Assembly (NCBI RefSeq): GCF_027925245.1
Contig: NZ_BSDP01000001.1
Coordinates: 2,046,001-2,110,000, forward strand
Direction: 5' to 3'
Source of the DNA: Agromyces rhizosphaerae
GTDB lineage: Bacteria; Actinomycetota; Actinomycetes; Actinomycetales; Microbacteriaceae
DNA: 64,000 nt
This document shows, piece after piece, positions 1-64,000 of the stretch (position 1 is the stretch's first letter; every line of letters starts with the position of its first letter). Below the pieces are notes generated by a model. The model was not told the DNA's origin, did no database searches, and worked only from the letters and a program-made list of their open reading frames with translations. The translations under genes were made by a program, and so were the position numbers.

Positions 1-570
1 CAGGGTGAGCGCGGACGCGGCGACGATGGGGGTGAGGATGCCCATGATGTACGCGCCCCAGCTCGAGAACGGGGCGAGCACCGCGACCGGGGCCGACGTC
101 GAGTCGACGATGTACGCGAGCTTCGCGCGCGAGATGCGGTGCTCGTCGGTCACCGGGCGGCTGATCTGCCCGACGGCGAGGGCGTTGAAGTAGTCGTCGA
201 TGAAGATGACGATGCCGAGGATCGCCGGCAGGAACATGCCGCCCCGGCGGGTCTTGATGCGTTCGACCGCCCAGTCGGCGAACGCCTTCGTGCCGCCCGA
301 CATCATGATGAACGCGGCGATGACGCCGAGCGCCAGCGTGAAGACCAGGATGTAGACGTACCAGGTGTTCACGCCGCCGTCGACCCAGAAGATGCCGGCG
401 AACGCCTCCCAGACCAGTCGCAGCGTCTCGAGCGGGTTGAACGCCGCGATGAGCAGCGCGGCCGTGAGCACCCCCGCCCCGAGGCTCAGCATGACCTTCT
501 TGGTGATGATCGCCAGCGCGATCGCGATCACCGGCGGAACCAGCGTCAACCAGGGTGCCGTCTCGAGCAT
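1..570 (-). CDS. NhaC-family Na+/H+ antiporter, C-terminal part cut by window edge
   Basis: About 190 residues are visible, beginning METLETAP-like at ATG 570 (MLETAPWLTLVPPVIAIALA), preceded by a strong GGAGGGGG ribosome binding site. The protein is hydrophobic with several membrane segments. The segment IDDYFNALAVGQISRPV, followed by DSTSAPVAVLAPFSSWGAY, is characteristic of NhaC-type antiporters and related ion-coupled transporters. The gene runs off the left edge, so the C-terminal half is not seen. It would exchange Na+ or another small solute across the membrane; the substrate cannot be told from this part. Family assignment is fairly secure, function inferred. Confidence 0.8.
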   Translation of the reverse strand, partial: MLETAPWLTLVPPVIAIALAIITKKVMLSLGAGVLTAALLIAAFNPLETLRLVWEAFAGIFWVDGGVNTWYVYILVFTLALGVIAAFIMMSGGTKAFADWAVERIKTRRGGMFLPAILGIVIFIDDYFNALAVGQISRPVTDEHRISRAKLAYIVDSTSAPVAVLAPFSSWGAYIMGILTPIVAASALTL

Positions 571-742
571 CGGGTCCCCCTCCCGTGTGCTCCGACCCTA
601 GGAGCCGCGCGCGCGGCCCGTCAACGCCCGGCGGACGCGCGGTGGGACCGCCGGAGCGGGACTGCGTACGCAGACTGCGGGAATCCGCGGCGCGTTCCCG
701 CAGTTCGCGTACTCGGTCGCGCCCGCAGTGCCGGCGAAGCGC

Positions 743-1174
743 CTAGAGCGTGCCCTCGTGCCGCGGGTCGAGCGCGAAGACGACCGCGCGGCCGGTCACG
801 ACCTCGACGTCGATGCGCACGAAGTTCGGCTTGTCGGTCGGGATCCACGGCTTCAGGGGCGCCGACTCCGCGTCGGCGATCTCGGCCGGCGTCGTGAGCG
901 GCTTGGCGGTGCCTCGCACGACGATGCTCCAGCCGCCGTCCTGGTCGAAGTGGTCGACCTCGAAGGCGACGGCGTGGTTCACCGTCACGTCATCGAACTT
1001 CGTGCCGCCCGCCGTGCGGAACAGGATCGAGCTGCCGCTCGCGAAGTAGTTCACGGGGAAGATGTCGGGTCGGCCGTCGACGGCCACCGCGAGCCGGCCC
1101 ATCTCGTTGTTGCGCAGTCGCACCCAGCACTCCTGCTCGGAGAGTGAGGTCATCAGGGTCGTCGCATCGTCCAT
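743..1174 (-). CDS. pyridoxamine 5'-phosphate oxidase-fold flavin-binding protein
   Basis: 143 residues, start ATG 1174 with GAGGA eight bases upstream. The order LSEQECWVRLRNNEMGRLAV, then PDIFPVNYF, then ILFRTAGGTKF and GWSIVVRGTA is the split-barrel pattern of small actinobacterial PNPOx-like proteins (pyridoxamine oxidase or F420/FMN-binding group). Such proteins bind FMN or F420 and reduce small substrates or bind heme; the exact substrate is unknown. It is transcribed away from the SDR gene at 1366, leaving a shared 191-base intergenic region. Confidence 0.8.
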   Translation of the reverse strand: MDDATTLMTSLSEQECWVRLRNNEMGRLAVAVDGRPDIFPVNYFASGSSILFRTAGGTKFDDVTVNHAVAFEVDHFDQDGGWSIVVRGTAKPLTTPAEIADAESAPLKPWIPTDKPNFVRIDVEVVTGRAVVFALDPRHEGTL

Positions 1175-1365
1175 GGGGCCATCCTCGCAGGCTGGCTGGC
1201 GGTGTCAACGGTGGCGACGGTGGCAGCCGGGTGCGGCGGGGCATCCGCCCTCTATTCAACAGGTGTAGTGTAGATGACGACGATGAGGTCGACACCCTTC
1301 GCGATGCCGACCCCCGCCAGCCCGGGGTCGACCGACCCCTGGGATCCGCATTCAGGAAGGTAGAC

Positions 1366-2106
1366 ATGGCACGCGTCAGTGGAAAGGTCGCACTCATCAG
1401 CGGCGGAGCCCGGGGCATGGGGGCGTCGCACGCCCGCCTGCACGTCGCCGAGGGCGCGAAGGTGGTGATCGGCGACATCCTCGACGAGGACGGCGCGACC
1501 CTCGCCGGCGAGCTCGGCGACGCGGCGAGGTACGTGCACCTCGACGTGACCGACTACGCCCAGTGGGAGGCGGCCGTCGCTGCAGCGGTCGAGGCGTTCG
1601 GCCGGCTCGACATCGTCGTGAACAACGCGGGCATCGCGAACTTCGGGCCGATCGAGGAGTACACGCTCGACGCGTGGGACCTGATCCTGAGGATCAACCT
1701 CACCGGCGTCTTCTACGGCATCAAGGCCGCCATCCCGGCGCTGAAGGAGTCGGGCGCCGGCTCGATCGTCAACGTCTCCTCGACCGCCGGCCTCCAGGGC
1801 TACGAGGCGCTGCCCGGCTACAACGCCGCGAAGTACGGCGTGCGCGGCCTCACCAAGAACGCCGCCCTCGACCTCGGCCGGTACAACATCCGCGTGAACT
1901 CCGTGCACCCGGGCGTGATCCGCACCCCCATGACCGCCGAGCTCGAGACCCCGCAGAGCCACGTCGCCCTGCACCGCGTGGGCGAGCCGATCGAGCTGTC
2001 GAACCTCATCCTCTTCCTCGCGAGCGACGAGTCGAGCTTCTCGACCGGCGCCGAGTTCGTCGCCGACGGCGGCGAGACCGCGGGCCTCGCGCACTACGCC
2101 GACTGA
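1366..2106 (+). CDS. short-chain dehydrogenase/reductase (3-alpha/20-beta-hydroxysteroid dehydrogenase-like)
   Basis: 246 residues from ATG 1366, chosen because AGGAAGG lies just upstream and the protein then begins with the usual MARVSGKVALISGGARG. The nucleotide-binding glycine motif SGGARGMG is near residue 12, NNAG near residue 89, and the catalytic set is S (VNVSSTAG), Y and K (YNAAKYG). The C-terminal FVADGGETAG ending is typical of SDRs. Classical NAD(P)-dependent oxidoreductase acting on an alcohol or ketone; similarity to 3-alpha,20-beta-hydroxysteroid dehydrogenases is a sequence impression. The TetR regulator directly downstream may control it. Confidence 0.88.
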   Translation: MARVSGKVALISGGARGMGASHARLHVAEGAKVVIGDILDEDGATLAGELGDAARYVHLDVTDYAQWEAAVAAAVEAFGRLDIVVNNAGIANFGPIEEYTLDAWDLILRINLTGVFYGIKAAIPALKESGAGSIVNVSSTAGLQGYEALPGYNAAKYGVRGLTKNAALDLGRYNIRVNSVHPGVIRTPMTAELETPQSHVALHRVGEPIELSNLILFLASDESSFSTGAEFVADGGETAGLAHYAD

Positions 2107-2108
2107 GG

Positions 2109-2197
2109 GCGAGCGGATGCCCCGGGGCCACCGACGCGCTCGCCGCGCGCCGCTCCGGGGCAACCGTCGTCTCGCCCGCCCCGCGGCATCCGCTCGC
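2109..2197. terminator. inverted repeat downstream of the SDR gene
   Basis: GCGAGCGGATGCC (2109-2121) pairs perfectly with GGCATCCGCTCGC (2185-2197), three bases after the SDR stop. The loop is long and there is no U-tract. Several gene ends in this window carry the same GGATGCC/GGCATCC arms, so a terminator or mRNA 3'-end role is inferred. Confidence 0.45.
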
Positions 2198-2267
2198 CTC
2201 GCCCTACCGCCGCGCGCGCTCCCGCGCCTCAGGGCGACCACTGCCCAACCGGTGTCACCCCTCCGGC

Positions 2268-2273
2268 TAGGCT
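2268..2273 (+). promoter_or_regulatory. -10 box for a leaderless TetR transcript
   Basis: TAGGCT ends six bases before the GTG at 2280, the spacing expected if transcription starts at the start codon. No ribosome binding site precedes the GTG. Confidence 0.5.
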
Positions 2274-2279
2274 GAGCGG

Positions 2280-2900
2280 GTGACGACGAGCACGCCGGGT
2301 TCCCCGGGCCTCGATCCGCGTGCCGAGCGCACCCGGAAGGCGATGGTGGACGCGCTGAGCCGTTTGCTCGCCACCACGGCGCTCGACGAGATCAGCGTCA
2401 CCGCGCTCTGCCGCGAAGCCGGCGTGCACCGCACGACGTTCTACGGCCACAACGAGAGCGTGCAGGACTTCGCGATCGAGCAGTACGGATACGAGTTCGA
2501 CACGATCTCGATCGTCGACGTCGACCCGTCGGAGGGCGACCCGCAGCAGGTGGCCGCGCGGTACGAGGAGTCGCTGCACGCGCTGCTCGAGCACGTCGCG
2601 TCCGAGCGCACGGGCTACCGGGGGCTGCTGACCTCCCGCTCGCGCTGGCTCTTCCACTCGGTGCTCGACGTGCGGATCCGCCACCGTGCACTGCTCGCGG
2701 TGCAGGTCTGGGCCGAGCGCGGCGTTCCCGGCGCCCCGAGCGACCCGGGCGCGCAGGAGGAGGCCGCCGCGTACATCGCGGGCGGGCTCGTCGGCGCGAT
2801 GGAGACCTGGGCGCTCGGCGACGACGACGACATCGCCGCGGCGACGGCGCGCTTCACCGCGCTGCTCCCGTCGTGGTGGCCGCACCCCACCGACGACTGA
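2280..2900 (+). CDS. TetR/AcrR-family transcriptional regulator
   Basis: 206 residues from GTG 2280. The N-terminal helix-turn-helix is clear: RTRKAMVDALSRLLATTAL, then ISVTALCREAGVHRTTFYGH. The C-terminal ligand-binding domain is helical, ending WWPHPTDD. TetR proteins usually repress their own gene or a neighbour and release DNA on binding a small ligand. The SDR gene ends 173 bases upstream on the same strand, so it is a candidate target. The start is set by the TAGGCT -10 box that suggests a leaderless mRNA. Confidence 0.85.
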   Translation: MTTSTPGSPGLDPRAERTRKAMVDALSRLLATTALDEISVTALCREAGVHRTTFYGHNESVQDFAIEQYGYEFDTISIVDVDPSEGDPQQVAARYEESLHALLEHVASERTGYRGLLTSRSRWLFHSVLDVRIRHRALLAVQVWAERGVPGAPSDPGAQEEAAAYIAGGLVGAMETWALGDDDDIAAATARFTALLPSWWPHPTDD

Positions 2901-2975
2901 CTCCAGACCCGTCGAAATCCCGCGCTTCCAGCGCTGGGAACGCAGGTTTCTGACGGGTCTCGCGAATCGACGAGG

Positions 2976-4880
<1,905 letters not shown>

Positions 4881-5011
4881 GTCTCGAGTCTGGCAGTTCG
4901 CCGCCCGCGCGCATCGGGGTTCTCCCCGGGCGAGGCGGCCGAGTGCGGGCGGCGCGACGCGCGAGCGCGGCATCCGCCAGAATCGAAGCAGTACGAGAAC
5001 GGGGTGCGAGC

Positions 5012-5401
5012 ATGGCGGACGAGACGGGCGGCGGACCCGCCGCGGGGTGGTACACCGAGCCCGGCACGGGCCGGCAGCGCTGGTGGAGCGGCAGCGAGTG
5101 GGGCTCCTACCAGGCCGTGCCGTCGGACTGGACGCCGCCGCGGGAGACGGTCGCCGGCAACGGCTTCGCGATCGCCGCGCTCGTGCTCGGCATCTGGGGC
5201 TTCCTCACGACGTGGATCCCGTTCTTCATCGGGCTGATCCTCGGGGCCGTGCCCGACCTCCTCGCGATCATCTTCGGCATCCTCGGCATCGTGCGCGCGA
5301 ACCGCGTCGGGGGCACCGGCCTGGGAATCGCCATCGCCGGCCTCGTGCTCGGCACGCTCGCGTTCGCGTCGATCTTCACCGGCGCCGGCACGATCTGGTA
5401 G
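5012..5401 (+). CDS. small membrane protein with DUF2510 and DUF4190 regions
   Basis: 129 residues from ATG 5012. Residues about 10-35 (AGWYTEPGTGRQRWWSGSEW) fit the DUF2510 tryptophan motif found at the start of many actinobacterial membrane proteins. The rest has two long hydrophobic segments separated by a short loop, with AIIFGILGIVRANR between them, the DUF4190 pattern. A longer in-frame extension upstream overlaps the DUF2207 gene on the other strand and looks non-coding. The role is unknown, likely an envelope protein. Confidence 0.75.
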   Translation: MADETGGGPAAGWYTEPGTGRQRWWSGSEWGSYQAVPSDWTPPRETVAGNGFAIAALVLGIWGFLTTWIPFFIGLILGAVPDLLAIIFGILGIVRANRVGGTGLGIAIAGLVLGTLAFASIFTGAGTIW

Positions 5402-5406
5402 CCCGG

Positions 5407-5571
5407 CTCAGCGGCGCCGGCTTCGTCCCGCCTGCCCGACTCAGCGGCGCCGGCTTCGTCCCGCCGGCCCGACTCAGCGGCGCCGGCTTCGTCCCGCCGG
5501 CCCGACTCAGCGGCGCCGGCTTCGTCCCGCCGGCCCGACTCAGCGTCGCCAGCTTCGCCCCGCCGGCCCGC
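5407..5571. repeat. five tandem copies of a 33-bp unit
   Basis: The unit begins CTCAGCGGCGCCGGCTTCGT and repeats at 5407, 5440, 5473, 5506 and 5539. The first differs by one base, the fifth by several, and the middle three are identical. It lies six bases after the DUF2510 gene stop and before the convergent glutaminase gene. No gene covers it. The remaining bases to 5697 hold short palindromes around CACGTGCCGGTGCGATCGGCACGTG-like sequence but no ORF that looks real. Confidence 0.9.
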
Positions 5572-5697
5572 CCAATTCACACGGGCCCGCGTTCGAACAC
5601 GGGCCGACGCGACGAACACGTGCCGGTGCGATCGGCACGTGCCGAAGCGATGAGGTGGGTGACGTGGGGCGGATGCGGGAGGCGGTCGACCGAGCGG

Positions 5698-6960
5698 TCA
5701 GTCGCGGAGCACGCCGTCGGGGTCGCGGATCTCCACGCGCGCGCGGCCGTCGGGATTCGTGCCCGCCAGGTCGACGACACCGCGGAAGACGCGGGAGGCG
5801 CCGCCGCCGACGCGGGTCACGCCGGTGAAGTCGAGCACGAGGCATCCGTCGTCGTTGACCAGGGGCAGCAGGCGCGTCAGCACCTCCTCCATGCCGGCGA
5901 AGCGGATGTCGCCGCGCAGCAGTGCGACCGTGGTGCCGTCGTCGGGGTCGAGCGACGCGATCGGCGAGAGCGGCTCGCCGCGCGGGTCGAGCATGTGCAG
6001 GCCATAGCGCTCGCTCATGGTGGTGAGCATCTCGACGCCGCGCACGCTGTTGCCGCGCTCGTCGAGGCGCGGGCTGAACGTGCCGACGCCGAACTGCTCG
6101 GGCTGCAGCGCCACGATGCCGCCGCCCACGCCGCTCTTCGCGGGGAGGCCGACGCGCAGCAGCCACTCGCCCGACGCGTCGTACATGCCGCAGCTGGTCA
6201 TCATCGAGGTGGTCCACCGGGCCGCATCGGCGCTGATCACCCGCTCGCGCGTCAGCGGGTTGATGCCGCCGGTCGCGAGGGTCGCGGCCATGACGGCGAG
6301 GTCCCGCGTGGTCACCACGAGCGCGCACTGGCGGAAGTAGGCGTCGGTGGCGACGTCGACGGGGGCGGCGAGCGTGCCGGCTGCGTGCGTGAGGTAGGCG
6401 AGGGCGCGGTTGCGGTCGCCGGTGGCCGCCTCGGAGGCGTAGACGGATTCGTCCAGCTCGAGCTCGCGCCCGGCGAACCGGCTGAGGCCCTTCCGGATCT
6501 CTCGGAACTTCTGCTCGGTCGTCTCGCCGCCCATGAGGGAGGTCGCGACGATGGCACCGGCGTTGATCATGGGGTTGTCGGGGCGGCCGGATGCCTCGAG
6601 GCTGATGGCGTTGAACGGCTCGCCGCTCGGTTCGAGGCCCACGTGGCGTGTCAGGGTGTCGAGGCCGAGCGCGTCGAGCGCGAGCGCGAAGACGAACGGC
6701 TTCGAGGCCGACTGGATCGTGAACTCGACGCGGCTGTCGCCCGCCTCGTGCACCGAGCCGCGCGTGCTCGCCAGCGCGATCGCGATCGGCTCGGGGTCCA
6801 CGTCGGCGAGCTCGGGGATGTAGTCGGCGACGGCGCCGTCCGTGTTCGGCCGGGCGGCGTCGAGCACGCCCGCGAGCGTGCGATGCACGGGGTCGGTCAG
6901 CCTCGGATCGTGGTGGTCGTCTGCGTCGTATCCGTCGTCGCTGCGCCCGTCGTCGGCCAT
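5698..6960 (-). CDS. glsA: glutaminase with C-terminal STAS domain
   Basis: 420 residues from ATG 6960. Serine-dependent beta-lactamase-fold glutaminase motifs are present: QSASKPFVFALALDALG holds the catalytic S-x-x-K pair, RPDNPMINAGAI is the conserved Asn segment, and SGVGGGIVAL closes the active site. It hydrolyses glutamine to glutamate and ammonia. Residues from about 340 on (DIRFAGMEEVLTRLLPLV, CLVLDFTGVTRVGGGASRVF) form a STAS-like domain, as in long actinobacterial glutaminases. A TAGGCT box six bases before the ATG suggests a leaderless transcript. The divergent neighbour is glutamine-synthetase-like. Confidence 0.92.
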   Translation of the reverse strand: MADDGRSDDGYDADDHHDPRLTDPVHRTLAGVLDAARPNTDGAVADYIPELADVDPEPIAIALASTRGSVHEAGDSRVEFTIQSASKPFVFALALDALGLDTLTRHVGLEPSGEPFNAISLEASGRPDNPMINAGAIVATSLMGGETTEQKFREIRKGLSRFAGRELELDESVYASEAATGDRNRALAYLTHAAGTLAAPVDVATDAYFRQCALVVTTRDLAVMAATLATGGINPLTRERVISADAARWTTSMMTSCGMYDASGEWLLRVGLPAKSGVGGGIVALQPEQFGVGTFSPRLDERGNSVRGVEMLTTMSERYGLHMLDPRGEPLSPIASLDPDDGTTVALLRGDIRFAGMEEVLTRLLPLVNDDGCLVLDFTGVTRVGGGASRVFRGVVDLAGTNPDGRARVEIRDPDGVLRD

Positions 6961-6966
6961 GCGGTC

Positions 6967-6972
6967 AGCCTA
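6967..6972 (-). promoter_or_regulatory. -10 box for leaderless glutaminase transcript
   Basis: On the minus strand TAGGCT ends six bases before the glutaminase ATG, with no ribosome binding site between. Confidence 0.5.
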
Positions 6973-7087
6973 GGGCCGTGCGCTCGCGCGGGCCATGGGT
7001 GAATACTGGGAGCGCATCGGGCCCGGAGCGACGCGCATCGGGCCCGACGGCCCGACAGGGGAGCACCGCCGGAACGAGGGGGACCGG

Positions 7088-8467
7088 ATGTCCGCACCGA
7101 TCGGCATCGAGGGCGTGCACGCGCTCATGGTGACGCACGTCGACAACGCGGGCATCTCGCGCGTGAAGGTGCTGCCGGGCCGCCGCCTCGACACCGCGGA
7201 CGAGTCGGGCGTCAGCATCTCGAACAGCGTCGGCATGCTGTTCTCGGTCGACGACCACCTCAACTCCACCCCGGAGATCGATGCGATCGTCGGCGACCTG
7301 CGCGGCATCGCCGACCTGACCGCGCTCGCGATGGTCGATGCCGGGGTGGGCCTCGCCTGGGCGCCGGCCGACCTCCGGGCGCTCGACGGCTCGGAGCATC
7401 CGACCTGCCAGCGCTCGGCCCTCAAGCGCGTCGTGTCCGCCGCCGAGGACGACGGCCTCGCGTTCCGCATCGGCTTCGAGCTCGAGTTCACGGTGTTCCG
7501 CACCCCCGGCGACGATCGCGAGGACCGCGCGACGGTCGCGGCCGACCCGGTCGCCGTCGTGCCCGAGTACGCCAACGACGGCCCCGCCTACGCGACCCGC
7601 GCGCTGCTCGACGTGGAGCCGTGGCTGCTCGCCACGATGGCCGCGCTCGATGCCGCGGGCGTGCCGGTCGAGCAGGTGCACCCCGAGTTCGGCGACGGCC
7701 AGATCGAGATCGCCCTCGCGCCGCGCGAGCCGCTGCGGGCGGTCGACGAGCTGGTGCTCGCGCGCATCGTGATCCTGCGGACCGCGGCGCAGCACGGGCT
7801 GCTCGTGTCGTTCGCGCCGGTGCCCGTCGCGGGCGGGCCGTCGGGTGGATGCCACGTGCACCTGTCCGCCCGGCACGAGGGCCGCGCGCTCATGTTCGAC
7901 CCCGACGCGCCGCACGGGTTCACGCCCGAGGCGGGCATGATGATCGCCGGCATCCTCGACCGGCTCGAGGAGGGCCTCGCGCTGCACGGCGGCAGCGTGC
8001 TCTCGTTCGACCGGCTGCAGCCGAACCATTGGGCGGGCGCCTACCGGTGCTGGGGCCCGGCGAACCGCGAGGCGGCGATCCGAGTGGTGGAGGGGCAGGC
8101 GGGCCACGAGGCCGAGCAGCAGAACCTCGAGTTCAAGTGCGCGGATGCGGCCGCCAACCCGTACCTCTCGGTCGCGGCGCTGCTCGCGTCGGCGCTCGAC
8201 GGCATCGCGCGCCGCGCCGACCTGCCCGAGCCGGTGCTGGTCGACCCGAGCACGCTGACCGACGAGGAGCGCGACGACCGGGGCATCCGTCGCCTGCCCG
8301 CCGACCTCGGCGCGGCGCTCGAACTGCTCGACTCCAGCCAGTTCTTCCACGACGTGTTCGGCACCACGCTGCTGGACGCGTACGTGGCGTCGCGACGGCA
8401 CGAGTGGGTCGCCTACGGCGGGCTCGACACCGCGGCGGTCGCCGAGATCGTGCGCTGGCGGTACTGA
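7088..8467 (+). CDS. glutamine synthetase family protein, probable gamma-glutamyl-amine ligase
   Basis: 459 residues from ATG 7088, chosen over an earlier ATG at 6995 because GAGGGGGA precedes it. Type I glutamine-synthetase landmarks appear in order: FRIGFELEFTVF, HPEFGDGQIEIAL, GGCHVHLS, then HWAGAYRCWGPANREAAIRV and NLEFKCADAAANPYLSVAAL. The family joins ammonia or an amine to glutamate using ATP. Divergence from housekeeping GlnA (no adenylylation loop recognised) suggests a polyamine- or ethanolamine-type substrate, as for GlnA3/GlnA4 proteins. It is divergent from glutaminase, with 127 bases between. Confidence 0.8.
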   Translation: MSAPIGIEGVHALMVTHVDNAGISRVKVLPGRRLDTADESGVSISNSVGMLFSVDDHLNSTPEIDAIVGDLRGIADLTALAMVDAGVGLAWAPADLRALDGSEHPTCQRSALKRVVSAAEDDGLAFRIGFELEFTVFRTPGDDREDRATVAADPVAVVPEYANDGPAYATRALLDVEPWLLATMAALDAAGVPVEQVHPEFGDGQIEIALAPREPLRAVDELVLARIVILRTAAQHGLLVSFAPVPVAGGPSGGCHVHLSARHEGRALMFDPDAPHGFTPEAGMMIAGILDRLEEGLALHGGSVLSFDRLQPNHWAGAYRCWGPANREAAIRVVEGQAGHEAEQQNLEFKCADAAANPYLSVAALLASALDGIARRADLPEPVLVDPSTLTDEERDDRGIRRLPADLGAALELLDSSQFFHDVFGTTLLDAYVASRRHEWVAYGGLDTAAVAEIVRWRY

Positions 8468-8488
8468 GCGCGCGCATCTTGCGCGCGT

Positions 8489-8506
8489 GGTGAACGCGCG
8501 TTTACC
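8489..8506. promoter_or_regulatory. TetR operator, upstream copy
   Basis: GGTGAACGCGCGTTTACC, an 18-base near-perfect palindrome (one mismatch between arms). It lies immediately upstream of the -10 box of the TetR gene at 8516 and is 20 bases centre-to-centre from a second copy. Confidence 0.6.
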
Positions 8507-8508
8507 AT
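8503..8508 (+). promoter_or_regulatory. -10 box between two operators
   Basis: TACCAT ends seven bases before ATG 8516, a leaderless spacing. It overlaps the right end of the upstream operator and abuts the second one, so a bound repressor would block it. Confidence 0.5.
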
Positions 8509-8526
8509 GGTGAACATGCGTTCACC
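8509..8526. promoter_or_regulatory. TetR operator, downstream copy covering the start codon
   Basis: GGTGAACATGCGTTCACC, a palindrome of 18 bases with two central mismatches, matching the copy at 8489. It contains the ATG at 8516. Confidence 0.6.
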
Positions 8527-9187
8527 GACGGCGCCGGAGCCGCACGAACTCTCCACGCGGGCACGCATCCGGGCCGCCGCGATCGAGCGGTTCGGGCGCG
8601 ACGGCTTCGGCGTCGGAGTACGCGCGATCGCGGACGACGCGGGCGTCAGCGCGGCATCCGTCATGAAGGTCTTCGGGTCGAAGGAGGCCCTGCGGGTCGC
8701 GTGCGACGCGTACGTGTTCCGCACCGTGCACCAGGCCAAGCACGAGGTGCTCGTCGAACCCGGAGCGCCCGGGGCGTTCCTCGGGCAGCTCGCGCGCATG
8801 GATGAGTACCGGCCGCTCGTGGGCTACGTGCTGCGGAGCATCCAGGACGGTGGGCCGCACGCCGCCGAGTTCATCGAGCACATGGTCGCCGACGCGCTCG
8901 ACTACGTCGCCGACGGGGTCGCCGCGGGCACCATCGTGCCGAGTCGCGATGAGGACGCGCGCGTGCGGTACCTCATGGGCGCCATGTTCGGGGCGCTCAT
9001 GCTCGAGCGGCTGCGCCCTGGGGCGCCGGCCGACCCGAGCGAGGGCATGCTGCACGCGCTCGGGCGCACCGCGCTGCCCGCGCTCGAGCTCATGACCGAG
9101 GGGTTCCTGACCGACCGGGCGCTGCTCGACACGTACCTCGAGTACGTGCCCGACCCACCGGCCGACGCCGACGACGCCACCGGCTGA
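8516..9187 (+). CDS. TetR/AcrR-family regulator of the adjacent ABC exporter
   Basis: 223 residues from ATG 8516. An ATG at 8507 is also in frame, but 8516 has a TACCAT -10 box seven bases upstream and sits inside an operator, fitting a leaderless, self-repressed gene. The helix-turn-helix is RARIRAAAIERFGRDGFGVG, then AIADDAGVSAASVMKVFGSK. The C-terminal half is a TetR ligand domain (AVRTLMGA-type helices, FLTDRALLDTYLEYVPD at the end). The ABC ATPase begins 64 bases downstream on the same strand, so the three genes are probably one unit controlled by this repressor. Confidence 0.88.
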   Translation: MRSPTAPEPHELSTRARIRAAAIERFGRDGFGVGVRAIADDAGVSAASVMKVFGSKEALRVACDAYVFRTVHQAKHEVLVEPGAPGAFLGQLARMDEYRPLVGYVLRSIQDGGPHAAEFIEHMVADALDYVADGVAAGTIVPSRDEDARVRYLMGAMFGALMLERLRPGAPADPSEGMLHALGRTALPALELMTEGFLTDRALLDTYLEYVPDPPADADDATG

Positions 9188-9251
9188 CGCCCCTCCCGTG
9201 CACGAAACCACTCCCCGCTCCCTCCCCCACCCGAACTGATCGAAGGCGACC

Positions 9252-10307
9252 ATGACCACGACCTCCGGCTCCACCACGACGCTCCCCCGCACCGACCGCT
9301 CCGACGCCCCTGCCATCGAGATCGCCGGCCTCCGGAAGCGCTTCGGCCAGACCACGGCCCTCGACGGCCTCGACCTCACCGTCGAGCGCGGCGAGGTGCT
9401 GGGCCTCCTCGGCCCGAACGGCGCGGGCAAGTCCACGACCATCCGCGTCCTGCTCGGCCTGCTGCGCGCCGACGGCGGCGACGTGCGGCTGCTCGGCGGC
9501 GACCCCTGGCGCGACGCGGTCGCGCTGCACCGGCGACTCGCGTACGTGCCCGGCGACGTCGAGCTCTGGCCGAACCTCACCGGCGGCGAGGCGATCGACG
9601 TGCTCGGGCGCCTGCGCGGCGGCATCCACCGCAGCCGGCGCGACGAGCTGTGCGAGCGCTTCGACCTCGACCCCGGCAAGAAGGGCCGCACCTACTCGAA
9701 GGGCAACCGGCAGAAGGTCGCGCTCGTCGCCGCGCTCGCGTCGGACGTCGAGCTGCTGCTGCTCGACGAGCCAACCGCGGGCCTCGACCCGCTGATGGAG
9801 GCGGAGTTCCAGGCGTGCATCCGCGAGGCGACGACCGCCGGGCAGACCGTGCTGCTGTCGAGCCACATCCTGGCGCAGGTGGAGGTGCTGGCCGACCGCA
9901 TCTCGATCATCCGCGAGGGACGCAACGTCGAGACCGGATCGCTCGCCGAGCTGCGCCACCTCACCCGCACGAGCGTCTCGGTCGCCGCGACCGGCGACAC
10001 CGCGAGCCTCGAGTCGCTGCCGGGCGTGCACCACTTCCGCGTCGACGACGGCTTCGTGCGCTTCGACGTCGACGGCGAGGCGATGCCTGCGCTCGTCGCA
10101 CGGCTCGGTGCCCTCGAGGTGACCGGTCTCACGGCCACCCCGCCCACGCTCGAGCAGCTGCTGCTGCGGCACTACGGCGACGTGCCCGAGGGGGCGGCGG
10201 GGGCGGATGCCCCTGAGTCGACCGAGGGCGCAGGGGCGACGGATGCCCCCGGGTCGACCGGCTCGGCGTCCGCGCCCGCCGCCACCGACGCGGAGACCTC
10301 GCGATGA
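9252..10307 (+). CDS. ABC exporter ATP-binding protein
   Basis: 351 residues from ATG 9252. Walker A is GPNGAGKST, the signature region is [16 protein letters not shown] (a shortened form of LSGGQ), and Walker B is [14 protein letters not shown]. This is the drug-exporter type of ATPase that pairs with the large permease encoded next. The tail after residue 310 is rich in Asp, Ala and Ser-Thr and contains two GGATGCC words in frame, probably disordered. Its stop overlaps the permease start (ATGA). Confidence 0.9.
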
Positions 10308-11971
10308 GCACCGCCACGGCTCCGGCGCGGCGCGCGCCCGAGGCATCCGCCCCGCTCGGCCCGCCCCGCCCGCTCGCCGGCACCGGCGCGCTGCTGCGGT
10401 TCATGCTGCGACGCGACCGCATCCGCTTCTTCGGCTGGACCCTCGGGCTCACCATGATGCTCGTCTACTTCTCGGGCGTGCTGCGGTTCGTGTTCCCGAA
10501 CCCGGAGGACCTGCAGACGATCATCGGGTTCACCGCGAGCCCGGTCGGCGCGCTGCTCGGCGGGCCGGGGTTCGGGTACGACGACCTCACCCTCGACCGA
10601 TTCCTGGTGAGCCAGTACGGGCTGTATCTCATCACGGGCGCCGGGCTCATGGGCATCCTCACCGTCATGCGGCACACCCGCCGCGAGGAGCAGGCGGGGC
10701 GCGCCGAGCTGCTGCGCGCGAGCGCCGTCGGCCGGGTCGCGCAGCACACCGCGGCGCTGCTGGTCGCGGTGCTGATGAGCGTCGTCGTCGCCGTGCTGTA
10801 CGGCGCGGTGCTCACGGCGCAGGGCACGGATGCGGCGGGGGCGTTCACCTTCGGGGCATCCGTCGGCGCAGCCGGCATCGCGTTCGCCGGCCTCGCCGCG
10901 ACGACCGCGCAACTGACCGCCTTCTCGCGCGCCGGGTCGGGCATCGCCGGCACCGTGCTCGGCCTGTCGTTCCTCGTGCGCGGCCTCGGCGACATGTCGA
11001 GCGCGCAGGGCGGCGACCTCGGATGGCTGTCGTGGCTGTCGCCGATCGGGTGGTCGCAGCAGACCGCACCGTACGTGTACGACCGGTGGTGGCCGCTCGC
11101 GCTGTCGCTCGCGTTCGCCGCCGTGTGCGCGGGGATCGGGTTCTGGCTCGCCGGCCGCCGCGACCTCGGGTCGGGCCTCATCGCCGCGCGCCGCGGCAGC
11201 CCGGCCGCCGCGCCCTGGCTCGCGAGCCCGTTCGCGCTGGCGTTCCGGCTGCAGCGCTCGGCCATCATCGGCTGGACGCTCGCGCTCTTCGCCTCGGCCA
11301 TCGCGTACGGCAGCTTCTCGCAGCCGCTCGTCGAGGGCTTCGTCGACGCCCCGCCCGAGCTGCTGGCGATCATGGGCGCGGAGGACGACATCCTGTCGGG
11401 CTACCTCGGCCTGATGGGCCTCATGATGGCGTTCTTCGCGGTGATCTTCGCGATCCTGTCGGTGCAGTCGCTGCGCGGCGAGGAGCTCGACGGTCGCGGC
11501 GAGGGCGTGCTCACGGCGGCGGTCGGGCGCGGCACGTGGATGACGTCGTGGCTCGTGGTCGCGGCGCTCGCCGTGGCGTGGCTGCAGTTCGCGTCGGGCG
11601 TCGGCCAGGCGATCGGCGCGTCGACGTCGACCGGCGACTGGTCGATCTTCTGGGACGTCGTGCTCGGCCACGTCGCGCACTCGCCCGCGGTCTGGGTCGT
11701 ACTCGCGGTCGCCGCCCTGCTCTACGGCTGGCTGCCGCGCCTGCTGGGCGTGGTGTGGGTGCTGTTCGGCTACGCGTTCATCGTCGGGTTCTTCGGTCCG
11801 CTCTTCGACCTGCCCGACGTCGCGCTCTGGATCTCGCCGTTCGAGCACATCGGCGAGTACCCGGGCGAGGAGCTGTCGGGGGTCGCGATGCTCGTGCTCG
11901 CCGGGGTCGCGGTGGTGGTGGCGGCCATCGGCGTGCTCGGGTTCCGGCGGCGCGACCTGATCAGCGACTGA
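10304..11971 (+). CDS. ABC exporter permease, polyketide-antibiotic-export type
   Basis: 555 residues from ATG 10304, overlapping the ATPase gene by four bases. It has about twelve hydrophobic segments in two halves, each starting with a stretch like [20 protein letters not shown] and [16 protein letters not shown]. The length and two-half layout fit the exporters found beside TetR regulators in actinobacteria, whose homologues export antibiotics or ionophores. The substrate here is unknown. A perfect palindrome follows the stop. Confidence 0.88.
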
Positions 11972-11982
11972 CGGGTGAGACG

Positions 11983-12018
11983 AGAGCGAGCGGATGCCCC
12001 GGGGCATCCGCTCGCTCT
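11983..12018. terminator. 36-bp perfect palindrome after the exporter
   Basis: AGAGCGAGCGGATGCCCC (11983-12000) is followed without a spacer by its exact reverse complement to 12018. It starts 11 bases after the permease stop and lies 11 bases before the end of the convergent small ORF at 12030, so it could end transcription from both sides. No U-tract. Confidence 0.7.
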
Positions 12019-12029
12019 GTGTTGTCGCG

Positions 12030-12158
12030 CTACGCGCCGACCAGCTCGCCGCGCTCGGCGGCGTCGGTCGCGCCCGCGATGGGGCGGCGCAGGATCGCGC
12101 CGTCGTCGGTGACGACCAGCTCGGGGTCGGTGACGGGGGCGATGAGGTCGTTCGTCAT
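12030..12158 (-). CDS. small hypothetical protein, 42 aa
   Basis: 42 residues from ATG 12158 with AAAGGA about eight bases upstream. The sequence begins MTNDLIAPVTDPELVVTDDG and ends with a charged Ala-rich stretch. No domain is recognised. The clear ribosome binding site and the terminator palindrome just after its stop support a real gene. It is acidic and shows no signal peptide or cysteine. A peptide precursor or small regulator are both possible; no modification enzyme is nearby. Confidence 0.45.
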   Translation of the reverse strand: MTNDLIAPVTDPELVVTDDGAILRRPIAGATDAAERGELVGA

Positions 12159-12511
12159 GGTGCGGTCCTTTCTCGATGCGTGCGGTGGGCTCGGGTGGTG
12201 GCGCGCGCAGCCGGCTGCGGCGCGGGGGATTCGGACAGGGGGTGGGCGGCGACGTGCGCAGGGGAACGGCGCACGTCGCGACACGGCGTATGCAGGGGGG
12301 TGGCGAGCGCTGGGGGCGCTCGCCGGACACGGCGTATGCAGGCCGGCGTATGCAGGGGTGGGGGAGTCAGAGGAAGCGCACCGGCGCCCGGGCGCGACGG
12401 ACCTCGATTGGGGGGAAGTGAGATCGGTCGCCTCGACGGCGCGCCGGTGCGCGACCGGCGTCGAACGCGGCAGCGCCGCGCCGCCTGGCAAGGGGGGATG
12501 CAGGCGGGGCG
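12159..12511. other. 353-bp gap with GTATGCAGG direct repeats
   Basis: No convincing gene. CGGCGTATGCAGG occurs at three places between about 12280 and 12356 (twice preceded by ACA or GACA), separated by a GGCGAGCGCTGGGGGCGCTCGCC inverted repeat. The role is unknown. Confidence 0.5.
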
Positions 12512-12598
12512 CTAGACCGCGGCGACCCGATCTCGGAAGTGGCGCAGCAATGCACCCAAGGCGTCGGTGTGCGACGCGCTGTGGATGTGGATTGCCAC
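12512..12598 (-). CDS. possible 28-aa peptide
   Basis: A GTG at 12598 is preceded by AGAGGGAAG at good spacing and opens a 28-residue frame (starts VAIHIHSASHTDALGALL). The upstream 70 bases are less GC-rich than average and include TATGGT, a possible -10. The peptide has three histidines and an amphipathic C-terminal half. It could be a leader peptide or a chance frame. Confidence 0.3.
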   Translation of the reverse strand: MAIHIHSASHTDALGALLRHFRDRVAAV

Positions 12599-12792
12599 GT
12601 GATCACTTCCCTCTCTGACCAGGCACCGGGACTGGGGGAGAGTTCCCGTCTGCCTGTGGTCTGACCATACCAAGCGATCCTGAGAGCGGGCTGTCAGTTC
12701 GGATGCCGCGTGCGGCATGCGCGTGCCGGAGCGCGCGCCGACTCAGGGGCATCCGCCCCTCGTCTCCGCCGACGGAAGTGCGGGGGTCGGGC

Positions 12793-12978
12793 TCAGCTGC
12801 GGTGGAACAGGTTGGCGATCGCGTGCCAGATGCGCAGGCGGGTGTCGGGCGCGGTGTCGACCGCTCCGGTCGGCTGGTGCACCGGACCGGTCGTGGCGAT
12901 CGCGCCGCCCCAGGCGCCGTTGGTCCACGGTGAGGTGCCGCGGTGCGTGGGCTCGAACAGGCTGGTCTCTGCGCTCAT
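12793..12978 (-). CDS. small hypothetical protein, 61 aa
   Basis: 61 residues from ATG 12978, with a perfect GAGGAGG ribosome binding site seven bases upstream. It begins MSAETSLFEPTHRGTSPWTN and ends RIWHAIANLFHRS. No domain, membrane segment or signal peptide is seen. It is divergent from the MFS gene at 13132. Strong translation signals make it likely real; the function is unknown. Confidence 0.55.
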   Translation of the reverse strand: MSAETSLFEPTHRGTSPWTNGAWGGAIATTGPVHQPTGAVDTAPDTRLRIWHAIANLFHRS

Positions 12979-13119
12979 GACGTCCTCCTCGACGCTGTCC
13001 CGTGATGCGCGGGTAACTTCCATTGTCTCGCGGTTCGGGCGCCTCGGGGTCAGGACTCGCCCTTCGCGAGGCCCGGGCGCGCACCGAGCCGGTCGCTGCG
13101 CCACCGCCGCGCCGCCCCG

Positions 13120-13125
13120 TACCGT
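13120..13125 (+). promoter_or_regulatory. -10 box for leaderless MFS transcript
   Basis: TACCGT ends six bases before GTG 13132, with no ribosome binding site between. Confidence 0.4.
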
Positions 13126-13131
13126 GGAACG

Positions 13132-14550
13132 GTGAGCTCGAACGGCCGGCCCGACGCGCAGCCCACGCCGGCGCGCGTCGGCGCCCGCGCGATCGTAGCC
13201 ACCACCGGACTCACGCTCGCGACGCTCGGCGCGGTGCTGCCCCAGACGATGAGCGCACCGGTCATCGGGCTCACCGCGGAGGACTACGGCACCACGGCCG
13301 CCGAGGCGAGCTGGGCGCTCACGGTCGTGCTGGTCGTCGCGGTCGCGTCGACGCCGGTCATCGGCCGGCTCGGCGACGCGTTCGGGGCGCGGCTGCTGCT
13401 CGTGCTGCTGCTGCCGGTGGTCGCGGTCGGCCTCGTGATCGCCGCGCTCGCGCCGACCATCGGCTGGCTGATCGCGGGCCGGGCCGTGCAGGGTCTCGCG
13501 GGCGGCGTGCTGCCGCTCGCGATCACGATCGTCTCGCACCTCTTCCCCGGGCGGCATCGCGCCGCCGCGGTCGGCCTCGTGACCGCGACCTTCGCGACCG
13601 GCACGGGCTTCGGCGTCGTCGTCTCGGGCCTGCTCGTGGACCACATCGGCGTGCGCGCGCTGTCGTGGGTGCCGCTCGCCCTCATCGCCGCGGCCGAGGT
13701 GCTCGTCATCGCGGCGCTCCCGCACATCCCCACCCGGCACGGCGTGCACATCGACGTGCGCTCGGCCCTGTTCATGTCGGCCGGCCTCGCCGCGCTCCTC
13801 CTCGCCCTGACCGAGGCGCCGCAGTGGCCGCTCCCCTGGCTCTCGATGAGCGGATGCCTCCTCGCCGGCGCCGCCCTCCTCGTGCTGTGGATGCGGCGCG
13901 AGCACCGCAGCCCCGACCCGATGGTCGATCCGCGCACGCTCGCCCGCCGCGGAGTGTGGGCGACGCACCTCACGGCGCTGCTGCTCGGCGCGACGCTGCT
14001 CGGCTGCTTCGTGCTGCTGCCCGCGTTCGCCGAGGCGCCCGCGGACGCCGACCCGACGACGGAGACCGGCCTCGGGGCGAGCGTGACGGTCGCCGCGCTC
14101 CTCCTGCTGCCGGCGTCGCTCGCGATGCTCGCGGTCGGCCCGCTCGCGGGCATCCTGCGGCGACGGTTCGACACCCGCGCGCCCGTGCTGCTCGGGGCGG
14201 CGACGGCCGCGCTCGGCGGGATCGTCATCTTCGCGGCGACGCGCGACTTCGCCGGGCTGCTCGTGGGCACCGTGCTGCTCGGCGCGGGCATCGCGGTGAG
14301 CTCCGCGGGCATGGTGAACGTGCTGATCGACGTCGTGCCCGACGACGAGGTCGGCGTCACGACCGGCGTCAACGTGGTCGCCCGCCAGATGGGCGGCGCG
14401 CTCGGTGCCGCCGGCGTGGCCGCCGCACTCGCGGTGCGCGGCTTCCCGCCCGACGCGGCCGCCTTCGGCACCGCGTTCGCGCTCGTCGCCGCGCTCGCCG
14501 TCGCCGGCGCCGCCGCGTCCCTCCTCATCCCCCGCCGCCGCGCCCGCTGA
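13132..14550 (+). CDS. MFS transporter, drug:H+ antiporter type
   Basis: 472 residues from GTG 13132. It has about fourteen hydrophobic segments. The motif-A-like loop GRLGDAFGARLLL follows the second helix and GRAVQGLAGGVLPLAITIV marks the fourth helix, as in the DHA2 drug exporters. The C-terminus is short and basic (PRRRAR). It is likely a proton-driven exporter of small hydrophobic compounds; the substrate is unknown. It stands alone with two copies of the AACATGC repeat family after its stop. Confidence 0.85.
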   Translation: MSSNGRPDAQPTPARVGARAIVATTGLTLATLGAVLPQTMSAPVIGLTAEDYGTTAAEASWALTVVLVVAVASTPVIGRLGDAFGARLLLVLLLPVVAVGLVIAALAPTIGWLIAGRAVQGLAGGVLPLAITIVSHLFPGRHRAAAVGLVTATFATGTGFGVVVSGLLVDHIGVRALSWVPLALIAAAEVLVIAALPHIPTRHGVHIDVRSALFMSAGLAALLLALTEAPQWPLPWLSMSGCLLAGAALLVLWMRREHRSPDPMVDPRTLARRGVWATHLTALLLGATLLGCFVLLPAFAEAPADADPTTETGLGASVTVAALLLLPASLAMLAVGPLAGILRRRFDTRAPVLLGAATAALGGIVIFAATRDFAGLLVGTVLLGAGIAVSSAGMVNVLIDVVPDDEVGVTTGVNVVARQMGGALGAAGVAAALAVRGFPPDAAAFGTAFALVAALAVAGAAASLLIPRRRAR

Positions 14551-14556
14551 ACGTCG

Positions 14557-14620
14557 CGCCCGCCGCACGCCGCCGCGCCCGCCGCGCGCGCCCGCCGCAC
14601 GCCGCCGCGCCCGCCGCGCG
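14557..14620. repeat. two tandem copies of a 32-bp CG-rich unit
   Basis: The unit starting CGCCCGCCGCACGCCGCCGC at 14557 repeats at 14589. It lies just after the MFS stop. The rest of the 471-base gap (14551-15021) holds two AACATGC elements and two unpaired GGCATCCGC words. Confidence 0.7.
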
Positions 14621-14675
14621 CGCCAGCCGCGGCGCCGCCCCGCGGCATCCGCTCGCCTCGTCCTTCCCCCAGCGC

Positions 14676-14760
14676 GTAGCGAACACATGCAGATCTGCAC
14701 GTTGGCGGCGAAAGCATGCACTCGTGCGGCGTGTCGCGCGGCGTTGCATGTTTTCGCTAC
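14676..14760 (+). repeat. AACATGC element 1 (GTAGC-arm type)
   Basis: Arms GTAGCGAACACATGC and GCATGTTTTCGCTAC bound 85 bases, with an internal AAGCATGCA after GGCGGCG. It lies between the convergent MFS and PPK2 genes. Confidence 0.9.
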
Positions 14761-14850
14761 AGACGCGTGCGCCTGACGGCGGTTCCGGCGCCGCCCGCGG
14801 CATCCGCTCGCCCCGTCCTGCCCCCAGCGCGCCTTCCCGCGGCATCCGCC

Positions 14851-14938
14851 CCTCCCGAAAACATGCAGAAACGCGCGTTCCGCATCGAGAACATGCATCG
14901 CCGCGGCGTGTCGCTCGCGATTGCATGTTTTCGGGAGG
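14851..14938 (+). repeat. AACATGC element 2 (CCTCCC-arm type)
   Basis: CCTCCCGAAAACATGC (14851) and GCATGTTTTCGGGAGG (ending 14938) are perfect inverted repeats. The internal direct copy is GAGAACATGCA. Same orientation as element 1, in the same convergent gap. Confidence 0.92.
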
Positions 14939-15021
14939 GGTCGCCGGGTGCATGGCTCGGCTACGCCGGATCGTGCGGACGTGCGTCAACCAGAGGCGCC
15001 GCCCCGCGGCATCCGCTCGCC

Positions 15022-15837
15022 CTACTTCTTGCCGCGCTCGCGCTGCTCGACCTCGCGCGCGTAGTCGGGCACCGAGTTCGTCCAGGTGCGCGGCGGCCGC
15101 TCGTATCCCGTCGACGGCGGCCGCTCCGGAATCTCGATCTTGCGCCCGGGCACCTGCTCCCACGGCACCTTCTGCAGGATGTGCGCCATCACGTTGATGC
15201 GCGAGCGCCGCTTGTCGTCGCTCTCGATCTCGTACCAGGGCGCCTCGGCGATGTCGGTGTGGAGGAACATGCGGTCCTTCGCGCGCGAGTAGTCCTCCCA
15301 CTTGGTGATCGAGGCGAGGTCGGTGACGCTGAGCTTCCACCGCCGCATCGGGTCGTCGAGCCGCGAGCGGAACCGCTCCTCCTGCACCGTGTCGGACACG
15401 CTGAACCAGTACTTCAGCAGGATGATGCCGTCCTCCACGAGCATCCGCTCGAAGATCGGCGCCTGGTGCAGGAAGCGCTGGTACTCCTCGTTCGTGCAGT
15501 AGCCCATGACGCGCTCGACGCCGGCGCGGTTGTACCAGGACCGGTCCATCAGCACGATCTCGCCGGCCGCCGGCAGGTGCGGCACGTACCGCTGGAAGTA
15601 CCAGCGCGTCTTGTCGCGCTCGCTCGGCGCGGGCAGCGCGACGATGCGCGCCTGCCGCGGGTTGAGGTACTCCGACACGCGCTTGATCGCCGAGCCCTTG
15701 CCGGCCGCGTCGCGCCCCTCGAAGATCACGACGACGCGCGCCCCCGACTGCTGCACCCACTTCTGCATCTCGACGAGCTGCGCCTGCAGGCTCTTGAGCT
15801 CGCGCTTGTACAGCGACTTCGGCATCCGCTTGGTCAT
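15022..15837 (-). CDS. ppk2: polyphosphate kinase 2
   Basis: 271 residues from ATG 15837 with GGGGAGG upstream. Walker A is FEGRDAAGKGSAIKR (about residues 40-54), Walker B/lid region is IVLMDRSWYNRAGVERVMGY, followed by the family block KYWFSVSDTVQEERFRSR. This is the single-domain PPK2 type, which moves phosphate between polyphosphate and nucleoside di- or triphosphates. The class cannot be set by eye. It ends facing the MFS gene and carries a TAGGCT box 24 bases upstream of its start. Confidence 0.93.
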   Translation of the reverse strand: MTKRMPKSLYKRELKSLQAQLVEMQKWVQQSGARVVVIFEGRDAAGKGSAIKRVSEYLNPRQARIVALPAPSERDKTRWYFQRYVPHLPAAGEIVLMDRSWYNRAGVERVMGYCTNEEYQRFLHQAPIFERMLVEDGIILLKYWFSVSDTVQEERFRSRLDDPMRRWKLSVTDLASITKWEDYSRAKDRMFLHTDIAEAPWYEIESDDKRRSRINVMAHILQKVPWEQVPGRKIEIPERPPSTGYERPPRTWTNSVPDYAREVEQRERGKK

Positions 15838-15925
15838 GTCCTGACCTCCCCGTGCCCGAAAGCCTAGGGGGCGGATCCGGCGGGGCGCAGCCCTCCACAG
15901 CCGTGGCGCGGCCGTGGCGCGGCCG

Positions 15926-17035
15926 TCATGCGAGCGACGCGACGAAGCGCCGCATCCGCTCGGCCATCTCCTGCGGCACCTCCGCGACGGTGAAGTGCCC
16001 GCCCTGTTCGAGCCGGTCGAACCAGCGGAGGTCGCGATAGAACGACCGCGCGACCGACTCGGGGTTGCCCGCCTCGTGCCGCTGGATCCACACGGCCGCG
16101 GGCACGTCGACCGGCGGGATGGGCCCCGGCTCGTCGCCCCGATCGAAGTAGGGGCGGAACGACGACGCGATCGTCCGGGTCGCCCAGTAGATCGTCGCCT
16201 CGGTGAGGATGCGATCGCGCGAGATGCGCCGCTCGACGGCGCGCGGCTCGCCGGGCGGGGTGTCGCTCCACTCGACGAGCTTCTCGGTGATCCAGGCGAG
16301 CAGGCCGGCGGGCGAGTCGTCGAGCGCGACCGCGAGGGTGTCGGGGCGGGTCGCCTGCACGTGGGCGTAGGCGCCGTCGGGGCCGCCGCGCGCGTCGAGC
16401 TCGTCGAAGAACGCGAGGTCGTCGGGGTCGGTCAGCGCGGCGCGCTCCTCGGGGGTGGGGAAGTGCGCGTGCGTGGCGACGATGCCGGCGACGTGGTCGG
16501 GGTACGACGCGGCGATCAGGTCGCTGACGTTCGCCGTCACGTCCTCGCCGTACGTGACGTACCGGTCGTAGCCGAGCACGTCGGTCATGAGCGCGTGCAT
16601 GGTGGCCGCGAGCCGCGCCTCGGTGAGGGGGCCGTCGGCGGAGGGCGTCGAGAACGCGAAGCCGGGCAGGCTCGCCACCACCACGTGCATGTCGGGCAGA
16701 AGGTCGGCGAAGTCGAGCTGAAGCGCGAAGGTGTGCGGCCAGCCGTGCATGACGAGCAGGGCGGGTGCGCCCGGCAGCGCGGAGCGGAGGTGCGCGAAGT
16801 GCACGGTCGCTCCGTCGATCGGGGCGGTGAACTGCGGATGCCCGTTCAGCCACGCCTCCCGCGCCCGCCAGTCCCACCGCAGCCAGGTGTCGACGAGGTC
16901 GCGCAGGTAGTCGGCGTCCATGCCCGACTCCGGCCGTCGCGGCGAGTCCGGGAGCAGGCGGGTGCGCGCGAGCCGTGCTCGCAGATCGTCGAGGACCTCG
17001 TCGGCGACGTGGATCTCGAAGGGCTCCACCGTCAT
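15926..17035 (-). CDS. epoxide hydrolase-type alpha/beta hydrolase with EHN domain
   Basis: 369 residues from ATG 17035, beginning MTVEPFEIHVADEVLDDL. The N-terminal epoxide hydrolase region (DLVDTWLRWDWRAREAWLNG) is present, followed by HGWPHTFALQLDF (oxyanion region) and the nucleophile elbow YGEDVTANV with Asp in place of Ser. A late GGHFTVAE supplies the catalytic His. It opens epoxides with water via an aspartyl ester. The elbow departs from the usual GGDWG, so the real substrate may differ. Confidence 0.85.
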   Translation of the reverse strand: MTVEPFEIHVADEVLDDLRARLARTRLLPDSPRRPESGMDADYLRDLVDTWLRWDWRAREAWLNGHPQFTAPIDGATVHFAHLRSALPGAPALLVMHGWPHTFALQLDFADLLPDMHVVVASLPGFAFSTPSADGPLTEARLAATMHALMTDVLGYDRYVTYGEDVTANVSDLIAASYPDHVAGIVATHAHFPTPEERAALTDPDDLAFFDELDARGGPDGAYAHVQATRPDTLAVALDDSPAGLLAWITEKLVEWSDTPPGEPRAVERRISRDRILTEATIYWATRTIASSFRPYFDRGDEPGPIPPVDVPAAVWIQRHEAGNPESVARSFYRDLRWFDRLEQGGHFTVAEVPQEMAERMRRFVASLA

Positions 17036-17127
17036 GCCGCGAGCGTACGGCCGGCCACCGACAGGAAGGCGCGTCAGGTACGGGCGCTGCCATCTCGCCC
17101 ATCGTGTTCGCTGGCTGGTCCGCCGAG

Positions 17128-17469
17128 CTACGTGTCGCGTCGATCGCGGTCGAGGACCGCGCGCATCTCGGGGAAGGCACGTGACACCGTGGTCCACAGC
17201 AGCCCGGCGTCGATGCGGTCGTAGTGATGCACGACGTAGTCCCGGTTCTGCGCGGCCTGCGACCAGACGGGATCGTCGAAGCGTGTCGGATCCGCACGGA
17301 CGAGACGCTTCGCGAGGTCCCCGACACGGTTCGAGAGCGCTTCGAAGGCCAGGGGGAGGGCCAGATCGTCGTCGAATGCCTCGCGTCCACGCGCGACGAG
17401 CGCGGCGGCCCGCTGGAGCGTCGACTCGAGGGCATCGAGCCAGCGGTCGATGCGGTCGTCCGCACTCAC
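17128..17469 (-). CDS. hepT: HepT-like toxin (DUF86 ribonuclease family)
   Basis: 113 residues, start at 17469, overlapping the antitoxin gene by four bases. The HEPN active motif R-x4-H-x-Y is visible as RDYVVHHY near residue 75. The protein is a small all-helical HEPN domain, as in HepT of the HepT-MntA modules, which acts as a nucleic-acid nuclease and is silenced when the partner nucleotidyltransferase adds AMP to the motif tyrosine. Order antitoxin then toxin is usual. Confidence 0.8.
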   Translation of the reverse strand: MSADDRIDRWLDALESTLQRAAALVARGREAFDDDLALPLAFEALSNRVGDLAKRLVRADPTRFDDPVWSQAAQNRDYVVHHYDRIDAGLLWTTVSRAFPEMRAVLDRDRRDT

Positions 17470-17972
17470 AACGCCTGGGCTTCGTCGAGGATGCCACGGT
17501 CGCGGATGGGGTCCAGTGCGCCTCGCGACACGACATCGACGGTGCGCTCGAGCAACGACGCCACGTCGACCTCGAACTGGGCGAGATCGAACAGCGAGGC
17601 GTCGTCGTTCGGAACGACGAGGAGGTCGACATCGCTGTCCGGGCGGTCGTCACCCCGCGCCGCCGACCCGAACACCTCGACCGACCGGATCCGGTTCGCG
17701 CGAGCCAGCCGCTCGATGAGCGAACGCCGGTGATGCAGCAGTTCGCGAAGCGGCGTGCCGGGCCGCCCCTCGGTCGTTGCGCTGTCGCCCGGTGCGGGTA
17801 CGACCGAGGAATAGGGAACGAGCACCGCCTCGGGCTTCCGGTGCGAGCCGATGACGACCGGCGCGGCCGCGCTGCCCTGCGCACGGAACTCACGCAGCAC
17901 CGCTGAGAGCTTCGCGCGTGCCTCGGCGACCGGTACGACGGTCTGTGCGGGGTCGGACGGGGACGTGCTCAT
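17466..17972 (-). CDS. mntA: MntA-type nucleotidyltransferase antitoxin fused to a Phd/YefM-like domain
   Basis: 168 residues from ATG 17972, read as leaderless. The N-terminal part (VVPVAEARAKLSAVLREFRA, then KPEAVLVPYSSV) matches the Phd/YefM DNA-binding antitoxin pattern. The C-terminal part is a minimal nucleotidyltransferase with an intact G-S-x10-D-x-D site (GSAARGDDRPDSDVDLLV). So one protein may both bind the operator and modify HepT. MntA proteins normally lack the first domain. A palindromic operator lies just upstream. Confidence 0.75.
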   Translation of the reverse strand: MSTSPSDPAQTVVPVAEARAKLSAVLREFRAQGSAAAPVVIGSHRKPEAVLVPYSSVVPAPGDSATTEGRPGTPLRELLHHRRSLIERLARANRIRSVEVFGSAARGDDRPDSDVDLLVVPNDDASLFDLAQFEVDVASLLERTVDVVSRGALDPIRDRGILDEAQAL

Positions 17973-17978
17973 GGTCCG

Positions 17979-17984
17979 ATGGTA
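17979..17984 (-). promoter_or_regulatory. -10 box for the HepT/MNT operon
   Basis: On the minus strand TACCAT ends six bases before ATG 17972, giving a leaderless transcript. Confidence 0.45.
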
Positions 17985-17991
17985 GCAAGAA

Positions 17992-18009
17992 TGTACATAT
18001 TCATGTACA
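17992..18009. promoter_or_regulatory. operator palindrome of the HepT/MNT operon
   Basis: TGTACATATTCATGTACA has perfect 7-base arms around ATTC and is unusually AT-rich for this genome. It lies seven bases upstream of the predicted -10 box. Autoregulation by the fused antitoxin is inferred. Confidence 0.6.
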
Positions 18010-18088
18010 GAAGGTGCCATCGCGCGTGGCCACTGGAACAGCGGCCCCGCGGCATCCGCCCGCTCTGGCCGCCGTCGGCGGGCGGCGG

Positions 18089-18094
18089 TAGCCT
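18089..18094 (+). promoter_or_regulatory. -10 box for leaderless aminotransferase transcript
   Basis: TAGCCT ends six bases before GTG 18101; no ribosome binding site. Confidence 0.45.
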
Positions 18095-18100
18095 CGGCGT

Positions 18101-19990
18101 GTGGACCTCCACCGAGCGGATGCCGCCGCCGAGGCGGGCACCGCGACCCCCAGCGACGACCGGGCGCACATCGACGCGATCCGGCGGTCGCCGCTGGTCC
18201 GGCGCATCCGCGAGTCGGTCATCGGCGACGACCAGGTCGTGCCGGGGCCGTACGGGCCACGCCGCGTGACCTACGCCGACTACACGGCGTCGGGGCGGGC
18301 GCTCACGTTCATCGAGGACTTCGTGCGCGACGAGGTGCTGCCGCGGTACGCGAACACGCACACCGAGTCGAGCGGCACGGGGCTGCAGACCACGCGGCTG
18401 CGCGAGGACGCCCGCGCGACGATCCGCGACGCGGTCGGCGGCGACGACGACACGGTCGTGATCTTCACCGGCGCCGGGGCGACCGGCGCGATCGACAAGC
18501 TCGTCGGGATGCTCGGCCTGCGCGTGGCATCCGCCCTCGACGACCGCTACCACCTCACCGCCGCGATTCCCGCTGAGGAGCGCCCCGTCGTCTTCATCGG
18601 CCCGTTCGAACACCACTCGAACGAGTTGCCGTGGCGCGAGTCGATCGCCGACGTCGTGACCATCCCCCAAGACGCCGACGGCCACATCGACCCGGCCGCG
18701 CTCGAACGCGAGCTGGAGCGGTACGCCGACCGCCCGCTCAAGATCGGCTCGTTCTCGGCGGCGAGCAACGTGACCGGCATCGTGAGCGACACCCCGGGCA
18801 TCTCGGCGCTGCTGCACCGGCACGGCGCGCTGTCGTTCTGGGACTTCGCGGCGGCAGCGCCGTACGTCGACATCGAGATGTACCAGGGCGCGCCCGCCGA
18901 CGCCCTCGCCACCGGCGAGTACAAGGACGCGATCTTCCTCAGCCCGCACAAGTTCATCGGCGGGCCGTCGACCCCGGGCGTGCTGGTCGTGCGCCGCGAG
19001 CTCGCGACCAACCGGGTGCCCGACGTGCCCGGCGGCGGCACGGTCGCCTTCGTCAACCCGACCGAGCACGAGTACCTCGCCGACGTCGCCCACCGCGAGG
19101 AGGGCGGTACACCGGCGATCGTCGAGTCGATCCGCGCCGGGCTCGTGTTCGGGCTGAAGCACGCGGTCGGCGTGCCCGCGATCCGCGCCCTCGAGGACGA
19201 CTTCCTCCAGCGTGCGATCACCGCCTGGCACGGCGAGCCGGCCATCGAGGTGCTCGGCAACCTCGACGCCGAGCGCCTGTCGATCGTCTCGTTCGTGGTG
19301 CGCGCCCCGAGCGGCCGCTACCTGCACCACAACTTCGTCGTCGCACTGCTGAACGACCTGTTCGGCATCCAGTCGCGCGGCGGATGCTCCTGTGCTGGCC
19401 CGTACGGCCACGAGCTGCTCGGCATCGACATCGAGCGCTCGCACGAGTTCGAGCGCGAGATCGCCCGCGGCTGCGAGGGCATCAAGCCCGGCTGGGTGCG
19501 CATCAACTTCAACTACTTCATCTCCGAGGCCGTGTTCGACTACCTCGTCGAGGCCGTGCGCCTCGTCGCCCGCGATGGCTGGCGGATGCTCCCCGACTAC
19601 ACCTTCGACCCCGAGTCGGGCCTCTGGCGCCACCGGCGCGGCCCCGCCGAGCCGCCGCTGCGCCTGCGCGAGGTGTCGTACGACGCCGAGGGGCGGCTGA
19701 CGTATCCGCACCACGACGACCGGGCGCCGGAGTCGGCGCTCGCCGGGTACCTCGCCGAGGCACGCGAGCGGTTCGCGGTCGCGGGTGGCGGGGCCGGCCC
19801 GCCTGCAGGTGGGGTGACGGATGCCGCCGCGCCGACGCATCCGTTCGAGCAAGTGCAGGTGACGGATGCCGCTGCCCAGCCGCATCCGCCCACCGATGCC
19901 GACCGGGCCGACGCCTCACCGGCGACGCTCTCCGCCGACTTCGAGCACCTCCGCTGGTTCGACCTCCCCGCGGTCTGCCTCACGAAGTAG
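18101..19990 (+). CDS. class V aminotransferase-fold PLP enzyme (cysteine desulfurase-like)
   Basis: 629 residues from GTG 18101. PLP-binding lysine is in IFLSPHKFIGGPSTPG; other landmarks are VIFTGAGATGAIDKL, GPFEHHSNELPW and SFWDFAAAAPYVDI. The cysteine-bearing loop QSRGGCSCAGPYGH recalls cysteine desulfurases. This is the long form of the family seen in actinobacteria; the substrate is not known. After about residue 560 the tail is low-complexity (VTDAAAPTHPFEQVQVTDAA) and contains two in-frame copies of GTGACGGATGCCGC. It ends DLPAVCLTK. Confidence 0.82.
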   Translation: MDLHRADAAAEAGTATPSDDRAHIDAIRRSPLVRRIRESVIGDDQVVPGPYGPRRVTYADYTASGRALTFIEDFVRDEVLPRYANTHTESSGTGLQTTRLREDARATIRDAVGGDDDTVVIFTGAGATGAIDKLVGMLGLRVASALDDRYHLTAAIPAEERPVVFIGPFEHHSNELPWRESIADVVTIPQDADGHIDPAALERELERYADRPLKIGSFSAASNVTGIVSDTPGISALLHRHGALSFWDFAAAAPYVDIEMYQGAPADALATGEYKDAIFLSPHKFIGGPSTPGVLVVRRELATNRVPDVPGGGTVAFVNPTEHEYLADVAHREEGGTPAIVESIRAGLVFGLKHAVGVPAIRALEDDFLQRAITAWHGEPAIEVLGNLDAERLSIVSFVVRAPSGRYLHHNFVVALLNDLFGIQSRGGCSCAGPYGHELLGIDIERSHEFEREIARGCEGIKPGWVRINFNYFISEAVFDYLVEAVRLVARDGWRMLPDYTFDPESGLWRHRRGPAEPPLRLREVSYDAEGRLTYPHHDDRAPESALAGYLAEARERFAVAGGGAGPPAGGVTDAAAPTHPFEQVQVTDAAAQPHPPTDADRADASPATLSADFEHLRWFDLPAVCLTK

Positions 19991-20029
19991 CCGTCGCTGC
20001 GCGCCGGTCCGTCGGTCGGTCCGTCGATG

Positions 20030-20119
20030 CCCTCCCGAAAACATGCAGATCTGCGCGTTCCGCGTCGAGAACATGCACTCGCGAGGCGTGTCGCACGGAA
20101 CTGCATGTTTTCGGGAGGG
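20030..20119 (+). repeat. AACATGC element 3 (CCCTCCC-arm type)
   Basis: CCCTCCCGAAAACATGC and GCATGTTTTCGGGAGGG are perfect 17-base inverted ends. The inner part has AGATCTG and GAGAACATGCA. It lies between the convergent aminotransferase and PEP synthase genes. Confidence 0.93.
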
Positions 20120-20167
20120 GCGAGGGGGTCGGGAGGGGCGAGGGCCGCCGAGACGAGGCCGAAGAGG

Positions 20168-20209
20168 GGGCGGATGCCCCTGAGCTGCGTCGCCCAGAGG
20201 CATCCGCCC
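20168..20209. terminator. stem-loop between convergent genes
   Basis: GGGCGGATGCC (20168-20178) pairs with GGCATCCGCCC (20199-20209), 20-base loop, five bases before the end of the PEP synthase gene. Probable bidirectional terminator. Confidence 0.55.
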
Positions 20210-20214
20210 GCCCC

Positions 20215-22611
20215 TCACACCATGGACAGCTCGCGCTTCGCCGCCTCGAGCCGGCCGAGCCGCTGCCACGTGTCGACGACCGTGTCGGGGTTGAGCGAGA
20301 TCGACGAGATGCCCTGGGCCATGAGCCACTCGGCGAAGTCGGGATGGTCGCTCGGGCCCTGGCCGCAGATGCCGACGTACTTGCCGCGCGAGACGCACGC
20401 CTCGATCGCCATGCTCAGCAGCTTCAGTACCGCGGGGTCGCGCTCGTCGAAGACGCGCGACATCTCGGCCGAGTCGCGGTCGACGCCGAGGGTGAGCTGG
20501 GTGAGGTCGTTCGAGCCGATCGAGAAGCCGTCGAAGTGGTTGAGGAACTCGTGGGCGAGCACCGCGTTGCTCGGCACCTCGCACATCATGACGACCTGGA
20601 GGCCGTTCTCGCCGCGGACCAGTCCGTTCTCCGCGAGGGCGGCGATGACGCCCTCGGCCTCGGCGATGGTGCGCACGAACGGGATCATCAGCTTGATGTT
20701 CGTCAGCCCCATCTCGTCGCGGGCGAACTTCAGGGCCTCGCACTCGAGGTCGAAGCACTCGCGGAAGCTCGGCGCGACGTAGCGAGAGGCGCCGCGGAAG
20801 CCGATCATCGGGTTCTCCTCGTCGGGCTCGTAGCGCTCGCCGCCGATGAGGTTCGCGTACTCGTTCGACTTGAAGTCCGACATGCGCACGATCACCGGGT
20901 TCGGCGCGAACGCGGCCGCGAGCGTCGAGACGCCCTCGGCGATGCGCTTGACGAAGAAGTCGCGCGCGCCCGAGTAGGGGGCGATGCGCTGGCGGATCTC
21001 CTTCGCGACCTCCGGCGCCTGGTCGTCGACGTCGAGCAGCGCCCGCGGGTGGATGCCGATCTGCCGGTTGATGATGAACTCGAGGCGCGCGAGGCCGATG
21101 CCGTCGTTCGGCGTCTGGGCGAAGTTGAACGCCTGCTCCGGGGTGCCGACGTTCATCATCACCGCGGTCGGGATCTCCGGCAGGTCGCCCATGTCGCTGT
21201 ACTCGACCTGGAAGTCGAGCACGCCGTCGTACACGTACCCGGTCTCGCCCTCGCCGCACGAGACGGTGACCTGCTGGCCGTCGACGAGCAACTGGGTGGC
21301 ATTGCCGGTGCCGACGACCGCCGGCACGCCGAGCTCGCGGGCGATGATCGCCGCGTGGCAGGTGCGCCCGCCGCGGTTGGTGACGATGGCGGATGCCGTC
21401 TTCATGACCGGCTCCCAATCGGGATCGGTCATGTCGGCGACCAGCACGTCGCCCGGCTGGAACTCGTGCATCTGCTCGACCGAGGTGAGCACGCGCGCCG
21501 CGCCGGTGCCGATCTTGTGGCCGATCGCCCGCCCCTCGGCGACGACCGGGCCGCGCTCGGTCAGGCTGAACCGCTCGGTGCGGCCGGTGCGGCGGGCGAC
21601 CACGGTCTCGGGGCGCGCCTGCACGATGTAGAGCTTCCCATCGACGCCGTCCTTCGCCCACTCGATGTCCATGGGGCGGCCGTAGTGCTGCTCGATCGAC
21701 ACGGCGTAGCGGGCGAGCTGCTCGATCTCGGCGTCGGTGAGGCTGAAGCGGCGCGCCTCGGGCTTGGTCACCGGCACGAAGTCGACCGTGCGGCCGACGT
21801 GCTGCGACTTCGTGTAGACCATCTTCGTGGCCTTCTCGCCGACGGTGCGCTTCAAGATGGCGGGGCGGCCGGCGTTCAGCGCCGGCTTGTAGACGACGAA
21901 CTCGTCGGGGTTCACCGCACCCTGCACGACGCCCTCGCCGAGTCCATAGGCCGACGTGATGAGCACCGCGTTCTGGAAGCCCGACTCGGTGTCGATGGTG
22001 AACATGACGCCCGACGAGGCGAGGTCGCTGCGCACCATCCGCTGGATGCCGACCGACAGGGCGACGTCGAGGTGCGCGAAGCCGTGGTGCACGCGGTACG
22101 AGATCGCGCGGTCGTTGTAGAGGGAGGCGAACACCTCGTGCACGGCGCGGAGGATCTGGTCGATGCCGCGGATGTTGAGGAACGTCTCCTGCTGGCCCGC
22201 GAAGGAGGCGTCGGGGAGGTCCTCGGCGGTGGCGCTCGAGCGCACGGCCCAGGACACGGGGTCGTCGGGGTCCTCGCCCTCGGTGAGTTGCGCGTAGGCG
22301 TCGCGGATCTCCTGCTCGAGTTCGGCGGGCAGCGGCGTCTCGATGATGTCGGTGCGGATGCTGCGGCCGGCGCGCGCCAGCGCCAGCGTGTCGGAGCTGT
22401 CGAGCTCGAGCAGCGTGGCGGCGATGCGGTCCTCGAGGCCGGTCTGGCCGAGGAAGGCGCGGAAGGCGTCGGCCGTCGTGGCGAAGCCGCCGGGCACGTT
22501 GACGCCCGCGGCGCCGAGGTTGTGGATCAGCTCGCCGAGTGAGGCGTTCTTGCCGCCCACCCGTCCGATGTCGTCCATTCCGAGTTCGGAGAGCCAGAGG
22601 ATGTTGGCCAC
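20215..22611 (-). CDS. ppsA: phosphoenolpyruvate synthase
   Basis: 798 residues from GTG 22611, chosen because GAAGGGA is upstream and the protein then begins with the conserved [20 protein letters not shown]. Three domains are seen: an N-terminal ATP-grasp region ([20 protein letters not shown]), the phosphohistidine domain ([20 protein letters not shown], about residue 415-435), and the C-terminal PEP-binding barrel ([34 protein letters not shown]). It makes PEP from pyruvate and ATP, giving AMP and phosphate, for gluconeogenesis. Length matches the family. Confidence 0.95.
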
Positions 22612-22888
22612 GGTGGGTGTCCCTTCATGAGGTGGCAGGCACCGGGGGTGTCCGGTCAGTCGAGATTGGCTCATCTCGGGGTGGTTTCGGTGACGGATGC
22701 CCCTGAAAGAATCGCCGTTCTTGACTGTGAACCGTTGAAATCACTCTCTTGCCGCGCGCCGAGTACTGAGAACCGCTCGATGTTTCGTGCGCATGTCGGC
22801 TGGCTGGGCGTTCGCCGGGCTCGCCCGGCCGTTCCCGCCCGGCGGCGCCCGCTCCAGGTCCCACCGGGCGTCGCCCGCTCCAGGTCCC
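22612..22888. other. long upstream region of ppsA
   Basis: No gene. A less GC-rich stretch around 22700-22760 may hold the ppsA promoter, about 90-150 bases before its start. GGCGTCGCCC/CGCTCCAGGTCCCACC-like sequence repeats twice near 22840-22890. No riboswitch was recognised. Confidence 0.4.
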
Positions 22889-22972
22889 ACCCGAAAACAT
22901 GCAGATCTGCGCGTTCCGCCGCGAAAGCATGCAGACACGCCGCGTTTCGCACGCGGTTGCATGTTTCTGGGA
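22889..22972 (+). repeat. AACATGC element 4 (degenerate arms)
   Basis: Left arm ACCCGAAAACATGC and right arm GCATGTTTCTGGGA pair with one bulge or mismatch region. The inner AGATCTGCGCGTTCCGCC, GCGAAAGCATGCAGACACGCC are near-identical to element 5, which follows 50 bases later. Confidence 0.88.
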
Positions 22973-23021
22973 GAAGCGCGGCGCGGGTCCGGCCGCCGCC
23001 GCGATCGTCGTCGCTCGCCGG

Positions 23022-23115
23022 CCCTCTCCCGAAAACATGCAGATCTGCGCGTTCCGCTGCGAAAGCATGCAGACACGCCGCGTTTCGCACGCGATTGCAT
23101 GTTCTCGGGAGAGGG
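23022..23115 (+). repeat. AACATGC element 5 (CCCTCTCCC-arm type)
   Basis: CCCTCTCCCGAAAACATGC and GCATGTTCTCGGGAGAGGG form 19-base ends with one mismatch. The longest arms of the family in this window. Confidence 0.93.
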
Positions 23116-23222
23116 CGCTGGTCGGGAACGGTGGCGGTGGGCGATGTGTGTGGGCGCAGGCACGACACCGGGTGGAGGCGGGCGGTGTCGGGCGCGGGAG
23201 CGCGAGCGGGAGGAGGCGCGCC

Positions 23223-24143
23223 CTACGCCAGCAGCGGCTCCAGCCGCGAGGCGGTCTCGCGCAGCACCGCGAGCAGGGGTTCGGGCGAGGCAGCGCGGGC
23301 GGGCGTGGTCGCGAGCGCGATGCCGGCGACGAGCGCGCCCCGGTCGTCGCGGATCGGCACGGCCAGGCACGCGCGCCCGGGCACGATCGGCGACGACATC
23401 GACACGAAGGCAGCGGATGCATCGAGCAGCAGCCCGCCCAGCGCCGAGACGTGGGGGTCGCGCGAGATGCGCACCTCGTCGCTCAGGGCGAAGTCGGGGT
23501 CGGCGTCGACGATCTGCAGGATCCCGCCGTCGTAGCGCACGAGGTGCACGCCCGCGCGCACCCGTCCGCGGAGGTCGTCGACCACCTGGCGCACCGCGCG
23601 CGGCGGCGGCGCGGTCGGCACGAGCGTCGCGAGCTGCGTCACCTTGCTGCCGAGCGCGAACCCCGACAGGTCGGGCAGCCGCACGAGGTACTCCTCCTGC
23701 ACGAGCAGGTTGAGCAGGCGGTACGCGGTCGCCCGCGGCATCCCGAGGCTCGTCGAGACCTGCTGCGCGGTGACGCCGGGCCCGAGCCGCGCGACCTCCT
23801 CGAGCACGTGCAGCGCGTGCTGGATCGCCTTCGGCTGCCGGGCCCGCAGTTCGACCCCGCTCGCGGGCGGTGGCGGGTGAGCGGATGCCTCAGGCGAGCC
23901 GCCTCCTGAAAACTGCCCGCCCGTTCCTGAAAAGTGCCCGTCTCGCGGCGGGTGAGCGGATGCCTCCGGCGAGCCGCCTCCTGAAAACTGCCCGCCGGTT
24001 CCAGAAAAGTGCCCGTCCCGCGGCGGGTGAGCGGATGCCTCCGGCTGCCCGCCTCCTGAATACTGCGCGCCCGTTCCTGAAAAGCGCCCGTCGGCGGGCT
24101 GCGCGAGCCCACGGGCATCCGCTCGCTCGTCAGGGCTCGCCAC
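23223..24143 (-). CDS. IclR-family regulator with a three-copy 25-aa repeat at its N-terminus
   Basis: 306 residues from GTG 24143, the only ATG/GTG that leaves the DNA-binding domain intact. The winged helix (AIQHALHVLEEVARLGPGVT, then STSLGMPRATAYRLLNLLV) starts near residue 107. The effector domain follows (DPHVSALGGLLLDASAAFVS, LAVPIRDDRGALVAGIAL). The first 100 residues are low-complexity, with 25-residue repeats of the type GHFSGTGGQFSGGGSPEASA plus HPPRD. IclR proteins normally start about ten residues before the helix. The start overlaps the permease stop by 14 bases, so translation may be coupled. It probably controls the amine-use genes. Confidence 0.78.
   Translation of the reverse strand: MASPDERADARGLAQPADGRFSGTGAQYSGGGQPEASAHPPRDGHFSGTGGQFSGGGSPEASAHPPRDGHFSGTGGQFSGGGSPEASAHPPPPASGVELRARQPKAIQHALHVLEEVARLGPGVTAQQVSTSLGMPRATAYRLLNLLVQEEYLVRLPDLSGFALGSKVTQLATLVPTAPPPRAVRQVVDDLRGRVRAGVHLVRYDGGILQIVDADPDFALSDEVRISRDPHVSALGGLLLDASAAFVSMSSPIVPGRACLAVPIRDDRGALVAGIALATTPARAASPEPLLAVLRETASRLEPLLA
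23873..24097. repeat. three 75-bp tandem repeats
   Basis: Units start at GCGGGTGA at 23873, 23948 and 24023. Each holds CCTCCTGAAAACTGCCCGC and TTCCTGAAAAGTGCCCGTC and one GGATGCC. The 75-base period keeps the IclR reading frame. The third copy is the most diverged. Confidence 0.9.
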
Positions 24144-25641
24144 GGCGCCCGCCCCACACGTCGGCGATCGTCGGCACGTCGTAGACGCCCCGGATGCGCG
24201 GGTGCCGGAACGCGAACACCGTCCGCACGGCGGCGAGCACGATGGTCACGCCGAGGATCCCGACCATCAGCCACACCGCACCCGACCGCGCGCCGGTCGC
24301 CTCGACCACGAGGTACGCGACGAGGATCGCGGCGACCCCGACGGCCCCCGAAACTGCGACCAGCGTCGAGCGCCAGCCCGACTCGCCGATGCGCCAGAGG
24401 AACACCGGCGAGGCGACGCTCACGAGGAAGTAGGCGACGAGGTATCCGGTCGCAGCCCCCAGCAGCAGCCACTGCATGGTCGGCCAGAGCGCCGCGCCGA
24501 GCAGCACGGAGACGACCGGCACCGCGACCACGATCGACATACCGAGGGCGACCGAGACGATCGGCGTGCCGGAGCGACGACGGGTGCGGCCGAGGGCACG
24601 CGGCAGGAGCCCCTCGCGGGCGAGGGCGAAGAGCACGCGGGTCATCGCGGTCGCCGACGCGATGAGGCAGGCGAAGAGCGAGGCGGCGATCGCGACCTCG
24701 AGCACGGCGCCGAGCCACGGCACGCCGAGCGAGGCGGTGACACCGTCGATGGGGAAGTACCCGCCGCCGCCGCGGAGATCGGCCGCGTCGATGCCGGTCA
24801 GCTGCGCGTATCCGGTGAGGAGGTACAGGCCGGTCGAGACGAACACGGTCCAGACGATCGCTCGCGGAATCGCGAGCAGGGGCCGCTTCGCCTCGCCGCC
24901 GAGGGTCGACGCCGACTCGAACCCGACGAACGCGGTCATCGCGATCGCGGTCGTGACGAGCAGCTCCGGCCCGGAGATCGCCGTCGGGTCGAACACCGCG
25001 AAGGTGCGGTTCGCCATCATCGGGGCATCCGTCGCCCACAGCACGCCGAGCAGCGCCACGGTGAGCACCGCGAGCAGGCCGACCGAGACGACCTCGACGA
25101 TGAGCGTCACGCGGGCCGAGCGACGGATGCCGCGGACGAGGATGAACAGCGCGCCCGCGCCGAACACCAGCATCAGCGCGACGGCCAGCACGGGGGGCGC
25201 GGCGAACGACGGCCAGGTGAAGTCCACCAGCGACAGGGTCGTGTAGACGGTGCCGACGAGGGCGAACATGGCGACGAACCCGTAGCCGATGAGCTGCGCG
25301 ACGCCGCCCACGAGCGCCGACGTCGAGCCGAGGCCGCGGGCGATGTACGCCGAGACGCCGCCGGGCGCGGCCATGCGCCGGCTGAACTGGGTGATGGCGG
25401 ATGCCACGAGCAGCGTCACGCCCGCGGCGAGCAGCGTCGGCAGCAGCGACGCGGTTCCGGTGACCGAGGCGATGATCGCCGGGGTCGTGAGCGCGGCGCC
25501 GGTCGGCGCGACCGCCGAGACGGACTGGGCGAAGACCTCGACGGCGCCGACGCTGCGGCGGTCGAGGCCGGCGACGGGCGACTCGGCGTCGAGTCCGCGG
25601 ACCGGTTCGGGGTTCGCGATCGCGCGTTCCAGGGCGGACAT
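24130..25641 (-). CDS. APC-superfamily amino acid/amine permease
   Basis: 503 residues from ATG 25641 with GAGGAG upstream. Twelve hydrophobic segments; the first APC helix region is SVSAVAPTGAALTTPAIIAS, and FVGFESASTLGGEAKRP marks the conserved segment after helix 6. It imports an amino acid or amine with protons. It is divergent from a second APC permease at 25940 and cotranscribed with the IclR gene, which suggests an amine-linked substrate. Confidence 0.85.
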   Translation of the reverse strand: MSALERAIANPEPVRGLDAESPVAGLDRRSVGAVEVFAQSVSAVAPTGAALTTPAIIASVTGTASLLPTLLAAGVTLLVASAITQFSRRMAAPGGVSAYIARGLGSTSALVGGVAQLIGYGFVAMFALVGTVYTTLSLVDFTWPSFAAPPVLAVALMLVFGAGALFILVRGIRRSARVTLIVEVVSVGLLAVLTVALLGVLWATDAPMMANRTFAVFDPTAISGPELLVTTAIAMTAFVGFESASTLGGEAKRPLLAIPRAIVWTVFVSTGLYLLTGYAQLTGIDAADLRGGGGYFPIDGVTASLGVPWLGAVLEVAIAASLFACLIASATAMTRVLFALAREGLLPRALGRTRRRSGTPIVSVALGMSIVVAVPVVSVLLGAALWPTMQWLLLGAATGYLVAYFLVSVASPVFLWRIGESGWRSTLVAVSGAVGVAAILVAYLVVEATGARSGAVWLMVGILGVTIVLAAVRTVFAFRHPRIRGVYDVPTIADVWGGRRGEP

Positions 25642-25794
25642 CGGCGGGCTCCTCGGGTGGTGCGGGCGGTGCAGTGGTGCGGCGGCGGTGCGGGCGACAC
25701 GGATGCCTCGGGCAGGCGCCCGCGCGATCCCGCGCCGCGCCCGCGACCCTACCCCGCCCCCGTTTCCCGCGAGCACCCCTCGTGTTTCGGCCCC

Positions 25795-25812
25795 GTGTCG
25801 CCTGAATGAGAC
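25795..25812. promoter_or_regulatory. possible IclR operator in the divergent permease region
   Basis: TGTCGCCTGAATGAGACA is an imperfect palindrome (six of nine pairs) in the 298-base gap between the divergent permeases. Its role is inferred from position only. Confidence 0.25.
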
Positions 25813-25939
25813 ACCGCCCCGCGCCCGGTCCCAATTGGCGCCGACGAACTTTCACCCGCATCCGACACCCCTGCAACACACGAACGCGAGGCTGGCCTCC
25901 AGCCCTGCACCACTCCGCCCCCGTCGAAAGGGACTCCCC

Positions 25940-27424
25940 ATGACCACCCAGGAAGGCTCGGCCCCCACGACCGAGACCACCGCGCCGAAGAAGCTGAGCG
26001 GATCGCTCGGCGTCGTCGCCATCGTCTTCATGGTCGTCGCCGCCGCGTCGCCGCTCACCGTCGTCGGCGGCTCGGTGCCGCTCGGCATCGCGTTCGGCAA
26101 CGGCGTCGGCTTCCCGTCGCTGTTCGTGTTCTCCGGCATCGTGATGCTGCTGTTCTCGGTCGGCTTCGTCGCCATGACCCGGCACGTGCCGAAGCCCGGC
26201 GCGTTCTTCACCTACTCGGGGTACGGCCTCGGCCGCCCGATGGGCCTCGCCACCGCGTACCTCGCCTGGCTCACGTACACGACCGTGCAGGTCGCGGTGC
26301 ACGCGTACGTCGGCACCATCATCGGCGCGTCGGTCGCCGGCCTCGGCGGCCCGGACATCCCGTGGTGGGTGTGGGCGCTCGCCGTCGTCGCGATCGTCGG
26401 CGTGCTCGGCTACCGTCACATCGACCTGAGCTCGAAGGTGCTCGGCGTGCTGCTCGTGCTCGAGGTCGGCATCGCGCTCGTCATGTCGCTCGCGGTCACG
26501 TTCACCGGCGGCGCCGAGGGCCTGTCGCTCGACACCTTCGCCCCGGCCGAGATCATCTCGGGCTCGCCCGGCGTCGGCCTCATGTTCGCGATCGCCGCGT
26601 TCATCGGCTTCGAGGCGACCGCGGTGTTCCGCGACGAGGCCCGCGAGCCGGGCCGCACGATCCCGCGCGCCACCTACGCTGCGGTCATCGCGATCACCCT
26701 GTTCTACGCCTTCGTCAGCTGGGCCGTCGTGATGGCGTGGGGCCCGTCGGAGGTCGTCGCCGCCGCGCAGGCCGACCCGGAGGGCCTCGTCATCGCGACC
26801 GCCGCCGCCTACCTCGGCCCGGTCGGCGAGATCGCGATCAACGTGCTGATCATCACCGGCATGTTCGCCTGCGTGCTCTCGTTCCACAACGTCGTCACCC
26901 GCTACCAGCTGTCGATGTCGAACGCGGGCGTGCTGCCCTCGAGCCTCGCGAACGTGCACCACAAGCACCTCTCGCCGCACACGTCGTCGCTCGTGCAGAC
27001 CGGCACCGCCGCGGCACTGATCGCGCTGTTCGCGATCCTCGGCATGGACCCGGTCGCGCAGGTCTTCACCTGGCTCGCCGGCATCGCGACGCTCGGCATC
27101 ATCATCCTGATGTCGATCACGTCGGTCGCAGTCATCGCGTACTTCCTCCGTACGAAGAAGGACACCCGCGTCTGGAACACGATCATCGCCCCGGTGCTCG
27201 GCCTCGTCGGGCTCCTCTTCTCGGCCGGTGTGATCGTGGTCGGCTACCCGATGCTCGTGGGCGACTACGACGCGGCCGGCAACCCGATCTTCGGCGTCAC
27301 GACCTGGATCTGCCTCGGCATCATCGTCGCCTTCCCGGTCTTCGGCTACCTGCAGGCGGTCTACCTGCGGAAGTCGAAGCCCGCCGTCTACCAGCGCATC
27401 ACCGAGGCGATCGGCGCCGAGTAA
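25940..27424 (+). CDS. APC-superfamily permease upstream of amine oxidase
   Basis: 494 residues from ATG 25940; an AAAGGGA site is upstream. Twelve hydrophobic segments with the APC start (SLGVVAIVFMVVAAASPLTV) and the conserved FIGFEATAVFRDEAREPGRTIPRA after helix 6 (shown here in two parts: FIGFEATAVFRDEAR and EPGRTIPRAT). This layout fits amine and amino-acid importers. The copper amine oxidase gene follows 262 bases downstream on the same strand, so uptake of a primary amine is likely. Confidence 0.87.
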   Translation: MTTQEGSAPTTETTAPKKLSGSLGVVAIVFMVVAAASPLTVVGGSVPLGIAFGNGVGFPSLFVFSGIVMLLFSVGFVAMTRHVPKPGAFFTYSGYGLGRPMGLATAYLAWLTYTTVQVAVHAYVGTIIGASVAGLGGPDIPWWVWALAVVAIVGVLGYRHIDLSSKVLGVLLVLEVGIALVMSLAVTFTGGAEGLSLDTFAPAEIISGSPGVGLMFAIAAFIGFEATAVFRDEAREPGRTIPRATYAAVIAITLFYAFVSWAVVMAWGPSEVVAAAQADPEGLVIATAAAYLGPVGEIAINVLIITGMFACVLSFHNVVTRYQLSMSNAGVLPSSLANVHHKHLSPHTSSLVQTGTAAALIALFAILGMDPVAQVFTWLAGIATLGIIILMSITSVAVIAYFLRTKKDTRVWNTIIAPVLGLVGLLFSAGVIVVGYPMLVGDYDAAGNPIFGVTTWICLGIIVAFPVFGYLQAVYLRKSKPAVYQRITEAIGAE

Positions 27425-27431
27425 CAGCAGA

Positions 27432-27487
27432 GCGGATGCCCCGGGCGGGCAGCGGCGCTCAGCCCACGCCCGCCCGCGGCATCCGCC
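27432..27487. terminator. stem-loop after the permease
   Basis: GCGGATGCC (27432-27440) pairs with GGCATCCGC (27479-27487), and CGGGCGGGC (27442-27450) with GCCCGCCCG (27468-27476). A strong two-part stem that may lessen read-through into the amine oxidase gene. Confidence 0.6.
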
Positions 27488-27495
27488 CCTCGTCC

Positions 27496-27583
27496 TCTCC
27501 CGAAAACATGCAGGATCGCCGCATCCGCACCGAACACATGCACCACCGAGGCGTGTCGCCCGCGATTGCATGTGTTCGGGAGG
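27496..27583 (+). repeat. AACATGC element 6
   Basis: Left arm TCTCCCGAAAACATGC, right arm GCATGTGTTCGGGAGG. The inner direct copy is CGAACACATGCA. It lies between permease and amine oxidase genes that both read rightwards. Confidence 0.9.
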
Positions 27584-27685
27584 GGTGGCACACGGATGCC
27601 GCGGGGTCCGTTCCTCACACCCGGACCCCGCGGCACCCGCCCACGCAGCAGACTTCACGAACCACCGCCCCCGAAGGAGCACCCC

Positions 27686-29713
27686 ATGACCATCACCGAA
27701 CACGGACTCCACGGCCACGCGCACGCCTCGGCGGACGCCGGCACGCCGCATCCGCTCGCCGACCTGAGCGCAGCCGAGATCACCCGCGTGCGCGAGCTGC
27801 TGATCGCCGAGCTCGCCCTCGCCGCCTCGACCCGCTTCGCCTACGTCGGCCTCGAGGAGCCGCACAAGCGCGAGGTGCTCGCGTGGGAGGCCGGCGGGCC
27901 GCTGCCCGAGCGTCGCGCCCGCGTGATGCTGCTCGACCTGGCCGACGGCAAGTCGACCGACCTGCTCGTGTCGCTCACGAACGGCACGATTCTGCAGACG
28001 GTCGTGCTCGACGGGTCGGAGGGGCAGCTGCCCATCCTCGTCGAGGAGTTCGAGATGGTGGGCGACATCGTGGCGGAGGATCCGCGCTGGCACGAGGCGC
28101 TCGCCGCGCGCGGCACGAGCCACGACCAGGTGGTGTGCGTGCCGCTGTCGGCGGGGCACTACGGGTACGAGGAGGAGGAGGGCACGCGGATGCTGCGCGT
28201 CTTCGCCTTCCGCATGGACCACCCGAAGGACCACCCGTGGGCGCACCCGGTCGACGGGCTGGCCGCGTACATCGACGTGATCAACCGCAAGATCACGCGC
28301 CTGATCGACACCGAGCCGTACCCGGTGCCCGCCGAGCACGGCAACTTCGACGACCCCGAGCTGCAGGGCCCGCCGATGGAGTCGCTGAAGCCGATCGTCA
28401 TCACGCAGCCCGAGGGCCCGAGCTTCGACGTCGACGGCGACGAGGTGTCGTGGGCGAACTGGAAGTTCCAGATCGGGTTCGACCCGCGCGAGGGGCTCAT
28501 CCTGCGGCGCCTGCGCATCATCGACGGCGAGGAGGAGCGTCCGGTGATCTACCGGGCGAGCGTGTCGGAGATGCTCGTGCCCTACGGCGACCCGCAGGCC
28601 ACGCGCTTCTGGCAGAACTACTTCGACACGGGGGAGTACCTGTTCGGGCGATTCACGAACTCGCTGCAGCTCGGCTGCGACTGCCTCGGCGAGATCACGT
28701 ACTTCGATGCGACGTTCGCGGATGAGCTCGGCAACCCGACGACCATCCAGAACGGCATCTGCATGCACGAGGAGGACTACGGCACGCTGTGGAAGCACAG
28801 CGACATGTTCACCGAGTCCGACGAGGTGCGCCGCGCTCGCCGCCTGGTGATCAGCTTCTTCACCACGGTCGGCAACTACGACTACGGCTTCTACTGGTAC
28901 CTCTACCTCGACGGCACCATCGAGTGCGAGGCGAAGCTCACGGGCATCCTCTTCACCTCTGCCTACCCGGAGGAGGGCTACCCGTACGCCACGCAGGTCG
29001 CTCCGGGCCTCGGCGGGCCGAACCACCAGCACCTGTTCAACTTCCGCCTCGACATGATGGTCGACGGCCTGGCGAATGCGGTCGACGAGGTCGACGCGGT
29101 GCGGGTGCCGATCGGCCCGGGCAACGAGCACGGCAACGGATTCACCTTCTCGCGCACTCGGTTGCAGACTGAAGCGGATGCCGCGCGCGACGCGGACGGC
29201 TCGGTCGGACGCGCCTGGCACATCGTCAACACCGAGAAGACGAACCGCCTCGGCCAGCCCACCGGATACGTGCTGCACCCGACGCCCACGCCGACGCTGC
29301 TCGCCGACCCGTCGTCGTCGATCGCCTCGCGCGCCGAGTTCGCGACGAAGCACCTGTTCGTCACGCAGTACGACCCGGCCGAGAAGTACGCCGCGGGCGA
29401 CTACGTGCACCAGAACCCGGGCGGTGACGGCCTCACCAAGTACCGCGCGGGCGACCGCTCGATCGACGGCGAGGACATCGTGCTCTGGCACACCTTCGGC
29501 CCGACGCACTTCCCGCGCCCGGAGGACTGGCCCGTCATGCCCGTCGACCACGCCAAGTTCACGCTGAAGCCGTACGGCTTCTTCGACCGCAACCCGGTGC
29601 TGAACGTGCCGGCGACGACCGCGCACGGCACGGGATCGCACGCGACCGGTTCGCACGCGGGGTGCGCGCACTGCGCGGGCGACGCGGGCGCGGCGTGCAG
29701 CTGCGGGCACTGA
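27686..29713 (+). CDS. copper amine oxidase (primary-amine oxidase) with His/Cys-rich tail
   Basis: 675 residues from ATG 27686, preceded by GAAGGAG. The topaquinone motif T-V-G-N-Y-D-Y lies in TTVGNYDYGFYW, the catalytic base region is QNYFDTGEYLFG, and the copper-binding His pair is in GGPNHQHLFNFRLDMM. The enzyme oxidises primary amines to aldehydes, ammonia and hydrogen peroxide; Arthrobacter phenylethylamine and histamine oxidases are relatives. The last 30 residues (HGTGSHATGSHAGCAHCAGD and on to ACSCGH) carry four Cys and several His, which is not part of the usual fold and may bind copper. No signal peptide. Confidence 0.95.
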   Translation: MTITEHGLHGHAHASADAGTPHPLADLSAAEITRVRELLIAELALAASTRFAYVGLEEPHKREVLAWEAGGPLPERRARVMLLDLADGKSTDLLVSLTNGTILQTVVLDGSEGQLPILVEEFEMVGDIVAEDPRWHEALAARGTSHDQVVCVPLSAGHYGYEEEEGTRMLRVFAFRMDHPKDHPWAHPVDGLAAYIDVINRKITRLIDTEPYPVPAEHGNFDDPELQGPPMESLKPIVITQPEGPSFDVDGDEVSWANWKFQIGFDPREGLILRRLRIIDGEEERPVIYRASVSEMLVPYGDPQATRFWQNYFDTGEYLFGRFTNSLQLGCDCLGEITYFDATFADELGNPTTIQNGICMHEEDYGTLWKHSDMFTESDEVRRARRLVISFFTTVGNYDYGFYWYLYLDGTIECEAKLTGILFTSAYPEEGYPYATQVAPGLGGPNHQHLFNFRLDMMVDGLANAVDEVDAVRVPIGPGNEHGNGFTFSRTRLQTEADAARDADGSVGRAWHIVNTEKTNRLGQPTGYVLHPTPTPTLLADPSSSIASRAEFATKHLFVTQYDPAEKYAAGDYVHQNPGGDGLTKYRAGDRSIDGEDIVLWHTFGPTHFPRPEDWPVMPVDHAKFTLKPYGFFDRNPVLNVPATTAHGTGSHATGSHAGCAHCAGDAGAACSCGH

Positions 29714-29771
29714 CCCCGGTCTCGCTGGGTCTGGCGCTCCTCAGGAACGGTATTCAGGAACGGATGCCCCG

Positions 29772-30368
29772 ATGACCGAGCTGCTCCACGCCGGCATGGT
29801 GATCCCCGCCTCGATCGGCGTCTGCTGCTCCGTCGGCACCGGCGCCTGGTCGACCCCCGCTGCGGGGTCGTCCGGGCGCCGGCGTGCTGTGCTTGTGGCC
29901 GTGCCGGGGCGCGTGCTCGCCGTGCTGGCGTCGCTGCTCATGCTGGGCGCGATGGTCGACATGGCGTTCTTCGCCGGGGCCGTGCCTGGGTGGGCCGGGC
30001 GGTCGGTGGTGTGGGCGGCTTCGATGGTGGTCGTGGCGATCGCGGTGGTGGCGGTGGCTCGCGCTTCCGTGGGTGTCACGCAGGTCGACCTGCACCGCGC
30101 GCTCGGCCTCGTGGTGACGGCCGCGCTGGTCGTGGCGCTGCACGCCGGCGCCGCTGGTTCCGGGGCCGCTGCCTCGGGCGCCCACGCGGGCCACGAGGCC
30201 ACGTCCTTCGCACCGGTCATCGTGGCTGGCGCGGTCGCCTTCGCGGCCTACAGCGCGTTGCACGCCGTGCGTGCGCACCGCCTCGGCGCTCGAGTCCGAG
30301 CGCTCGACGCAGTGGCCATGTCCGCCATGACGCTCGCAATGCTCATCGTGTCGATCCCGGCGAGCTGA
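29772..30368 (+). CDS. membrane protein of unknown function
   Basis: 198 residues from ATG 29772, 58 bases after the amine oxidase. It has five or six hydrophobic segments, for example AVPGRVLAVLASLLMLGAMV and SMVVVAIAVVAVARASV. Histidines occur in HAGMVIPASIG, DLHRALG and the loop GAHAGHEA. No family is recognised with confidence. Its place right after a copper enzyme makes a role in metal supply or amine transport worth keeping in mind, but that is a guess. Confidence 0.6.
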   Translation: MTELLHAGMVIPASIGVCCSVGTGAWSTPAAGSSGRRRAVLVAVPGRVLAVLASLLMLGAMVDMAFFAGAVPGWAGRSVVWAASMVVVAIAVVAVARASVGVTQVDLHRALGLVVTAALVVALHAGAAGSGAAASGAHAGHEATSFAPVIVAGAVAFAAYSALHAVRAHRLGARVRALDAVAMSAMTLAMLIVSIPAS

Positions 30369-30390
30369 TCGCGCGTTCCCCGACGACGGG

Positions 30391-30708
30391 TCAGGAGAGC
30401 AGGCGTTCCACCGCAGCGCGCAGAAGCGGGATGTCCTGTCGAGCAGTCGTCAGCACGATTGCGTGCGAGGTGTCGAAGTAGCGGTGCGCCAGTTGGTCGC
30501 GCATTCGCGCGATCTCCGCCCATGGGATGTCAGGCTCCGCACCAGTGACTGACGGGTCGAGGTCCTTGATGGCCTCGCCGATCTCGACGAGACGCATTCG
30601 CATCGCGTCGAACACCAGTCCGTCGTCGCTGGGGAGCACGAGGTACTGCTCGATCGCCGAGCAGGCGACGAGGATGTCCTGCAGGCGCTCCCTCGACGAC
30701 CGGCTCAC
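30391..30708 (-). CDS. hepT: HepT-like toxin, second module (DUF86)
   Basis: 105 residues from 30708, overlapping the antitoxin by four bases. The HEPN motif R-x4-H-x-Y is RDQLAHRY near residue 70, followed by FDTSHAIVL. Helical throughout. Same family as the protein at 17128 but clearly diverged from it. Confidence 0.82.
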   Translation of the reverse strand: MSRSSRERLQDILVACSAIEQYLVLPSDDGLVFDAMRMRLVEIGEAIKDLDPSVTGAEPDIPWAEIARMRDQLAHRYFDTSHAIVLTTARQDIPLLRAAVERLLS

Positions 30709-31199
30709 ACGGGGGTCGCTTCGCGAAGCACGTCGGCGGCGATGTCGACCTTCAGGCTGTCAGCCGGCACGATGTCGACCGGCGCGTCGAGGATGCCTTC
30801 GGCGGTGCTCCGCATCCGGCCGAGGTCGAACAATCCGACCGCTTCGGTCAGATCGACGAGCAGGTCGATGTCGCTGGTCGCGGTCTCGTCCCCGCGGGCC
30901 ACACTCCCGAACACGCGGACGTTCGACGCCCCGAGCCGCTCGAGTGCTGCCAGGAGTTCCTCCCGATTCGCGTTGAGGCGCGCCCGCAACGGGCCAAGTC
31001 TGGTCGCTGTACCCGTCCCGCTCGTGAGGCGTTCCGCGGTGGCGTTCACGCCCGCCTCGAGTTCGGTCCGGTGCGTCTCGATGAATTCTCGGACCGCTGC
31101 CGACACGACATCCTTCTTCGTTCGCCCGAGTACATGCGCAGCGTCCGACACGAGCCGGTCGATCGCCGGATCGATCTTGATCGGGGTGAACGTCGTCAT
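30705..31199 (-). CDS. mntA: MntA-type nucleotidyltransferase antitoxin fused to a ribbon-helix-helix-like domain
   Basis: 164 residues from ATG 31199 with GGAGG upstream. The N-terminal 45 residues (PIKIDPAIDRLVSDAAHVLG, RTKKDVVSAAVREFIETHR) look like a ribbon-helix-helix DNA-binding domain of the type-II antitoxin kind. After a linker comes a minimal nucleotidyltransferase with G-S-x10-D-x-D (GSVARGDETATSDIDLLVDL). The other module in this window pairs the same enzyme domain with a Phd-like domain instead. Confidence 0.78.
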   Translation of the reverse strand: MTTFTPIKIDPAIDRLVSDAAHVLGRTKKDVVSAAVREFIETHRTELEAGVNATAERLTSGTGTATRLGPLRARLNANREELLAALERLGASNVRVFGSVARGDETATSDIDLLVDLTEAVGLFDLGRMRSTAEGILDAPVDIVPADSLKVDIAADVLREATPV

Positions 31200-31215
31200 G
31201 GAAGCCTCCGATGCC

Positions 31216-31221
31216 AGAGTA
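31216..31221 (-). promoter_or_regulatory. -10 box of second HepT/MNT operon
   Basis: TACTCT on the minus strand, overlapping the operator palindrome at 31219; the transcript would carry a short leader with the GGAGG site. Confidence 0.4.
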
Positions 31222-31232
31222 CCATCTGGTAC
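31219..31232. promoter_or_regulatory. operator palindrome of second HepT/MNT operon
   Basis: GTACCA-TC-TGGTAC, 6-base perfect arms, 20 bases upstream of the antitoxin ATG and overlapping its -10 box. Shares the TAC-rich character of the operator at 17992 but not its sequence. Confidence 0.55.
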
Positions 31233-31243
31233 CGATCGAACGA

Positions 31244-32050
31244 CTAGGCGGTGCCAACGAGTGTGCCGAGCGCGAGGCCCACCGCAACCACGAGCGCAGC
31301 GACCGCAGCCGCCATCACCACCCCGCCCCACGCCATCCGGCGTCGCCGCGCACGCCCAACCTCCCGGCGCAGCCGCTCGAACGCGTCGTGATCCGCCTCC
31401 ACGACCCCGCCGCTCTGTCCCCACGTCGACGGCAGGGCAGCGGATGCCACGAGCCGCCCCACCTCCTCAGGCGCGAGCACCCCGGGCCGCCGCCGCAGCC
31501 ACCGCACCAGCACATCCGCCGGCAGCACGACCACCCGCGGCGGACGCTCGCGCACGGTCAGCCGCCGGGCGCCGACGATCGCGAGCACAGGCGTCGCTTC
31601 CAGGGGCATCCGTGTCGCCGTCGACAGCAGTTTCGCGGTGCGGTTCGCCTCGTGCTCGGCATTGCGCAGGTGGTCGGTGCGCTGCCCGTTGACGAGGATG
31701 CGGCGCGCGCCCACCCACACCGACGCGCCGCGGTGGTGCTTCGTGTTGATCGTGAACACCCCGCCCGGCCCGATCGCGACGTGGTCGAGGTCGCTGCCCG
31801 CAGTGCCGACCGGCACCGAGTGCAGCACGTGCCACCCGTCGCCGAGCCGCTCCAGCCGCCGCGCGACCTCGAGCTCGCCGAGCGCTCCGACGTACCAGGG
31901 CTCCGCCGCCCGCCCGACTGGCGAGACCCCGAAGAACCGCTGCACCGCCGTGTTCGGCGGCACGCTCGCCTGCTCGCGCAGGCATTCGGCGATGACGGAT
32001 GCCGCGGGGCGGCGCTGCGCGAGCTCACCCACATCCACGAGTTCGCTCAC
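31244..32050 (-). CDS. NERD-domain protein with C-terminal membrane helix
   Basis: 268 residues from GTG 32050. The NERD nuclease-related domain spans about residues 50-150: GALGELEVARRLERLGDGWH, then GTAGSDLDHVAIGPGGVFTI and NTKHHRGASVWVG, which supply the E, D and K expected of a restriction-endonuclease-like fold. One membrane segment lies at the C-terminus (AWGGVVMAAAVAALVVAVGL). NERD proteins are predicted DNA-processing or membrane-tethered nucleases; the function is not established. Confidence 0.82.
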   Translation of the reverse strand: MSELVDVGELAQRRPAASVIAECLREQASVPPNTAVQRFFGVSPVGRAAEPWYVGALGELEVARRLERLGDGWHVLHSVPVGTAGSDLDHVAIGPGGVFTINTKHHRGASVWVGARRILVNGQRTDHLRNAEHEANRTAKLLSTATRMPLEATPVLAIVGARRLTVRERPPRVVVLPADVLVRWLRRRPGVLAPEEVGRLVASAALPSTWGQSGGVVEADHDAFERLRREVGRARRRRMAWGGVVMAAAVAALVVAVGLALGTLVGTA

Positions 32051-32247
32051 AGAGGGCTCGCGTCACCGAGCGCGTCATGGTGACGCTGACTCCCACGGCG
32101 CGAGGAAGCGCGCCGGTCGCAGCTGACATTCCGCGGGGCCGTCCGACGTGAGCCGTGGACTCCATGTCGATTCTCAAACTGTTGCCCGGCAGCGTTTCGG
32201 TGCTCGGAAAGAGTCGCCGAGGTTCCTCCAACAGACGCGCAACGATG

Positions 32248-33522
32248 TCACGTGTCGGGCGACACATCAGCATTCACCGACTGGGGCGGATCGAGCCAGT
32301 AGTCGATCGCGACGTTCAGCTCTCGCCGGACATCCACCAGAGAAAGGTCGGTCCTCAGAGTGGTGAGCTGACCAGACTCGCCACGTGACAAGTGCCCCGT
32401 GTCCCGCCGATCGGCGGGGAAGATAAGTACTCCGTTGAACCCACTGGCATCGAAAGCATTACGGAAATTCTCCGCATAGCCGAGCATCTTGTACTGCTCC
32501 TCACTAGGAGTGCGGTCCCCCGTTTGATAGCGCCACTTTGCATCGATAAGCATGGGGGACAAGTCTCCCGACGTGAGCGTCAGGTCGGGAATCCCTCGAA
32601 GCCTCTTGCCCGTGTCGTGGGCCCACTCCCCTTGCCCAAGAGGAAGCTGCGTCTGAAAGTAAACGGCCACTTCCCGATCGCTGCGGCGAACTGTCGCGAC
32701 CGGTCGGGGCGATCCTCGGGTGTTCAGACTCCAGTCCGTTGGACCAACCCAACCAGCGTGTGTCAGCGTTTCCCGAACCATCTGAAGGGACCACACCTCG
32801 AACACCTTCTCCCAGTAGGTGTTGCTGGCCGGCAGCATCAAGTCGACCAAGGTGCTCGTGTCACTTGTTAGGCCCGGTGATAGTGCTACCCATTCATCGA
32901 ACCATCTGAGGATTCCTTGGTAGGCCACGTCGTTGGCGGTCAGTCGCCGCGCTACGCGATACCGCGTACTGCTGATGTCCCTCGCTCGAACGCCTGCCAC
33001 ATTCACATCCCGAAACGCAGCGTACCCAGACAAGCGTTCTAGCTTCGCGCTATGCGTTCCGCTTAGTGCGGCCTCCGCGGTCGAACGCGGAAATGGATGC
33101 GCGCGCAGTACGCGACAGACCGAGCGAATCAGGCCAAGCGTGAGGCGATTCTCGGGTGTGTCGTGCACTACTCGACTGACCAGGACCGGGAAAGATCGAC
33201 GCGTGTTGCCCTCGAGCCTCCTTCTCGTATACAGCGGAACATGCAATGCGCCGACCAGTTCGCGCTCCTCACGAACCTCACGTCTTCTGGTTCGCGAGGG
33301 CAGCTTGGCCACCGCCTCCACGGCGCTGATCAGCGCGGGTGTCGCCGCTAGAAGACGTCGAAACGTGAACTCGACGTGGTAAGCGCGGAGCCCATCAACC
33401 GTCTCGACGCGATGCGCCGGCGCAGACATCGCACCCAGTTCAACGGACTGGTCAGATGGCTTAGTCGCCAGTAGGGGCAAACACTGCTCCAGGACGGTCG
33501 CCTTGAGCTGCTCGAGGCTCAT
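32248..33522 (-). CDS. McrC-like nuclease subunit
   Basis: 424 residues, start at 33522 overlapping the McrB-like gene by four bases. The C-terminal region shows a PD-(D/E)xK site: RGIPDLTLTSGDLSPMLIDA followed by KWRYQ, the layout of McrC and DUF2357-type nucleases that work with AAA partners. The N-terminal half (LLAATPALISAVEAVAKLP, PVLVSRVVHDTPENRLTLGL) is family-like. It would cut DNA when driven by the ATPase encoded upstream. Base composition is lower in GC than in the flanking core genes. Confidence 0.75.
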   Translation of the reverse strand: MSLEQLKATVLEQCLPLLATKPSDQSVELGAMSAPAHRVETVDGLRAYHVEFTFRRLLAATPALISAVEAVAKLPSRTRRREVREERELVGALHVPLYTRRRLEGNTRRSFPVLVSRVVHDTPENRLTLGLIRSVCRVLRAHPFPRSTAEAALSGTHSAKLERLSGYAAFRDVNVAGVRARDISSTRYRVARRLTANDVAYQGILRWFDEWVALSPGLTSDTSTLVDLMLPASNTYWEKVFEVWSLQMVRETLTHAGWVGPTDWSLNTRGSPRPVATVRRSDREVAVYFQTQLPLGQGEWAHDTGKRLRGIPDLTLTSGDLSPMLIDAKWRYQTGDRTPSEEQYKMLGYAENFRNAFDASGFNGVLIFPADRRDTGHLSRGESGQLTTLRTDLSLVDVRRELNVAIDYWLDPPQSVNADVSPDT

Positions 33523-34682
33523 GCGATGTACGACAGGCCCGCTGTCTCAACTCTTCGGAGCTCGCGTGCGAAGAGCGGGAACGCAGAACTCACCTCTGTA
33601 GCAAAGACAGCCAATTTCTCTGGTTGTTCGAAGTCAGTCTCGAACAGGGGGGCGATCTTCACTGAGGCCGCCCAGTCGAGACTTGCGTGCCACGAACTGC
33701 TGGGATTGTTTGATCGGTAGATCGCGGCGAGCCTACATGCCTCCAGGATCGGGGCAGTACCCACCGGCACGTAGGGGAACTTGCTCTCGGTGTTGGCGTA
33801 CCGGGCCTTGGCCAACTCGCCAAATAGCTTCCCGAGGGCGTCGTCCAGAGCGGCGACATCCTCTCCCTCGGGTTTGACCAAGGATCGCGCTGCAAGATAC
33901 TCCCGCGATGCAAGCGAGTCTCCGTGCCGCCAGGTCTCGGTTTCCGCGAGCGGTGGAGGTACGTCAAGGGTAATGAAGGTGAACCGGCGCCGGATGCCCA
34001 TGCTTAGCGAGTTAACGAACTGCTTGTCTACCGAGTTCATTGTTGCGAGGATGCGAAAGCGCGCGGGCACGGTGAGCAGAGGGCTAGCCGGCTCGTACCT
34101 GAGCGGCATGGAACCATTGTCGATGCCGCCGCCTCCCAGCACAGTGAATAGCTCTCCGAATGCACGGTCTGGCTCGCAGCGATTCAACTCGTCCAAGATC
34201 AGCCAACGAGCCTGATGCGGGTTCACCTGCTCGTCATCGAGATTCCGCGCGACGAATCCGGCGCAATCGATTGCCGCACGAGTGAAATGACCGTGCCGGG
34301 GCACCAGCCTCTCTGCGCCACTCGCATCGACAACGAGCTCATGCCCGCCGACTGTGTCATACGTGGTCCAGTCCTCGCGCGCGGTCGCAACCGTCGCCTG
34401 AGCGCCGAATGCGGTCGCCAATGCACTAGCAAGCGATGTCTTCCCAGTTCCCGGGGGGCCTTGGAGGACGAGGTTTCCGGCAATGATCGCCGCCACGCAC
34501 TGCATGAGGGTGGCATCCGATACGACCAGGTCCTGGGCGGCAGCCCTAATGCGCTCCACGATGTCTGAGGGAGTTTCGATGGGGTAAGGCGCGACTTCGG
34601 CTGTACGATCGATCGCGGACCAGAACTCGTCTGGAGGAATCGTACCTTGGCTAACGAGTCCCGCGTCGCTAAGGTCAGGCAT
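33519..34682 (-). CDS. McrB-like AAA NTPase
   Basis: 387 residues from ATG 34682; a GTG one codon earlier is also possible. Walker A is LQGPPGTGKTSLASALA, Walker B ARWLILDELNRCEPDRAFGE, and the sensor/McrB signature region is ILATMNSVDKQFVNSLSMGI followed by RRRF. McrB proteins hydrolyse GTP and translocate DNA for McrC. The short N-terminus has no recognisable DNA-reading domain, so another subunit should supply specificity. It overlaps both neighbours. Confidence 0.82.
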   Translation of the reverse strand: MPDLSDAGLVSQGTIPPDEFWSAIDRTAEVAPYPIETPSDIVERIRAAAQDLVVSDATLMQCVAAIIAGNLVLQGPPGTGKTSLASALATAFGAQATVATAREDWTTYDTVGGHELVVDASGAERLVPRHGHFTRAAIDCAGFVARNLDDEQVNPHQARWLILDELNRCEPDRAFGELFTVLGGGGIDNGSMPLRYEPASPLLTVPARFRILATMNSVDKQFVNSLSMGIRRRFTFITLDVPPPLAETETWRHGDSLASREYLAARSLVKPEGEDVAALDDALGKLFGELAKARYANTESKFPYVPVGTAPILEACRLAAIYRSNNPSSSWHASLDWAASVKIAPLFETDFEQPEKLAVFATEVSSAFPLFARELRRVETAGLSYIA

Positions 34683-35847
34683 CACTCACCTCATCTGAAA
34701 AGTACGGAATGACATACTCCAGGTCGATGAGCGGCTTCGACCTCGCAAGCGAGAGATCCACACCGCCGGAGTCGTTTCGAATCTTGTCGCGCACTCGGTA
34801 CGTCCACTCTCGGTCGTGGCTGAGAACAAGCCGCTGATTGCGGCTCAGGCGGCAAAGCAAGGACAGGTCCCCTCGCACGCCGCCATGAGTTCGCTCGTAG
34901 TGAACCTGCTCAGTCAGGACGCTCACGCTCTCGTCGCCGAACAGCACCTCTGGTAGCTCAGCTGCGAGTGCAGAACGCGCTTGCCCGATCGGCGGCACCG
35001 CAGCTCCGAGGTACTCGAAGTAATCAACTTCATCGGTGAATCCTGGGACGGAAGCAAGCCGATCGATGAACTGCCCAGTCGGTGCGCAATCGTCGGACGG
35101 ATTCAGTGCCGCCCGGGTGCCTGTTACTAGTCTTAGCATCTCGCGGTAGCTTGCTCGGACAACGTCCCTTCTGGAAGGCTCACCACTATAGGGCGAGACC
35201 TCGCGTTCTGATGCAAGAGTGAGTCCGGCAAGGCCTACATGGTTCAGGATCTGATTCATGGAGTTGTACGCAGCGCCCTTGATGTCGGGAAGCTCTCGCA
35301 ACGCCGGGTACGATTCTGGCTTCACCCGGCTTGAAGACACTAGCTCCACGGCAGTGCGGGCCCCATGGGTGGTCGTAACCGCAGAAATGACCTGCAAGAG
35401 CTCAGCGAACCAGAGGTAGTCATCCAGCTCGCAGAGCGCAGTCATCAGGAAGCCATAGATGGGGAAACCCACCTCTTCGTTGGCAGTGCGCCTCGATCTT
35501 GGCGGACCCGCAAGCGGGAATCTTGCTAGCAGGCTCAAACCAACCCACGCAAAGGTCTCTTCGTCGCCCGAGAGCCCCGCTTCAATTAGCTGTCGACCCC
35601 CGGGCGTAATGTTTATGAGATCAGAGCCAGACTCGACGTATAGCAGCCCGAACTCCTCGAACGAGGACTTCCGGCTCTCCACCGCGTGCGGCGTCATCCG
35701 GTTGGTCGCGGATTCACCCCATTGTGCCTTCACCTTGTTGTACGACTGGTTCTCCTCGAACGAGAGAAGGAGGTCCCACGTCAGCTTGGGCTTGGGTCCG
35801 TCGAAAGGGTTCGGATAGCCATAGCTGGCTACTCTCCAGTAGTTCAA
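34675..35847 (-). CDS. unknown protein in the methylase/McrBC-like operon
   Basis: 390 residues from ATG 35847, overlapping the methyltransferase gene by four bases and the McrB-like gene by eight. It begins MNYWRVASYGYPNPFDGPKP. No domain was recognised; the first part looks like winged-helix packing (SSFEEFGLLYVESGSDLINI, TPGGRQLIEAGLSGDEETFA) and the rest is helical with few motifs. Position between methylases and a translocase suggests the target-recognition or restriction-control subunit. This is inference from neighbours only. Confidence 0.6.
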   Translation of the reverse strand: MNYWRVASYGYPNPFDGPKPKLTWDLLLSFEENQSYNKVKAQWGESATNRMTPHAVESRKSSFEEFGLLYVESGSDLINITPGGRQLIEAGLSGDEETFAWVGLSLLARFPLAGPPRSRRTANEEVGFPIYGFLMTALCELDDYLWFAELLQVISAVTTTHGARTAVELVSSSRVKPESYPALRELPDIKGAAYNSMNQILNHVGLAGLTLASEREVSPYSGEPSRRDVVRASYREMLRLVTGTRAALNPSDDCAPTGQFIDRLASVPGFTDEVDYFEYLGAAVPPIGQARSALAAELPEVLFGDESVSVLTEQVHYERTHGGVRGDLSLLCRLSRNQRLVLSHDREWTYRVRDKIRNDSGGVDLSLARSKPLIDLEYVIPYFSDEVSDA

Positions 35848-37181
35848 TGTGCAACCTCCCCCGGCGCCAAGTATGTATCGGGTGTCCCGAGTTTGGACGC
35901 GTCAAGCATCGCCGCGTGGCCCGCTCTGAAAACTAGCACTCGGTCGAACAGAATGATTCCTCCTCGCCCCGCGCGAGGGAACTTCATGTAGTGACGTCGT
36001 ACCCGATAAGCAAACGAATACTCAAGACCAAGATCGTGTGCCGCTGCCAAATCACACAGCGCGCTATGCAAGGGAATCCGACCAGTCGAAGTCGATGAGT
36101 TGCCAACCACCATCACGTATCGAGCGCCATCCCGGAGTGCAGCGCGCATGGATGCGAAATGCTGATCCATGGTAACGAAATATTCGATAGCGGCGGGCAG
36201 CCTGTGCGCCGGCAACTGGTCAAAGTCGATCGAGCTGACGGATGCGGGAGGGTTGTTGTTCGACGCTCTTACCTTGGCGCCAACTTGGCCCGCTCGGAGG
36301 CTATTGAATGCTGCACGTGACGGGATCCCGATTTCTTCGGCCAGCCAGAAGTGCTCGAGCATCAAGTTGTAAGGGTAGTCGACCGAATCCATGTACGGCG
36401 GACTGGTAATGGCGAGATCAAACGTGCCAGCATGCGTCGGAACTCTGAGGGCGTCACCGTCCTCCGGCACTGCGGCGAGCCCATTTGACCACGAAGCACT
36501 CTCTGCGTCCCTGAGGGCGCTCCTTGCACGGCGGACTGCAATGGCCCAGCCGTCTTGAACGGAGATAGGCGTCTTGGGGTTCGTGCCCGAGACGTAAGTC
36601 TTCTGCGACTGGTCGTCGGCTCTTGAAGTCGCCCGGAGTATCGAGCTGAACATCACAAGAAGAAATCGTCGTTCTTCAAGCGTTGCGTCCACTGCCAATA
36701 TGCCTTGCTTGAGGCGTGACAACGCCGCCCAGTTCTCTCGGTCATACCAGTGCTCGAAGTTGGATACGCCTGATATTGGCGTGACCAATCGAGCGCTGGC
36801 AAACGAAGCCTTCAATTCCACTTCCCGGAGCAATTCTGAAAGCCTCGATAGTCCAGGCAGCGAGGTCTTCGCTCCGATGATGAGGCGAGAGAGTGGATTG
36901 AGCTCTAGCGACATGGACCGAATTCCAGCCGCAGATGCTTCAACTGCGGTTGTACCTGATCCGGCAAAAGGATCCAAGATCAGCGAGTCGGCATTGCCAT
37001 ACTGTGCGATGGCCCACCTCGGAAGCTGCGGAATGTACTTGGCGGGAAAACGGTGCAGACCGTGTGTGAGGCCGTTCGTCCGGTTCGTCAACGAGAGGGT
37101 GACGATCCCGCCGTCCTCACCTGGGTTGGGGTCAGGAAACTCGATGACCGTTTCGAGCGCGGGGTCGAGTGCTAGCGTCAC
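35844..37181 (-). CDS. DNA amino-methyltransferase (N4C/N6A type), second in operon
   Basis: 445 residues from ATG 37181, overlapping the other methyltransferase by four bases. SAM motif I is LILDPFAGSGTTAVEASAAG (about residue 68) and the catalytic motif IV is FDLAITSPPYMDSVDYPYN (about residue 253), so motif I precedes motif IV, with a long insert between them. TSPPY is typical of N4-cytosine and some N6-adenine methylases. A late MVVGNSSTSTGRIPLHSAL is the motif after the catalytic centre. It should protect host DNA from the linked nuclease. Confidence 0.87.
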   Translation of the reverse strand: MTLALDPALETVIEFPDPNPGEDGGIVTLSLTNRTNGLTHGLHRFPAKYIPQLPRWAIAQYGNADSLILDPFAGSGTTAVEASAAGIRSMSLELNPLSRLIIGAKTSLPGLSRLSELLREVELKASFASARLVTPISGVSNFEHWYDRENWAALSRLKQGILAVDATLEERRFLLVMFSSILRATSRADDQSQKTYVSGTNPKTPISVQDGWAIAVRRARSALRDAESASWSNGLAAVPEDGDALRVPTHAGTFDLAITSPPYMDSVDYPYNLMLEHFWLAEEIGIPSRAAFNSLRAGQVGAKVRASNNNPPASVSSIDFDQLPAHRLPAAIEYFVTMDQHFASMRAALRDGARYVMVVGNSSTSTGRIPLHSALCDLAAAHDLGLEYSFAYRVRRHYMKFPRAGRGGIILFDRVLVFRAGHAAMLDASKLGTPDTYLAPGEVAH

Positions 37182-38563
37182 CAGAGTTCCACCACGCTCT
37201 CCCGCATGTACTGAGAGAGCCCATCGAGGCGGAGCCTCTGCTGCGGGGCGACCGCTAGCGGTCGAACCACCGAAACGCGAACGTTGGAGAAGCCCACTCG
37301 TCGGCCAATCTCAGCGATGAGGGCGTCGGAGGGGACAATGACGCCTGCATATGCAGAGTTGCCTACTACCACGAATACCCTGCCACCCCTTGCCAAGAGA
37401 CGCCGGCACTGTTCCAAGACCTTGCGCATGTCGTCGAAGTATCCAGCTAGGAGCCCAGGGACGCGAGTTCGCATTGCGTAGGAACTCTCGTCCATCAGCG
37501 CGATCAGACCGCTGAGTTCTTCGAGACTTGCGGATGGTTGAGTGAGGTCCGAGGCGAGGTGCGACCGCATTGAAGACTTTCTGAGCTTTCTTAGCTCCTC
37601 GTATGTCGAGACGAACCCACCGAACCACAACTCGACCTTGAGTGCTTCGAAGTAGTCGAAGCGGTTCGCATATGGCGGTGAGAACAGAATCGAGTCCATC
37701 TCCCCATGCAAGTTAGGAAGGACCTCGGCCGCGTTGCCAGTCTCGATGCGCTGCGGTGACCACGCTCCGCGATCGATTCGTCCTTCGTCCTCGAGCATGT
37801 CCTGTAGACGACGCGTGTACGTCTGTACTGCGAATGCGCGTTGATCATCTCCGAAACGGGCGCGCTGCCACTCACCTTCTGGTCTACGAACATACGAGAT
37901 CGGGGCGCGCTTCATGTTGCGGTACTTGATGCCGTTGCCCTCTTTGAAGTAGCTGCCGACGGATTCAAGCGACGAAATCCACGCGAGCAAGAGATACCGA
38001 TGCACCGCGTCGTCATCTACGTGGTCTTCGATTGTCCGACGAAGCTGCATCATCGCCGTCATGATGGTCGGCTCGAAGAGCTTGTGGGCGATGTTGAGCG
38101 CCGGTATTGGCCACTCTTCAGTGGCGAACCGCCCGCTTTGGATCAGTTCGATGTGCGCTCCGACCATGGCGATCTGTTCACGCGACAGTGGCGCAAGCTT
38201 GACACCCGCGACGAACGTGGCGAGGGGGTTGACATCGATGCCGGCGGAAGAGAGCCCTCGCTCAGCGGCGCCAACCATGACGGATCCGCTCCCAGCGAAA
38301 GGGTCAAGAATCCGATCGCCAAGACCGAGTACGTCGATCAGTTTAGGTGAGAATCCCTCCCTGTAGCGGTACCAGCGATGAACAGGAGCCGTGTTGTTCT
38401 GCTTCCAGTGGACGAGCGACGCGAGATCGGGCCGCATCGCAAACTCGACGCGTGAATCGAGTTCTCGCAACATCGATTCCTGGGTACGAAGGAGAGTGCT
38501 GGTCATAGGCCCGTCGCTAGCGTGTTGGTCTCGTTCGAACATCAAATCACGCGTCTCAGACAT
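37178..38563 (-). CDS. DNA amino-methyltransferase, first in operon
   Basis: 461 residues from ATG 38563; later starts at 38542 or 38506 are also possible and no clear ribosome site decides. Motif I is DRILDPFAGSGSVMVGAAER and motif IV is MDSILFSPPYANRFDYFEAL, the same order as in the neighbouring methylase; the two share general layout but little sequence. Its upstream region is cut about 85 bases away by an IS481-type element, which may have moved or replaced its promoter. Confidence 0.85.
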   Translation of the reverse strand: MSETRDLMFERDQHASDGPMTSTLLRTQESMLRELDSRVEFAMRPDLASLVHWKQNNTAPVHRWYRYREGFSPKLIDVLGLGDRILDPFAGSGSVMVGAAERGLSSAGIDVNPLATFVAGVKLAPLSREQIAMVGAHIELIQSGRFATEEWPIPALNIAHKLFEPTIMTAMMQLRRTIEDHVDDDAVHRYLLLAWISSLESVGSYFKEGNGIKYRNMKRAPISYVRRPEGEWQRARFGDDQRAFAVQTYTRRLQDMLEDEGRIDRGAWSPQRIETGNAAEVLPNLHGEMDSILFSPPYANRFDYFEALKVELWFGGFVSTYEELRKLRKSSMRSHLASDLTQPSASLEELSGLIALMDESSYAMRTRVPGLLAGYFDDMRKVLEQCRRLLARGGRVFVVVGNSAYAGVIVPSDALIAEIGRRVGFSNVRVSVVRPLAVAPQQRLRLDGLSQYMRESVVELW

Positions 38564-38647
38564 CGGCTGCCCGCACCGCCGCGGCTGCCTGGAGCCGCGA
38601 ACCAGCGCTGGGTGTGGAGGGCGTGGGCGGCTCCCAGTGGTGCATGA

Positions 38648-38653
38648 CCTAGG
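38648..38653. repeat. target-site duplication of the IS element, left
   Basis: CCTAGG, also present at 39752-39757. It fits the NCTAGN target known for IS481. Confidence 0.85.
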
Positions 38654-39648
38654 TGTAGTGCCCAGGCAGGTTGTTGGAGATCCGGCTGATGGGTGGGAGC
38701 TTCCCGATGGCGGTGTGGGGCCTGTGGTGATTGTAGAAGTGCAGCCAGGCGGGGAGCGCGGCGGCGGGCTGACTCGGAGTTGTAGTGCTTCGAGTAGGCC
38801 CATCCGTCGGCCATTGTCCGGTGGAAGCGTTCGATCTTGCCGTTGGTCTGCGGGCGGCGGGGGCGGGTGAACTTCGGCGTGATCGAGAGGTCGTGGCAGG
38901 CGTGCCGCCATGCGTGTGAGCGGTAGGCGGAGCCGTTGTCCGACAGCACGCGTTCGACGGTGACGCCGCGGTCGGCGAACCAGGACGTCGCACGGCGGAG
39001 GACGCCGATGGCGGTGGCGGCGCGTTCATCGTCGTGGATCTCGGCGTACGCGACGCGGGAGTGATCGTCGATGACGGTGTGGACGAATGCGTGACCGGTG
39101 ATGTGGTCGCCAGCAATGCCACGGCGCCCGGTCTGCTTTGCCGTGGCCGATCGGTTCCGGTAGCCCTGCGCCCGCCCCACGAACCGCCAGCCGCCGCCGT
39201 CGGGGATGTTGCCGAGCTTCTTCACGTCGACATGGATCAGCGCGCCCGGCGTTTCGTGCTCGTAGCGTCGAGCCGGCTCACCGGTTCGCACATCGACATG
39301 GGACAGACGATTCAATCGGCAGCGGACGAGGACTGCGTGCACGGTCGACGCACTCAGCCCCAGTCGACCAGCGATCTGCACCGGGCCGAGCCGCTTCCTG
39401 ATCCGCAGATGGACGATCTTCTTCACGATCGGCTGCGGCTTCCTGTTCGGGTGCGAGTGCGGCCGACTGGACCGGTCAGCCATGCCAGCAGGGCCGAGCT
39501 CGACATATCGGCGCGCCCACTTCGCAGCGGTGGGATACGACACCCGGAAGTACGCGGCCGCAGCCGCGATCGACCAGCCGTCGTCAACGATCCGAGTTGC
39601 CAGCCGGAGTCTATGGCGCGGCGTCAACGCCGCATTAGCGTGGGACAC
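38649..39648 (-). pseudogene. IS481-family transposase, frameshifted
   Basis: The transposase starts at GTG 39648 after GGGAGG and begins VSHANAALTPRHRLRLATRI. The DDE domain shows D in ALIHVDVKKLGNIPDG and HTVIDDHSRVAYAEIHDDER, and the E in RPQTNGKIERFHRTMADGW. At about 38758-38769, in a run of CGCC, the frame shifts: the proper ending WLHFYNHHRPHTAIGKLPPI is in another frame. The true stop TAG falls inside the CCTAGG target site, not the element. Either inactive or a sequencing error in a CG run. Confidence 0.85.
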
Positions 39649-39751
39649 GAGAACCTCCCGGTTCAGAGCGGTAGTGGTAGCAGCTCCACTCTGCCGGGAG
39701 GTTCTCGTCACATCACGGCATCCAGGTCAAACAACGTCCCTGGGCACTACA
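38654..39751. mobile_element. IS481-family insertion sequence, 1098 bp
   Basis: Ends are inverted repeats beginning TGTAGTGCCCAGG (13 matches, then GTTGTT after a short mismatch), flanked on both sides by CCTAGG. One transposase gene fills it. It sits between the methylase operon and the ScoMcrA-like gene, inside the defence island. Confidence 0.93.
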
Positions 39752-39757
39752 CCTAGG
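39752..39757. repeat. target-site duplication of the IS element, right
   Basis: CCTAGG, matching 38648-38653. Confidence 0.85.
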
Positions 39758-39957
39758 GCGCGGCCAATCGTGTAGCTGGGGGTAGGAGGGTTTGGACCCG
39801 CCGTTCCGTTGACCGCGGGCGAGGGAGGGGAGCCGTCGTTGTGAGTGGTTAACTATCAGTGTGTGCGACGCCAGTATTTCCCAAGTGGTGGAGTCCGTGG
39901 TTGCCCCTTGCCAATGACCAGACGGGACTTAGTCAGCGTGGTAGCACGTGGTACCCA

Positions 39958-40638
39958 TTAGCAGAACTCGCACTCGCCGCTGACCGGGAGCACCATCGTG
40001 CAGGTCGGGCAGATCGACTCGACGCGCTCGGGGACGACGACGCGCGGGGTGCGAGGCGCACGAGTGGTGCCCGCCACGCGGGACGAGCCGGCGGCACGAG
40101 CTCGAGCCACAGTGAGCGCCGTCAGCTCCGCCTCGCCCTTCGAGGTGCGCCACGATATGTAGTCGCTGTGGATGAAGGCCGTCGCGTTGCCCTTGCGGGG
40201 GACGGCGGCAATGTATGCCCCGGACGCGGGCACGTAGAACTCGGCGTCGTCGCGGCGGGAGAGGAAGCGGCGGGCGGCGTCGACGTTGCCCAGCGGGAGA
40301 GGCCGCGCCTCGAGCGCCTCGTCGAAGGTGAGGAAGGTCTGGCGGGCCTTGCGGTCGTCGATGCCCTCGATCATGTAGCCGAGTTCGGCCAGGCGGCCGG
40401 CGGCGCCGGTGCGGCCGCCGCTGAAGACGTCGGGGCCGGGCTTCACGCCGAATTGGTTGTGGAAGGCCACACCGAAGATCGCCTTCGAGTCGTAGCGGCC
40501 CGACTCGGTCACCAGGAAGTAGTCGCGGTCCTCGTCGAACCCGTGCGCCTGCAGAAACGTGGCGCGCCCGAGACGGTCGAACTCCTCGAGCGCGCGGTCG
40601 ACGGCGGAACGATCGGTGAGGTGGGTGTACGAGAACAC
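39958..40638 (-). CDS. ScoMcrA head-domain-like protein with C-terminal zinc ribbon
   Basis: 226 residues from GTG 40638, leaderless with TATCGT seven bases upstream. Residues 1-100 (ALEEFDRLGRATFLQAHGFD, DYFLVTESGRYDSKAIFGVA, FSGG) fit the N-terminal head domain of ScoMcrA, the phosphorothioate/methyl-dependent type IV enzyme. Instead of an HNH nuclease it carries an unknown middle part and ends with two cysteine pairs, CPTC and CEFC, a probable zinc ribbon. The IS separates it from the methylase operon. It may be an adaptor or DNA-modification reader. Confidence 0.6.
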   Translation of the reverse strand: MFSYTHLTDRSAVDRALEEFDRLGRATFLQAHGFDEDRDYFLVTESGRYDSKAIFGVAFHNQFGVKPGPDVFSGGRTGAAGRLAELGYMIEGIDDRKARQTFLTFDEALEARPLPLGNVDAARRFLSRRDDAEFYVPASGAYIAAVPRKGNATAFIHSDYISWRTSKGEAELTALTVARARAAGSSRVAGTTRAPRTPRVVVPERVESICPTCTMVLPVSGECEFC

Positions 40639-40645
40639 CCGAGGG

Positions 40646-40651
40646 ACGATA
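40646..40651 (-). promoter_or_regulatory. -10 box for leaderless ScoMcrA-like gene
   Basis: TATCGT on the minus strand, seven bases before GTG 40638. Confidence 0.4.
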
Positions 40652-40858
40652 CCCGAGCAAGCTGAGCGACACCGAGGCCGGGCAGGAAGCGACAGCCCCG
40701 AGGTGCGCAGAACGGATGCCGGTGCCGGGCGCCGGCTGCACGCGCCGACGCCCGCACGAGGCATCCGCTGCCCTACTCCTCTTCGAGCTCGTCGCCCGAG
40801 CGGTCGAACACCACGATCTCGCCGAGGCGCACACACTGCCGTCCGTCCCGCCTGCCCT

Positions 40859-40940
40859 CCCGGAAGCATGCAGATTCGACCGTTCCTCCGCGAAAGCATG
40901 CAGACACGCCGCCGTTCCGGCGGCGTTGCATGTTTCCAGG
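40859..40940 (+). repeat. AACATGC element 7 (diverged)
   Basis: CCCGGAAGCATGC and GCATGTTTCCAGG are imperfect arms; the middle keeps GCGAAAGCATGCAGACACGCC. It lies in the 351-base divergent gap between the ScoMcrA-like gene and the Phd/VapC pair, which otherwise holds the two promoters and an unpaired GGATGCC/GGCATCC set. Confidence 0.85.
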
Positions 40941-40962
40941 CGCTCGGCGGGCCCGAGCGCAT

Positions 40963-40983
40963 GTGCTACGTAGGTGCTACACT
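40963..40983. promoter_or_regulatory. operator and leaderless -10 box of the Phd/VapC operon
   Basis: GTGCTAC occurs at 40963 and 40974, with the palindrome CTACGTAG (40966-40973) spanning their junction. The -10 box TACACT (40978-40983) overlaps the second copy and ends six bases before ATG 40990. Confidence 0.5.
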
Positions 40984-40989
40984 CGCGCC

Positions 40990-41235
40990 ATGCGGACGAT
41001 CAGCCAGCGTGAACTGCGCAACGACTCGGGCGCGATCATGCGCGCGCTCGCCGCAGGGGAATCGTTCCAGGTGACGAGTCGCGGTGAGCCGGTCGGCGTG
41101 CTCACTCCGGCGGATCGCACGCCGCTCGACGAACTCACGCTGCATCGGGCAGGCGGTCCGATGCGGTTCCCGGTCGGAGTGACGCGCGACGAGTCGGCGC
41201 TCGAGGCGCTCATCGCACTCCGCGGCGACCGATGA
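40990..41235 (+). CDS. Phd/YefM-family antitoxin
   Basis: 81 residues from ATG 40990. The start MRTISQRELRNDSGAIMRAL, then FQVTSRGEPVGVLTPAD, is the typical Phd DNA-binding fold; the C-terminal part would wrap the toxin. It overlaps the PIN gene by four bases and has its own operator-like repeats. It neutralises the toxin and represses the operon. Confidence 0.9.
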   Translation: MRTISQRELRNDSGAIMRALAAGESFQVTSRGEPVGVLTPADRTPLDELTLHRAGGPMRFPVGVTRDESALEALIALRGDR

Positions 41236-41630
41236 TCGTCGCGGTCGACACGTCCGCGCTCGCGAAGCTGCTCGTCGAGGAGGCGGAGTCGGCGACGCTC
41301 CGTGAGCACCTCGCCCAGCGTGATGCCGCTGGCGACACGATCGCCATCTCGACGATCGCCGTGACCGAGCTGCGCCGGCTCGCGATCCGGCTCGACATCG
41401 AACCAGACCACGTCGAGCCCGTGCTCCGCCCGTTCCGTGTCATCCGGCTGACCGAGGGCATCCTGCAGCTCGCCGGCCGGCTGGCGCACCGCCACCTCGG
41501 CACCCTCGACGCGATCCACATCGCCACCGCGCTCTCGATCGAAGCGCAGGCGCTCATCACGTTCGACACCCGCCAGACGGATGCCGCGCGGCTCGAGGGG
41601 CTCGCAGTCGAGGCGCCCGGCGTGGCCTGA
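41232..41630 (+). CDS. vapC: PIN-domain toxin, VapC family
   Basis: 132 residues from ATG 41232. Acidic residues of the PIN fold are in place: IVAVDTSALAKLLVEE, AVTELRRLAIR, HLGTLDAIHIATAL and LITFDTRQTDAARLEGL. VapC toxins cut tRNA or rRNA with Mg2+ when freed from the antitoxin. Normal length. Confidence 0.92.
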   Translation: MIVAVDTSALAKLLVEEAESATLREHLAQRDAAGDTIAISTIAVTELRRLAIRLDIEPDHVEPVLRPFRVIRLTEGILQLAGRLAHRHLGTLDAIHIATALSIEAQALITFDTRQTDAARLEGLAVEAPGVA

Positions 41631-41648
41631 CCTGTTCGCAGGCGGTTC

Positions 41649-41737
41649 GCGTAGCGAGAACATGCAGATCTGACACTTGGCGGCGAGAACATGCAGACTC
41701 GCCGCGGTCCCGCCGGCGTTGCATGTTCTCGCTACGC
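41649..41737 (+). repeat. AACATGC element 8 (GCGTAGC-arm type)
   Basis: GCGTAGCGAGAACATGC (41649-41665) and GCATGTTCTCGCTACGC (41721-41737) are perfect 17-base inverted ends. It lies between VapC and the next rightward gene. Confidence 0.94.
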
Positions 41738-41790
41738 ACGGCCATTGGTCTCACGCACGTCGGCGAAATCATCGCGTAACACCGCCCGCC

Positions 41791-41796
41791 TAGCCT
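41791..41796 (+). promoter_or_regulatory. -10 box for leaderless transcript
   Basis: TAGCCT ends seven bases before ATG 41804; no ribosome binding site. Confidence 0.45.
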
Positions 41797-41803
41797 GAGC
41801 CAC

Positions 41804-42286
41804 ATGACGGCTCCGACTCGCACCATCGTGGTGGAGCCGGCCAGGAGCCGGTTCCCCGACGACTCGATCGAGTCGGGCATGCTCCGGGCGCTCGGTGCGC
41901 AGCTCCGGCAGGAGCTCACGCCGGCGAGCATCACCGTCGACGAGCAGACCCGGTTCGAGGTCGAGGGCGCGGCCCGCGACGGCAGCGTGTTCGTGCAGCT
42001 CGTCGGCAACACCGGGGAGTTCAAGTCGGCCCACCGCAATCGCGTGACCGCCAACCTCTTCAAGCTCGCGTGGGTGAAGCAGGCGCTCTTCCCCGAGGCG
42101 CGGCTCGCGCTCTGCATCACGCCGACGGTCGCGAAGGCGTTCGTGCCGAACGGGTGGACCACGGTCGCCACCCGCGACCTCGGCGTCGAGGTGCTGCTGT
42201 ACGACGTGGACAGCCAGACCCTCTCGACACTCCACGACGGAGACACCAGTGCCAGCCCGGGCACCACGCCGGCACACCGCCCATGA
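41804..42286 (+). CDS. hypothetical protein, possible restriction-endonuclease fold
   Basis: 160 residues from ATG 41804. The middle part reads FEVEGAARDGSVFVQLVGNT, then GEFKSAHRNRVTANLFKLAW and FPEARLALCITP, an order (acidic strand, short strand, K, long helix with conserved KL, P-x-A-R-L strand) seen in small predicted PD-(D/E)xK proteins. This is a pattern impression, not a firm match. It closes the defence region. Confidence 0.5.
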   Translation: MTAPTRTIVVEPARSRFPDDSIESGMLRALGAQLRQELTPASITVDEQTRFEVEGAARDGSVFVQLVGNTGEFKSAHRNRVTANLFKLAWVKQALFPEARLALCITPTVAKAFVPNGWTTVATRDLGVEVLLYDVDSQTLSTLHDGDTSASPGTTPAHRP

Positions 42287-42452
42287 GTTCATGAGCACGA
42301 AACACAGCCGCGAGATTCGCGAAACAGCACCCGCCTACAGTCGTACCCAGTTGGACCTCCGCAGGGCACATCGCACCGGCACTCGCCGCACCGATTCGCC
42401 CTGCACGCTCTCCACACACACCAGACCCATGGATTGAGTCGTGGAGGCTCCA

Positions 42453-43067
42453 ATGCGTTCGATCGTCGTACTCTCCGGCAACCCCAGAGCCGGATCCAAG
42501 ACCACGGCAACGGCCACCGCCCTGGCCGACGCCATCGCCGAGGCCGCCGGCACCACCCCCGAGACCACCGTCATCGAGCTCGCCGAGCTAGGCGGCAAGG
42601 TGCTCGAGTGGGGCGACACGGATGCCGCGGCCCAGCGCGAGCTCGTGGCATCCGCCGACCTCGTGGTCGTCGCCACTCCTTCCTACAAGGGCAGCTACAC
42701 GGGCCTGCTCAAGGGCTTCATCGACGGCTACGGCCCGACCTCGCTCGCGGGCGTCGCCGCGATCCCGGTCACGGTCGCCGGCTCGCCGGCCCACGCGCAC
42801 GTCACCGGCGAGTTCCACCTCACCCCGCTGCTGCACGAGGTCGGCGCGTCCACGCCGCTCGGCGCGCTCGGCATGCTCGAGGCGCACGCCGCCGACCCCG
42901 AGGCCCGCGATCAGGCGATCGCGCAGTGGGTGGGCGAGCGGATGCCCCTGATCCACGCCCTCGCGGCAGCCACGACCGCGACCGGGGGCACGCCCGCCGA
43001 CGAGGCATCCGCCCCCGCGACCGCCACGACCCCCGCGGCCCCCGCCGCCGAGGAGGTGCACGCATGA
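42453..43067 (+). CDS. NADPH-dependent FMN reductase
   Basis: 204 residues from ATG 42453 with GGAGG upstream. The flavodoxin-like fold is clear: MRSIVVLSGNPRAGSKTTAT (FMN phosphate loop), VVVATPSYKGSYTGLLKGFI (flavin-contact loop) and AIPVTVAGSPAHAHVT. Such SsuE/MsuE-type enzymes supply reduced FMN to LLM monooxygenases, of which two are encoded downstream. It opens the operon and overlaps the next gene by four bases. The tail after residue 175 is Ala/Thr/Pro-rich. Confidence 0.88.
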   Translation: MRSIVVLSGNPRAGSKTTATATALADAIAEAAGTTPETTVIELAELGGKVLEWGDTDAAAQRELVASADLVVVATPSYKGSYTGLLKGFIDGYGPTSLAGVAAIPVTVAGSPAHAHVTGEFHLTPLLHEVGASTPLGALGMLEAHAADPEARDQAIAQWVGERMPLIHALAAATTATGGTPADEASAPATATTPAAPAAEEVHA

Positions 43068-43537
43068 CCATGACGGCCCCCGACCCGCTCCGCCGCGCAC
43101 TCGGCCACATGGCCACCCCGGTCACCCTCGTGACCACCGTGCACGACGGCCGCCGCTACGGCTTCACCGCGAACAGCTTCACCTCGGTCTCGAGCAACCC
43201 GCCGCTCGTCACCGTCTTCCTCGCCGACACGGCCGACTGCTACGGCGCCTTCGCGGCGACCGAGCAGGTGGCGGTGAACATCCTCGCCGAGGGGCAGGGC
43301 GACCTCGCGAAGCACTTCGCCACCAAGGGCGCCGACAAGTTCGCCGCGGTCGACCTGCACCCCGACCACGTCGACGTGCCGGTCGTCGCCGACGCGATGG
43401 CGACCATCCTCGGCCGGGTCGAGCTGCGCCAGACCGCGGGCGACCACCTCATGCTGCTCATCGCCGTCGACGACGTGATCCACAGCGACCGCGAACCCCT
43501 CGTCTACCACAACCGCACCTTCAGGAGGCTGGTCTAG
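43064..43537 (+). CDS. flavin reductase-like protein (RutF/HpaC fold)
   Basis: 157 residues from ATG 43064; AGGAGG is upstream. The pattern ALGHMATPVTLVTTVHDGRR, GFTANSFTSVSSNPPLVTVF is that of the flavin reductase domain. It gives reduced flavin to oxygenases. Having both this and the SsuE-type reductase suggests each monooxygenase of the operon has its own donor. Its stop is followed at once by the ABC ATPase start. Confidence 0.9.
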   Translation: MTMTAPDPLRRALGHMATPVTLVTTVHDGRRYGFTANSFTSVSSNPPLVTVFLADTADCYGAFAATEQVAVNILAEGQGDLAKHFATKGADKFAAVDLHPDHVDVPVVADAMATILGRVELRQTAGDHLMLLIAVDDVIHSDREPLVYHNRTFRRLV

Positions 43538-44377
43538 ATGGCCCCGCACGATCTCTCCGCACCCGCGATCCGCATCGACGGGGCCCGCAAGGTCTACGGC
43601 ACCGGCAGCACCCGCATGGTCGCCCTGCACGACGTCGAGCTCGACATCCCCGCGGGCCGGTTCGTGAGCGTCATCGGGCCGAGCGGATGCGGCAAGTCGA
43701 CGCTGCTCCGTCTCATCGCGAACCTCGAGGCGACGGATGCCGGCAGCGTCGAGGTGTTCGGCGAGTCGCCGGCCGCGGCGTGCGACGGCAAGCACATCGG
43801 CTTCGTGCCGCAGACCCCGGCGCTGCTGCCGTGGCTGAACGTGCTGCACAACGTGACACTGCCGCACCGCGTGAACCGTCGCGCATCGCGCAAGCGCAAG
43901 GCAGGGGCATCCGCCGCCCGCCCCATGCCCGACATGGAGCAGCTGCTGCGCGACGTCGGCCTCGGCGACGCCATGCACAAGCTGCCGCCCGAGCTCTCCG
44001 GCGGCATGCAGCAGCGCGTCGCGATCGTGCGCGCGCTCGGCCTCCAGCCCGACGTGCTGCTCATGGACGAGCCGTTCTCGGCGCTCGACGAGTTCACGCG
44101 CGAGTCGCTGCAGGGGCAGCTGCTCGACCTGTGGGACCACACCACCGCGACCGTCGTGTTCGTCACGCACTCGGTCACCGAGGCCGTGCGCCTCAGCGAC
44201 CAGGTCGTCGTCATGGCGCCCCGGCCCGGACGCATCGTCGACGTGATCGACGTCGACCTGCCCCGCCCCCGCAGCGCCGAGCTGCTCACGAGCGACGAGT
44301 TCCACCACTACGAAGACCTGATCCGCGAGCGCCTCCAGTCGGCCTGGCACTCGCCCGACCTGCCGAACGCCGCCTAG
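43538..44377 (+). CDS. ABC importer ATP-binding protein (SsuB/TauB type)
   Basis: 279 residues from ATG 43538. Walker A IGPSGCGKSTLLRL, signature LSGGMQQRVAIVRAL and Walker B DVLLMDEPFSALDEF are intact; VTHSVTEAVRLSDQVVVMAP is the switch region. This group serves nitrate, sulfonate, taurine and thiamine-precursor importers. It sits with a permease and a lipoprotein. Confidence 0.92.
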   Translation: MAPHDLSAPAIRIDGARKVYGTGSTRMVALHDVELDIPAGRFVSVIGPSGCGKSTLLRLIANLEATDAGSVEVFGESPAAACDGKHIGFVPQTPALLPWLNVLHNVTLPHRVNRRASRKRKAGASAARPMPDMEQLLRDVGLGDAMHKLPPELSGGMQQRVAIVRALGLQPDVLLMDEPFSALDEFTRESLQGQLLDLWDHTTATVVFVTHSVTEAVRLSDQVVVMAPRPGRIVDVIDVDLPRPRSAELLTSDEFHHYEDLIRERLQSAWHSPDLPNAA

Positions 44378-44386
44378 GAGCAGAGG

Positions 44387-45328
44387 ATGACCACCATCGA
44401 CACCTCCACGCCCCGCATGGACGACGAGCCCACGCCGACGGATGCCACTGTGCAGTCCGAGAGCGCCGAGCAGTCCGAGAACACCGCGATGACGGATGCC
44501 ACGAGCCCGGCCGCGCCCGAGACGACCGCCGCTTCCGAGGCATCCGCCCGCCGTCTCCCGAAGTTCCTCCGCCCGAGCCGCTGGGTGCCGATCACGCTCA
44601 TGGTGCTCGTGCTCGGCGTGCTCTGGCAGGTCGGATCCGAGAACATGCCGTACCTGCTGCCCCCGCTGCAGGACGTCTGGCGCAGCCTCAGCGGCAACCC
44701 GCTCTTCTACATCGAGAACGCGTGGATCACGCTGCAGGAGGCGCTGATCGGCCTGGTCATCGCGTTCGTCTGCTCGTCGGCGCTCGCGATCGCGATCAGC
44801 GAGGTGCCGCTCATCCGCCGAGCCGTCATGCCGGTCGCGGTCGTGCTGAACGTCACCCCGCTCGTGGCGATCGCGCCGGCCCTCGTCGTGGCGTTCGGGT
44901 TCGGGCCCGAGCCGAAGCTCATCGTGACCGCGCTGATCTGCTTCTTCCCGATCCTCATCAACGTGGCCGTGGGCCTCCGCTCCGTGCCGACGCCGGTGCT
45001 GCACTTCTACCGCACGGTCAACGCCTCCCGGGCCGAGCTGCTCTGGTACGTGCGCGTGCCGAGCGCGCTGCCGTTCCTGTTCGCCGCCCTCAAGATCGTC
45101 TTCCCGCTGTCGATCGTCGGCGCGGTCGTCGCCGAGATGTTCGCCCCGGGCGCGGCCGAGGGCCTCGGCACCACCATCAGCCTGGCCAGCTCGAACAACC
45201 AGCTCCAGGTCATCTACGCCTCGATCGCGATCCTCGCCCTGATGGGCGCGACCCTGCTCGCGATCGTCACCGCCGTCGAGCGGCGCGTGCTGCATTGGCA
45301 CGACACGCACCGCCACGAACCGGAGTAG
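44387..45328 (+). CDS. ABC importer permease (SsuC/TauC type)
   Basis: 313 residues from ATG 44387 after GGAG. The first 55 residues are acidic and disordered (two in-frame ACGGATGCCAC words); six helices follow, with the EAA-like loop NASRAELLWYVRVPSALPFL. Type I importer of the BPD family. A 7-base hairpin with a CGC loop (45328-45344) lies at its stop. Confidence 0.9.
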   Translation: MTTIDTSTPRMDDEPTPTDATVQSESAEQSENTAMTDATSPAAPETTAASEASARRLPKFLRPSRWVPITLMVLVLGVLWQVGSENMPYLLPPLQDVWRSLSGNPLFYIENAWITLQEALIGLVIAFVCSSALAIAISEVPLIRRAVMPVAVVLNVTPLVAIAPALVVAFGFGPEPKLIVTALICFFPILINVAVGLRSVPTPVLHFYRTVNASRAELLWYVRVPSALPFLFAALKIVFPLSIVGAVVAEMFAPGAAEGLGTTISLASSNNQLQVIYASIAILALMGATLLAIVTAVERRVLHWHDTHRHEPE

Positions 45329-45469
45329 GCCGGCCGCGCCGGCCCACCCGGGCACCACCCACCGCACCATTCCGCACCACACTCCCTGCACCGCACCACC
45401 GCGTCGTCGCGTCCCGTGGCCGAACGCGCCCTTCGCGCACCCCGCGCACGTCCCCCGAAGGAGAACCAC

Positions 45470-46576
45470 ATGTCCCGCCGAACCCTGACCCGCTCGGGCA
45501 TCGCGCTCGCCGGCGCCACCGCGGCGATCGTCGCGCTCGCCGGCTGCGCCACTGAGGAGACCGCAGCCGACGACACCACCGAGGCCGCTTCGACCGCCAT
45601 CTCGGCCGAGCGCTGCGCCGAGAACGAGGCCGCCGGCGGCATCACGTTCCTCACCGGCTACCAGTACCAGGCGTCCGCGTCGATCCTCGACGTGGTCGCC
45701 GCCGAGGAGCTCGGCTACTTCGAGGACCTCTGCCTCGACGTCGAGATCCAGCCGGGCACCGGCGACACGGGTACGAACACGCAGCTCGTGGCATCCGACC
45801 AGGTGCAGTTCACCTCGGTCAGCCAGCAGAACCTGCTGCAGGCCTACGACACCGGCATCGAGCTCGTCGGCATCTCGTCGTACTCGAACGTCGGCCTCGA
45901 GATCCTCATGACGATGCCCGACATCGAGGAGCTCTCCGACCTCGACGGCACCATCCTCGGCCACAAGGGCGGCCTGCCGCCGGCCGTGCAGGCCATGCTC
46001 GACGAGTCGGGCGCCGACGTCGACAGCATGCAGCAGGTCGTGGTCGGCTACGACCCGTCGATCCTGCCGCGCGGCCAGGTCGACTCGCTCACCGGCTTCA
46101 TCTCGAACGAGCCGAACCTGCTCGCCGCCGCCGGCGAGGACGTCACCGTGTGGCGCCCCTATGACTACGGCGTGCCGTCGTCGCTCGGTGCGTTCGCCGC
46201 CAACCCCGAGTTCGCCGCCGAGCACCCGACCGTGGTCGAGGACTTCCTGCGCGCGGTGTTCCACGCGTTCGAGTACTGCGAGGACAACGCCGAGGAGTGC
46301 GTCGGGTACACCGCCGAGCTCTCGGGTGAGGGCTACGACGTCGACCACAACGTCAACATCTGGAACACCGAGTCGGCCATCGTGCGCGACGCGCAGCCCG
46401 AGGGCACGAACCTCGGCGCGATCGACACCGACAACGTGGTGGCGATCGTCGACATGCTGAACGACTACTCGCTGCTCGCGAACGACCTCCCCGAGGACGT
46501 CGCACTCGGCCTCTTCGACACCTCGTTCGTCGACGCGATCTTCGCCGACGGCGAGCTGGTCTGGCCGGCGCCGTAA
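45470..46576 (+). CDS. ABC importer substrate-binding lipoprotein (NMT1/THI5-like)
   Basis: 368 residues from ATG 45470, with GAAGGAG upstream. The lipobox LAGC lies at about residues 23-26 after a basic, hydrophobic signal. The mature part (GYQYQASASILDVVAAEELG, YFEDLCLDVEI, then VASDQVQFTSVSQQNLLQAY) fits the NMT1/THI5/SsuA periplasmic-binding fold. It delivers the substrate to the permease. Pyrimidines, sulfonates and nitrate are known ligands in the family; the RutA-like gene downstream favours a heterocycle. Confidence 0.88.
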   Translation: MSRRTLTRSGIALAGATAAIVALAGCATEETAADDTTEAASTAISAERCAENEAAGGITFLTGYQYQASASILDVVAAEELGYFEDLCLDVEIQPGTGDTGTNTQLVASDQVQFTSVSQQNLLQAYDTGIELVGISSYSNVGLEILMTMPDIEELSDLDGTILGHKGGLPPAVQAMLDESGADVDSMQQVVVGYDPSILPRGQVDSLTGFISNEPNLLAAAGEDVTVWRPYDYGVPSSLGAFAANPEFAAEHPTVVEDFLRAVFHAFEYCEDNAEECVGYTAELSGEGYDVDHNVNIWNTESAIVRDAQPEGTNLGAIDTDNVVAIVDMLNDYSLLANDLPEDVALGLFDTSFVDAIFADGELVWPAP

Positions 46577-46587
46577 GGCGCAGGTGA

Positions 46588-46661
46588 GCGGATGCCCCGG
46601 GCCGGCCACGACCCGAACGGCACCGGATGCAGTCGCCGGGCGTGCGGCCCGGGGCATCCGC
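46588..46661. terminator. 16-bp stem after the substrate-binding gene
   Basis: GCGGATGCCCCGGGCC (46588-46603) pairs perfectly with GGCCCGGGGCATCCGC (46646-46661). It lies inside the operon, so it may give partial termination and 3'-end protection of the importer mRNA. Confidence 0.55.
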
Positions 46662-46703
46662 CACCACCCCCTCAACTGACACGACGACACAGGAGCCATC
46701 ACG

Positions 46704-47813
46704 ATGGGTGAGCACAAGGACTACGGCGTCTTCCTGCCGAACGCGGCCGGCGGCTGGATGATCTCGAGCACGGCGCCGTACCCGCCCGCGAGCTACGACT
46801 ACAACCGCCAGGTGGCGCGCCTCGCCGAGGACGCCGGGCTCGACTTCATCATGGCGATGGCGAAGTGGCGCGGCTTCGGCGGCAGCACCGACCACTGGGG
46901 CGAGACGCTCGAGTCGATGACGATGATGGCCGGCCTCGCCGAGGCGACCTCGCGCGTGAAGATCTGGGCGACCGTGCACGCCAACATGCAGAACCCCGCG
47001 TTCGCGGCGAAGGTGTTCACCACGCTGCAGCAGATCAGCGGTGGCCGCGCGGGCATGAACATCGTCAACGGCGCGTACGCCGACGAGTTCCAGCAGATGG
47101 GCATCTGGGACGACACGATGAGCCACGACGACCGCTACGCCATGACCGAGGAGTGGACCCAGGCCGTGCTGCGCCTGTGGTCGGAGCCGTCGGTCACGAT
47201 GAACGGGCAGTTCTTCACGCTCACCGACTGCGAGTCGCGGCCGCTGCCCGACCCGCGGCCCACGATCATCTCCGCCGGCCGCTCCGATCGCGGCCGCGCG
47301 TTCCAGGCGCAGTACTCCGACGGCGCCTTCCTCGGCTCGGAGACCCTCGAGGGCATGCGCGACCTCTCGCGCGACGTGCACGAGCGCGCCGCCGCCAACG
47401 GCCGCACCGTGCGCACCTACTCGATGATGACCATCGTGCAGGGCGACACCGACGCCGAGGCCGAGGCCACCGCCGAGCGCTACGGCGAGGGCCTCGACCG
47501 CGAGGCGCTGTCGAACATGCGCCGCTCGTGGGGGTGGGACGCCCAGCGCGCCCTCTCTTGGGCCGAGGGCGCGAAGGGCGAGGAGGCGTTCCAGACGCCG
47601 TACGTCACCGGGTCGGCCGAGACGCTGTCGGAGAAGGTCCTCGACATCCTCGACCGCGCCGAGCTCGACGGGCTCATGCTGATCTTCCCCGACTACCTCG
47701 AGGGGCTGCCGCGCTTCGGCGAGACGGTGCTGCCGGCGCTGCGGGCGGCCGAAAGTGCTGGGGCGGATGCCGCTGGGACGACCGAGCCCGTGGGAGCCGA
47801 GGTCGCATCGTGA
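46704..47813 (+). CDS. RutA-like LLM flavin-dependent monooxygenase
   Basis: 369 residues from ATG 46704, with AGGAG upstream. It closely follows the E. coli RutA pattern: GVFLPNAAGGWMISSTAP, AMAKWRGFGGSTDHWGETLE, SMTMMAGLAEATSRVKIWAT, then NIVNGAYADEFQQMGIWDD and TIISAGRSDRGRAFQAQYSD. RutA opens the uracil ring with O2 and reduced FMN. The protein here may do the same or act on a related ring. It overlaps the next gene by four bases. Twenty extra residues at the C-terminus are low-complexity. Confidence 0.85.
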   Translation: MGEHKDYGVFLPNAAGGWMISSTAPYPPASYDYNRQVARLAEDAGLDFIMAMAKWRGFGGSTDHWGETLESMTMMAGLAEATSRVKIWATVHANMQNPAFAAKVFTTLQQISGGRAGMNIVNGAYADEFQQMGIWDDTMSHDDRYAMTEEWTQAVLRLWSEPSVTMNGQFFTLTDCESRPLPDPRPTIISAGRSDRGRAFQAQYSDGAFLGSETLEGMRDLSRDVHERAAANGRTVRTYSMMTIVQGDTDAEAEATAERYGEGLDREALSNMRRSWGWDAQRALSWAEGAKGEEAFQTPYVTGSAETLSEKVLDILDRAELDGLMLIFPDYLEGLPRFGETVLPALRAAESAGADAAGTTEPVGAEVAS

Positions 47814-48517
47814 CCGACCTGCTCCACCGCCAGCTCGGGGCCCTGCGCCCCGAAGCCGCCGCCCTGCTCGTGATCGACGTGCAGCGCTCGTTCGGCGACC
47901 CGGCGTTCCTCGGGGGCTACGGGCTCGACGAGGCAGCGTCGGCGCACGTGGCGGCGGCCGTGTCGCGGTGCGCCGAGCTCGTGTCGCTCGCCCGGTCGGC
48001 GGGCGTGCCCGTGTACTGGATCGAGCTCGCGACCCCGGTTGACGAGCCGTGGCAGGCGAGCAAGTGGCTGCGCTCGGGATCGTTGTCCGGGCCGGTGGGC
48101 GACGACGAGCCGTGCGTGGTCGGCACCCCCGGTGCCGAGTGGTACGGCGTCGTGCCCGCCGAGGGCGAGCCGCACTTCGCCAAGCGCGGCTACAGCGGGT
48201 TCCTCGGCACGGGCCTCGCCGAGCGGCTCACCACCGATGGCGTCGAGTGGGTGGCCGTCGCCGGCCTCACCACCGAATGCTGCGTCGCCGCGACCGCGAC
48301 GGATGCGATCCAGCTCGGCTGGCCGGTCGTGCTCGCCGAGGACGCGACCGCCGCGTACTCGCTCGAACTGCACGCGGCCGCCGTGGAGTCGCTCGCGCTG
48401 AACGTCGCCGTGATCGGCGATGTGGCCACCGTGGCCGACGTGTGGGCGCGCGGTTCCGTGCCGTCGTCCGACTCGGAGGCATCCGTCACCGCACCCGCAG
48501 GCGAGGTCGTCGCATGA
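47810..48517 (+). CDS. isochorismatase-family cysteine hydrolase (RutB-like role)
   Basis: 235 residues from GTG 47810. The catalytic Asp is in ALLVIDVQRSFGD, Lys in FAKRGYSGFLGTGL and Cys in AGLTTECCVAATATDAIQLG. The family hydrolyses amide or carbamate bonds; RutB, which removes carbamate in pyrimidine breakdown, belongs to it, and so does biuret hydrolase. Its place between a RutA-like and another LLM oxygenase suggests it acts on the ring-opened product. Confidence 0.87.
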   Translation: MTDLLHRQLGALRPEAAALLVIDVQRSFGDPAFLGGYGLDEAASAHVAAAVSRCAELVSLARSAGVPVYWIELATPVDEPWQASKWLRSGSLSGPVGDDEPCVVGTPGAEWYGVVPAEGEPHFAKRGYSGFLGTGLAERLTTDGVEWVAVAGLTTECCVAATATDAIQLGWPVVLAEDATAAYSLELHAAAVESLALNVAVIGDVATVADVWARGSVPSSDSEASVTAPAGEVVA

Positions 48518-49851
48518 GCGGCGGGATGCACGTCGCGTTCGACCTGTCGTTCACGCACACCGAGGGTCGTTGGGCCCGGCCGGGGTCGTGGGTCGGGCGG
48601 ACCTTCCCCGACGTGCGGATGTTCCAGGAGATCGCCGTCACCGCCGAGCGCGCGGGCATGCACCTGCTGTTCTTCGGCGACGGCAGCGGGATTCCCGACA
48701 CGTGGGGCGGCTCGATCGCGCCGGCCGTGGAGTGGGGCGTGCAGTGGCCGCGGCAGGACATGAGCCCGTTCATCGCGGCGATGGCCGGCGCGACCCGCGA
48801 CATCGGGTTCGGGCTGACGTATTCCTCGACGTTCATGCACCCGTTCTACGTGGCGCGGCTGCTGAACTCGCTCGACCACGTGACCGGCGGGCGCATCGCG
48901 TTCAACGTCGTCGCGTCGAGCCGCAGCGCCGACGCAGCGAACTACGGCTTCGACCAGCTGCTCGAGCACGGCCTGCGTTACGAGCGCATGGAGGAGTTCA
49001 TCGACGTCTGCCGCGCGCTGTGGGACTCGGTGCCGCCGGAGGCGATCCTGATGGACCGCGCGACCGGGCGGTTCGCCGACCCCGCGCTGGTGTCGGCGAT
49101 CGACCACGACGGTGCGTTCTTCAAGGTGAAGGGGCCGCTCAGTTCCATGCCGAGTCCGCAGGGGCACCCGGTGCTCGTGCAGGCCGGCAACTCGGCGCGC
49201 GGCATCGCGACCTCGGCGAAGTTCGCCGACGTGATCTTCGGGTTCGGCGGGCCGCTCTCGGCGCAGCAGCGACACCGGACGATGCTCGACGAGGCGCTCG
49301 TGTCTGAGGGGCGCGACCCCGCGGGTGTCGGCATCCTCTGGGCCACGCAGGTCATCGTGGGGCGCACCCACGACGAGGCGCTCGCGCGGCGCGACGAGGT
49401 GCTCGAGTACTGGAGCGAGGACGCCGTCGGCGCCTACCTCTCGCACAACGCCGGGTACGACTTCTCGGGGCTGCCCGCGACGATCGTGCTCGGGGAGCTG
49501 GCGTCCTCGGTTGCGGCCGCGCATGCCACGCCCGGTGGGCTCGTCGGCAAGCTCGTCGACGAGTACGGCGCCGACCACGCGATGAGCCGCGCGGAGTTCT
49601 TCGAGCACGGTTGGCAGCACGCCACCGGACTCGACAACACCGTGCTCGGCACGCCCGAGTCGATCGCGGATGCGCTCGAGGAGAACTTCGCGGCGACCGG
49701 CTCCCGTGGCGGCTACATGTTCACGACGCCGCTCCCGACGCCGTCGGGCCTCGCCGACATCGCCGAGTTGCTCGTGCCCGAGCTCGCCCGCCGCGGGACG
49801 CTCGCGCCGCGCACGTCGGGCGCGCTGCTGCGCGAGAACCTGGCGGCGTGA
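48514..49851 (+). CDS. LLM flavin-dependent monooxygenase, NtaA/SnaA/DszA group
   Basis: 445 residues from ATG 48514. Features of the group: MHVAFDLSFTHTEGRWARPG, MHLLFFGDGSGIPD, LDHVTGGRIAFNVVASSRSA, and YRPLVQAGNS-type segment seen as HPVLVQAGNSARGIATSAKF. These enzymes use reduced FMN to attack C-N or C-S bonds in aminopolycarboxylates, sulfones or antibiotics. It is the second oxygenase of the operon and overlaps the MFS gene by one base. Confidence 0.87.
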   Translation: MSGGMHVAFDLSFTHTEGRWARPGSWVGRTFPDVRMFQEIAVTAERAGMHLLFFGDGSGIPDTWGGSIAPAVEWGVQWPRQDMSPFIAAMAGATRDIGFGLTYSSTFMHPFYVARLLNSLDHVTGGRIAFNVVASSRSADAANYGFDQLLEHGLRYERMEEFIDVCRALWDSVPPEAILMDRATGRFADPALVSAIDHDGAFFKVKGPLSSMPSPQGHPVLVQAGNSARGIATSAKFADVIFGFGGPLSAQQRHRTMLDEALVSEGRDPAGVGILWATQVIVGRTHDEALARRDEVLEYWSEDAVGAYLSHNAGYDFSGLPATIVLGELASSVAAAHATPGGLVGKLVDEYGADHAMSRAEFFEHGWQHATGLDNTVLGTPESIADALEENFAATGSRGGYMFTTPLPTPSGLADIAELLVPELARRGTLAPRTSGALLRENLAA

Positions 49852-51275
49852 TGCGTCGGGGATCGGCGAGTGCCGAGCGCGCGGAGCTCGCCGATCCCGA
49901 CCACGACACCGGGCCGGGCATGGGCCAGGCGCTCCTGATCTGCGCGCTGATCGGCACCGCCCAGATGACCTGGGGCGTGGTCGTGCCCGTGCTGCCGCTC
50001 TTCGTCGACGACCTGCACGTGCCGATCGTGCTGCTCGGTCCGATCATCGCCGCCTTCGCGATCGGTCGCGTGATCGCGAACGTGCCCGCCGGGCTGGCGC
50101 TGCGCCGCCTGCCCGCGCGGCCGATGGTGCTGACGGTGCTGGTGCTGCTCGCGGCCGTGACCGCGGTGACCGGGTTCGTCGGCGATGCCTCGTGGCTCAT
50201 CGGCCTGCGGCTCGTGGCCGGCCTGCTCGGCGGCGCGGCGATCACGCTCGGATTCGCGGTGCTCTTCGCCGGGGCGCCCGCCGCGCGGCGAGGTCGCGTG
50301 ATCGCGATGGCAACCATCGTGCAGATGGGCGCCGCCGCCGTCGGATCGATGCTCGGCGGCGTCGCCGTAACGCTCGGCGGCGTGCCCGCCGCGTTCCTCG
50401 CCGCGGCGGTCCCCGTACTCGTCGCGGTCGGCATCGACCTCGTGCGGCCGGCGCGCGGCTACTGGTCGGCGCTCGCCGATGCGCCCGCCCGGTCCCCGCG
50501 AGCGAAGGCGCGCGACGACGCGTCGCCCCGCGAGGCCCGTGCCGCGGTCGACGAACGCGAGCCCGCGGCATCCGTCGATGCGTCGGCCGCCGACGCACGC
50601 GCCGGCGTCGTCGAACGCGAGCCCGCGGCATCCGTCGACCCCTCAGTCTCCGAGGCATCCGCCATCGTCACCGAACGCGAGCCCGAGGCATCCGCCGCCC
50701 CGCCGCCCTCGCGCCCGGCCGACACGCGCCGGGTGCTCGTCGCGCTCGCCATCGTGTCGTTCGCGCTGTTCTTCGCGCGGTTCGCGGGGGAGCAGGGGCT
50801 GATCCCGGTGCTGGCGTACGAAGTGGGCGGCCTGACCCCGATGACGCTCGGCATCGCGTTCGCGCTCGGGACCGTCGCGAGCGCGGGCGCGCTGCCGCTC
50901 GTCGGGCGCTGGGTCGACGCAGGCGCGAAGGTGCCGGTGGTGGTCGTCTCCGCGCTCGGCGCGGGCGGCGTGATGCTCCTCTTCGGCGTGCTCGGATCAC
51001 CGTGGTGGTTCGGTGCGGCGATCATCGCCTACGCCGTCGCGACGAGCCTCGCGAACGTGGTGCCGAGCGTCGTGACGGCCGAGGTGTTCCCCGGCCGCTC
51101 GTCGGGCGCCGCCGTCGGCGTCACCCGCACCGCCGGCGACATCGGTGCCGCCGTCGGCCCGCTCGCGGTCTTCGCGCTCGCCGAACTCGCCGGTGCCTGG
51201 GCCGGTCTCACGCTGCTCGCCGTGGTGCCGATCGCCGCGATGGGCTGGTTCCTCGTGGTGCTGCGCCGTCGCTGA
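49851..51275 (+). CDS. MFS transporter with repeat-bearing central loop
   Basis: 474 residues from ATG 49851, which shares one base with the previous stop (TGATG). Twelve helices; GRVIANVPAGLALRRLPARP is the motif-A loop. The central loop (about residues 205-285) is charged and has three imperfect copies of VxEREPxAS, each with an in-frame GGCATCCG word. It may export the product or bring in the substrate. Last gene of the operon. Confidence 0.85.
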   Translation: MRRGSASAERAELADPDHDTGPGMGQALLICALIGTAQMTWGVVVPVLPLFVDDLHVPIVLLGPIIAAFAIGRVIANVPAGLALRRLPARPMVLTVLVLLAAVTAVTGFVGDASWLIGLRLVAGLLGGAAITLGFAVLFAGAPAARRGRVIAMATIVQMGAAAVGSMLGGVAVTLGGVPAAFLAAAVPVLVAVGIDLVRPARGYWSALADAPARSPRAKARDDASPREARAAVDEREPAASVDASAADARAGVVEREPAASVDPSVSEASAIVTEREPEASAAPPPSRPADTRRVLVALAIVSFALFFARFAGEQGLIPVLAYEVGGLTPMTLGIAFALGTVASAGALPLVGRWVDAGAKVPVVVVSALGAGGVMLLFGVLGSPWWFGAAIIAYAVATSLANVVPSVVTAEVFPGRSSGAAVGVTRTAGDIGAAVGPLAVFALAELAGAWAGLTLLAVVPIAAMGWFLVVLRRR

Positions 51276-51360
51276 GCCTGGCACCAGGCCCGCCCGCCCG
51301 CACGGGCGCCCGCGTCGCCGTGTCCACGTCGTCCCCCGCGCGCGCGTCAGCCGCCTCGCC

Positions 51361-51448
51361 CCTCCCGAAAACATGCAGATCTGTCAGATCCGCCGCGAGA
51401 ACATGCAGACACGCCGCGGTTGCGCCGACGTTGCATGTTTTCGGGCGG
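51361..51448 (+). repeat. AACATGC element 9
   Basis: Left arm CCTCCCGAAAACATGC, right arm GCATGTTTTCGGGCGG (one mismatch). Middle AGATCTG, GCGAGAACATGCAGACACGCC. In the gap between the convergent MFS and DUF1876 genes. Confidence 0.92.
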
Positions 51449-51482
51449 GCGCGCGCGGTGAATGTGCCCGCCCCTGGCCTGG

Positions 51483-51569
51483 TGTAGCGAAAACATGCAG
51501 ATCTGACCGATGGCGGCGAAAACATGCAGACACGCCGCGGTTCCGCCCGCGTTGCATGTGTTCGCTACA
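51483..51569 (+). repeat. AACATGC element 10 (TGTAGC-arm type)
   Basis: TGTAGCGAAAACATGC and GCATGTGTTCGCTACA, one mismatch. It is 35 bases from element 9 yet has different outer arms; the inner part is nearly the same. Confidence 0.93.
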
Positions 51570-51611
51570 GCGACCGCCGAGAACCGGCGGTACGTACGCG
51601 GACGCCGCGCG

Positions 51612-51881
51612 CTAGCGGTGCACGTGCGCCGGCTCGCCGGTGAGGTGCGTGATGTCGCGCTCGGTCGTGTGCAGCAGCCGCTCGGAGAGGTTGCGCAACG
51701 CGCGGGCGACGGCGAGCTCGTCGCCGATGGCCGGCACGTTCGGGTCGTGCGGATTTCGGTCGGCCTTGCCGACGCCGGTCACGTCCTGCCCCGACGGGGT
51801 GACGACGCTGGCGCGCGCGGTCGTGGTGTCCTCTTCTTCGTCGATCTCGACGGTGACGTCCCAGTGCTTCGTCGCATACAT
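51612..51881 (-). CDS. DUF1876 domain protein
   Basis: 89 residues from ATG 51881 with AGGAAGGTGG upstream. Sequence KHWDVTVEIDEEEDTTTARA, then DVTGVGKADRNPHDPNVPAI and GDELAVARALRNLSERLL fits DUF1876, a small actinobacterial family with a double-stranded-RNA-binding-like fold and unknown function. Usual length. Confidence 0.85.
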   Translation of the reverse strand: MYATKHWDVTVEIDEEEDTTTARASVVTPSGQDVTGVGKADRNPHDPNVPAIGDELAVARALRNLSERLLHTTERDITHLTGEPAHVHR

Positions 51882-52252
51882 GGAACTCACCACCTTCCTG
51901 TGGTTCCGTCTCCAGCGTAGCCACGGGGCCGCACCCCGGCCAGAGTCCGATGCACCGGAATGGGGGCCAGCACTGACGCGGGCCGACCAGCACGGTGGAA
52001 ACGTGAGCCATGCGGTGCCGGTGCCGTTCGCGCGGTGCCGAGACCGCGCCCGCGCCGGCGGGGAATCCGGCCGAGTCAGGCCCGACAGCCCGGCACGCTG
52101 CCGAGTCGGATACACCGACACCACGAGCACCACCAGGCACGACCACGACCACGACCTCGCCCGACGCACGACGCCGTGACGCACGACACCGCAGGGCAGC
52201 GAAGCCCGGCGGCACGAGCGCAGCTTCGGCCGGGGCCACGGGGGAGCGCACC
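51882..52252. other. 371-bp gap upstream of the giant-protein operon
   Basis: No convincing gene. The segment 52120-52150 has ACCACGACCACGACC-type short repeats. Promoters for the DUF1876 gene and the giant-protein operon should lie here; none could be placed with confidence. Confidence 0.4.
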
Positions 52253-55200
52253 ATGCCGCCCATCGATCCGGACCTCGTCGCGGCGTTCGGCCGCATCTTC
52301 CGCCCCGCTACCGCGATGACGGTGCGCGTGGACTTCCTCGAACGGCTCGGCGCGATCTTCGGCGGCCGACCGCCCGGCCAGAGCCTGCCGTCGGTGCGCC
52401 TGTTCCGCCCGCGCGACCTCATCGACGTCGAGTTCCGCTTCGTCAACCTCGAGCTGCGCGGCACCGGCACGCGCCGCGTCGTCGCACGCGAGATCGCCGG
52501 CCGCCCCGCCCAGCTCATCGCGATCTTCGGCCCGCAGCACCTGCTCGAGCAGGCGTTCTTCGACGCGGCCGGGCCGGAGGGCGACTTCGTCTCGCAGAAC
52601 GCGGAGACCGGCGGCACCCCACCAGCCGGCGGCTCAGAGATGCCGAAGTACCCGGTGCAGGCGATCCTCTCCCGCCCGAGCCGCCTCGCCTTCCGCGTCA
52701 CCGAGGAGGAGATCCCGTTCACCGAGACCGGCCTGCTCGCCGCAATGCGCCTGCTGCCGCTGAGCGTCGCCCCGCACGCGGTCTCGTTCACCCCGTTCCG
52801 CCGCTTCCCCGACCTCGTCACCGACGTCGGCGCGGTGCTCGAGGCCACGACGCGCGCCTCGAGCTTCCTCGAGGAGGCGGCGCGTCGCGCGGTGCTGCGC
52901 GAGCGCCTCGCGGCCCGGCCCGACGCCGCGGCATCCGTCGAGCTCGCGAACCTGGAGCTGGCTCCGGATGCCTCGGCCAGCGCCCTTGCGACCGCCGCGG
53001 CCGCCGCCCGCCTGCACCGGACCGTCGGCCTCATCGAGGCGCGCTTCGGCCCGGCGAGCGCGGTCGGCGCCGTGGCCTCCGGCGCGGGCGCGATCATCGA
53101 CCTCTCGCCCGCGCTGGCGCTCGACCTGCGCCCGTCCGTGCCGCGCGAACCGACCTCGACCGAGACCGCGATCGAGCTGCCGTGGCGCCTCCAGCTGAGC
53201 CCGCACGCCACGGGCGGGTTCATGCACTCGATCGACGACGTCACCCACGACGGCCGCGTCGAGCTGTGGCACACCCGGCTCGGCACGCGCGACGCCGAGG
53301 CCGGGCAGGTGTTCCCGATCGCCGCTGCCACGACCTCGCCCGTCGACGAGGAGGACCCCGACACCCGCCAGGTGCGGGCCATCTGGACCCGCGACTTCAG
53401 GCCGGGCAAGAGCGCCGCCGACGAGGTGAACGCGTTCCCCCAGGAGGACTTCGGCGACCTCGGCACGCTGCCGCCGTTCCGCGCGAGCCTCTCCGTGAAG
53501 GACCGGATGCAGCTCGTGCACCGCACCTCCAACCACCGCTGGTCGGGCGAGGGCAACCACGTGCGGCCGGCGCAGGTCGAGCACCTCATGCTGACCGGGC
53601 TGGGCGGATGGCTCGCCAGCGAGGCCGACTTCGGCGACGAGGCGCCGGGCCTGAACCTGCAGGAGTGGCGGCACCGCGCGACGATGGCGCGGGACCACTA
53701 CGTGAAGGTCGTCTACGCGGGCATTCTCGCCCCGTTCGGCCATCGCGCATCGCTCGTGAAGATCACCGAGCGCAGGGTCGCGGGCGATGGTCGGGCCACC
53801 CTCTACCAGCGGCTGTTCATCATCGTGCGCCAGCCCGAGCGGGCGTACCTGCACACGGGCGTCGCCGACTTCGACAACGTCATGCCGTTCCGATGGGTGC
53901 GCATCATCACGAGATCCACGCCGCCGCTCGCGCTGCCGCACTCGCTGATCACCACCTCGGGCCAGGTGTTCGTGCCCGAGATCGCGACCGCCGACGTCGG
54001 GCAGGGCGGTGCGGCGCCCTCGGGCAGCACGCCCTTCGTCTTCAAGTTCCTCGCGAACGACGTCGACAACCACCTGGTGGAGTTCGAGGGACCGCTCGTC
54101 TTCCTCGAGACGACCGCCGTCGATTCGAAGGCGGACGACCCCGTCGGTGCGGTGGACGCGGCGAACTCCGTCGCGCACGCGTACGGCATGGGCGGGCAGC
54201 TCGTCGCGTACGCCGAGCCCGACGAGGACAACGACCCGGGCGACACCGCGCTGCCCACCACGACGCTCACGTTCGACGCCACCGTGCACGGCGGCAAGCC
54301 GAACTACGTCGTGCCGCACCTGCGCGTCGCGATGGCCCCGGTGCCCGCGATGGCCGCGTTCACCGGGCAGTCCGGGCCTGTGCCGCTGCGCATCGCCGAC
54401 GCCTACCGCGGCAGCCGCTTCGCGGCGGGAAACGCGGGCGGGCTGTTCCTCGAGCTCGCCGACGCGGCCGGCGCGCCGCTGCCGACCGCGCCGCCGACCA
54501 TGGACTTCGGCTCGCAGTCCGACAGGTCGGGCGCGTTCCTCAGCCCGTCGATCGGCGTGAAGGCGCTCGCCCGCAAGGTCGGCCCGGTCGGCGGCGACCT
54601 CGCCACGCTCGCGGCGAACCCGGCGAACTTCGACCTGGGAGCGATGTTCCCGGCGAGCGCGGCGAAGCTGTTCGGCGTCATCAACCTGCAGGACCTCCTG
54701 CCCGCAGCGAACGGCGTGCTGCCGAAGTTCGTCACCCAGGTGCTCGACGCCGCCGCGACCGCGCAGCAGACGGTCGCCCGCGCCCAGGCGTTCGTCACCG
54801 CGAAGGCGGCCGAGCTCGCGGCGCTCGGCGCGAACGTGCAGAACGCCGCCACGGCACTCGCGACGAAGGCGCAGGCGTTCACCGACGCGATCGGCCAGCT
54901 CGCGGCGGACCCGGATGCCGCGCCGAACCTCGACCAGGTGATCGCCGACATCGGCGCAGCCGCCGGCACGATCGCCACGGCGCTCGACGACGCCGGCCCG
55001 AACCTCCCGCTGGCCAGGCCCGAGGTCGAGCAGGCGGCATCCGTCATGCATCTCCTCGCCGACGTCGCGGGCACCGCCGGCACCGTCGTGACCGCGCTCC
55101 GCAACCTCTACAAGGGCCTCGCCGTGCCCGAACAGGTGTCGGCGCGGCTGGAGTGGTCGACCGAGCTCGGCCAGTGGCCGGCGAACGCGGCGAAGCCGAT

Positions 55201-56188
55201 CTTCGAGCCCAAGGACGATCGGATGCTCCGCCTCGTCGCCGAGGTGCAGGCACCGCTCGATGCGTCGAAGTCGCCCGGCGCGCTCGTCTCGTGTTCGCTC
55301 CCGCCGTTCGACCTGCGGCTGGTGGGGGACGCCGAGTTCATCATCATCCGCGTCGCGGTCATGGCGTTCTCGGTGCGGGGCGGGAAGAAGCCCGACGTCG
55401 ACGTGCAGCTCGACGATAAGAAGGGCATCGAGTTCGTCGGACCGCTCGCCTTCATCGAGGCGATCAAGAAGGTCATCCCGTTCGACGGGTTCAGCGACCC
55501 GCCGTACCTCGACGTGTCGACGAGCGGCATCACCGCGGGCTTCGACCTCGCCATCCCCGACCTCGCCGTGGGCGTGTTCGCGCTGACCAACATCAACGTC
55601 GGCGCCCGGCTCTCGGTGCCGTTCATCGGCGAGTCGCTCGAGTTCCGGTTCAACTTCGCCACCCGCGACGACCCGTTCCGGCTGCAGGTGTCGCTGTTCG
55701 CGGGCGGCGGGTTCTTCGCGCTCACGGTCGCGCCCGACGGCATGCGCGTGGTCGAGGCGGCGCTCGAGTTCGGCGCCGCGGTGTCGATGAACTTCGGCGT
55801 CGCGTCGGGGAGCATCTCGGTGATGGCGGGCATCTACTTCCGCCTCGAGCAGCAGGGCGACGACCAGCTCGTGCAGCTCTCCGGGTACTTCCGGGCCCGC
55901 GGCGAGGTCGACGTGCTCGGCCTCATCTCGGCGTGCATCGAGCTCTACCTCGAACTCAGCTACCGCAACCAGAACGGCAACGAGAAGGCCGTCGGCAAGG
56001 CGTCGATCAGCATCGAGGTGTCGGTCTGCTTCGTGTCGTTCTCGGTGTCGGTGAGCTGCGAGAAGCAGTTCGCCGGGTCGAAGGGCGACCCGACGTTCGT
56101 CGACATGATGGGCCCGTTCCAGGCGCTCGGCGTGCCGAAGGATCCATGGGCCGACTACTGCGCGGCGTTCGCGCCCGAGGCCCCGTAG
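52253..56188 (+). CDS. giant protein of unknown function, first of pair (1311 aa)
   Basis: 1311 residues from ATG 52253, set by GGGGGAG just upstream. No signal peptide and no convincing membrane helix. Residues 1-800 are mixed with many short strands (SVRLFRPRDLIDVEFRFVNL, RQVRAIWTRDFRPGKSAADE, NNHLVEF-like segments). About 830-935 is an Ala/Gln-rich helix, probably coiled coil (AATAQQTVARAQAFVTAKAA). Residues 1040-1311 are strand-rich with alternating hydrophobics (FRLQVSLFAGGGFFALTVAP, FGVASGSISVMAGIYFRLEQ), ending in VSVCFVSFSVSVSCEKQFAG. Codon use matches the host. It forms an operon with the next gene, whose ribosome site overlaps its stop. No function is assigned. Confidence 0.8.
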   Translation: MPPIDPDLVAAFGRIFRPATAMTVRVDFLERLGAIFGGRPPGQSLPSVRLFRPRDLIDVEFRFVNLELRGTGTRRVVAREIAGRPAQLIAIFGPQHLLEQAFFDAAGPEGDFVSQNAETGGTPPAGGSEMPKYPVQAILSRPSRLAFRVTEEEIPFTETGLLAAMRLLPLSVAPHAVSFTPFRRFPDLVTDVGAVLEATTRASSFLEEAARRAVLRERLAARPDAAASVELANLELAPDASASALATAAAAARLHRTVGLIEARFGPASAVGAVASGAGAIIDLSPALALDLRPSVPREPTSTETAIELPWRLQLSPHATGGFMHSIDDVTHDGRVELWHTRLGTRDAEAGQVFPIAAATTSPVDEEDPDTRQVRAIWTRDFRPGKSAADEVNAFPQEDFGDLGTLPPFRASLSVKDRMQLVHRTSNHRWSGEGNHVRPAQVEHLMLTGLGGWLASEADFGDEAPGLNLQEWRHRATMARDHYVKVVYAGILAPFGHRASLVKITERRVAGDGRATLYQRLFIIVRQPERAYLHTGVADFDNVMPFRWVRIITRSTPPLALPHSLITTSGQVFVPEIATADVGQGGAAPSGSTPFVFKFLANDVDNHLVEFEGPLVFLETTAVDSKADDPVGAVDAANSVAHAYGMGGQLVAYAEPDEDNDPGDTALPTTTLTFDATVHGGKPNYVVPHLRVAMAPVPAMAAFTGQSGPVPLRIADAYRGSRFAAGNAGGLFLELADAAGAPLPTAPPTMDFGSQSDRSGAFLSPSIGVKALARKVGPVGGDLATLAANPANFDLGAMFPASAAKLFGVINLQDLLPAANGVLPKFVTQVLDAAATAQQTVARAQAFVTAKAAELAALGANVQNAATALATKAQAFTDAIGQLAADPDAAPNLDQVIADIGAAAGTIATALDDAGPNLPLARPEVEQAASVMHLLADVAGTAGTVVTALRNLYKGLAVPEQVSARLEWSTELGQWPANAAKPIFEPKDDRMLRLVAEVQAPLDASKSPGALVSCSLPPFDLRLVGDAEFIIIRVAVMAFSVRGGKKPDVDVQLDDKKGIEFVGPLAFIEAIKKVIPFDGFSDPPYLDVSTSGITAGFDLAIPDLAVGVFALTNINVGARLSVPFIGESLEFRFNFATRDDPFRLQVSLFAGGGFFALTVAPDGMRVVEAALEFGAAVSMNFGVASGSISVMAGIYFRLEQQGDDQLVQLSGYFRARGEVDVLGLISACIELYLELSYRNQNGNEKAVGKASISIEVSVCFVSFSVSVSCEKQFAGSKGDPTFVDMMGPFQALGVPKDPWADYCAAFAPEAP

Positions 56189-56197
56189 GAGGACGTG

Positions 56198-59100
56198 ATG
56201 AACGAGAACGCGATCTTCACCGCGATCCCCGCGGGGCGCATCGACGGGGAGCGGCTCCTCGTGACGATCTTCGTCACGCCCAAGCTCTCGACCGGCGCGG
56301 GCCCGGGCGTGCTGCTGCCGCTCACCGACTTCCCGGCGTTCGCCGACTGGCCGAGCACGGTACGCGAGGCCGTCTGGCAGCTCGAGGTCTCCGGGGTCGG
56401 CACGGTCGAGGGGTTCCCGCTCGACACCCCCGTCGAGCCCGACTCGAACGCGTGGGCGGAGGTGCTCGGCGGGACCAGCGTGGGCGAGGCGGAGTTCCAG
56501 CACTTCGAGCAGGCGACGGTGCACTCGTACCCGGTCGGGCAGGTGGCATCCGGCATCACGACGCTCTTCACGGACGTCGTCACGATGCACTCCGCCGAGC
56601 ACCCGACCATCGCCGGCCTGCGCGGCATCCTGCACGAGTTCGACCCGCAGGAGCGCCTCGGCGGGCTCGAACGCGAGCTCGGCCGTCGCGGCGCGATCAA
56701 GCAGATGCTCTCCGATCTGCGCGGCCAGCAGGGCGGACCGGGCGCACCGGCGCGTGCCGTCGACTTCGAGGCGCTGAAGGGCGCAGCGGATGCCCCTGCC
56801 GTGGCGCTCGCCGCAGCCACCGCGTTCTACGACCGCACCGACGACCCGTGGAGCGAGCAGGCCATCACCGCCGACATGCCGAAGCCCGTGCCGCCCGAGT
56901 TCCACTCGTTCGTGTCGCGCTGCGCCGACTATCCGGAACTCCTGCGGCACCTCGGGCTGGCGCTCGACGTGTGGATCAAGGACGACCAGGCGATCACCGC
57001 GCACGGCGACATCCAGGTGGTCGACGCGGGCGGCGTCTCGCCGCTCGACCAGCTCGTGCACCCGCCGGCAGCACGGCCGAAGACCTTCTTCCACCGCACC
57101 GACGACGTCTGGGCGCCCGCGTCGCGCACCGAGAACCAGGACATCATCGACGGCAGCCTCGCGATCGACCTCGACGACCGCTTCGACCTCGAGCAGGTCG
57201 ACCCCGACGGCGCCGCGATGAAGGTGTCCGAACTGCTGCGCACCCTGCAGCGGCAGGACGAGGCGCGGAAGGCGCCCGCCGAGCGCTCGATGACGCCCGA
57301 CGACGCGACCCTGCCGGCGCTGCGGTCGACCGGCGTGGTGTTCGCGCGTCGCAACCGCGCTGCCGAGCTGGTCGGGCAGTTCGATCGGTCGGCCGCGCAC
57401 GAGCAGGCGCGCACCTCGGGCGACCCGGCGGACCTCGACGTCGCCGACGTCACCCGCGGCTGGCGCATCGACGTGCAGGACCTCGACGGCGGTGCGAAGG
57501 AGTGGTTCTCGCTGCACGAGCGGCGCGGCGAGTACCGGCTCGTGCAGCCGGCCCCGGGGGAGAACCAGCCCGTGCCGCCGCCCGTCGCGCTGTCGGTGCA
57601 GCCCGAGCCCGACGAGGGCTACCTGAAGGGCGCGACGACCTCGAGCGACGACCCCGACCCGGCCGCCGACCAGTACCTGCACGAGACGCTCGCCGGGTGG
57701 GACGGCTGGTCGCTCGCGGTGAAGCGGCCCGGGCGGCCGCAGCGTGAGGTCGACTCCGTCCCCGAGGACGCGGACCGCGAGGTGAAGGACTCGGGCTTCC
57801 CGCTCGCCGCCGAGTTCGGGGTCGTCCAGGGCTCGCTGCCGCGCCTCCGGTTCGGCCGGCACTACCGCTTCCGCATCCGCGCGGTCGACCTCGCGGGCGG
57901 GTCGATCCCCGACGAGCAGCTCGACCAGGCGCACGAGCGCGAGCTGCCCGGCACGTACCAGCGCTGGGAGCCCGTGCCCTCGCCCGCGGTGGTGCCGCTC
58001 ACGCAGTTCACCGAAGGCGAGTCGCTCATGCGGATGGTGATCCGCTCGACGCGTGACGTGCCCGTCGCGACGTACGTCGGGCTGCCGCGCGTGGAGGGCC
58101 TGGCCGGGCACGAGCCGAGTGGCCGCGAGGGCATTGTCTACCGCATCGAGAACGAACGGCACCTCGCGCCGCCGCTCGGCAGCATGCAGCTCGCCGAGAC
58201 GCACGGCGAGTTCGACGCCGCGCTCGACGGCGGGGCGGCCGACGTCGCGGCGCAGTTCGCCATCGCAGCCAAGGAGTCGGGCAACTACCTGACGCTCGCG
58301 GGTGCCGCGGTCGTGAACCACCTCGGTGCGCCGCCCACGGTGCTCACCGGCGAGCGAGGCCAGGTGCTCGCCGAGGGCGAGTACGTCGTGCACGACACGC
58401 CCGCGCTCGACCTGCCGTACCTGCCCGACCCGCTCTCGCGCGGGCTCTCGCTCACCACGCTGCCGGGCGAGCCGGGCGGCAGCACGAGGACCGAGCCCTG
58501 GCCGACCGGCGGCCCCGGCTGGCACGAGCGCCTGCCCATCCGCATCCGCATCGAGGAGGGCACCGGCGCCGCGCAGTTCGACGCCGCGAAGCGCCTGCTC
58601 ACGGTGCGCCTGCCGAAGGCCACCCTCGCGGTCGTGCGCCTCGCCTCGGTGCTCGAGAAGGAGGACCTGCGACTGCTGCGCGTCTGGAACCTGCTCGACG
58701 AGTCGCTGGCGCCGGCGCCCGACTCGCGCGTGATCGAGGCGGTCGAGGGTCGCAACTGGATGCTCACGCCCTGGTCGGAGCTCACCGTCGTGCACGCGGT
58801 CGAGAAGCCGCTCGAGGACCCGTCGATCGTGCTCGACGGCCGGCCGCTGCGGGCGCTCGCCGAGACCTTCTCGCGGCTGCCGGGCGCCGTGCACAACCAC
58901 GCGGCCAGCACCGGGCGCATCGACATCGACGCGACCTGGGTCGACCCCGTCGACGACGTGATGCAGGACAAGTGGGTCGAGCACGACAAGGGCGCGCACG
59001 TGGGCGACTTCGAGCTCGAGGCATCCGAGCAGCAGGCCCGCATCGATCGGGATGCCGCCCCGGCGACCACGACCGTCGGTCCGACCCACCTCGTGCGGCA

Positions 59101-60562
59101 CGAGTTCGGCGACACGAAGCACCGCTGGGTCGACTACCGCGCGACCGCGACCACGCGGTTCCGCGAGTACTTCCCGCCCGAGATCACGGGCGACCCGGCA
59201 CTGGTGACCGCGACCGGGCCGGTGCTCGCGCAGGTCGACGTGCCGTCGAGCGCGCGGCCCGACGCGCCGCTCGTGAAGTACATCGTGCCGACGTGGGAGT
59301 GGCACGAGGAGCACCTCGGCGTGCGCGGGGCGTCCATGGCGGTGCGGCGTGTGCGCACGGGCGGCGGGCTGCGCGTCTACCTCGGGCGGCCGTGGTTCTC
59401 GAGCGGGCCCGACGAGCTGCTCGGCGTCGTGCTGCGCACGCAGCCGTGGGTCACCTGGCGCGACGACCTGGTGCGAGAGATCGTCGGCAGTGAGCTGCTG
59501 CACACCGTCGCCGACGAGTGGGCGGGTCGTGCGCTGCGCGCCGAGGGGGAGCGACCGGTGGGGCCGCAGTCGGCGTCGGCGTCGCTCGTCGCGCACGCCG
59601 CCGCGCGGGGCCGCCGGGAGTTCGTCGACCCGGTGGCCGGGCTTCGGATCCGCACGCGCGAGGAGCGGTTCCTCGCCGACGCGGCGCGCGAGGTGGCGTC
59701 GCGACGGGCGGCCGACCCGCGGTTCGTCGCCACCGGCGTCGCCGACGCGACCGCTGCGCTGATCGAGGACCACTTCGGGCTCTTCGCCGGCACCGGCCCC
59801 GAGGGGCGGCGCTTCACCACCGCCTGGGGCGCCGACCCGGTCTTCACGGGCGGCCCGATGGGCTCGGGTCCGTTCATCCACCAGTTCGCGCTGCGCACCG
59901 CGGTCGGCAGCGTGCGGCTCGCCGAGGTGAACGACCACGTCACGGTCGTCGGCCACCAGCCCGAGTACGACGAGGGCCGCGGCCTCTGGTACTGCGACCT
60001 GCAGGTCGATGCGGGCGACGCCTACACGCCGTTCGTCCAGCTCGCGCTCGCGCGGTACCAGCAGCATTCGGTGCCGAGCGTCGAGCTCTCGACCGTCGTG
60101 AAGGCCGACTTCGTGCAGCTCGTGCCGCGCCGCGAGTCGACCTACGTCGTCACCGCGAAGCGCGACGCGGTCGCGGTGACCCTCGCGGGGCCGCTCGGCA
60201 TCCCGCAGCACGCGGCGACGCTGCCGAACCCGGAGACGCGTGTCGCGGCCTCCCGCCGCGTCGAGGCGTGGATCGAGCGCCTCCCAGCGGGCGCGACCGG
60301 AGACCTCGACTGGGAGCTCGTCGGCGACACCTTCGGACTCGACGTGGTGCTCACGCTCGCACAGGCGCGCGGCGCGTCGCTCGGCAACGTGCAGTGGGCG
60401 GGCGTGGTGCCGCTGCCCGACACGCAGCCCGGCGATCGACTGCGCGTGCGCCTGGCCGAGTACGAGGTGCACCGTGGCGACCCGCTCGGCCTCCCGCTGT
60501 TCGCGTCGGGCAAGGTGCGCGACCTCCGCCTCGTCTACGCCGACGAGCTTCCGCTGACGTAG
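56198..60562 (+). CDS. giant protein of unknown function, second of pair (1454 aa)
   Basis: 1454 residues from ATG 56198; AGGAGG overlaps the stop of the first gene. No signal peptide or membrane helix. A fibronectin-like strand (FGRHYRFRIRAVDLAGGSIP) is near residue 550. The last 200 residues contain a run of Trp/Tyr/Phe-rich segments (GLWYCDLQVDAGDAYTPFVQ, LALARYQQHSVPSVELSTVV, KADFVQLVPRR) that reads like a conserved C-terminal domain. No catalytic motif was found. A large scaffold, binding or toxin-like protein are all possible. A hairpin sits directly after its stop. Confidence 0.8.
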   Translation: MNENAIFTAIPAGRIDGERLLVTIFVTPKLSTGAGPGVLLPLTDFPAFADWPSTVREAVWQLEVSGVGTVEGFPLDTPVEPDSNAWAEVLGGTSVGEAEFQHFEQATVHSYPVGQVASGITTLFTDVVTMHSAEHPTIAGLRGILHEFDPQERLGGLERELGRRGAIKQMLSDLRGQQGGPGAPARAVDFEALKGAADAPAVALAAATAFYDRTDDPWSEQAITADMPKPVPPEFHSFVSRCADYPELLRHLGLALDVWIKDDQAITAHGDIQVVDAGGVSPLDQLVHPPAARPKTFFHRTDDVWAPASRTENQDIIDGSLAIDLDDRFDLEQVDPDGAAMKVSELLRTLQRQDEARKAPAERSMTPDDATLPALRSTGVVFARRNRAAELVGQFDRSAAHEQARTSGDPADLDVADVTRGWRIDVQDLDGGAKEWFSLHERRGEYRLVQPAPGENQPVPPPVALSVQPEPDEGYLKGATTSSDDPDPAADQYLHETLAGWDGWSLAVKRPGRPQREVDSVPEDADREVKDSGFPLAAEFGVVQGSLPRLRFGRHYRFRIRAVDLAGGSIPDEQLDQAHERELPGTYQRWEPVPSPAVVPLTQFTEGESLMRMVIRSTRDVPVATYVGLPRVEGLAGHEPSGREGIVYRIENERHLAPPLGSMQLAETHGEFDAALDGGAADVAAQFAIAAKESGNYLTLAGAAVVNHLGAPPTVLTGERGQVLAEGEYVVHDTPALDLPYLPDPLSRGLSLTTLPGEPGGSTRTEPWPTGGPGWHERLPIRIRIEEGTGAAQFDAAKRLLTVRLPKATLAVVRLASVLEKEDLRLLRVWNLLDESLAPAPDSRVIEAVEGRNWMLTPWSELTVVHAVEKPLEDPSIVLDGRPLRALAETFSRLPGAVHNHAASTGRIDIDATWVDPVDDVMQDKWVEHDKGAHVGDFELEASEQQARIDRDAAPATTTVGPTHLVRHEFGDTKHRWVDYRATATTRFREYFPPEITGDPALVTATGPVLAQVDVPSSARPDAPLVKYIVPTWEWHEEHLGVRGASMAVRRVRTGGGLRVYLGRPWFSSGPDELLGVVLRTQPWVTWRDDLVREIVGSELLHTVADEWAGRALRAEGERPVGPQSASASLVAHAAARGRREFVDPVAGLRIRTREERFLADAAREVASRRAADPRFVATGVADATAALIEDHFGLFAGTGPEGRRFTTAWGADPVFTGGPMGSGPFIHQFALRTAVGSVRLAEVNDHVTVVGHQPEYDEGRGLWYCDLQVDAGDAYTPFVQLALARYQQHSVPSVELSTVVKADFVQLVPRRESTYVVTAKRDAVAVTLAGPLGIPQHAATLPNPETRVAASRRVEAWIERLPAGATGDLDWELVGDTFGLDVVLTLAQARGASLGNVQWAGVVPLPDTQPGDRLRVRLAEYEVHRGDPLGLPLFASGKVRDLRLVYADELPLT

Positions 60563-60563
60563 G

Positions 60564-60585
60564 GCGGATGCCCGGGGGCATCCGC
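60564..60585 (+). terminator. hairpin after the giant-protein operon
   Basis: GCGGATGCCC (60564-60573) and GGGCATCCGC (60576-60585) with a two-base spacer, starting two bases after the stop. Confidence 0.6.
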
Positions 60586-60686
60586 TCGCCCTGCCCGCGG
60601 CCGCCCGCCCTCGCGCCGCCCGCCTTCGCGCCGCGCGCCTCGCCCGCCCTCACGCTGGCCTGCGCGTCCGCCCGCCCGTCCTCCCT

Positions 60687-60772
60687 CCCGAGAACATGCA
60701 GCTCTGACCGATCCGCCGCGAAAGCATGCAGACACGCCGCGTTCTCGGCGCGATTGCATGTTCTCGCGCGCG
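60687..60772 (+). repeat. AACATGC element 11
   Basis: Left arm CCCGAGAACATGC, right arm GCATGTTCTCG followed by CGCGCGGG, so the outer stem is broken by an insert. Middle GCGAAAGCATGCAGACACGCC. Between convergent genes. Confidence 0.88.
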
Positions 60773-60806
60773 GGAGCGGGAGCGGGAGCGGGAGCGGGAG
60801 GCGGGA
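60771..60806. repeat. GGGAGC hexanucleotide run
   Basis: Five to six copies of GGGAGC directly after element 11, a slippage-prone tract. Confidence 0.7.
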
Positions 60807-60822
60807 GGGACCCGACCCGACG

Positions 60823-60858
60823 GAGGGCGGCGGATGCCGCGAGGCATCCGCCGCCCTC
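60823..60858. terminator. 16-bp stem with GCGA tetraloop
   Basis: GAGGGCGGCGGATGCC (60823-60838), loop GCGA, and its exact complement to 60858. It lies 18 bases past the end of the carboxypeptidase gene on the minus strand. GCGA is a stable GNRA loop. Strongest terminator candidate in the window. Confidence 0.75.
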
Positions 60859-60876
60859 AGCCGCAGGTGCGACGGG

Positions 60877-63800
60877 TCAGAGGCCGAAGTACGACAGGAT
60901 GTCGCCGACCACCTCGTTGCGGGCCTCGTCGGTCGCGAGCTGCTCGAGGCCGAAGCCGAAGAGCAGCGAGTGGTCGGTCGCGACCACCGCGCCGATCGGC
61001 GCGAAGCCCATGCTGCGCTCCCAGTCGCCGAAGTTGCCCGGGCTGCCGGCCGGTGCGCCGGGCACCGACCACGCGCCGAGGCCGGTCTCGAAGCCCTCGG
61101 CCTCGGTGACCGTGTCGACGCCCGTGACGAGCTTCGTGTCGTCGAGCACGACACCGAGCCCGCCGAACGCCGGGTCGGTCACGTAGCTCACGACCAGCTC
61201 GATCTCGGAGCCGGCGTAGGCCGACAGGTCGAACGACACGTCCACGAACCCGTCGGTCACGCCGGTCATCGCGTTCCAGTCGCCCGTGTCGCCGTTCGGC
61301 AGGCACGGGATCCCGAGCGTCACGTAGTGCTCGAGGAACGGATGCTCGTCGAGCAGGAACCCGGCGAAGCACTCGGCCGGCGTCGCGGTCGACGTGTTGC
61401 CGTTCGCGTCGGGCAGCGTCGTCCAGTCGTCGGCGCCGACGGTGTGCACCTCGACGATGACGTTGTCGTAGCTGTTCTCGACGTTGAACCCGATCTGCGC
61501 CTCGAACCGCGGCGCGTCGCCCGGCGCGAGCGCGGTCAGGTCGAACGTGCGGGCCAGTCGCTGGTAGCCGTCGTCGACGTGCGCCGCGAGCGCCAGGTAG
61601 TCGCCCTCGACCGGTGCGTACGGGTCGGCGTAGGTCGCGACCGCCTCGCTGGCGAAGTCGGGGAAGTCGCTCACCGGCAGCACGTCGCTCGTCGCGACGA
61701 ACTGGCCGGCCTCGTCGATCGGGTTGTCGGCCACGGCCGGTCCGCCGAACGCCACGTCGAGTCCCTCGAACGGCGGGGCGATGCCCGTCGCGCCCTCCTG
61801 CGCCCCGGCGTCGAACCGGGCGTACCCGCCCAGCCAGTACTGCGCGAAGTCGTCGGCGAGGATGAGGCAGTCGCCGAAGAAGTCGCTCTCGACGACGCAG
61901 TCCGCGGAGGGATCCCCGTTCAGGCCGTAGTAGATGCCGCCGAGGCCGATGTCGTTGATGAAGCCGTACCACTGCGCGGTCTCACCGGCCGTGGCGAGCT
62001 TCCCGCCCTCGTTCAGCCAGTCGCGCACGGCGAGCGTCAGGTACTGCTGGCGCTCGGCGACCGAGGAGTCGGGCAGCGGCCCGAACGGCGTGGAGGTGAT
62101 GAAGTCCTCCAGGTCCTGCGTGAGCCGGTTGTCGCCGGTGTACCAGATCGCCGCGTCGAAGTGCGAGAGCACGCCGAGCGGGTGCGGCACGCCCTGCGCG
62201 TCGACATCCCAGGTGGCGGATGCCACGCCGTTGGCGGCGAGCGCGTCCGCGTGCGCATCGGCGTACTTCGGTGCGGTGACGCCGGTGTACGTCGGGTTCA
62301 CGCCGGTGTAGTCCTCGTTGGCGAGCACGAGCACCGGGGCATCCGAGTCCTCCTCGAGCACATAGGTGAAGTGCTCGGATTCGACCGGTCCGGCGTTGCC
62401 GGCACCGACGTCCGCGGCGGTCGCGGTGCCGGTGAACCACACCTCGACCTCGTCGCCCGGGCTCGCGCCCGACACGACGCCGCGGTACTCGGCGTAGTAG
62501 TCGGCGTTCTCGAAGCCGTAGCGCTCGCCGCCGGTCCACTCGGCGACCTTCTGGTCGACCGGCTCACCGCCGTTGATCGAGAACCACATCTTCTTCGCCT
62601 TCAGCGCCCGCTTCGCGGTCACCGCGACGGTCTGCGGGTCGCCGTACGAGACGTCGAAGGAGTCGACCACGAAGTCGGCCGCGTCGAGGCCGACGACCGA
62701 CACCGGGTCGTCCGGGTCGAGGGCCGACTCGGCCACCGCGAGCGCGAACGGGAGGTTCTTCTCGAACTCCTCCTGGATGAGCTCCTCGTCGTCGGGGAAG
62801 TTGAACCCGCTCTGGCAGGCGCTCGCCTCCCACTCGTCGTCGGGGTAGGCGTCGGACACCGTCTGGCAGGTCGACAGCTCGGGCGTGAAGCCGAGCGTGC
62901 CGAACGCCGCCTGCAGGTGGGTGTCGGTGTCGCCGTTGGTCGTGTACAGCTCCGCGGAGATGTCGGGGTCGTAGCCCTCGACCGCGGGGTTCGCGTCGTC
63001 CCCGACCATCGCCTCGTAGATCACGTCGTCGGGCGACGGCGTCGAGACCTGCCAGCCGATGCCGTAGAGCAGCAGTTCGGCGGCCGAGTGGTAGTTGATG
63101 AAGAACTCGGGCGTGAGCTCCTCGAAGAGCCCGATGAGCGCCTGGGTCTCGGGTTCGGAGGCCGGCTCGGGCCCACGGTACGTCTCGCTCGACGGGTTGG
63201 GCGAGGAGCCCTCGTTGTCGTAGCCCCAGCGCGTCGGGTAGTTGCGGTTGAGGTCCACACCGTCGCCGCCCTGAATGCCGTCCACGCCGTTGATCTCGCG
63301 CAGGTTCTTGCGCCAGAGCCGGTTCGCCGGGTCCTCGTGGGTGAAGTCGTAGCCGTCGGGGTTCGCGACCGGGATGAACCACATCTCGGTCGTGTCGACC
63401 AGCTCGGTGATGCGGGCATCCGTGCCGTACCCGCTCACGACCTCGTCGAGCAGGCGCCGCACCATCTCGGGCGTGATCCACTCGCGTGCGTGCTGGGCGG
63501 CGGCGAACACGGTGGTCGGCCGGTCGCCGGGCTTCGCCTTGGCCGGGTTCTTCGTGACCCGCACGGCGGCGATGTCGGTGCCGTTCACCGTCTGCCCGAA
63601 CACGACGTACTCGGCGATGCCGGGGTGGTCGGATGCCTGCTGCTGCAGCTCCTCCTGGATGCCGCCCGCGCCGCCGTAGGTGCGGAAGACGCCGGTCGGC
63701 TCCGAGAAGAGGCGGAGCCGCTGCTGCGGCGCCGCCACCTCCTTGGCCTCGAGCTCGATGCCCTTCGCCGCGAGCTCCTCGGCCTGGCTCGTGCCGAGGA

Positions 63801-64000
63801 TCACCTCGACGTCGACGCCGTCCTCGGTGGGCGTCGCGGCCACGTCGTGCCGGTCGACGCCGAGCGCGATGATCGCGGCGAGCCCCTTCTCGTCGACCGT
63901 GCCCTCGTAGACGGCGGGCAGGTCGTCGCCCGGCGGGGCCGCGACGCTCGGTGCCGCGCTCACCCCCGTGATGACCAGTGCGGTTGCGATCACGACGGCG
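60877..64000 (-). CDS. secreted M14 zinc carboxypeptidase, N-terminus cut by window edge
   Basis: About 1040 residues are visible. The signal-peptide core (IATALVITGVSAAPSVAAPP) is at the right edge, and the true start probably lies beyond it. The M14 zinc site is AAQHAREWITPEM (His, Glu) with the second His in FFINYHSAAELLLYG; substrate Arg is in GVDLNRNYPTRWGYD and the catalytic Glu in GFTPELSTCQ. After the catalytic domain (to about residue 420) come beta-rich domains, one like the immune-inhibitor-A region (PRFEAQIGFNVENSYDNVIV). An exported exopeptidase for protein use. A strong hairpin follows its stop. Confidence 0.92.
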   Translation of the reverse strand, partial: AVVIATALVITGVSAAPSVAAPPGDDLPAVYEGTVDEKGLAAIIALGVDRHDVAATPTEDGVDVEVILGTSQAEELAAKGIELEAKEVAAPQQRLRLFSEPTGVFRTYGGAGGIQEELQQQASDHPGIAEYVVFGQTVNGTDIAAVRVTKNPAKAKPGDRPTTVFAAAQHAREWITPEMVRRLLDEVVSGYGTDARITELVDTTEMWFIPVANPDGYDFTHEDPANRLWRKNLREINGVDGIQGGDGVDLNRNYPTRWGYDNEGSSPNPSSETYRGPEPASEPETQALIGLFEELTPEFFINYHSAAELLLYGIGWQVSTPSPDDVIYEAMVGDDANPAVEGYDPDISAELYTTNGDTDTHLQAAFGTLGFTPELSTCQTVSDAYPDDEWEASACQSGFNFPDDEELIQEEFEKNLPFALAVAESALDPDDPVSVVGLDAADFVVDSFDVSYGDPQTVAVTAKRALKAKKMWFSINGGEPVDQKVAEWTGGERYGFENADYYAEYRGVVSGASPGDEVEVWFTGTATAADVGAGNAGPVESEHFTYVLEEDSDAPVLVLANEDYTGVNPTYTGVTAPKYADAHADALAANGVASATWDVDAQGVPHPLGVLSHFDAAIWYTGDNRLTQDLEDFITSTPFGPLPDSSVAERQQYLTLAVRDWLNEGGKLATAGETAQWYGFINDIGLGGIYYGLNGDPSADCVVESDFFGDCLILADDFAQYWLGGYARFDAGAQEGATGIAPPFEGLDVAFGGPAVADNPIDEAGQFVATSDVLPVSDFPDFASEAVATYADPYAPVEGDYLALAAHVDDGYQRLARTFDLTALAPGDAPRFEAQIGFNVENSYDNVIVEVHTVGADDWTTLPDANGNTSTATPAECFAGFLLDEHPFLEHYVTLGIPCLPNGDTGDWNAMTGVTDGFVDVSFDLSAYAGSEIELVVSYVTDPAFGGLGVVLDDTKLVTGVDTVTEAEGFETGLGAWSVPGAPAGSPGNFGDWERSMGFAPIGAVVATDHSLLFGFGLEQLATDEARNEVVGDILSYFGL

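What the first reader, a model, noticed from the sequence alone, without database searches (positions are those of the whole stretch)
14676..60772. Family of eleven intergenic AACATGC elements with a fixed internal plan
Elements of about 85-95 bp occur at 14676, 14851, 20030, 22889, 23022, 27496, 40859, 41649, 51361, 51483 and 60687. Each reads: outer arm, AACATGCAG, often ATCTG, a GCG-rich spacer, a second direct AACATGCA (often followed by GACACGCCGCG), a spacer, then TGCATGTT and the outer arm reversed. About one per 6 kb implies many hundreds per genome. None lies in a likely gene. I do not know a named family with this plan; it could be a REP/BIME-like unit, a protein-binding site or an RNA hairpin.
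Basis: seen in the sequence. Interest (0 to 1): 0.88.

Follow-up and report, generated by a model that had tools for sequence, protein, structure and literature searches.

The report
Palindromic repeats paired with a nuclease
Eleven short hairpin-like DNA repeats between genes of an Agromyces bacterium belong to a wider family whose copies also flank one particular gene for a putative DNA-cutting enzyme, and several related enzyme genes carry different repeats of their own, which suggests a new kind of repeat-and-enzyme partnership that may spread such repeats through genomes.

Summary
In detail: exactly eleven ~85-bp elements lie at the stated places, all on the + strand. The complete genome holds only 20, 14 of them within 76 kb, so "hundreds per genome" is wrong. 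The same box plan occurs in other Agromyces and other Microbacteriaceae genera with lineage-specific boxes. The window has no Rfam match and 60 Agromyces have no RAYT-type (PF01797) match. Arm mismatches show no G·U bias, so the palindrome is probably read as DNA. New: element copies flank a gene for an AbiEi-like winged-helix plus Vsr-like endonuclease. Its close clade occurs in 6 of 60 Agromyces, all element-bearing; in the family 12 of 15 element genomes carry it, against 18 of 299 overall. Repeats beside the enzyme gene resemble that genome's own dispersed repeats (0 of 5000 permutations). Several paralogous enzymes have different repeats of their own, one also in Tsukamurella. Best reading: a REP/RAYT-like partnership built on an unrelated nuclease. 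The pairing is well supported; nuclease-driven spread is inferred.

The parts
14676..14760 (+). element 1 (GTAGCG-arm type); boxes A, B, C
14851..14938 (+). element 2 (CTCCCG-arm type); orthologous copies in G056 and G015
20030..20118 (+). element 3; orthologous copy in G056
22889..22974 (+). element 4, paired with element 5
23022..23115 (+). element 5
27496..27582 (+). element 6; only a remnant-like stretch at the G056 site
40859..40945 (+). element 7; orthologous copy in G015
41649..41735 (+). element 8 (GTAGCG-arm type)
51361..51446 (+). element 9; orthologous copy in G056, absent in G015
51483..51570 (+). element 10 (GTAGCG-arm type)
60687..60772 (+). element 11; orthologous copy in G030

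Best explanation
The eleven elements are non-autonomous, palindromic DNA repeats that form a pair with one enzyme: a protein with an AbiEi-like winged-helix N-terminal part and a Vsr-like (PD-(D/E)XK) endonuclease C-terminal domain. In this genome its gene lies at 2,254,784-2,255,626, about 145 kb beyond the window, with an element copy beside it. Shown by computation: element copies flank this nuclease gene across genera; gene and repeats co-occur; the repeats at the gene resemble that genome's dispersed repeats; several paralogous nucleases have different repeats of their own. Inferred: the winged-helix part recognises the boxes, the nuclease nicks or cuts at the element (perhaps extruded as a hairpin), and repair copies the element to new sites, mostly at gene 3' ends where insertion does least harm, as proposed for REP/RAYT but with an unrelated enzyme. 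Some copies are old, inherited vertically and kept more similar than their flanks; others erode.
Against: No binding, cutting or movement was observed. 8 of 14 element-bearing Agromyces gave no close-clade match (G044 holds a 51-residue fragment beside a box; an A. salentinus homologue, P0013, is listed but was not found in the held assembly G039). 7 of 23 clade loci lack an R2 match at E <= 0.001. 3 of the 18 family matches have an in-frame stop. The own genome ranked first in only 11 of 17 (16th for G123). Of two further paralogs in this genome, one has a palindrome beyond its end and the other none that is clear. The one clean empty site shows no target duplication. The local cluster and strand run are unexplained. 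The gene stays beside a lysS-like and/or cls-like gene in 14 of 23 clade loci, so the gene itself hardly moves.
Confidence: 0.68

Rival explanations
1. The repeats are primarily binding sites with a cellular job (regulation or chromosome organisation), and the protein acts on them as an AbiEi-like DNA-binding regulator, or as a nuclease that exploits sites already there; it does not copy them.
For: AbiEi-like N-terminal fold; elements kept at 83% against 61% for flanks; gene kept at one locus.
Against: Elements sit mostly at 3' ends, not promoters: 14 of 94 placed copies divergent against 55 of 161 gaps. Invariant nuclease residues. Patchy presence and lineage-specific copies.
Confidence: 0.16
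2. Bidirectional transcription terminators or 3' mRNA hairpins with a box plan that has no trans-acting partner.
For: Convergent gaps enriched, 38 of 94 against 25 of 161 (p 1.8e-5); A-tract, stem, T-tract shape; folds better than all but at most 1 of 200 shuffles in 4 of 5 strands tested, with DNA parameters.
Against: A and B boxes share the same lineage-specific core although B need not pair; G·U equals A·C; pairing with the nuclease is unexplained.
Confidence: 0.08
3. Miniature elements (MITEs) of an ordinary transposon that is now lost; the nuclease association is incidental.
For: Palindromic ends, an empty orthologous site, patchy copy number.
Against: In five genomes nearly all exact box matches that come in groups form three-box elements; I saw no transposase-bearing unit, though the genes between were not annotated there. 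Two box groups of that list in G013 turned out to enclose the nuclease. Cognate matching.
Confidence: 0.05
4. A structured RNA family.
For: Outer arms are complementary in two types.
Against: No Rfam match at gathering scores; no strand-specific wobble pattern.
Confidence: 0.03

Closest known systems
REP sequences with RAYT/TnpA-REP (REPtrons)
   Same: Short palindromes, intergenic, multicopy; an enzyme gene flanked by the repeat (abstract starts and passages seen of PMC3733652 and PMC6006769; the rest recalled).
   Different: No PF01797 match in 60 Agromyces; the enzyme is Vsr-like; unit is ~85 bp with three or four boxes and no unpaired GTAG tag.
Vsr-like homing endonuclease I-Bth0305I (3r3p)
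   Same: Catalytic fold.
   Different: Flanked by inverted copies of a dispersed repeat; no intron or intein was noticed, none was searched for. The PDB names it a mobile intron protein; its EDxHD class is recalled.
AbiEi antitoxins (6y8q)
   Different: Fused to a nuclease; no toxin partner was looked for.
MITEs, ERIC, BOX and similar interspersed repeats (recalled)
   Same: Short, non-coding, intergenic, patchy.
   Different: The candidate cognate enzyme is not a transposase; boxes are lineage-specific and match the local nuclease.
MTES_1575 Vsr-REase domain (PF18741)
   Same: Described as a novel Vsr REase fold in PMC3710099 (passages).
   Different: There a domain of a large multidomain protein; no repeats in the two passages seen.

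Membership tests
REP/RAYT | Y1 (HUH) RAYT gene in the genome | tested here: not met
   PF01797 at E <= 0.001: 0 of 60 Agromyces, 5 of 14 control genomes ring
REP/RAYT | Unpaired GTAG/CGTC-type tetranucleotide at the hairpin foot | tested here: not met
   GTAG occurs only in one arm type and is paired with CTAC
REP/RAYT | Multicopy intergenic palindrome | tested here: met
MITE | Target-site duplication | tested here: inconclusive
   none seen at the clean empty site; other sites too diverged
MITE | Autonomous parent with the same ends and a transposase | tested here: inconclusive
   none noticed in five genomes by box pattern; a nuclease unit instead
Vsr-like endonuclease | Vsr/PD-(D/E)XK fold with conserved acidic and His residues | tested here: met
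Homing endonuclease | Gene interrupts its own recognition site or lies in an intron or intein | tested here: inconclusive
   gene lies between two inverted copies
Homing endonuclease | Cleaves its site | not testable with these tools
   needs biochemistry
AbiE type IV toxin-antitoxin | AbiEii toxin gene beside it | not tested
   neighbours were not searched for AbiEii
Rfam RNA family | Match at the gathering score | tested here: not met
   0 matches in the window

The most novel reading that the evidence does not exclude
A new class of two-component selfish DNA in Actinomycetota: a vertically kept AbiEi-wHTH/Vsr-like endonuclease that spreads copies of its own palindromic recognition site through the chromosome by cutting and repair, homing without an intron, with each nuclease lineage co-evolving with its own repeat sequence.
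Probability: 0.5. Interest if true: 0.95.

Novelty: categorically new. Interest (0 to 1): 0.86.

Why it matters
REP/RAYT is, to my knowledge, the main bacterial example of dispersed palindromes tied to one dedicated enzyme. A second, independent solution based on a Vsr-like nuclease would show that such partnerships arose more than once, would suggest a role for a family named only DUF559, "endonuclease domain", "very-short-patch-repair endonuclease" or "AbiEi antitoxin", and would offer a natural set of nuclease-and-site pairs whose specificity can be read from genomes. It also bears on the remark in PMC3733652 that CGTC repeats lack a dedicated transposase.

Tried and rejected
Terminus or origin marker: a DnaA domain match is at 1.590 Mb and one dif-like site (recalled consensus) at 3.3905 Mb, so the cluster at 2.03-2.11 Mb is neither. 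RAYT: no PF01797 match. Box-only ends of a larger transposon: not noticed, where I overlooked the two G013 box groups around the nuclease. Flank clustering gave ten gene families shared by three or more clades; I followed the lysS-like and cls-like ones (class II tRNA synthetase and PLD domains) and did not annotate the rest. My simple gene caller missed the nuclease; it appeared on reading the gap between two inverted copies. Plasmid and phage collections: only weak partial matches to the elements. Viral contigs: 0, then 8 stretches, of which I looked at 2, both chance-like. Genome contigs: the first pattern found nothing, the second gave 60 stretches; I printed 24 matches from Agromyces, Leifsonia and Humibacter and 5 others, which look like chance, and did not print the rest. 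Alignment A3 has two rows in the wrong orientation and was not used for counts. attC sites were considered and dropped on recalled consensus only. NCBIfam and PADLOC gave only weak matches, to nuclease parts of large defence proteins and to AbiEi. Paper searches (open-access PMC only) listed no title or abstract start about repeats paired with DUF559/Vsr-like genes; the lists were capped. I saw passages only of PMC3733652, PMC6006769 and PMC3710099.
Full report
OBSERVATION. The window lies at 2,046,001-2,110,000 of a 3,607,789-base single-contig genome. AACATGCA is strongly over-represented (25 against 0.43 expected). The eleven elements align with few gaps and covariance model R1 returns these eleven and nothing else better than E 0.34. 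In the whole genome there are 20 (a 21st match has E 0.57), 14 of them between 2,031,110 and 2,106,777; 20,000 random placements never put more than 6 in such a stretch. The longest same-strand run is 12; 472 of 20,000 strand shuffles reach it, and close pairs are not independent.

ANATOMY. Box A and box B are direct repeats 29-30 bp apart, box C is inverted ~32 bp after B, and outer arms are complementary. In Humibacter, genus g26 and at least one A. cavernae copy a fourth box appears by eye, giving two direct and two inverted boxes, nested; the two Leifsonia copies printed do not show it. The core varies by lineage: CATGCA in 42, 42 and 39 of 43 A, B and C boxes of G000, G015, G030 and G056; AACAGGAA in A. 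cavernae; AACAGGC-type in Leifsonia and Humibacter; AACAGC-type in some copies of G184, G236 and G323 (G184 also has an AACAGG copy), with the boxes of one element mostly changed together. In the 43 own-clade elements, mismatches between A and C are 20 G·U, 20 A·C and 44 other; between B and C 50, 51 and 57. An RNA made from one strand would favour G·U; this does not. Covariation of the inner triplet is weak (A-C 66, B-C 41, A-B 434 of 5000 shuffles reach it); that of the outer four bases is strong for A-C (0 of 5000).

HISTORY. 14 of 60 Agromyces match R1 at E <= 0.001 and 12 of 60 match a 20-bp box pattern with up to 2 mismatches, its reversed control hitting once; the sets overlap but differ. 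In 299 Microbacteriaceae, model R2 (28 relatives) matches 15 genomes in 8 of 85 genera at E <= 1e-6 (strict filters). One own element (2,031,110) is cleanly absent in G030 and G015 without visible duplication; others are shared or reduced to remnant-like stretches. At eight orthologous pairs the cores are 563/681 (83%) identical and the 60-bp flanks 651/1061 (61%), unrelated 60-mers giving 54%; all own-versus-relative pairs of copies average 76%. So copies are both gained and kept. 101 copies were placed with the codon-usage gene caller: 38 convergent, 42 tandem, 14 divergent, 2 in genes, 5 undetermined; gaps of 100 bp or more in the own region and relatives are 25 convergent, 81 tandem, 55 divergent (Fisher p 1.8e-5 and 7.6e-4). 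Orthologous copies are included, so these p-values are optimistic.

THE PARTNER. In A. cavernae two inverted elements, 2948 (+) and 3981 (-) of L074, enclose a 285-residue ORF. tblastn places its homologues beside elements in this genome (element 2,254,563), G056, G122 and Leifsonia. A genus search gives a close clade (>= 50% identity) in 6 of 60 Agromyces: G000, G005, G013, G038, G056, G058; the next near-full-length matches are at most 36%. All six are among the 14 (p 6e-5), and all six loci have an R2 match near the gene, that of G038 being weak (E 4e-4). G044 has a 51-residue fragment at 69% identity next to a box. NCBI lists a 63% homologue in A. salentinus on contigs of at most 1,637 bases (P0013), which the held genome G039 did not show. 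In 299 family genomes (apparently the same draw) 18 have a match at E < 1e-50 (40-57% identity); 12 of the 15 element genomes are among them (p 9e-15 uncorrected). This cut-off was set after seeing a gap in the list. Element genomes without it: G160, G326, G328. Nuclease genomes without R2 elements at E <= 1e-6: G108, G177, G231, G279, G320 (one genus) and G332; several of their flanks show palindromes of other sequence by eye. Of the 23 clade loci (6 Agromyces, 17 others), 16 have an R2 match at E <= 0.001 within 300 bp of the gene (missing: L230, L234, L235, L236, L238, L239, L240), 11 of them on both sides, against 3 of 36 paralog loci (L207, L216, L241); L194 and L225 contain sequences used to train R2.

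COGNATE MATCHING. For 17 genomes I compared 320-bp flanks of the nuclease gene with 36 dispersed elements chosen by hand and not adjacent to the gene. Mean score is 50.9 within a genome and 27.6 between genomes; 0 of 5000 permutations reach the observed sum; the own genome ranks first in 11 of 17 (others: G056 and G323 2, G184 3, G038 5, G236 6, G123 16). Six are Agromyces and five belong to genus g58, so they are not independent. In 55 of 59 nuclease loci (L200, L202, L206, L209 dropped because contig ends cut them; a few others may be off by some bases) the 5' flank resembles the 3' flank more than in 209 control genes: inverted score >= 40 in 24/55 against 3/209, direct 21/55 against 3/209, p 2.5e-14 and 5e-11. 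Palindrome arms of >= 14 bp with at most one mismatch occur in 38/55 against 23/90 control genes; at >= 16 bp 21/55 against 15/90.

OTHER PAIRS. Several paralogous nucleases (about 30-36% identity) are flanked by other palindromes, read by eye. One family, CATGAGAWTC-28..46-GAWTCTCATG, has 58 exact copies in 12 of 60 Agromyces and none for the reversed control pattern. 13 of the 58, in 8 of the 12 genomes, lie within 300 bp of a nuclease match, on both sides in G018, G032 and G052 (in G052 the match is in two pieces); the match list was cut, so more may exist. In the own genome, one of two further paralogs has a palindrome beyond its 3' end and the other shows none that is clear. Outside the family, the palindrome before an AbiEi-named gene of Tsukamurella tyrosinosolvens has four further partial copies (75-78% identity) in other records of that strain; three lie between convergent genes and the fourth at a gene's 3' end in PLSDB's gene table. 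In Actinomyces oris a flank repeat occurs at four places of one record, the query included. Two other Tsukamurella loci were fetched; L253 showed no 5' palindrome and L260 was not analysed.

INTERPRETATION. Shown: fixed plan, genome count, absence of RNA-like wobble bias, 3' bias, flanking and co-occurrence with the nuclease, cognate matching, parallel families. Inferred: box recognition by the winged helix, cutting, and spread by repair. Not explained: the 76-kb cluster, the strand run, and genomes with repeats but no nuclease (loss is the simplest guess; G015 and G030 have fewer R1 matches than the own genome and G056). The label "categorically new" rests on the unrelated enzyme; the logic resembles REP/RAYT, and the paper search covered open-access papers only.

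Noticed in passing
window, 48 places, e.g. 14644, 20170, 20199, 60564, 60577: The 9-mer GCGGATGCC occurs 48 times against 2.2 expected, in places as close inverted pairs; possibly a terminator-like hairpin or another repeat family.
   Followed up: partly
32000-40000: Low-GC island (58-64% against about 70-74% around it) with an AAA protein, a protein with a sub-threshold McrBC match and two genes with N6/N4 DNA methylase matches; looks like a restriction-type system.
   Followed up: no
40859-41735: A small ORF and a PIN-domain gene (toxin-antitoxin-like) sit between two elements of the same orientation; G015 has one element there and the aligned stretch suggests that it lacks the pair.
   Followed up: partly
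own genome 2031110-2106777: 14 of 20 elements cluster in 76 kb, and from 2060669 twelve in a row share a strand; the region is neither origin nor terminus. Unexplained.
   Followed up: partly
23872-24000: Two 54-bp copies (96% identical) 75 bp apart containing CTCCTGAAAA; a TTTTCAGGAG palindrome also flanks a paralogous nuclease at 388-389 kb, so a further repeat family may exist here.
   Followed up: partly
G012, G018, G029, G032, G046, G052 and six other Agromyces: Second palindromic family CATGAGAWTC...GAWTCTCATG, up to 15 exact copies per genome, in 8 of 12 genomes with a copy beside a DUF559-type nuclease match.
   Followed up: partly
L254-L259: Similar flank repeats beside AbiEi/DUF559-type genes in Tsukamurella and Actinomyces records labelled plasmids; one Tsukamurella record carries rpsO, so these may be chromosome pieces.
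   Followed up: partly
52010-60562: Two adjacent very large ORFs (about 1300-1455 residues) without a Pfam match at E <= 0.001.
   Followed up: no
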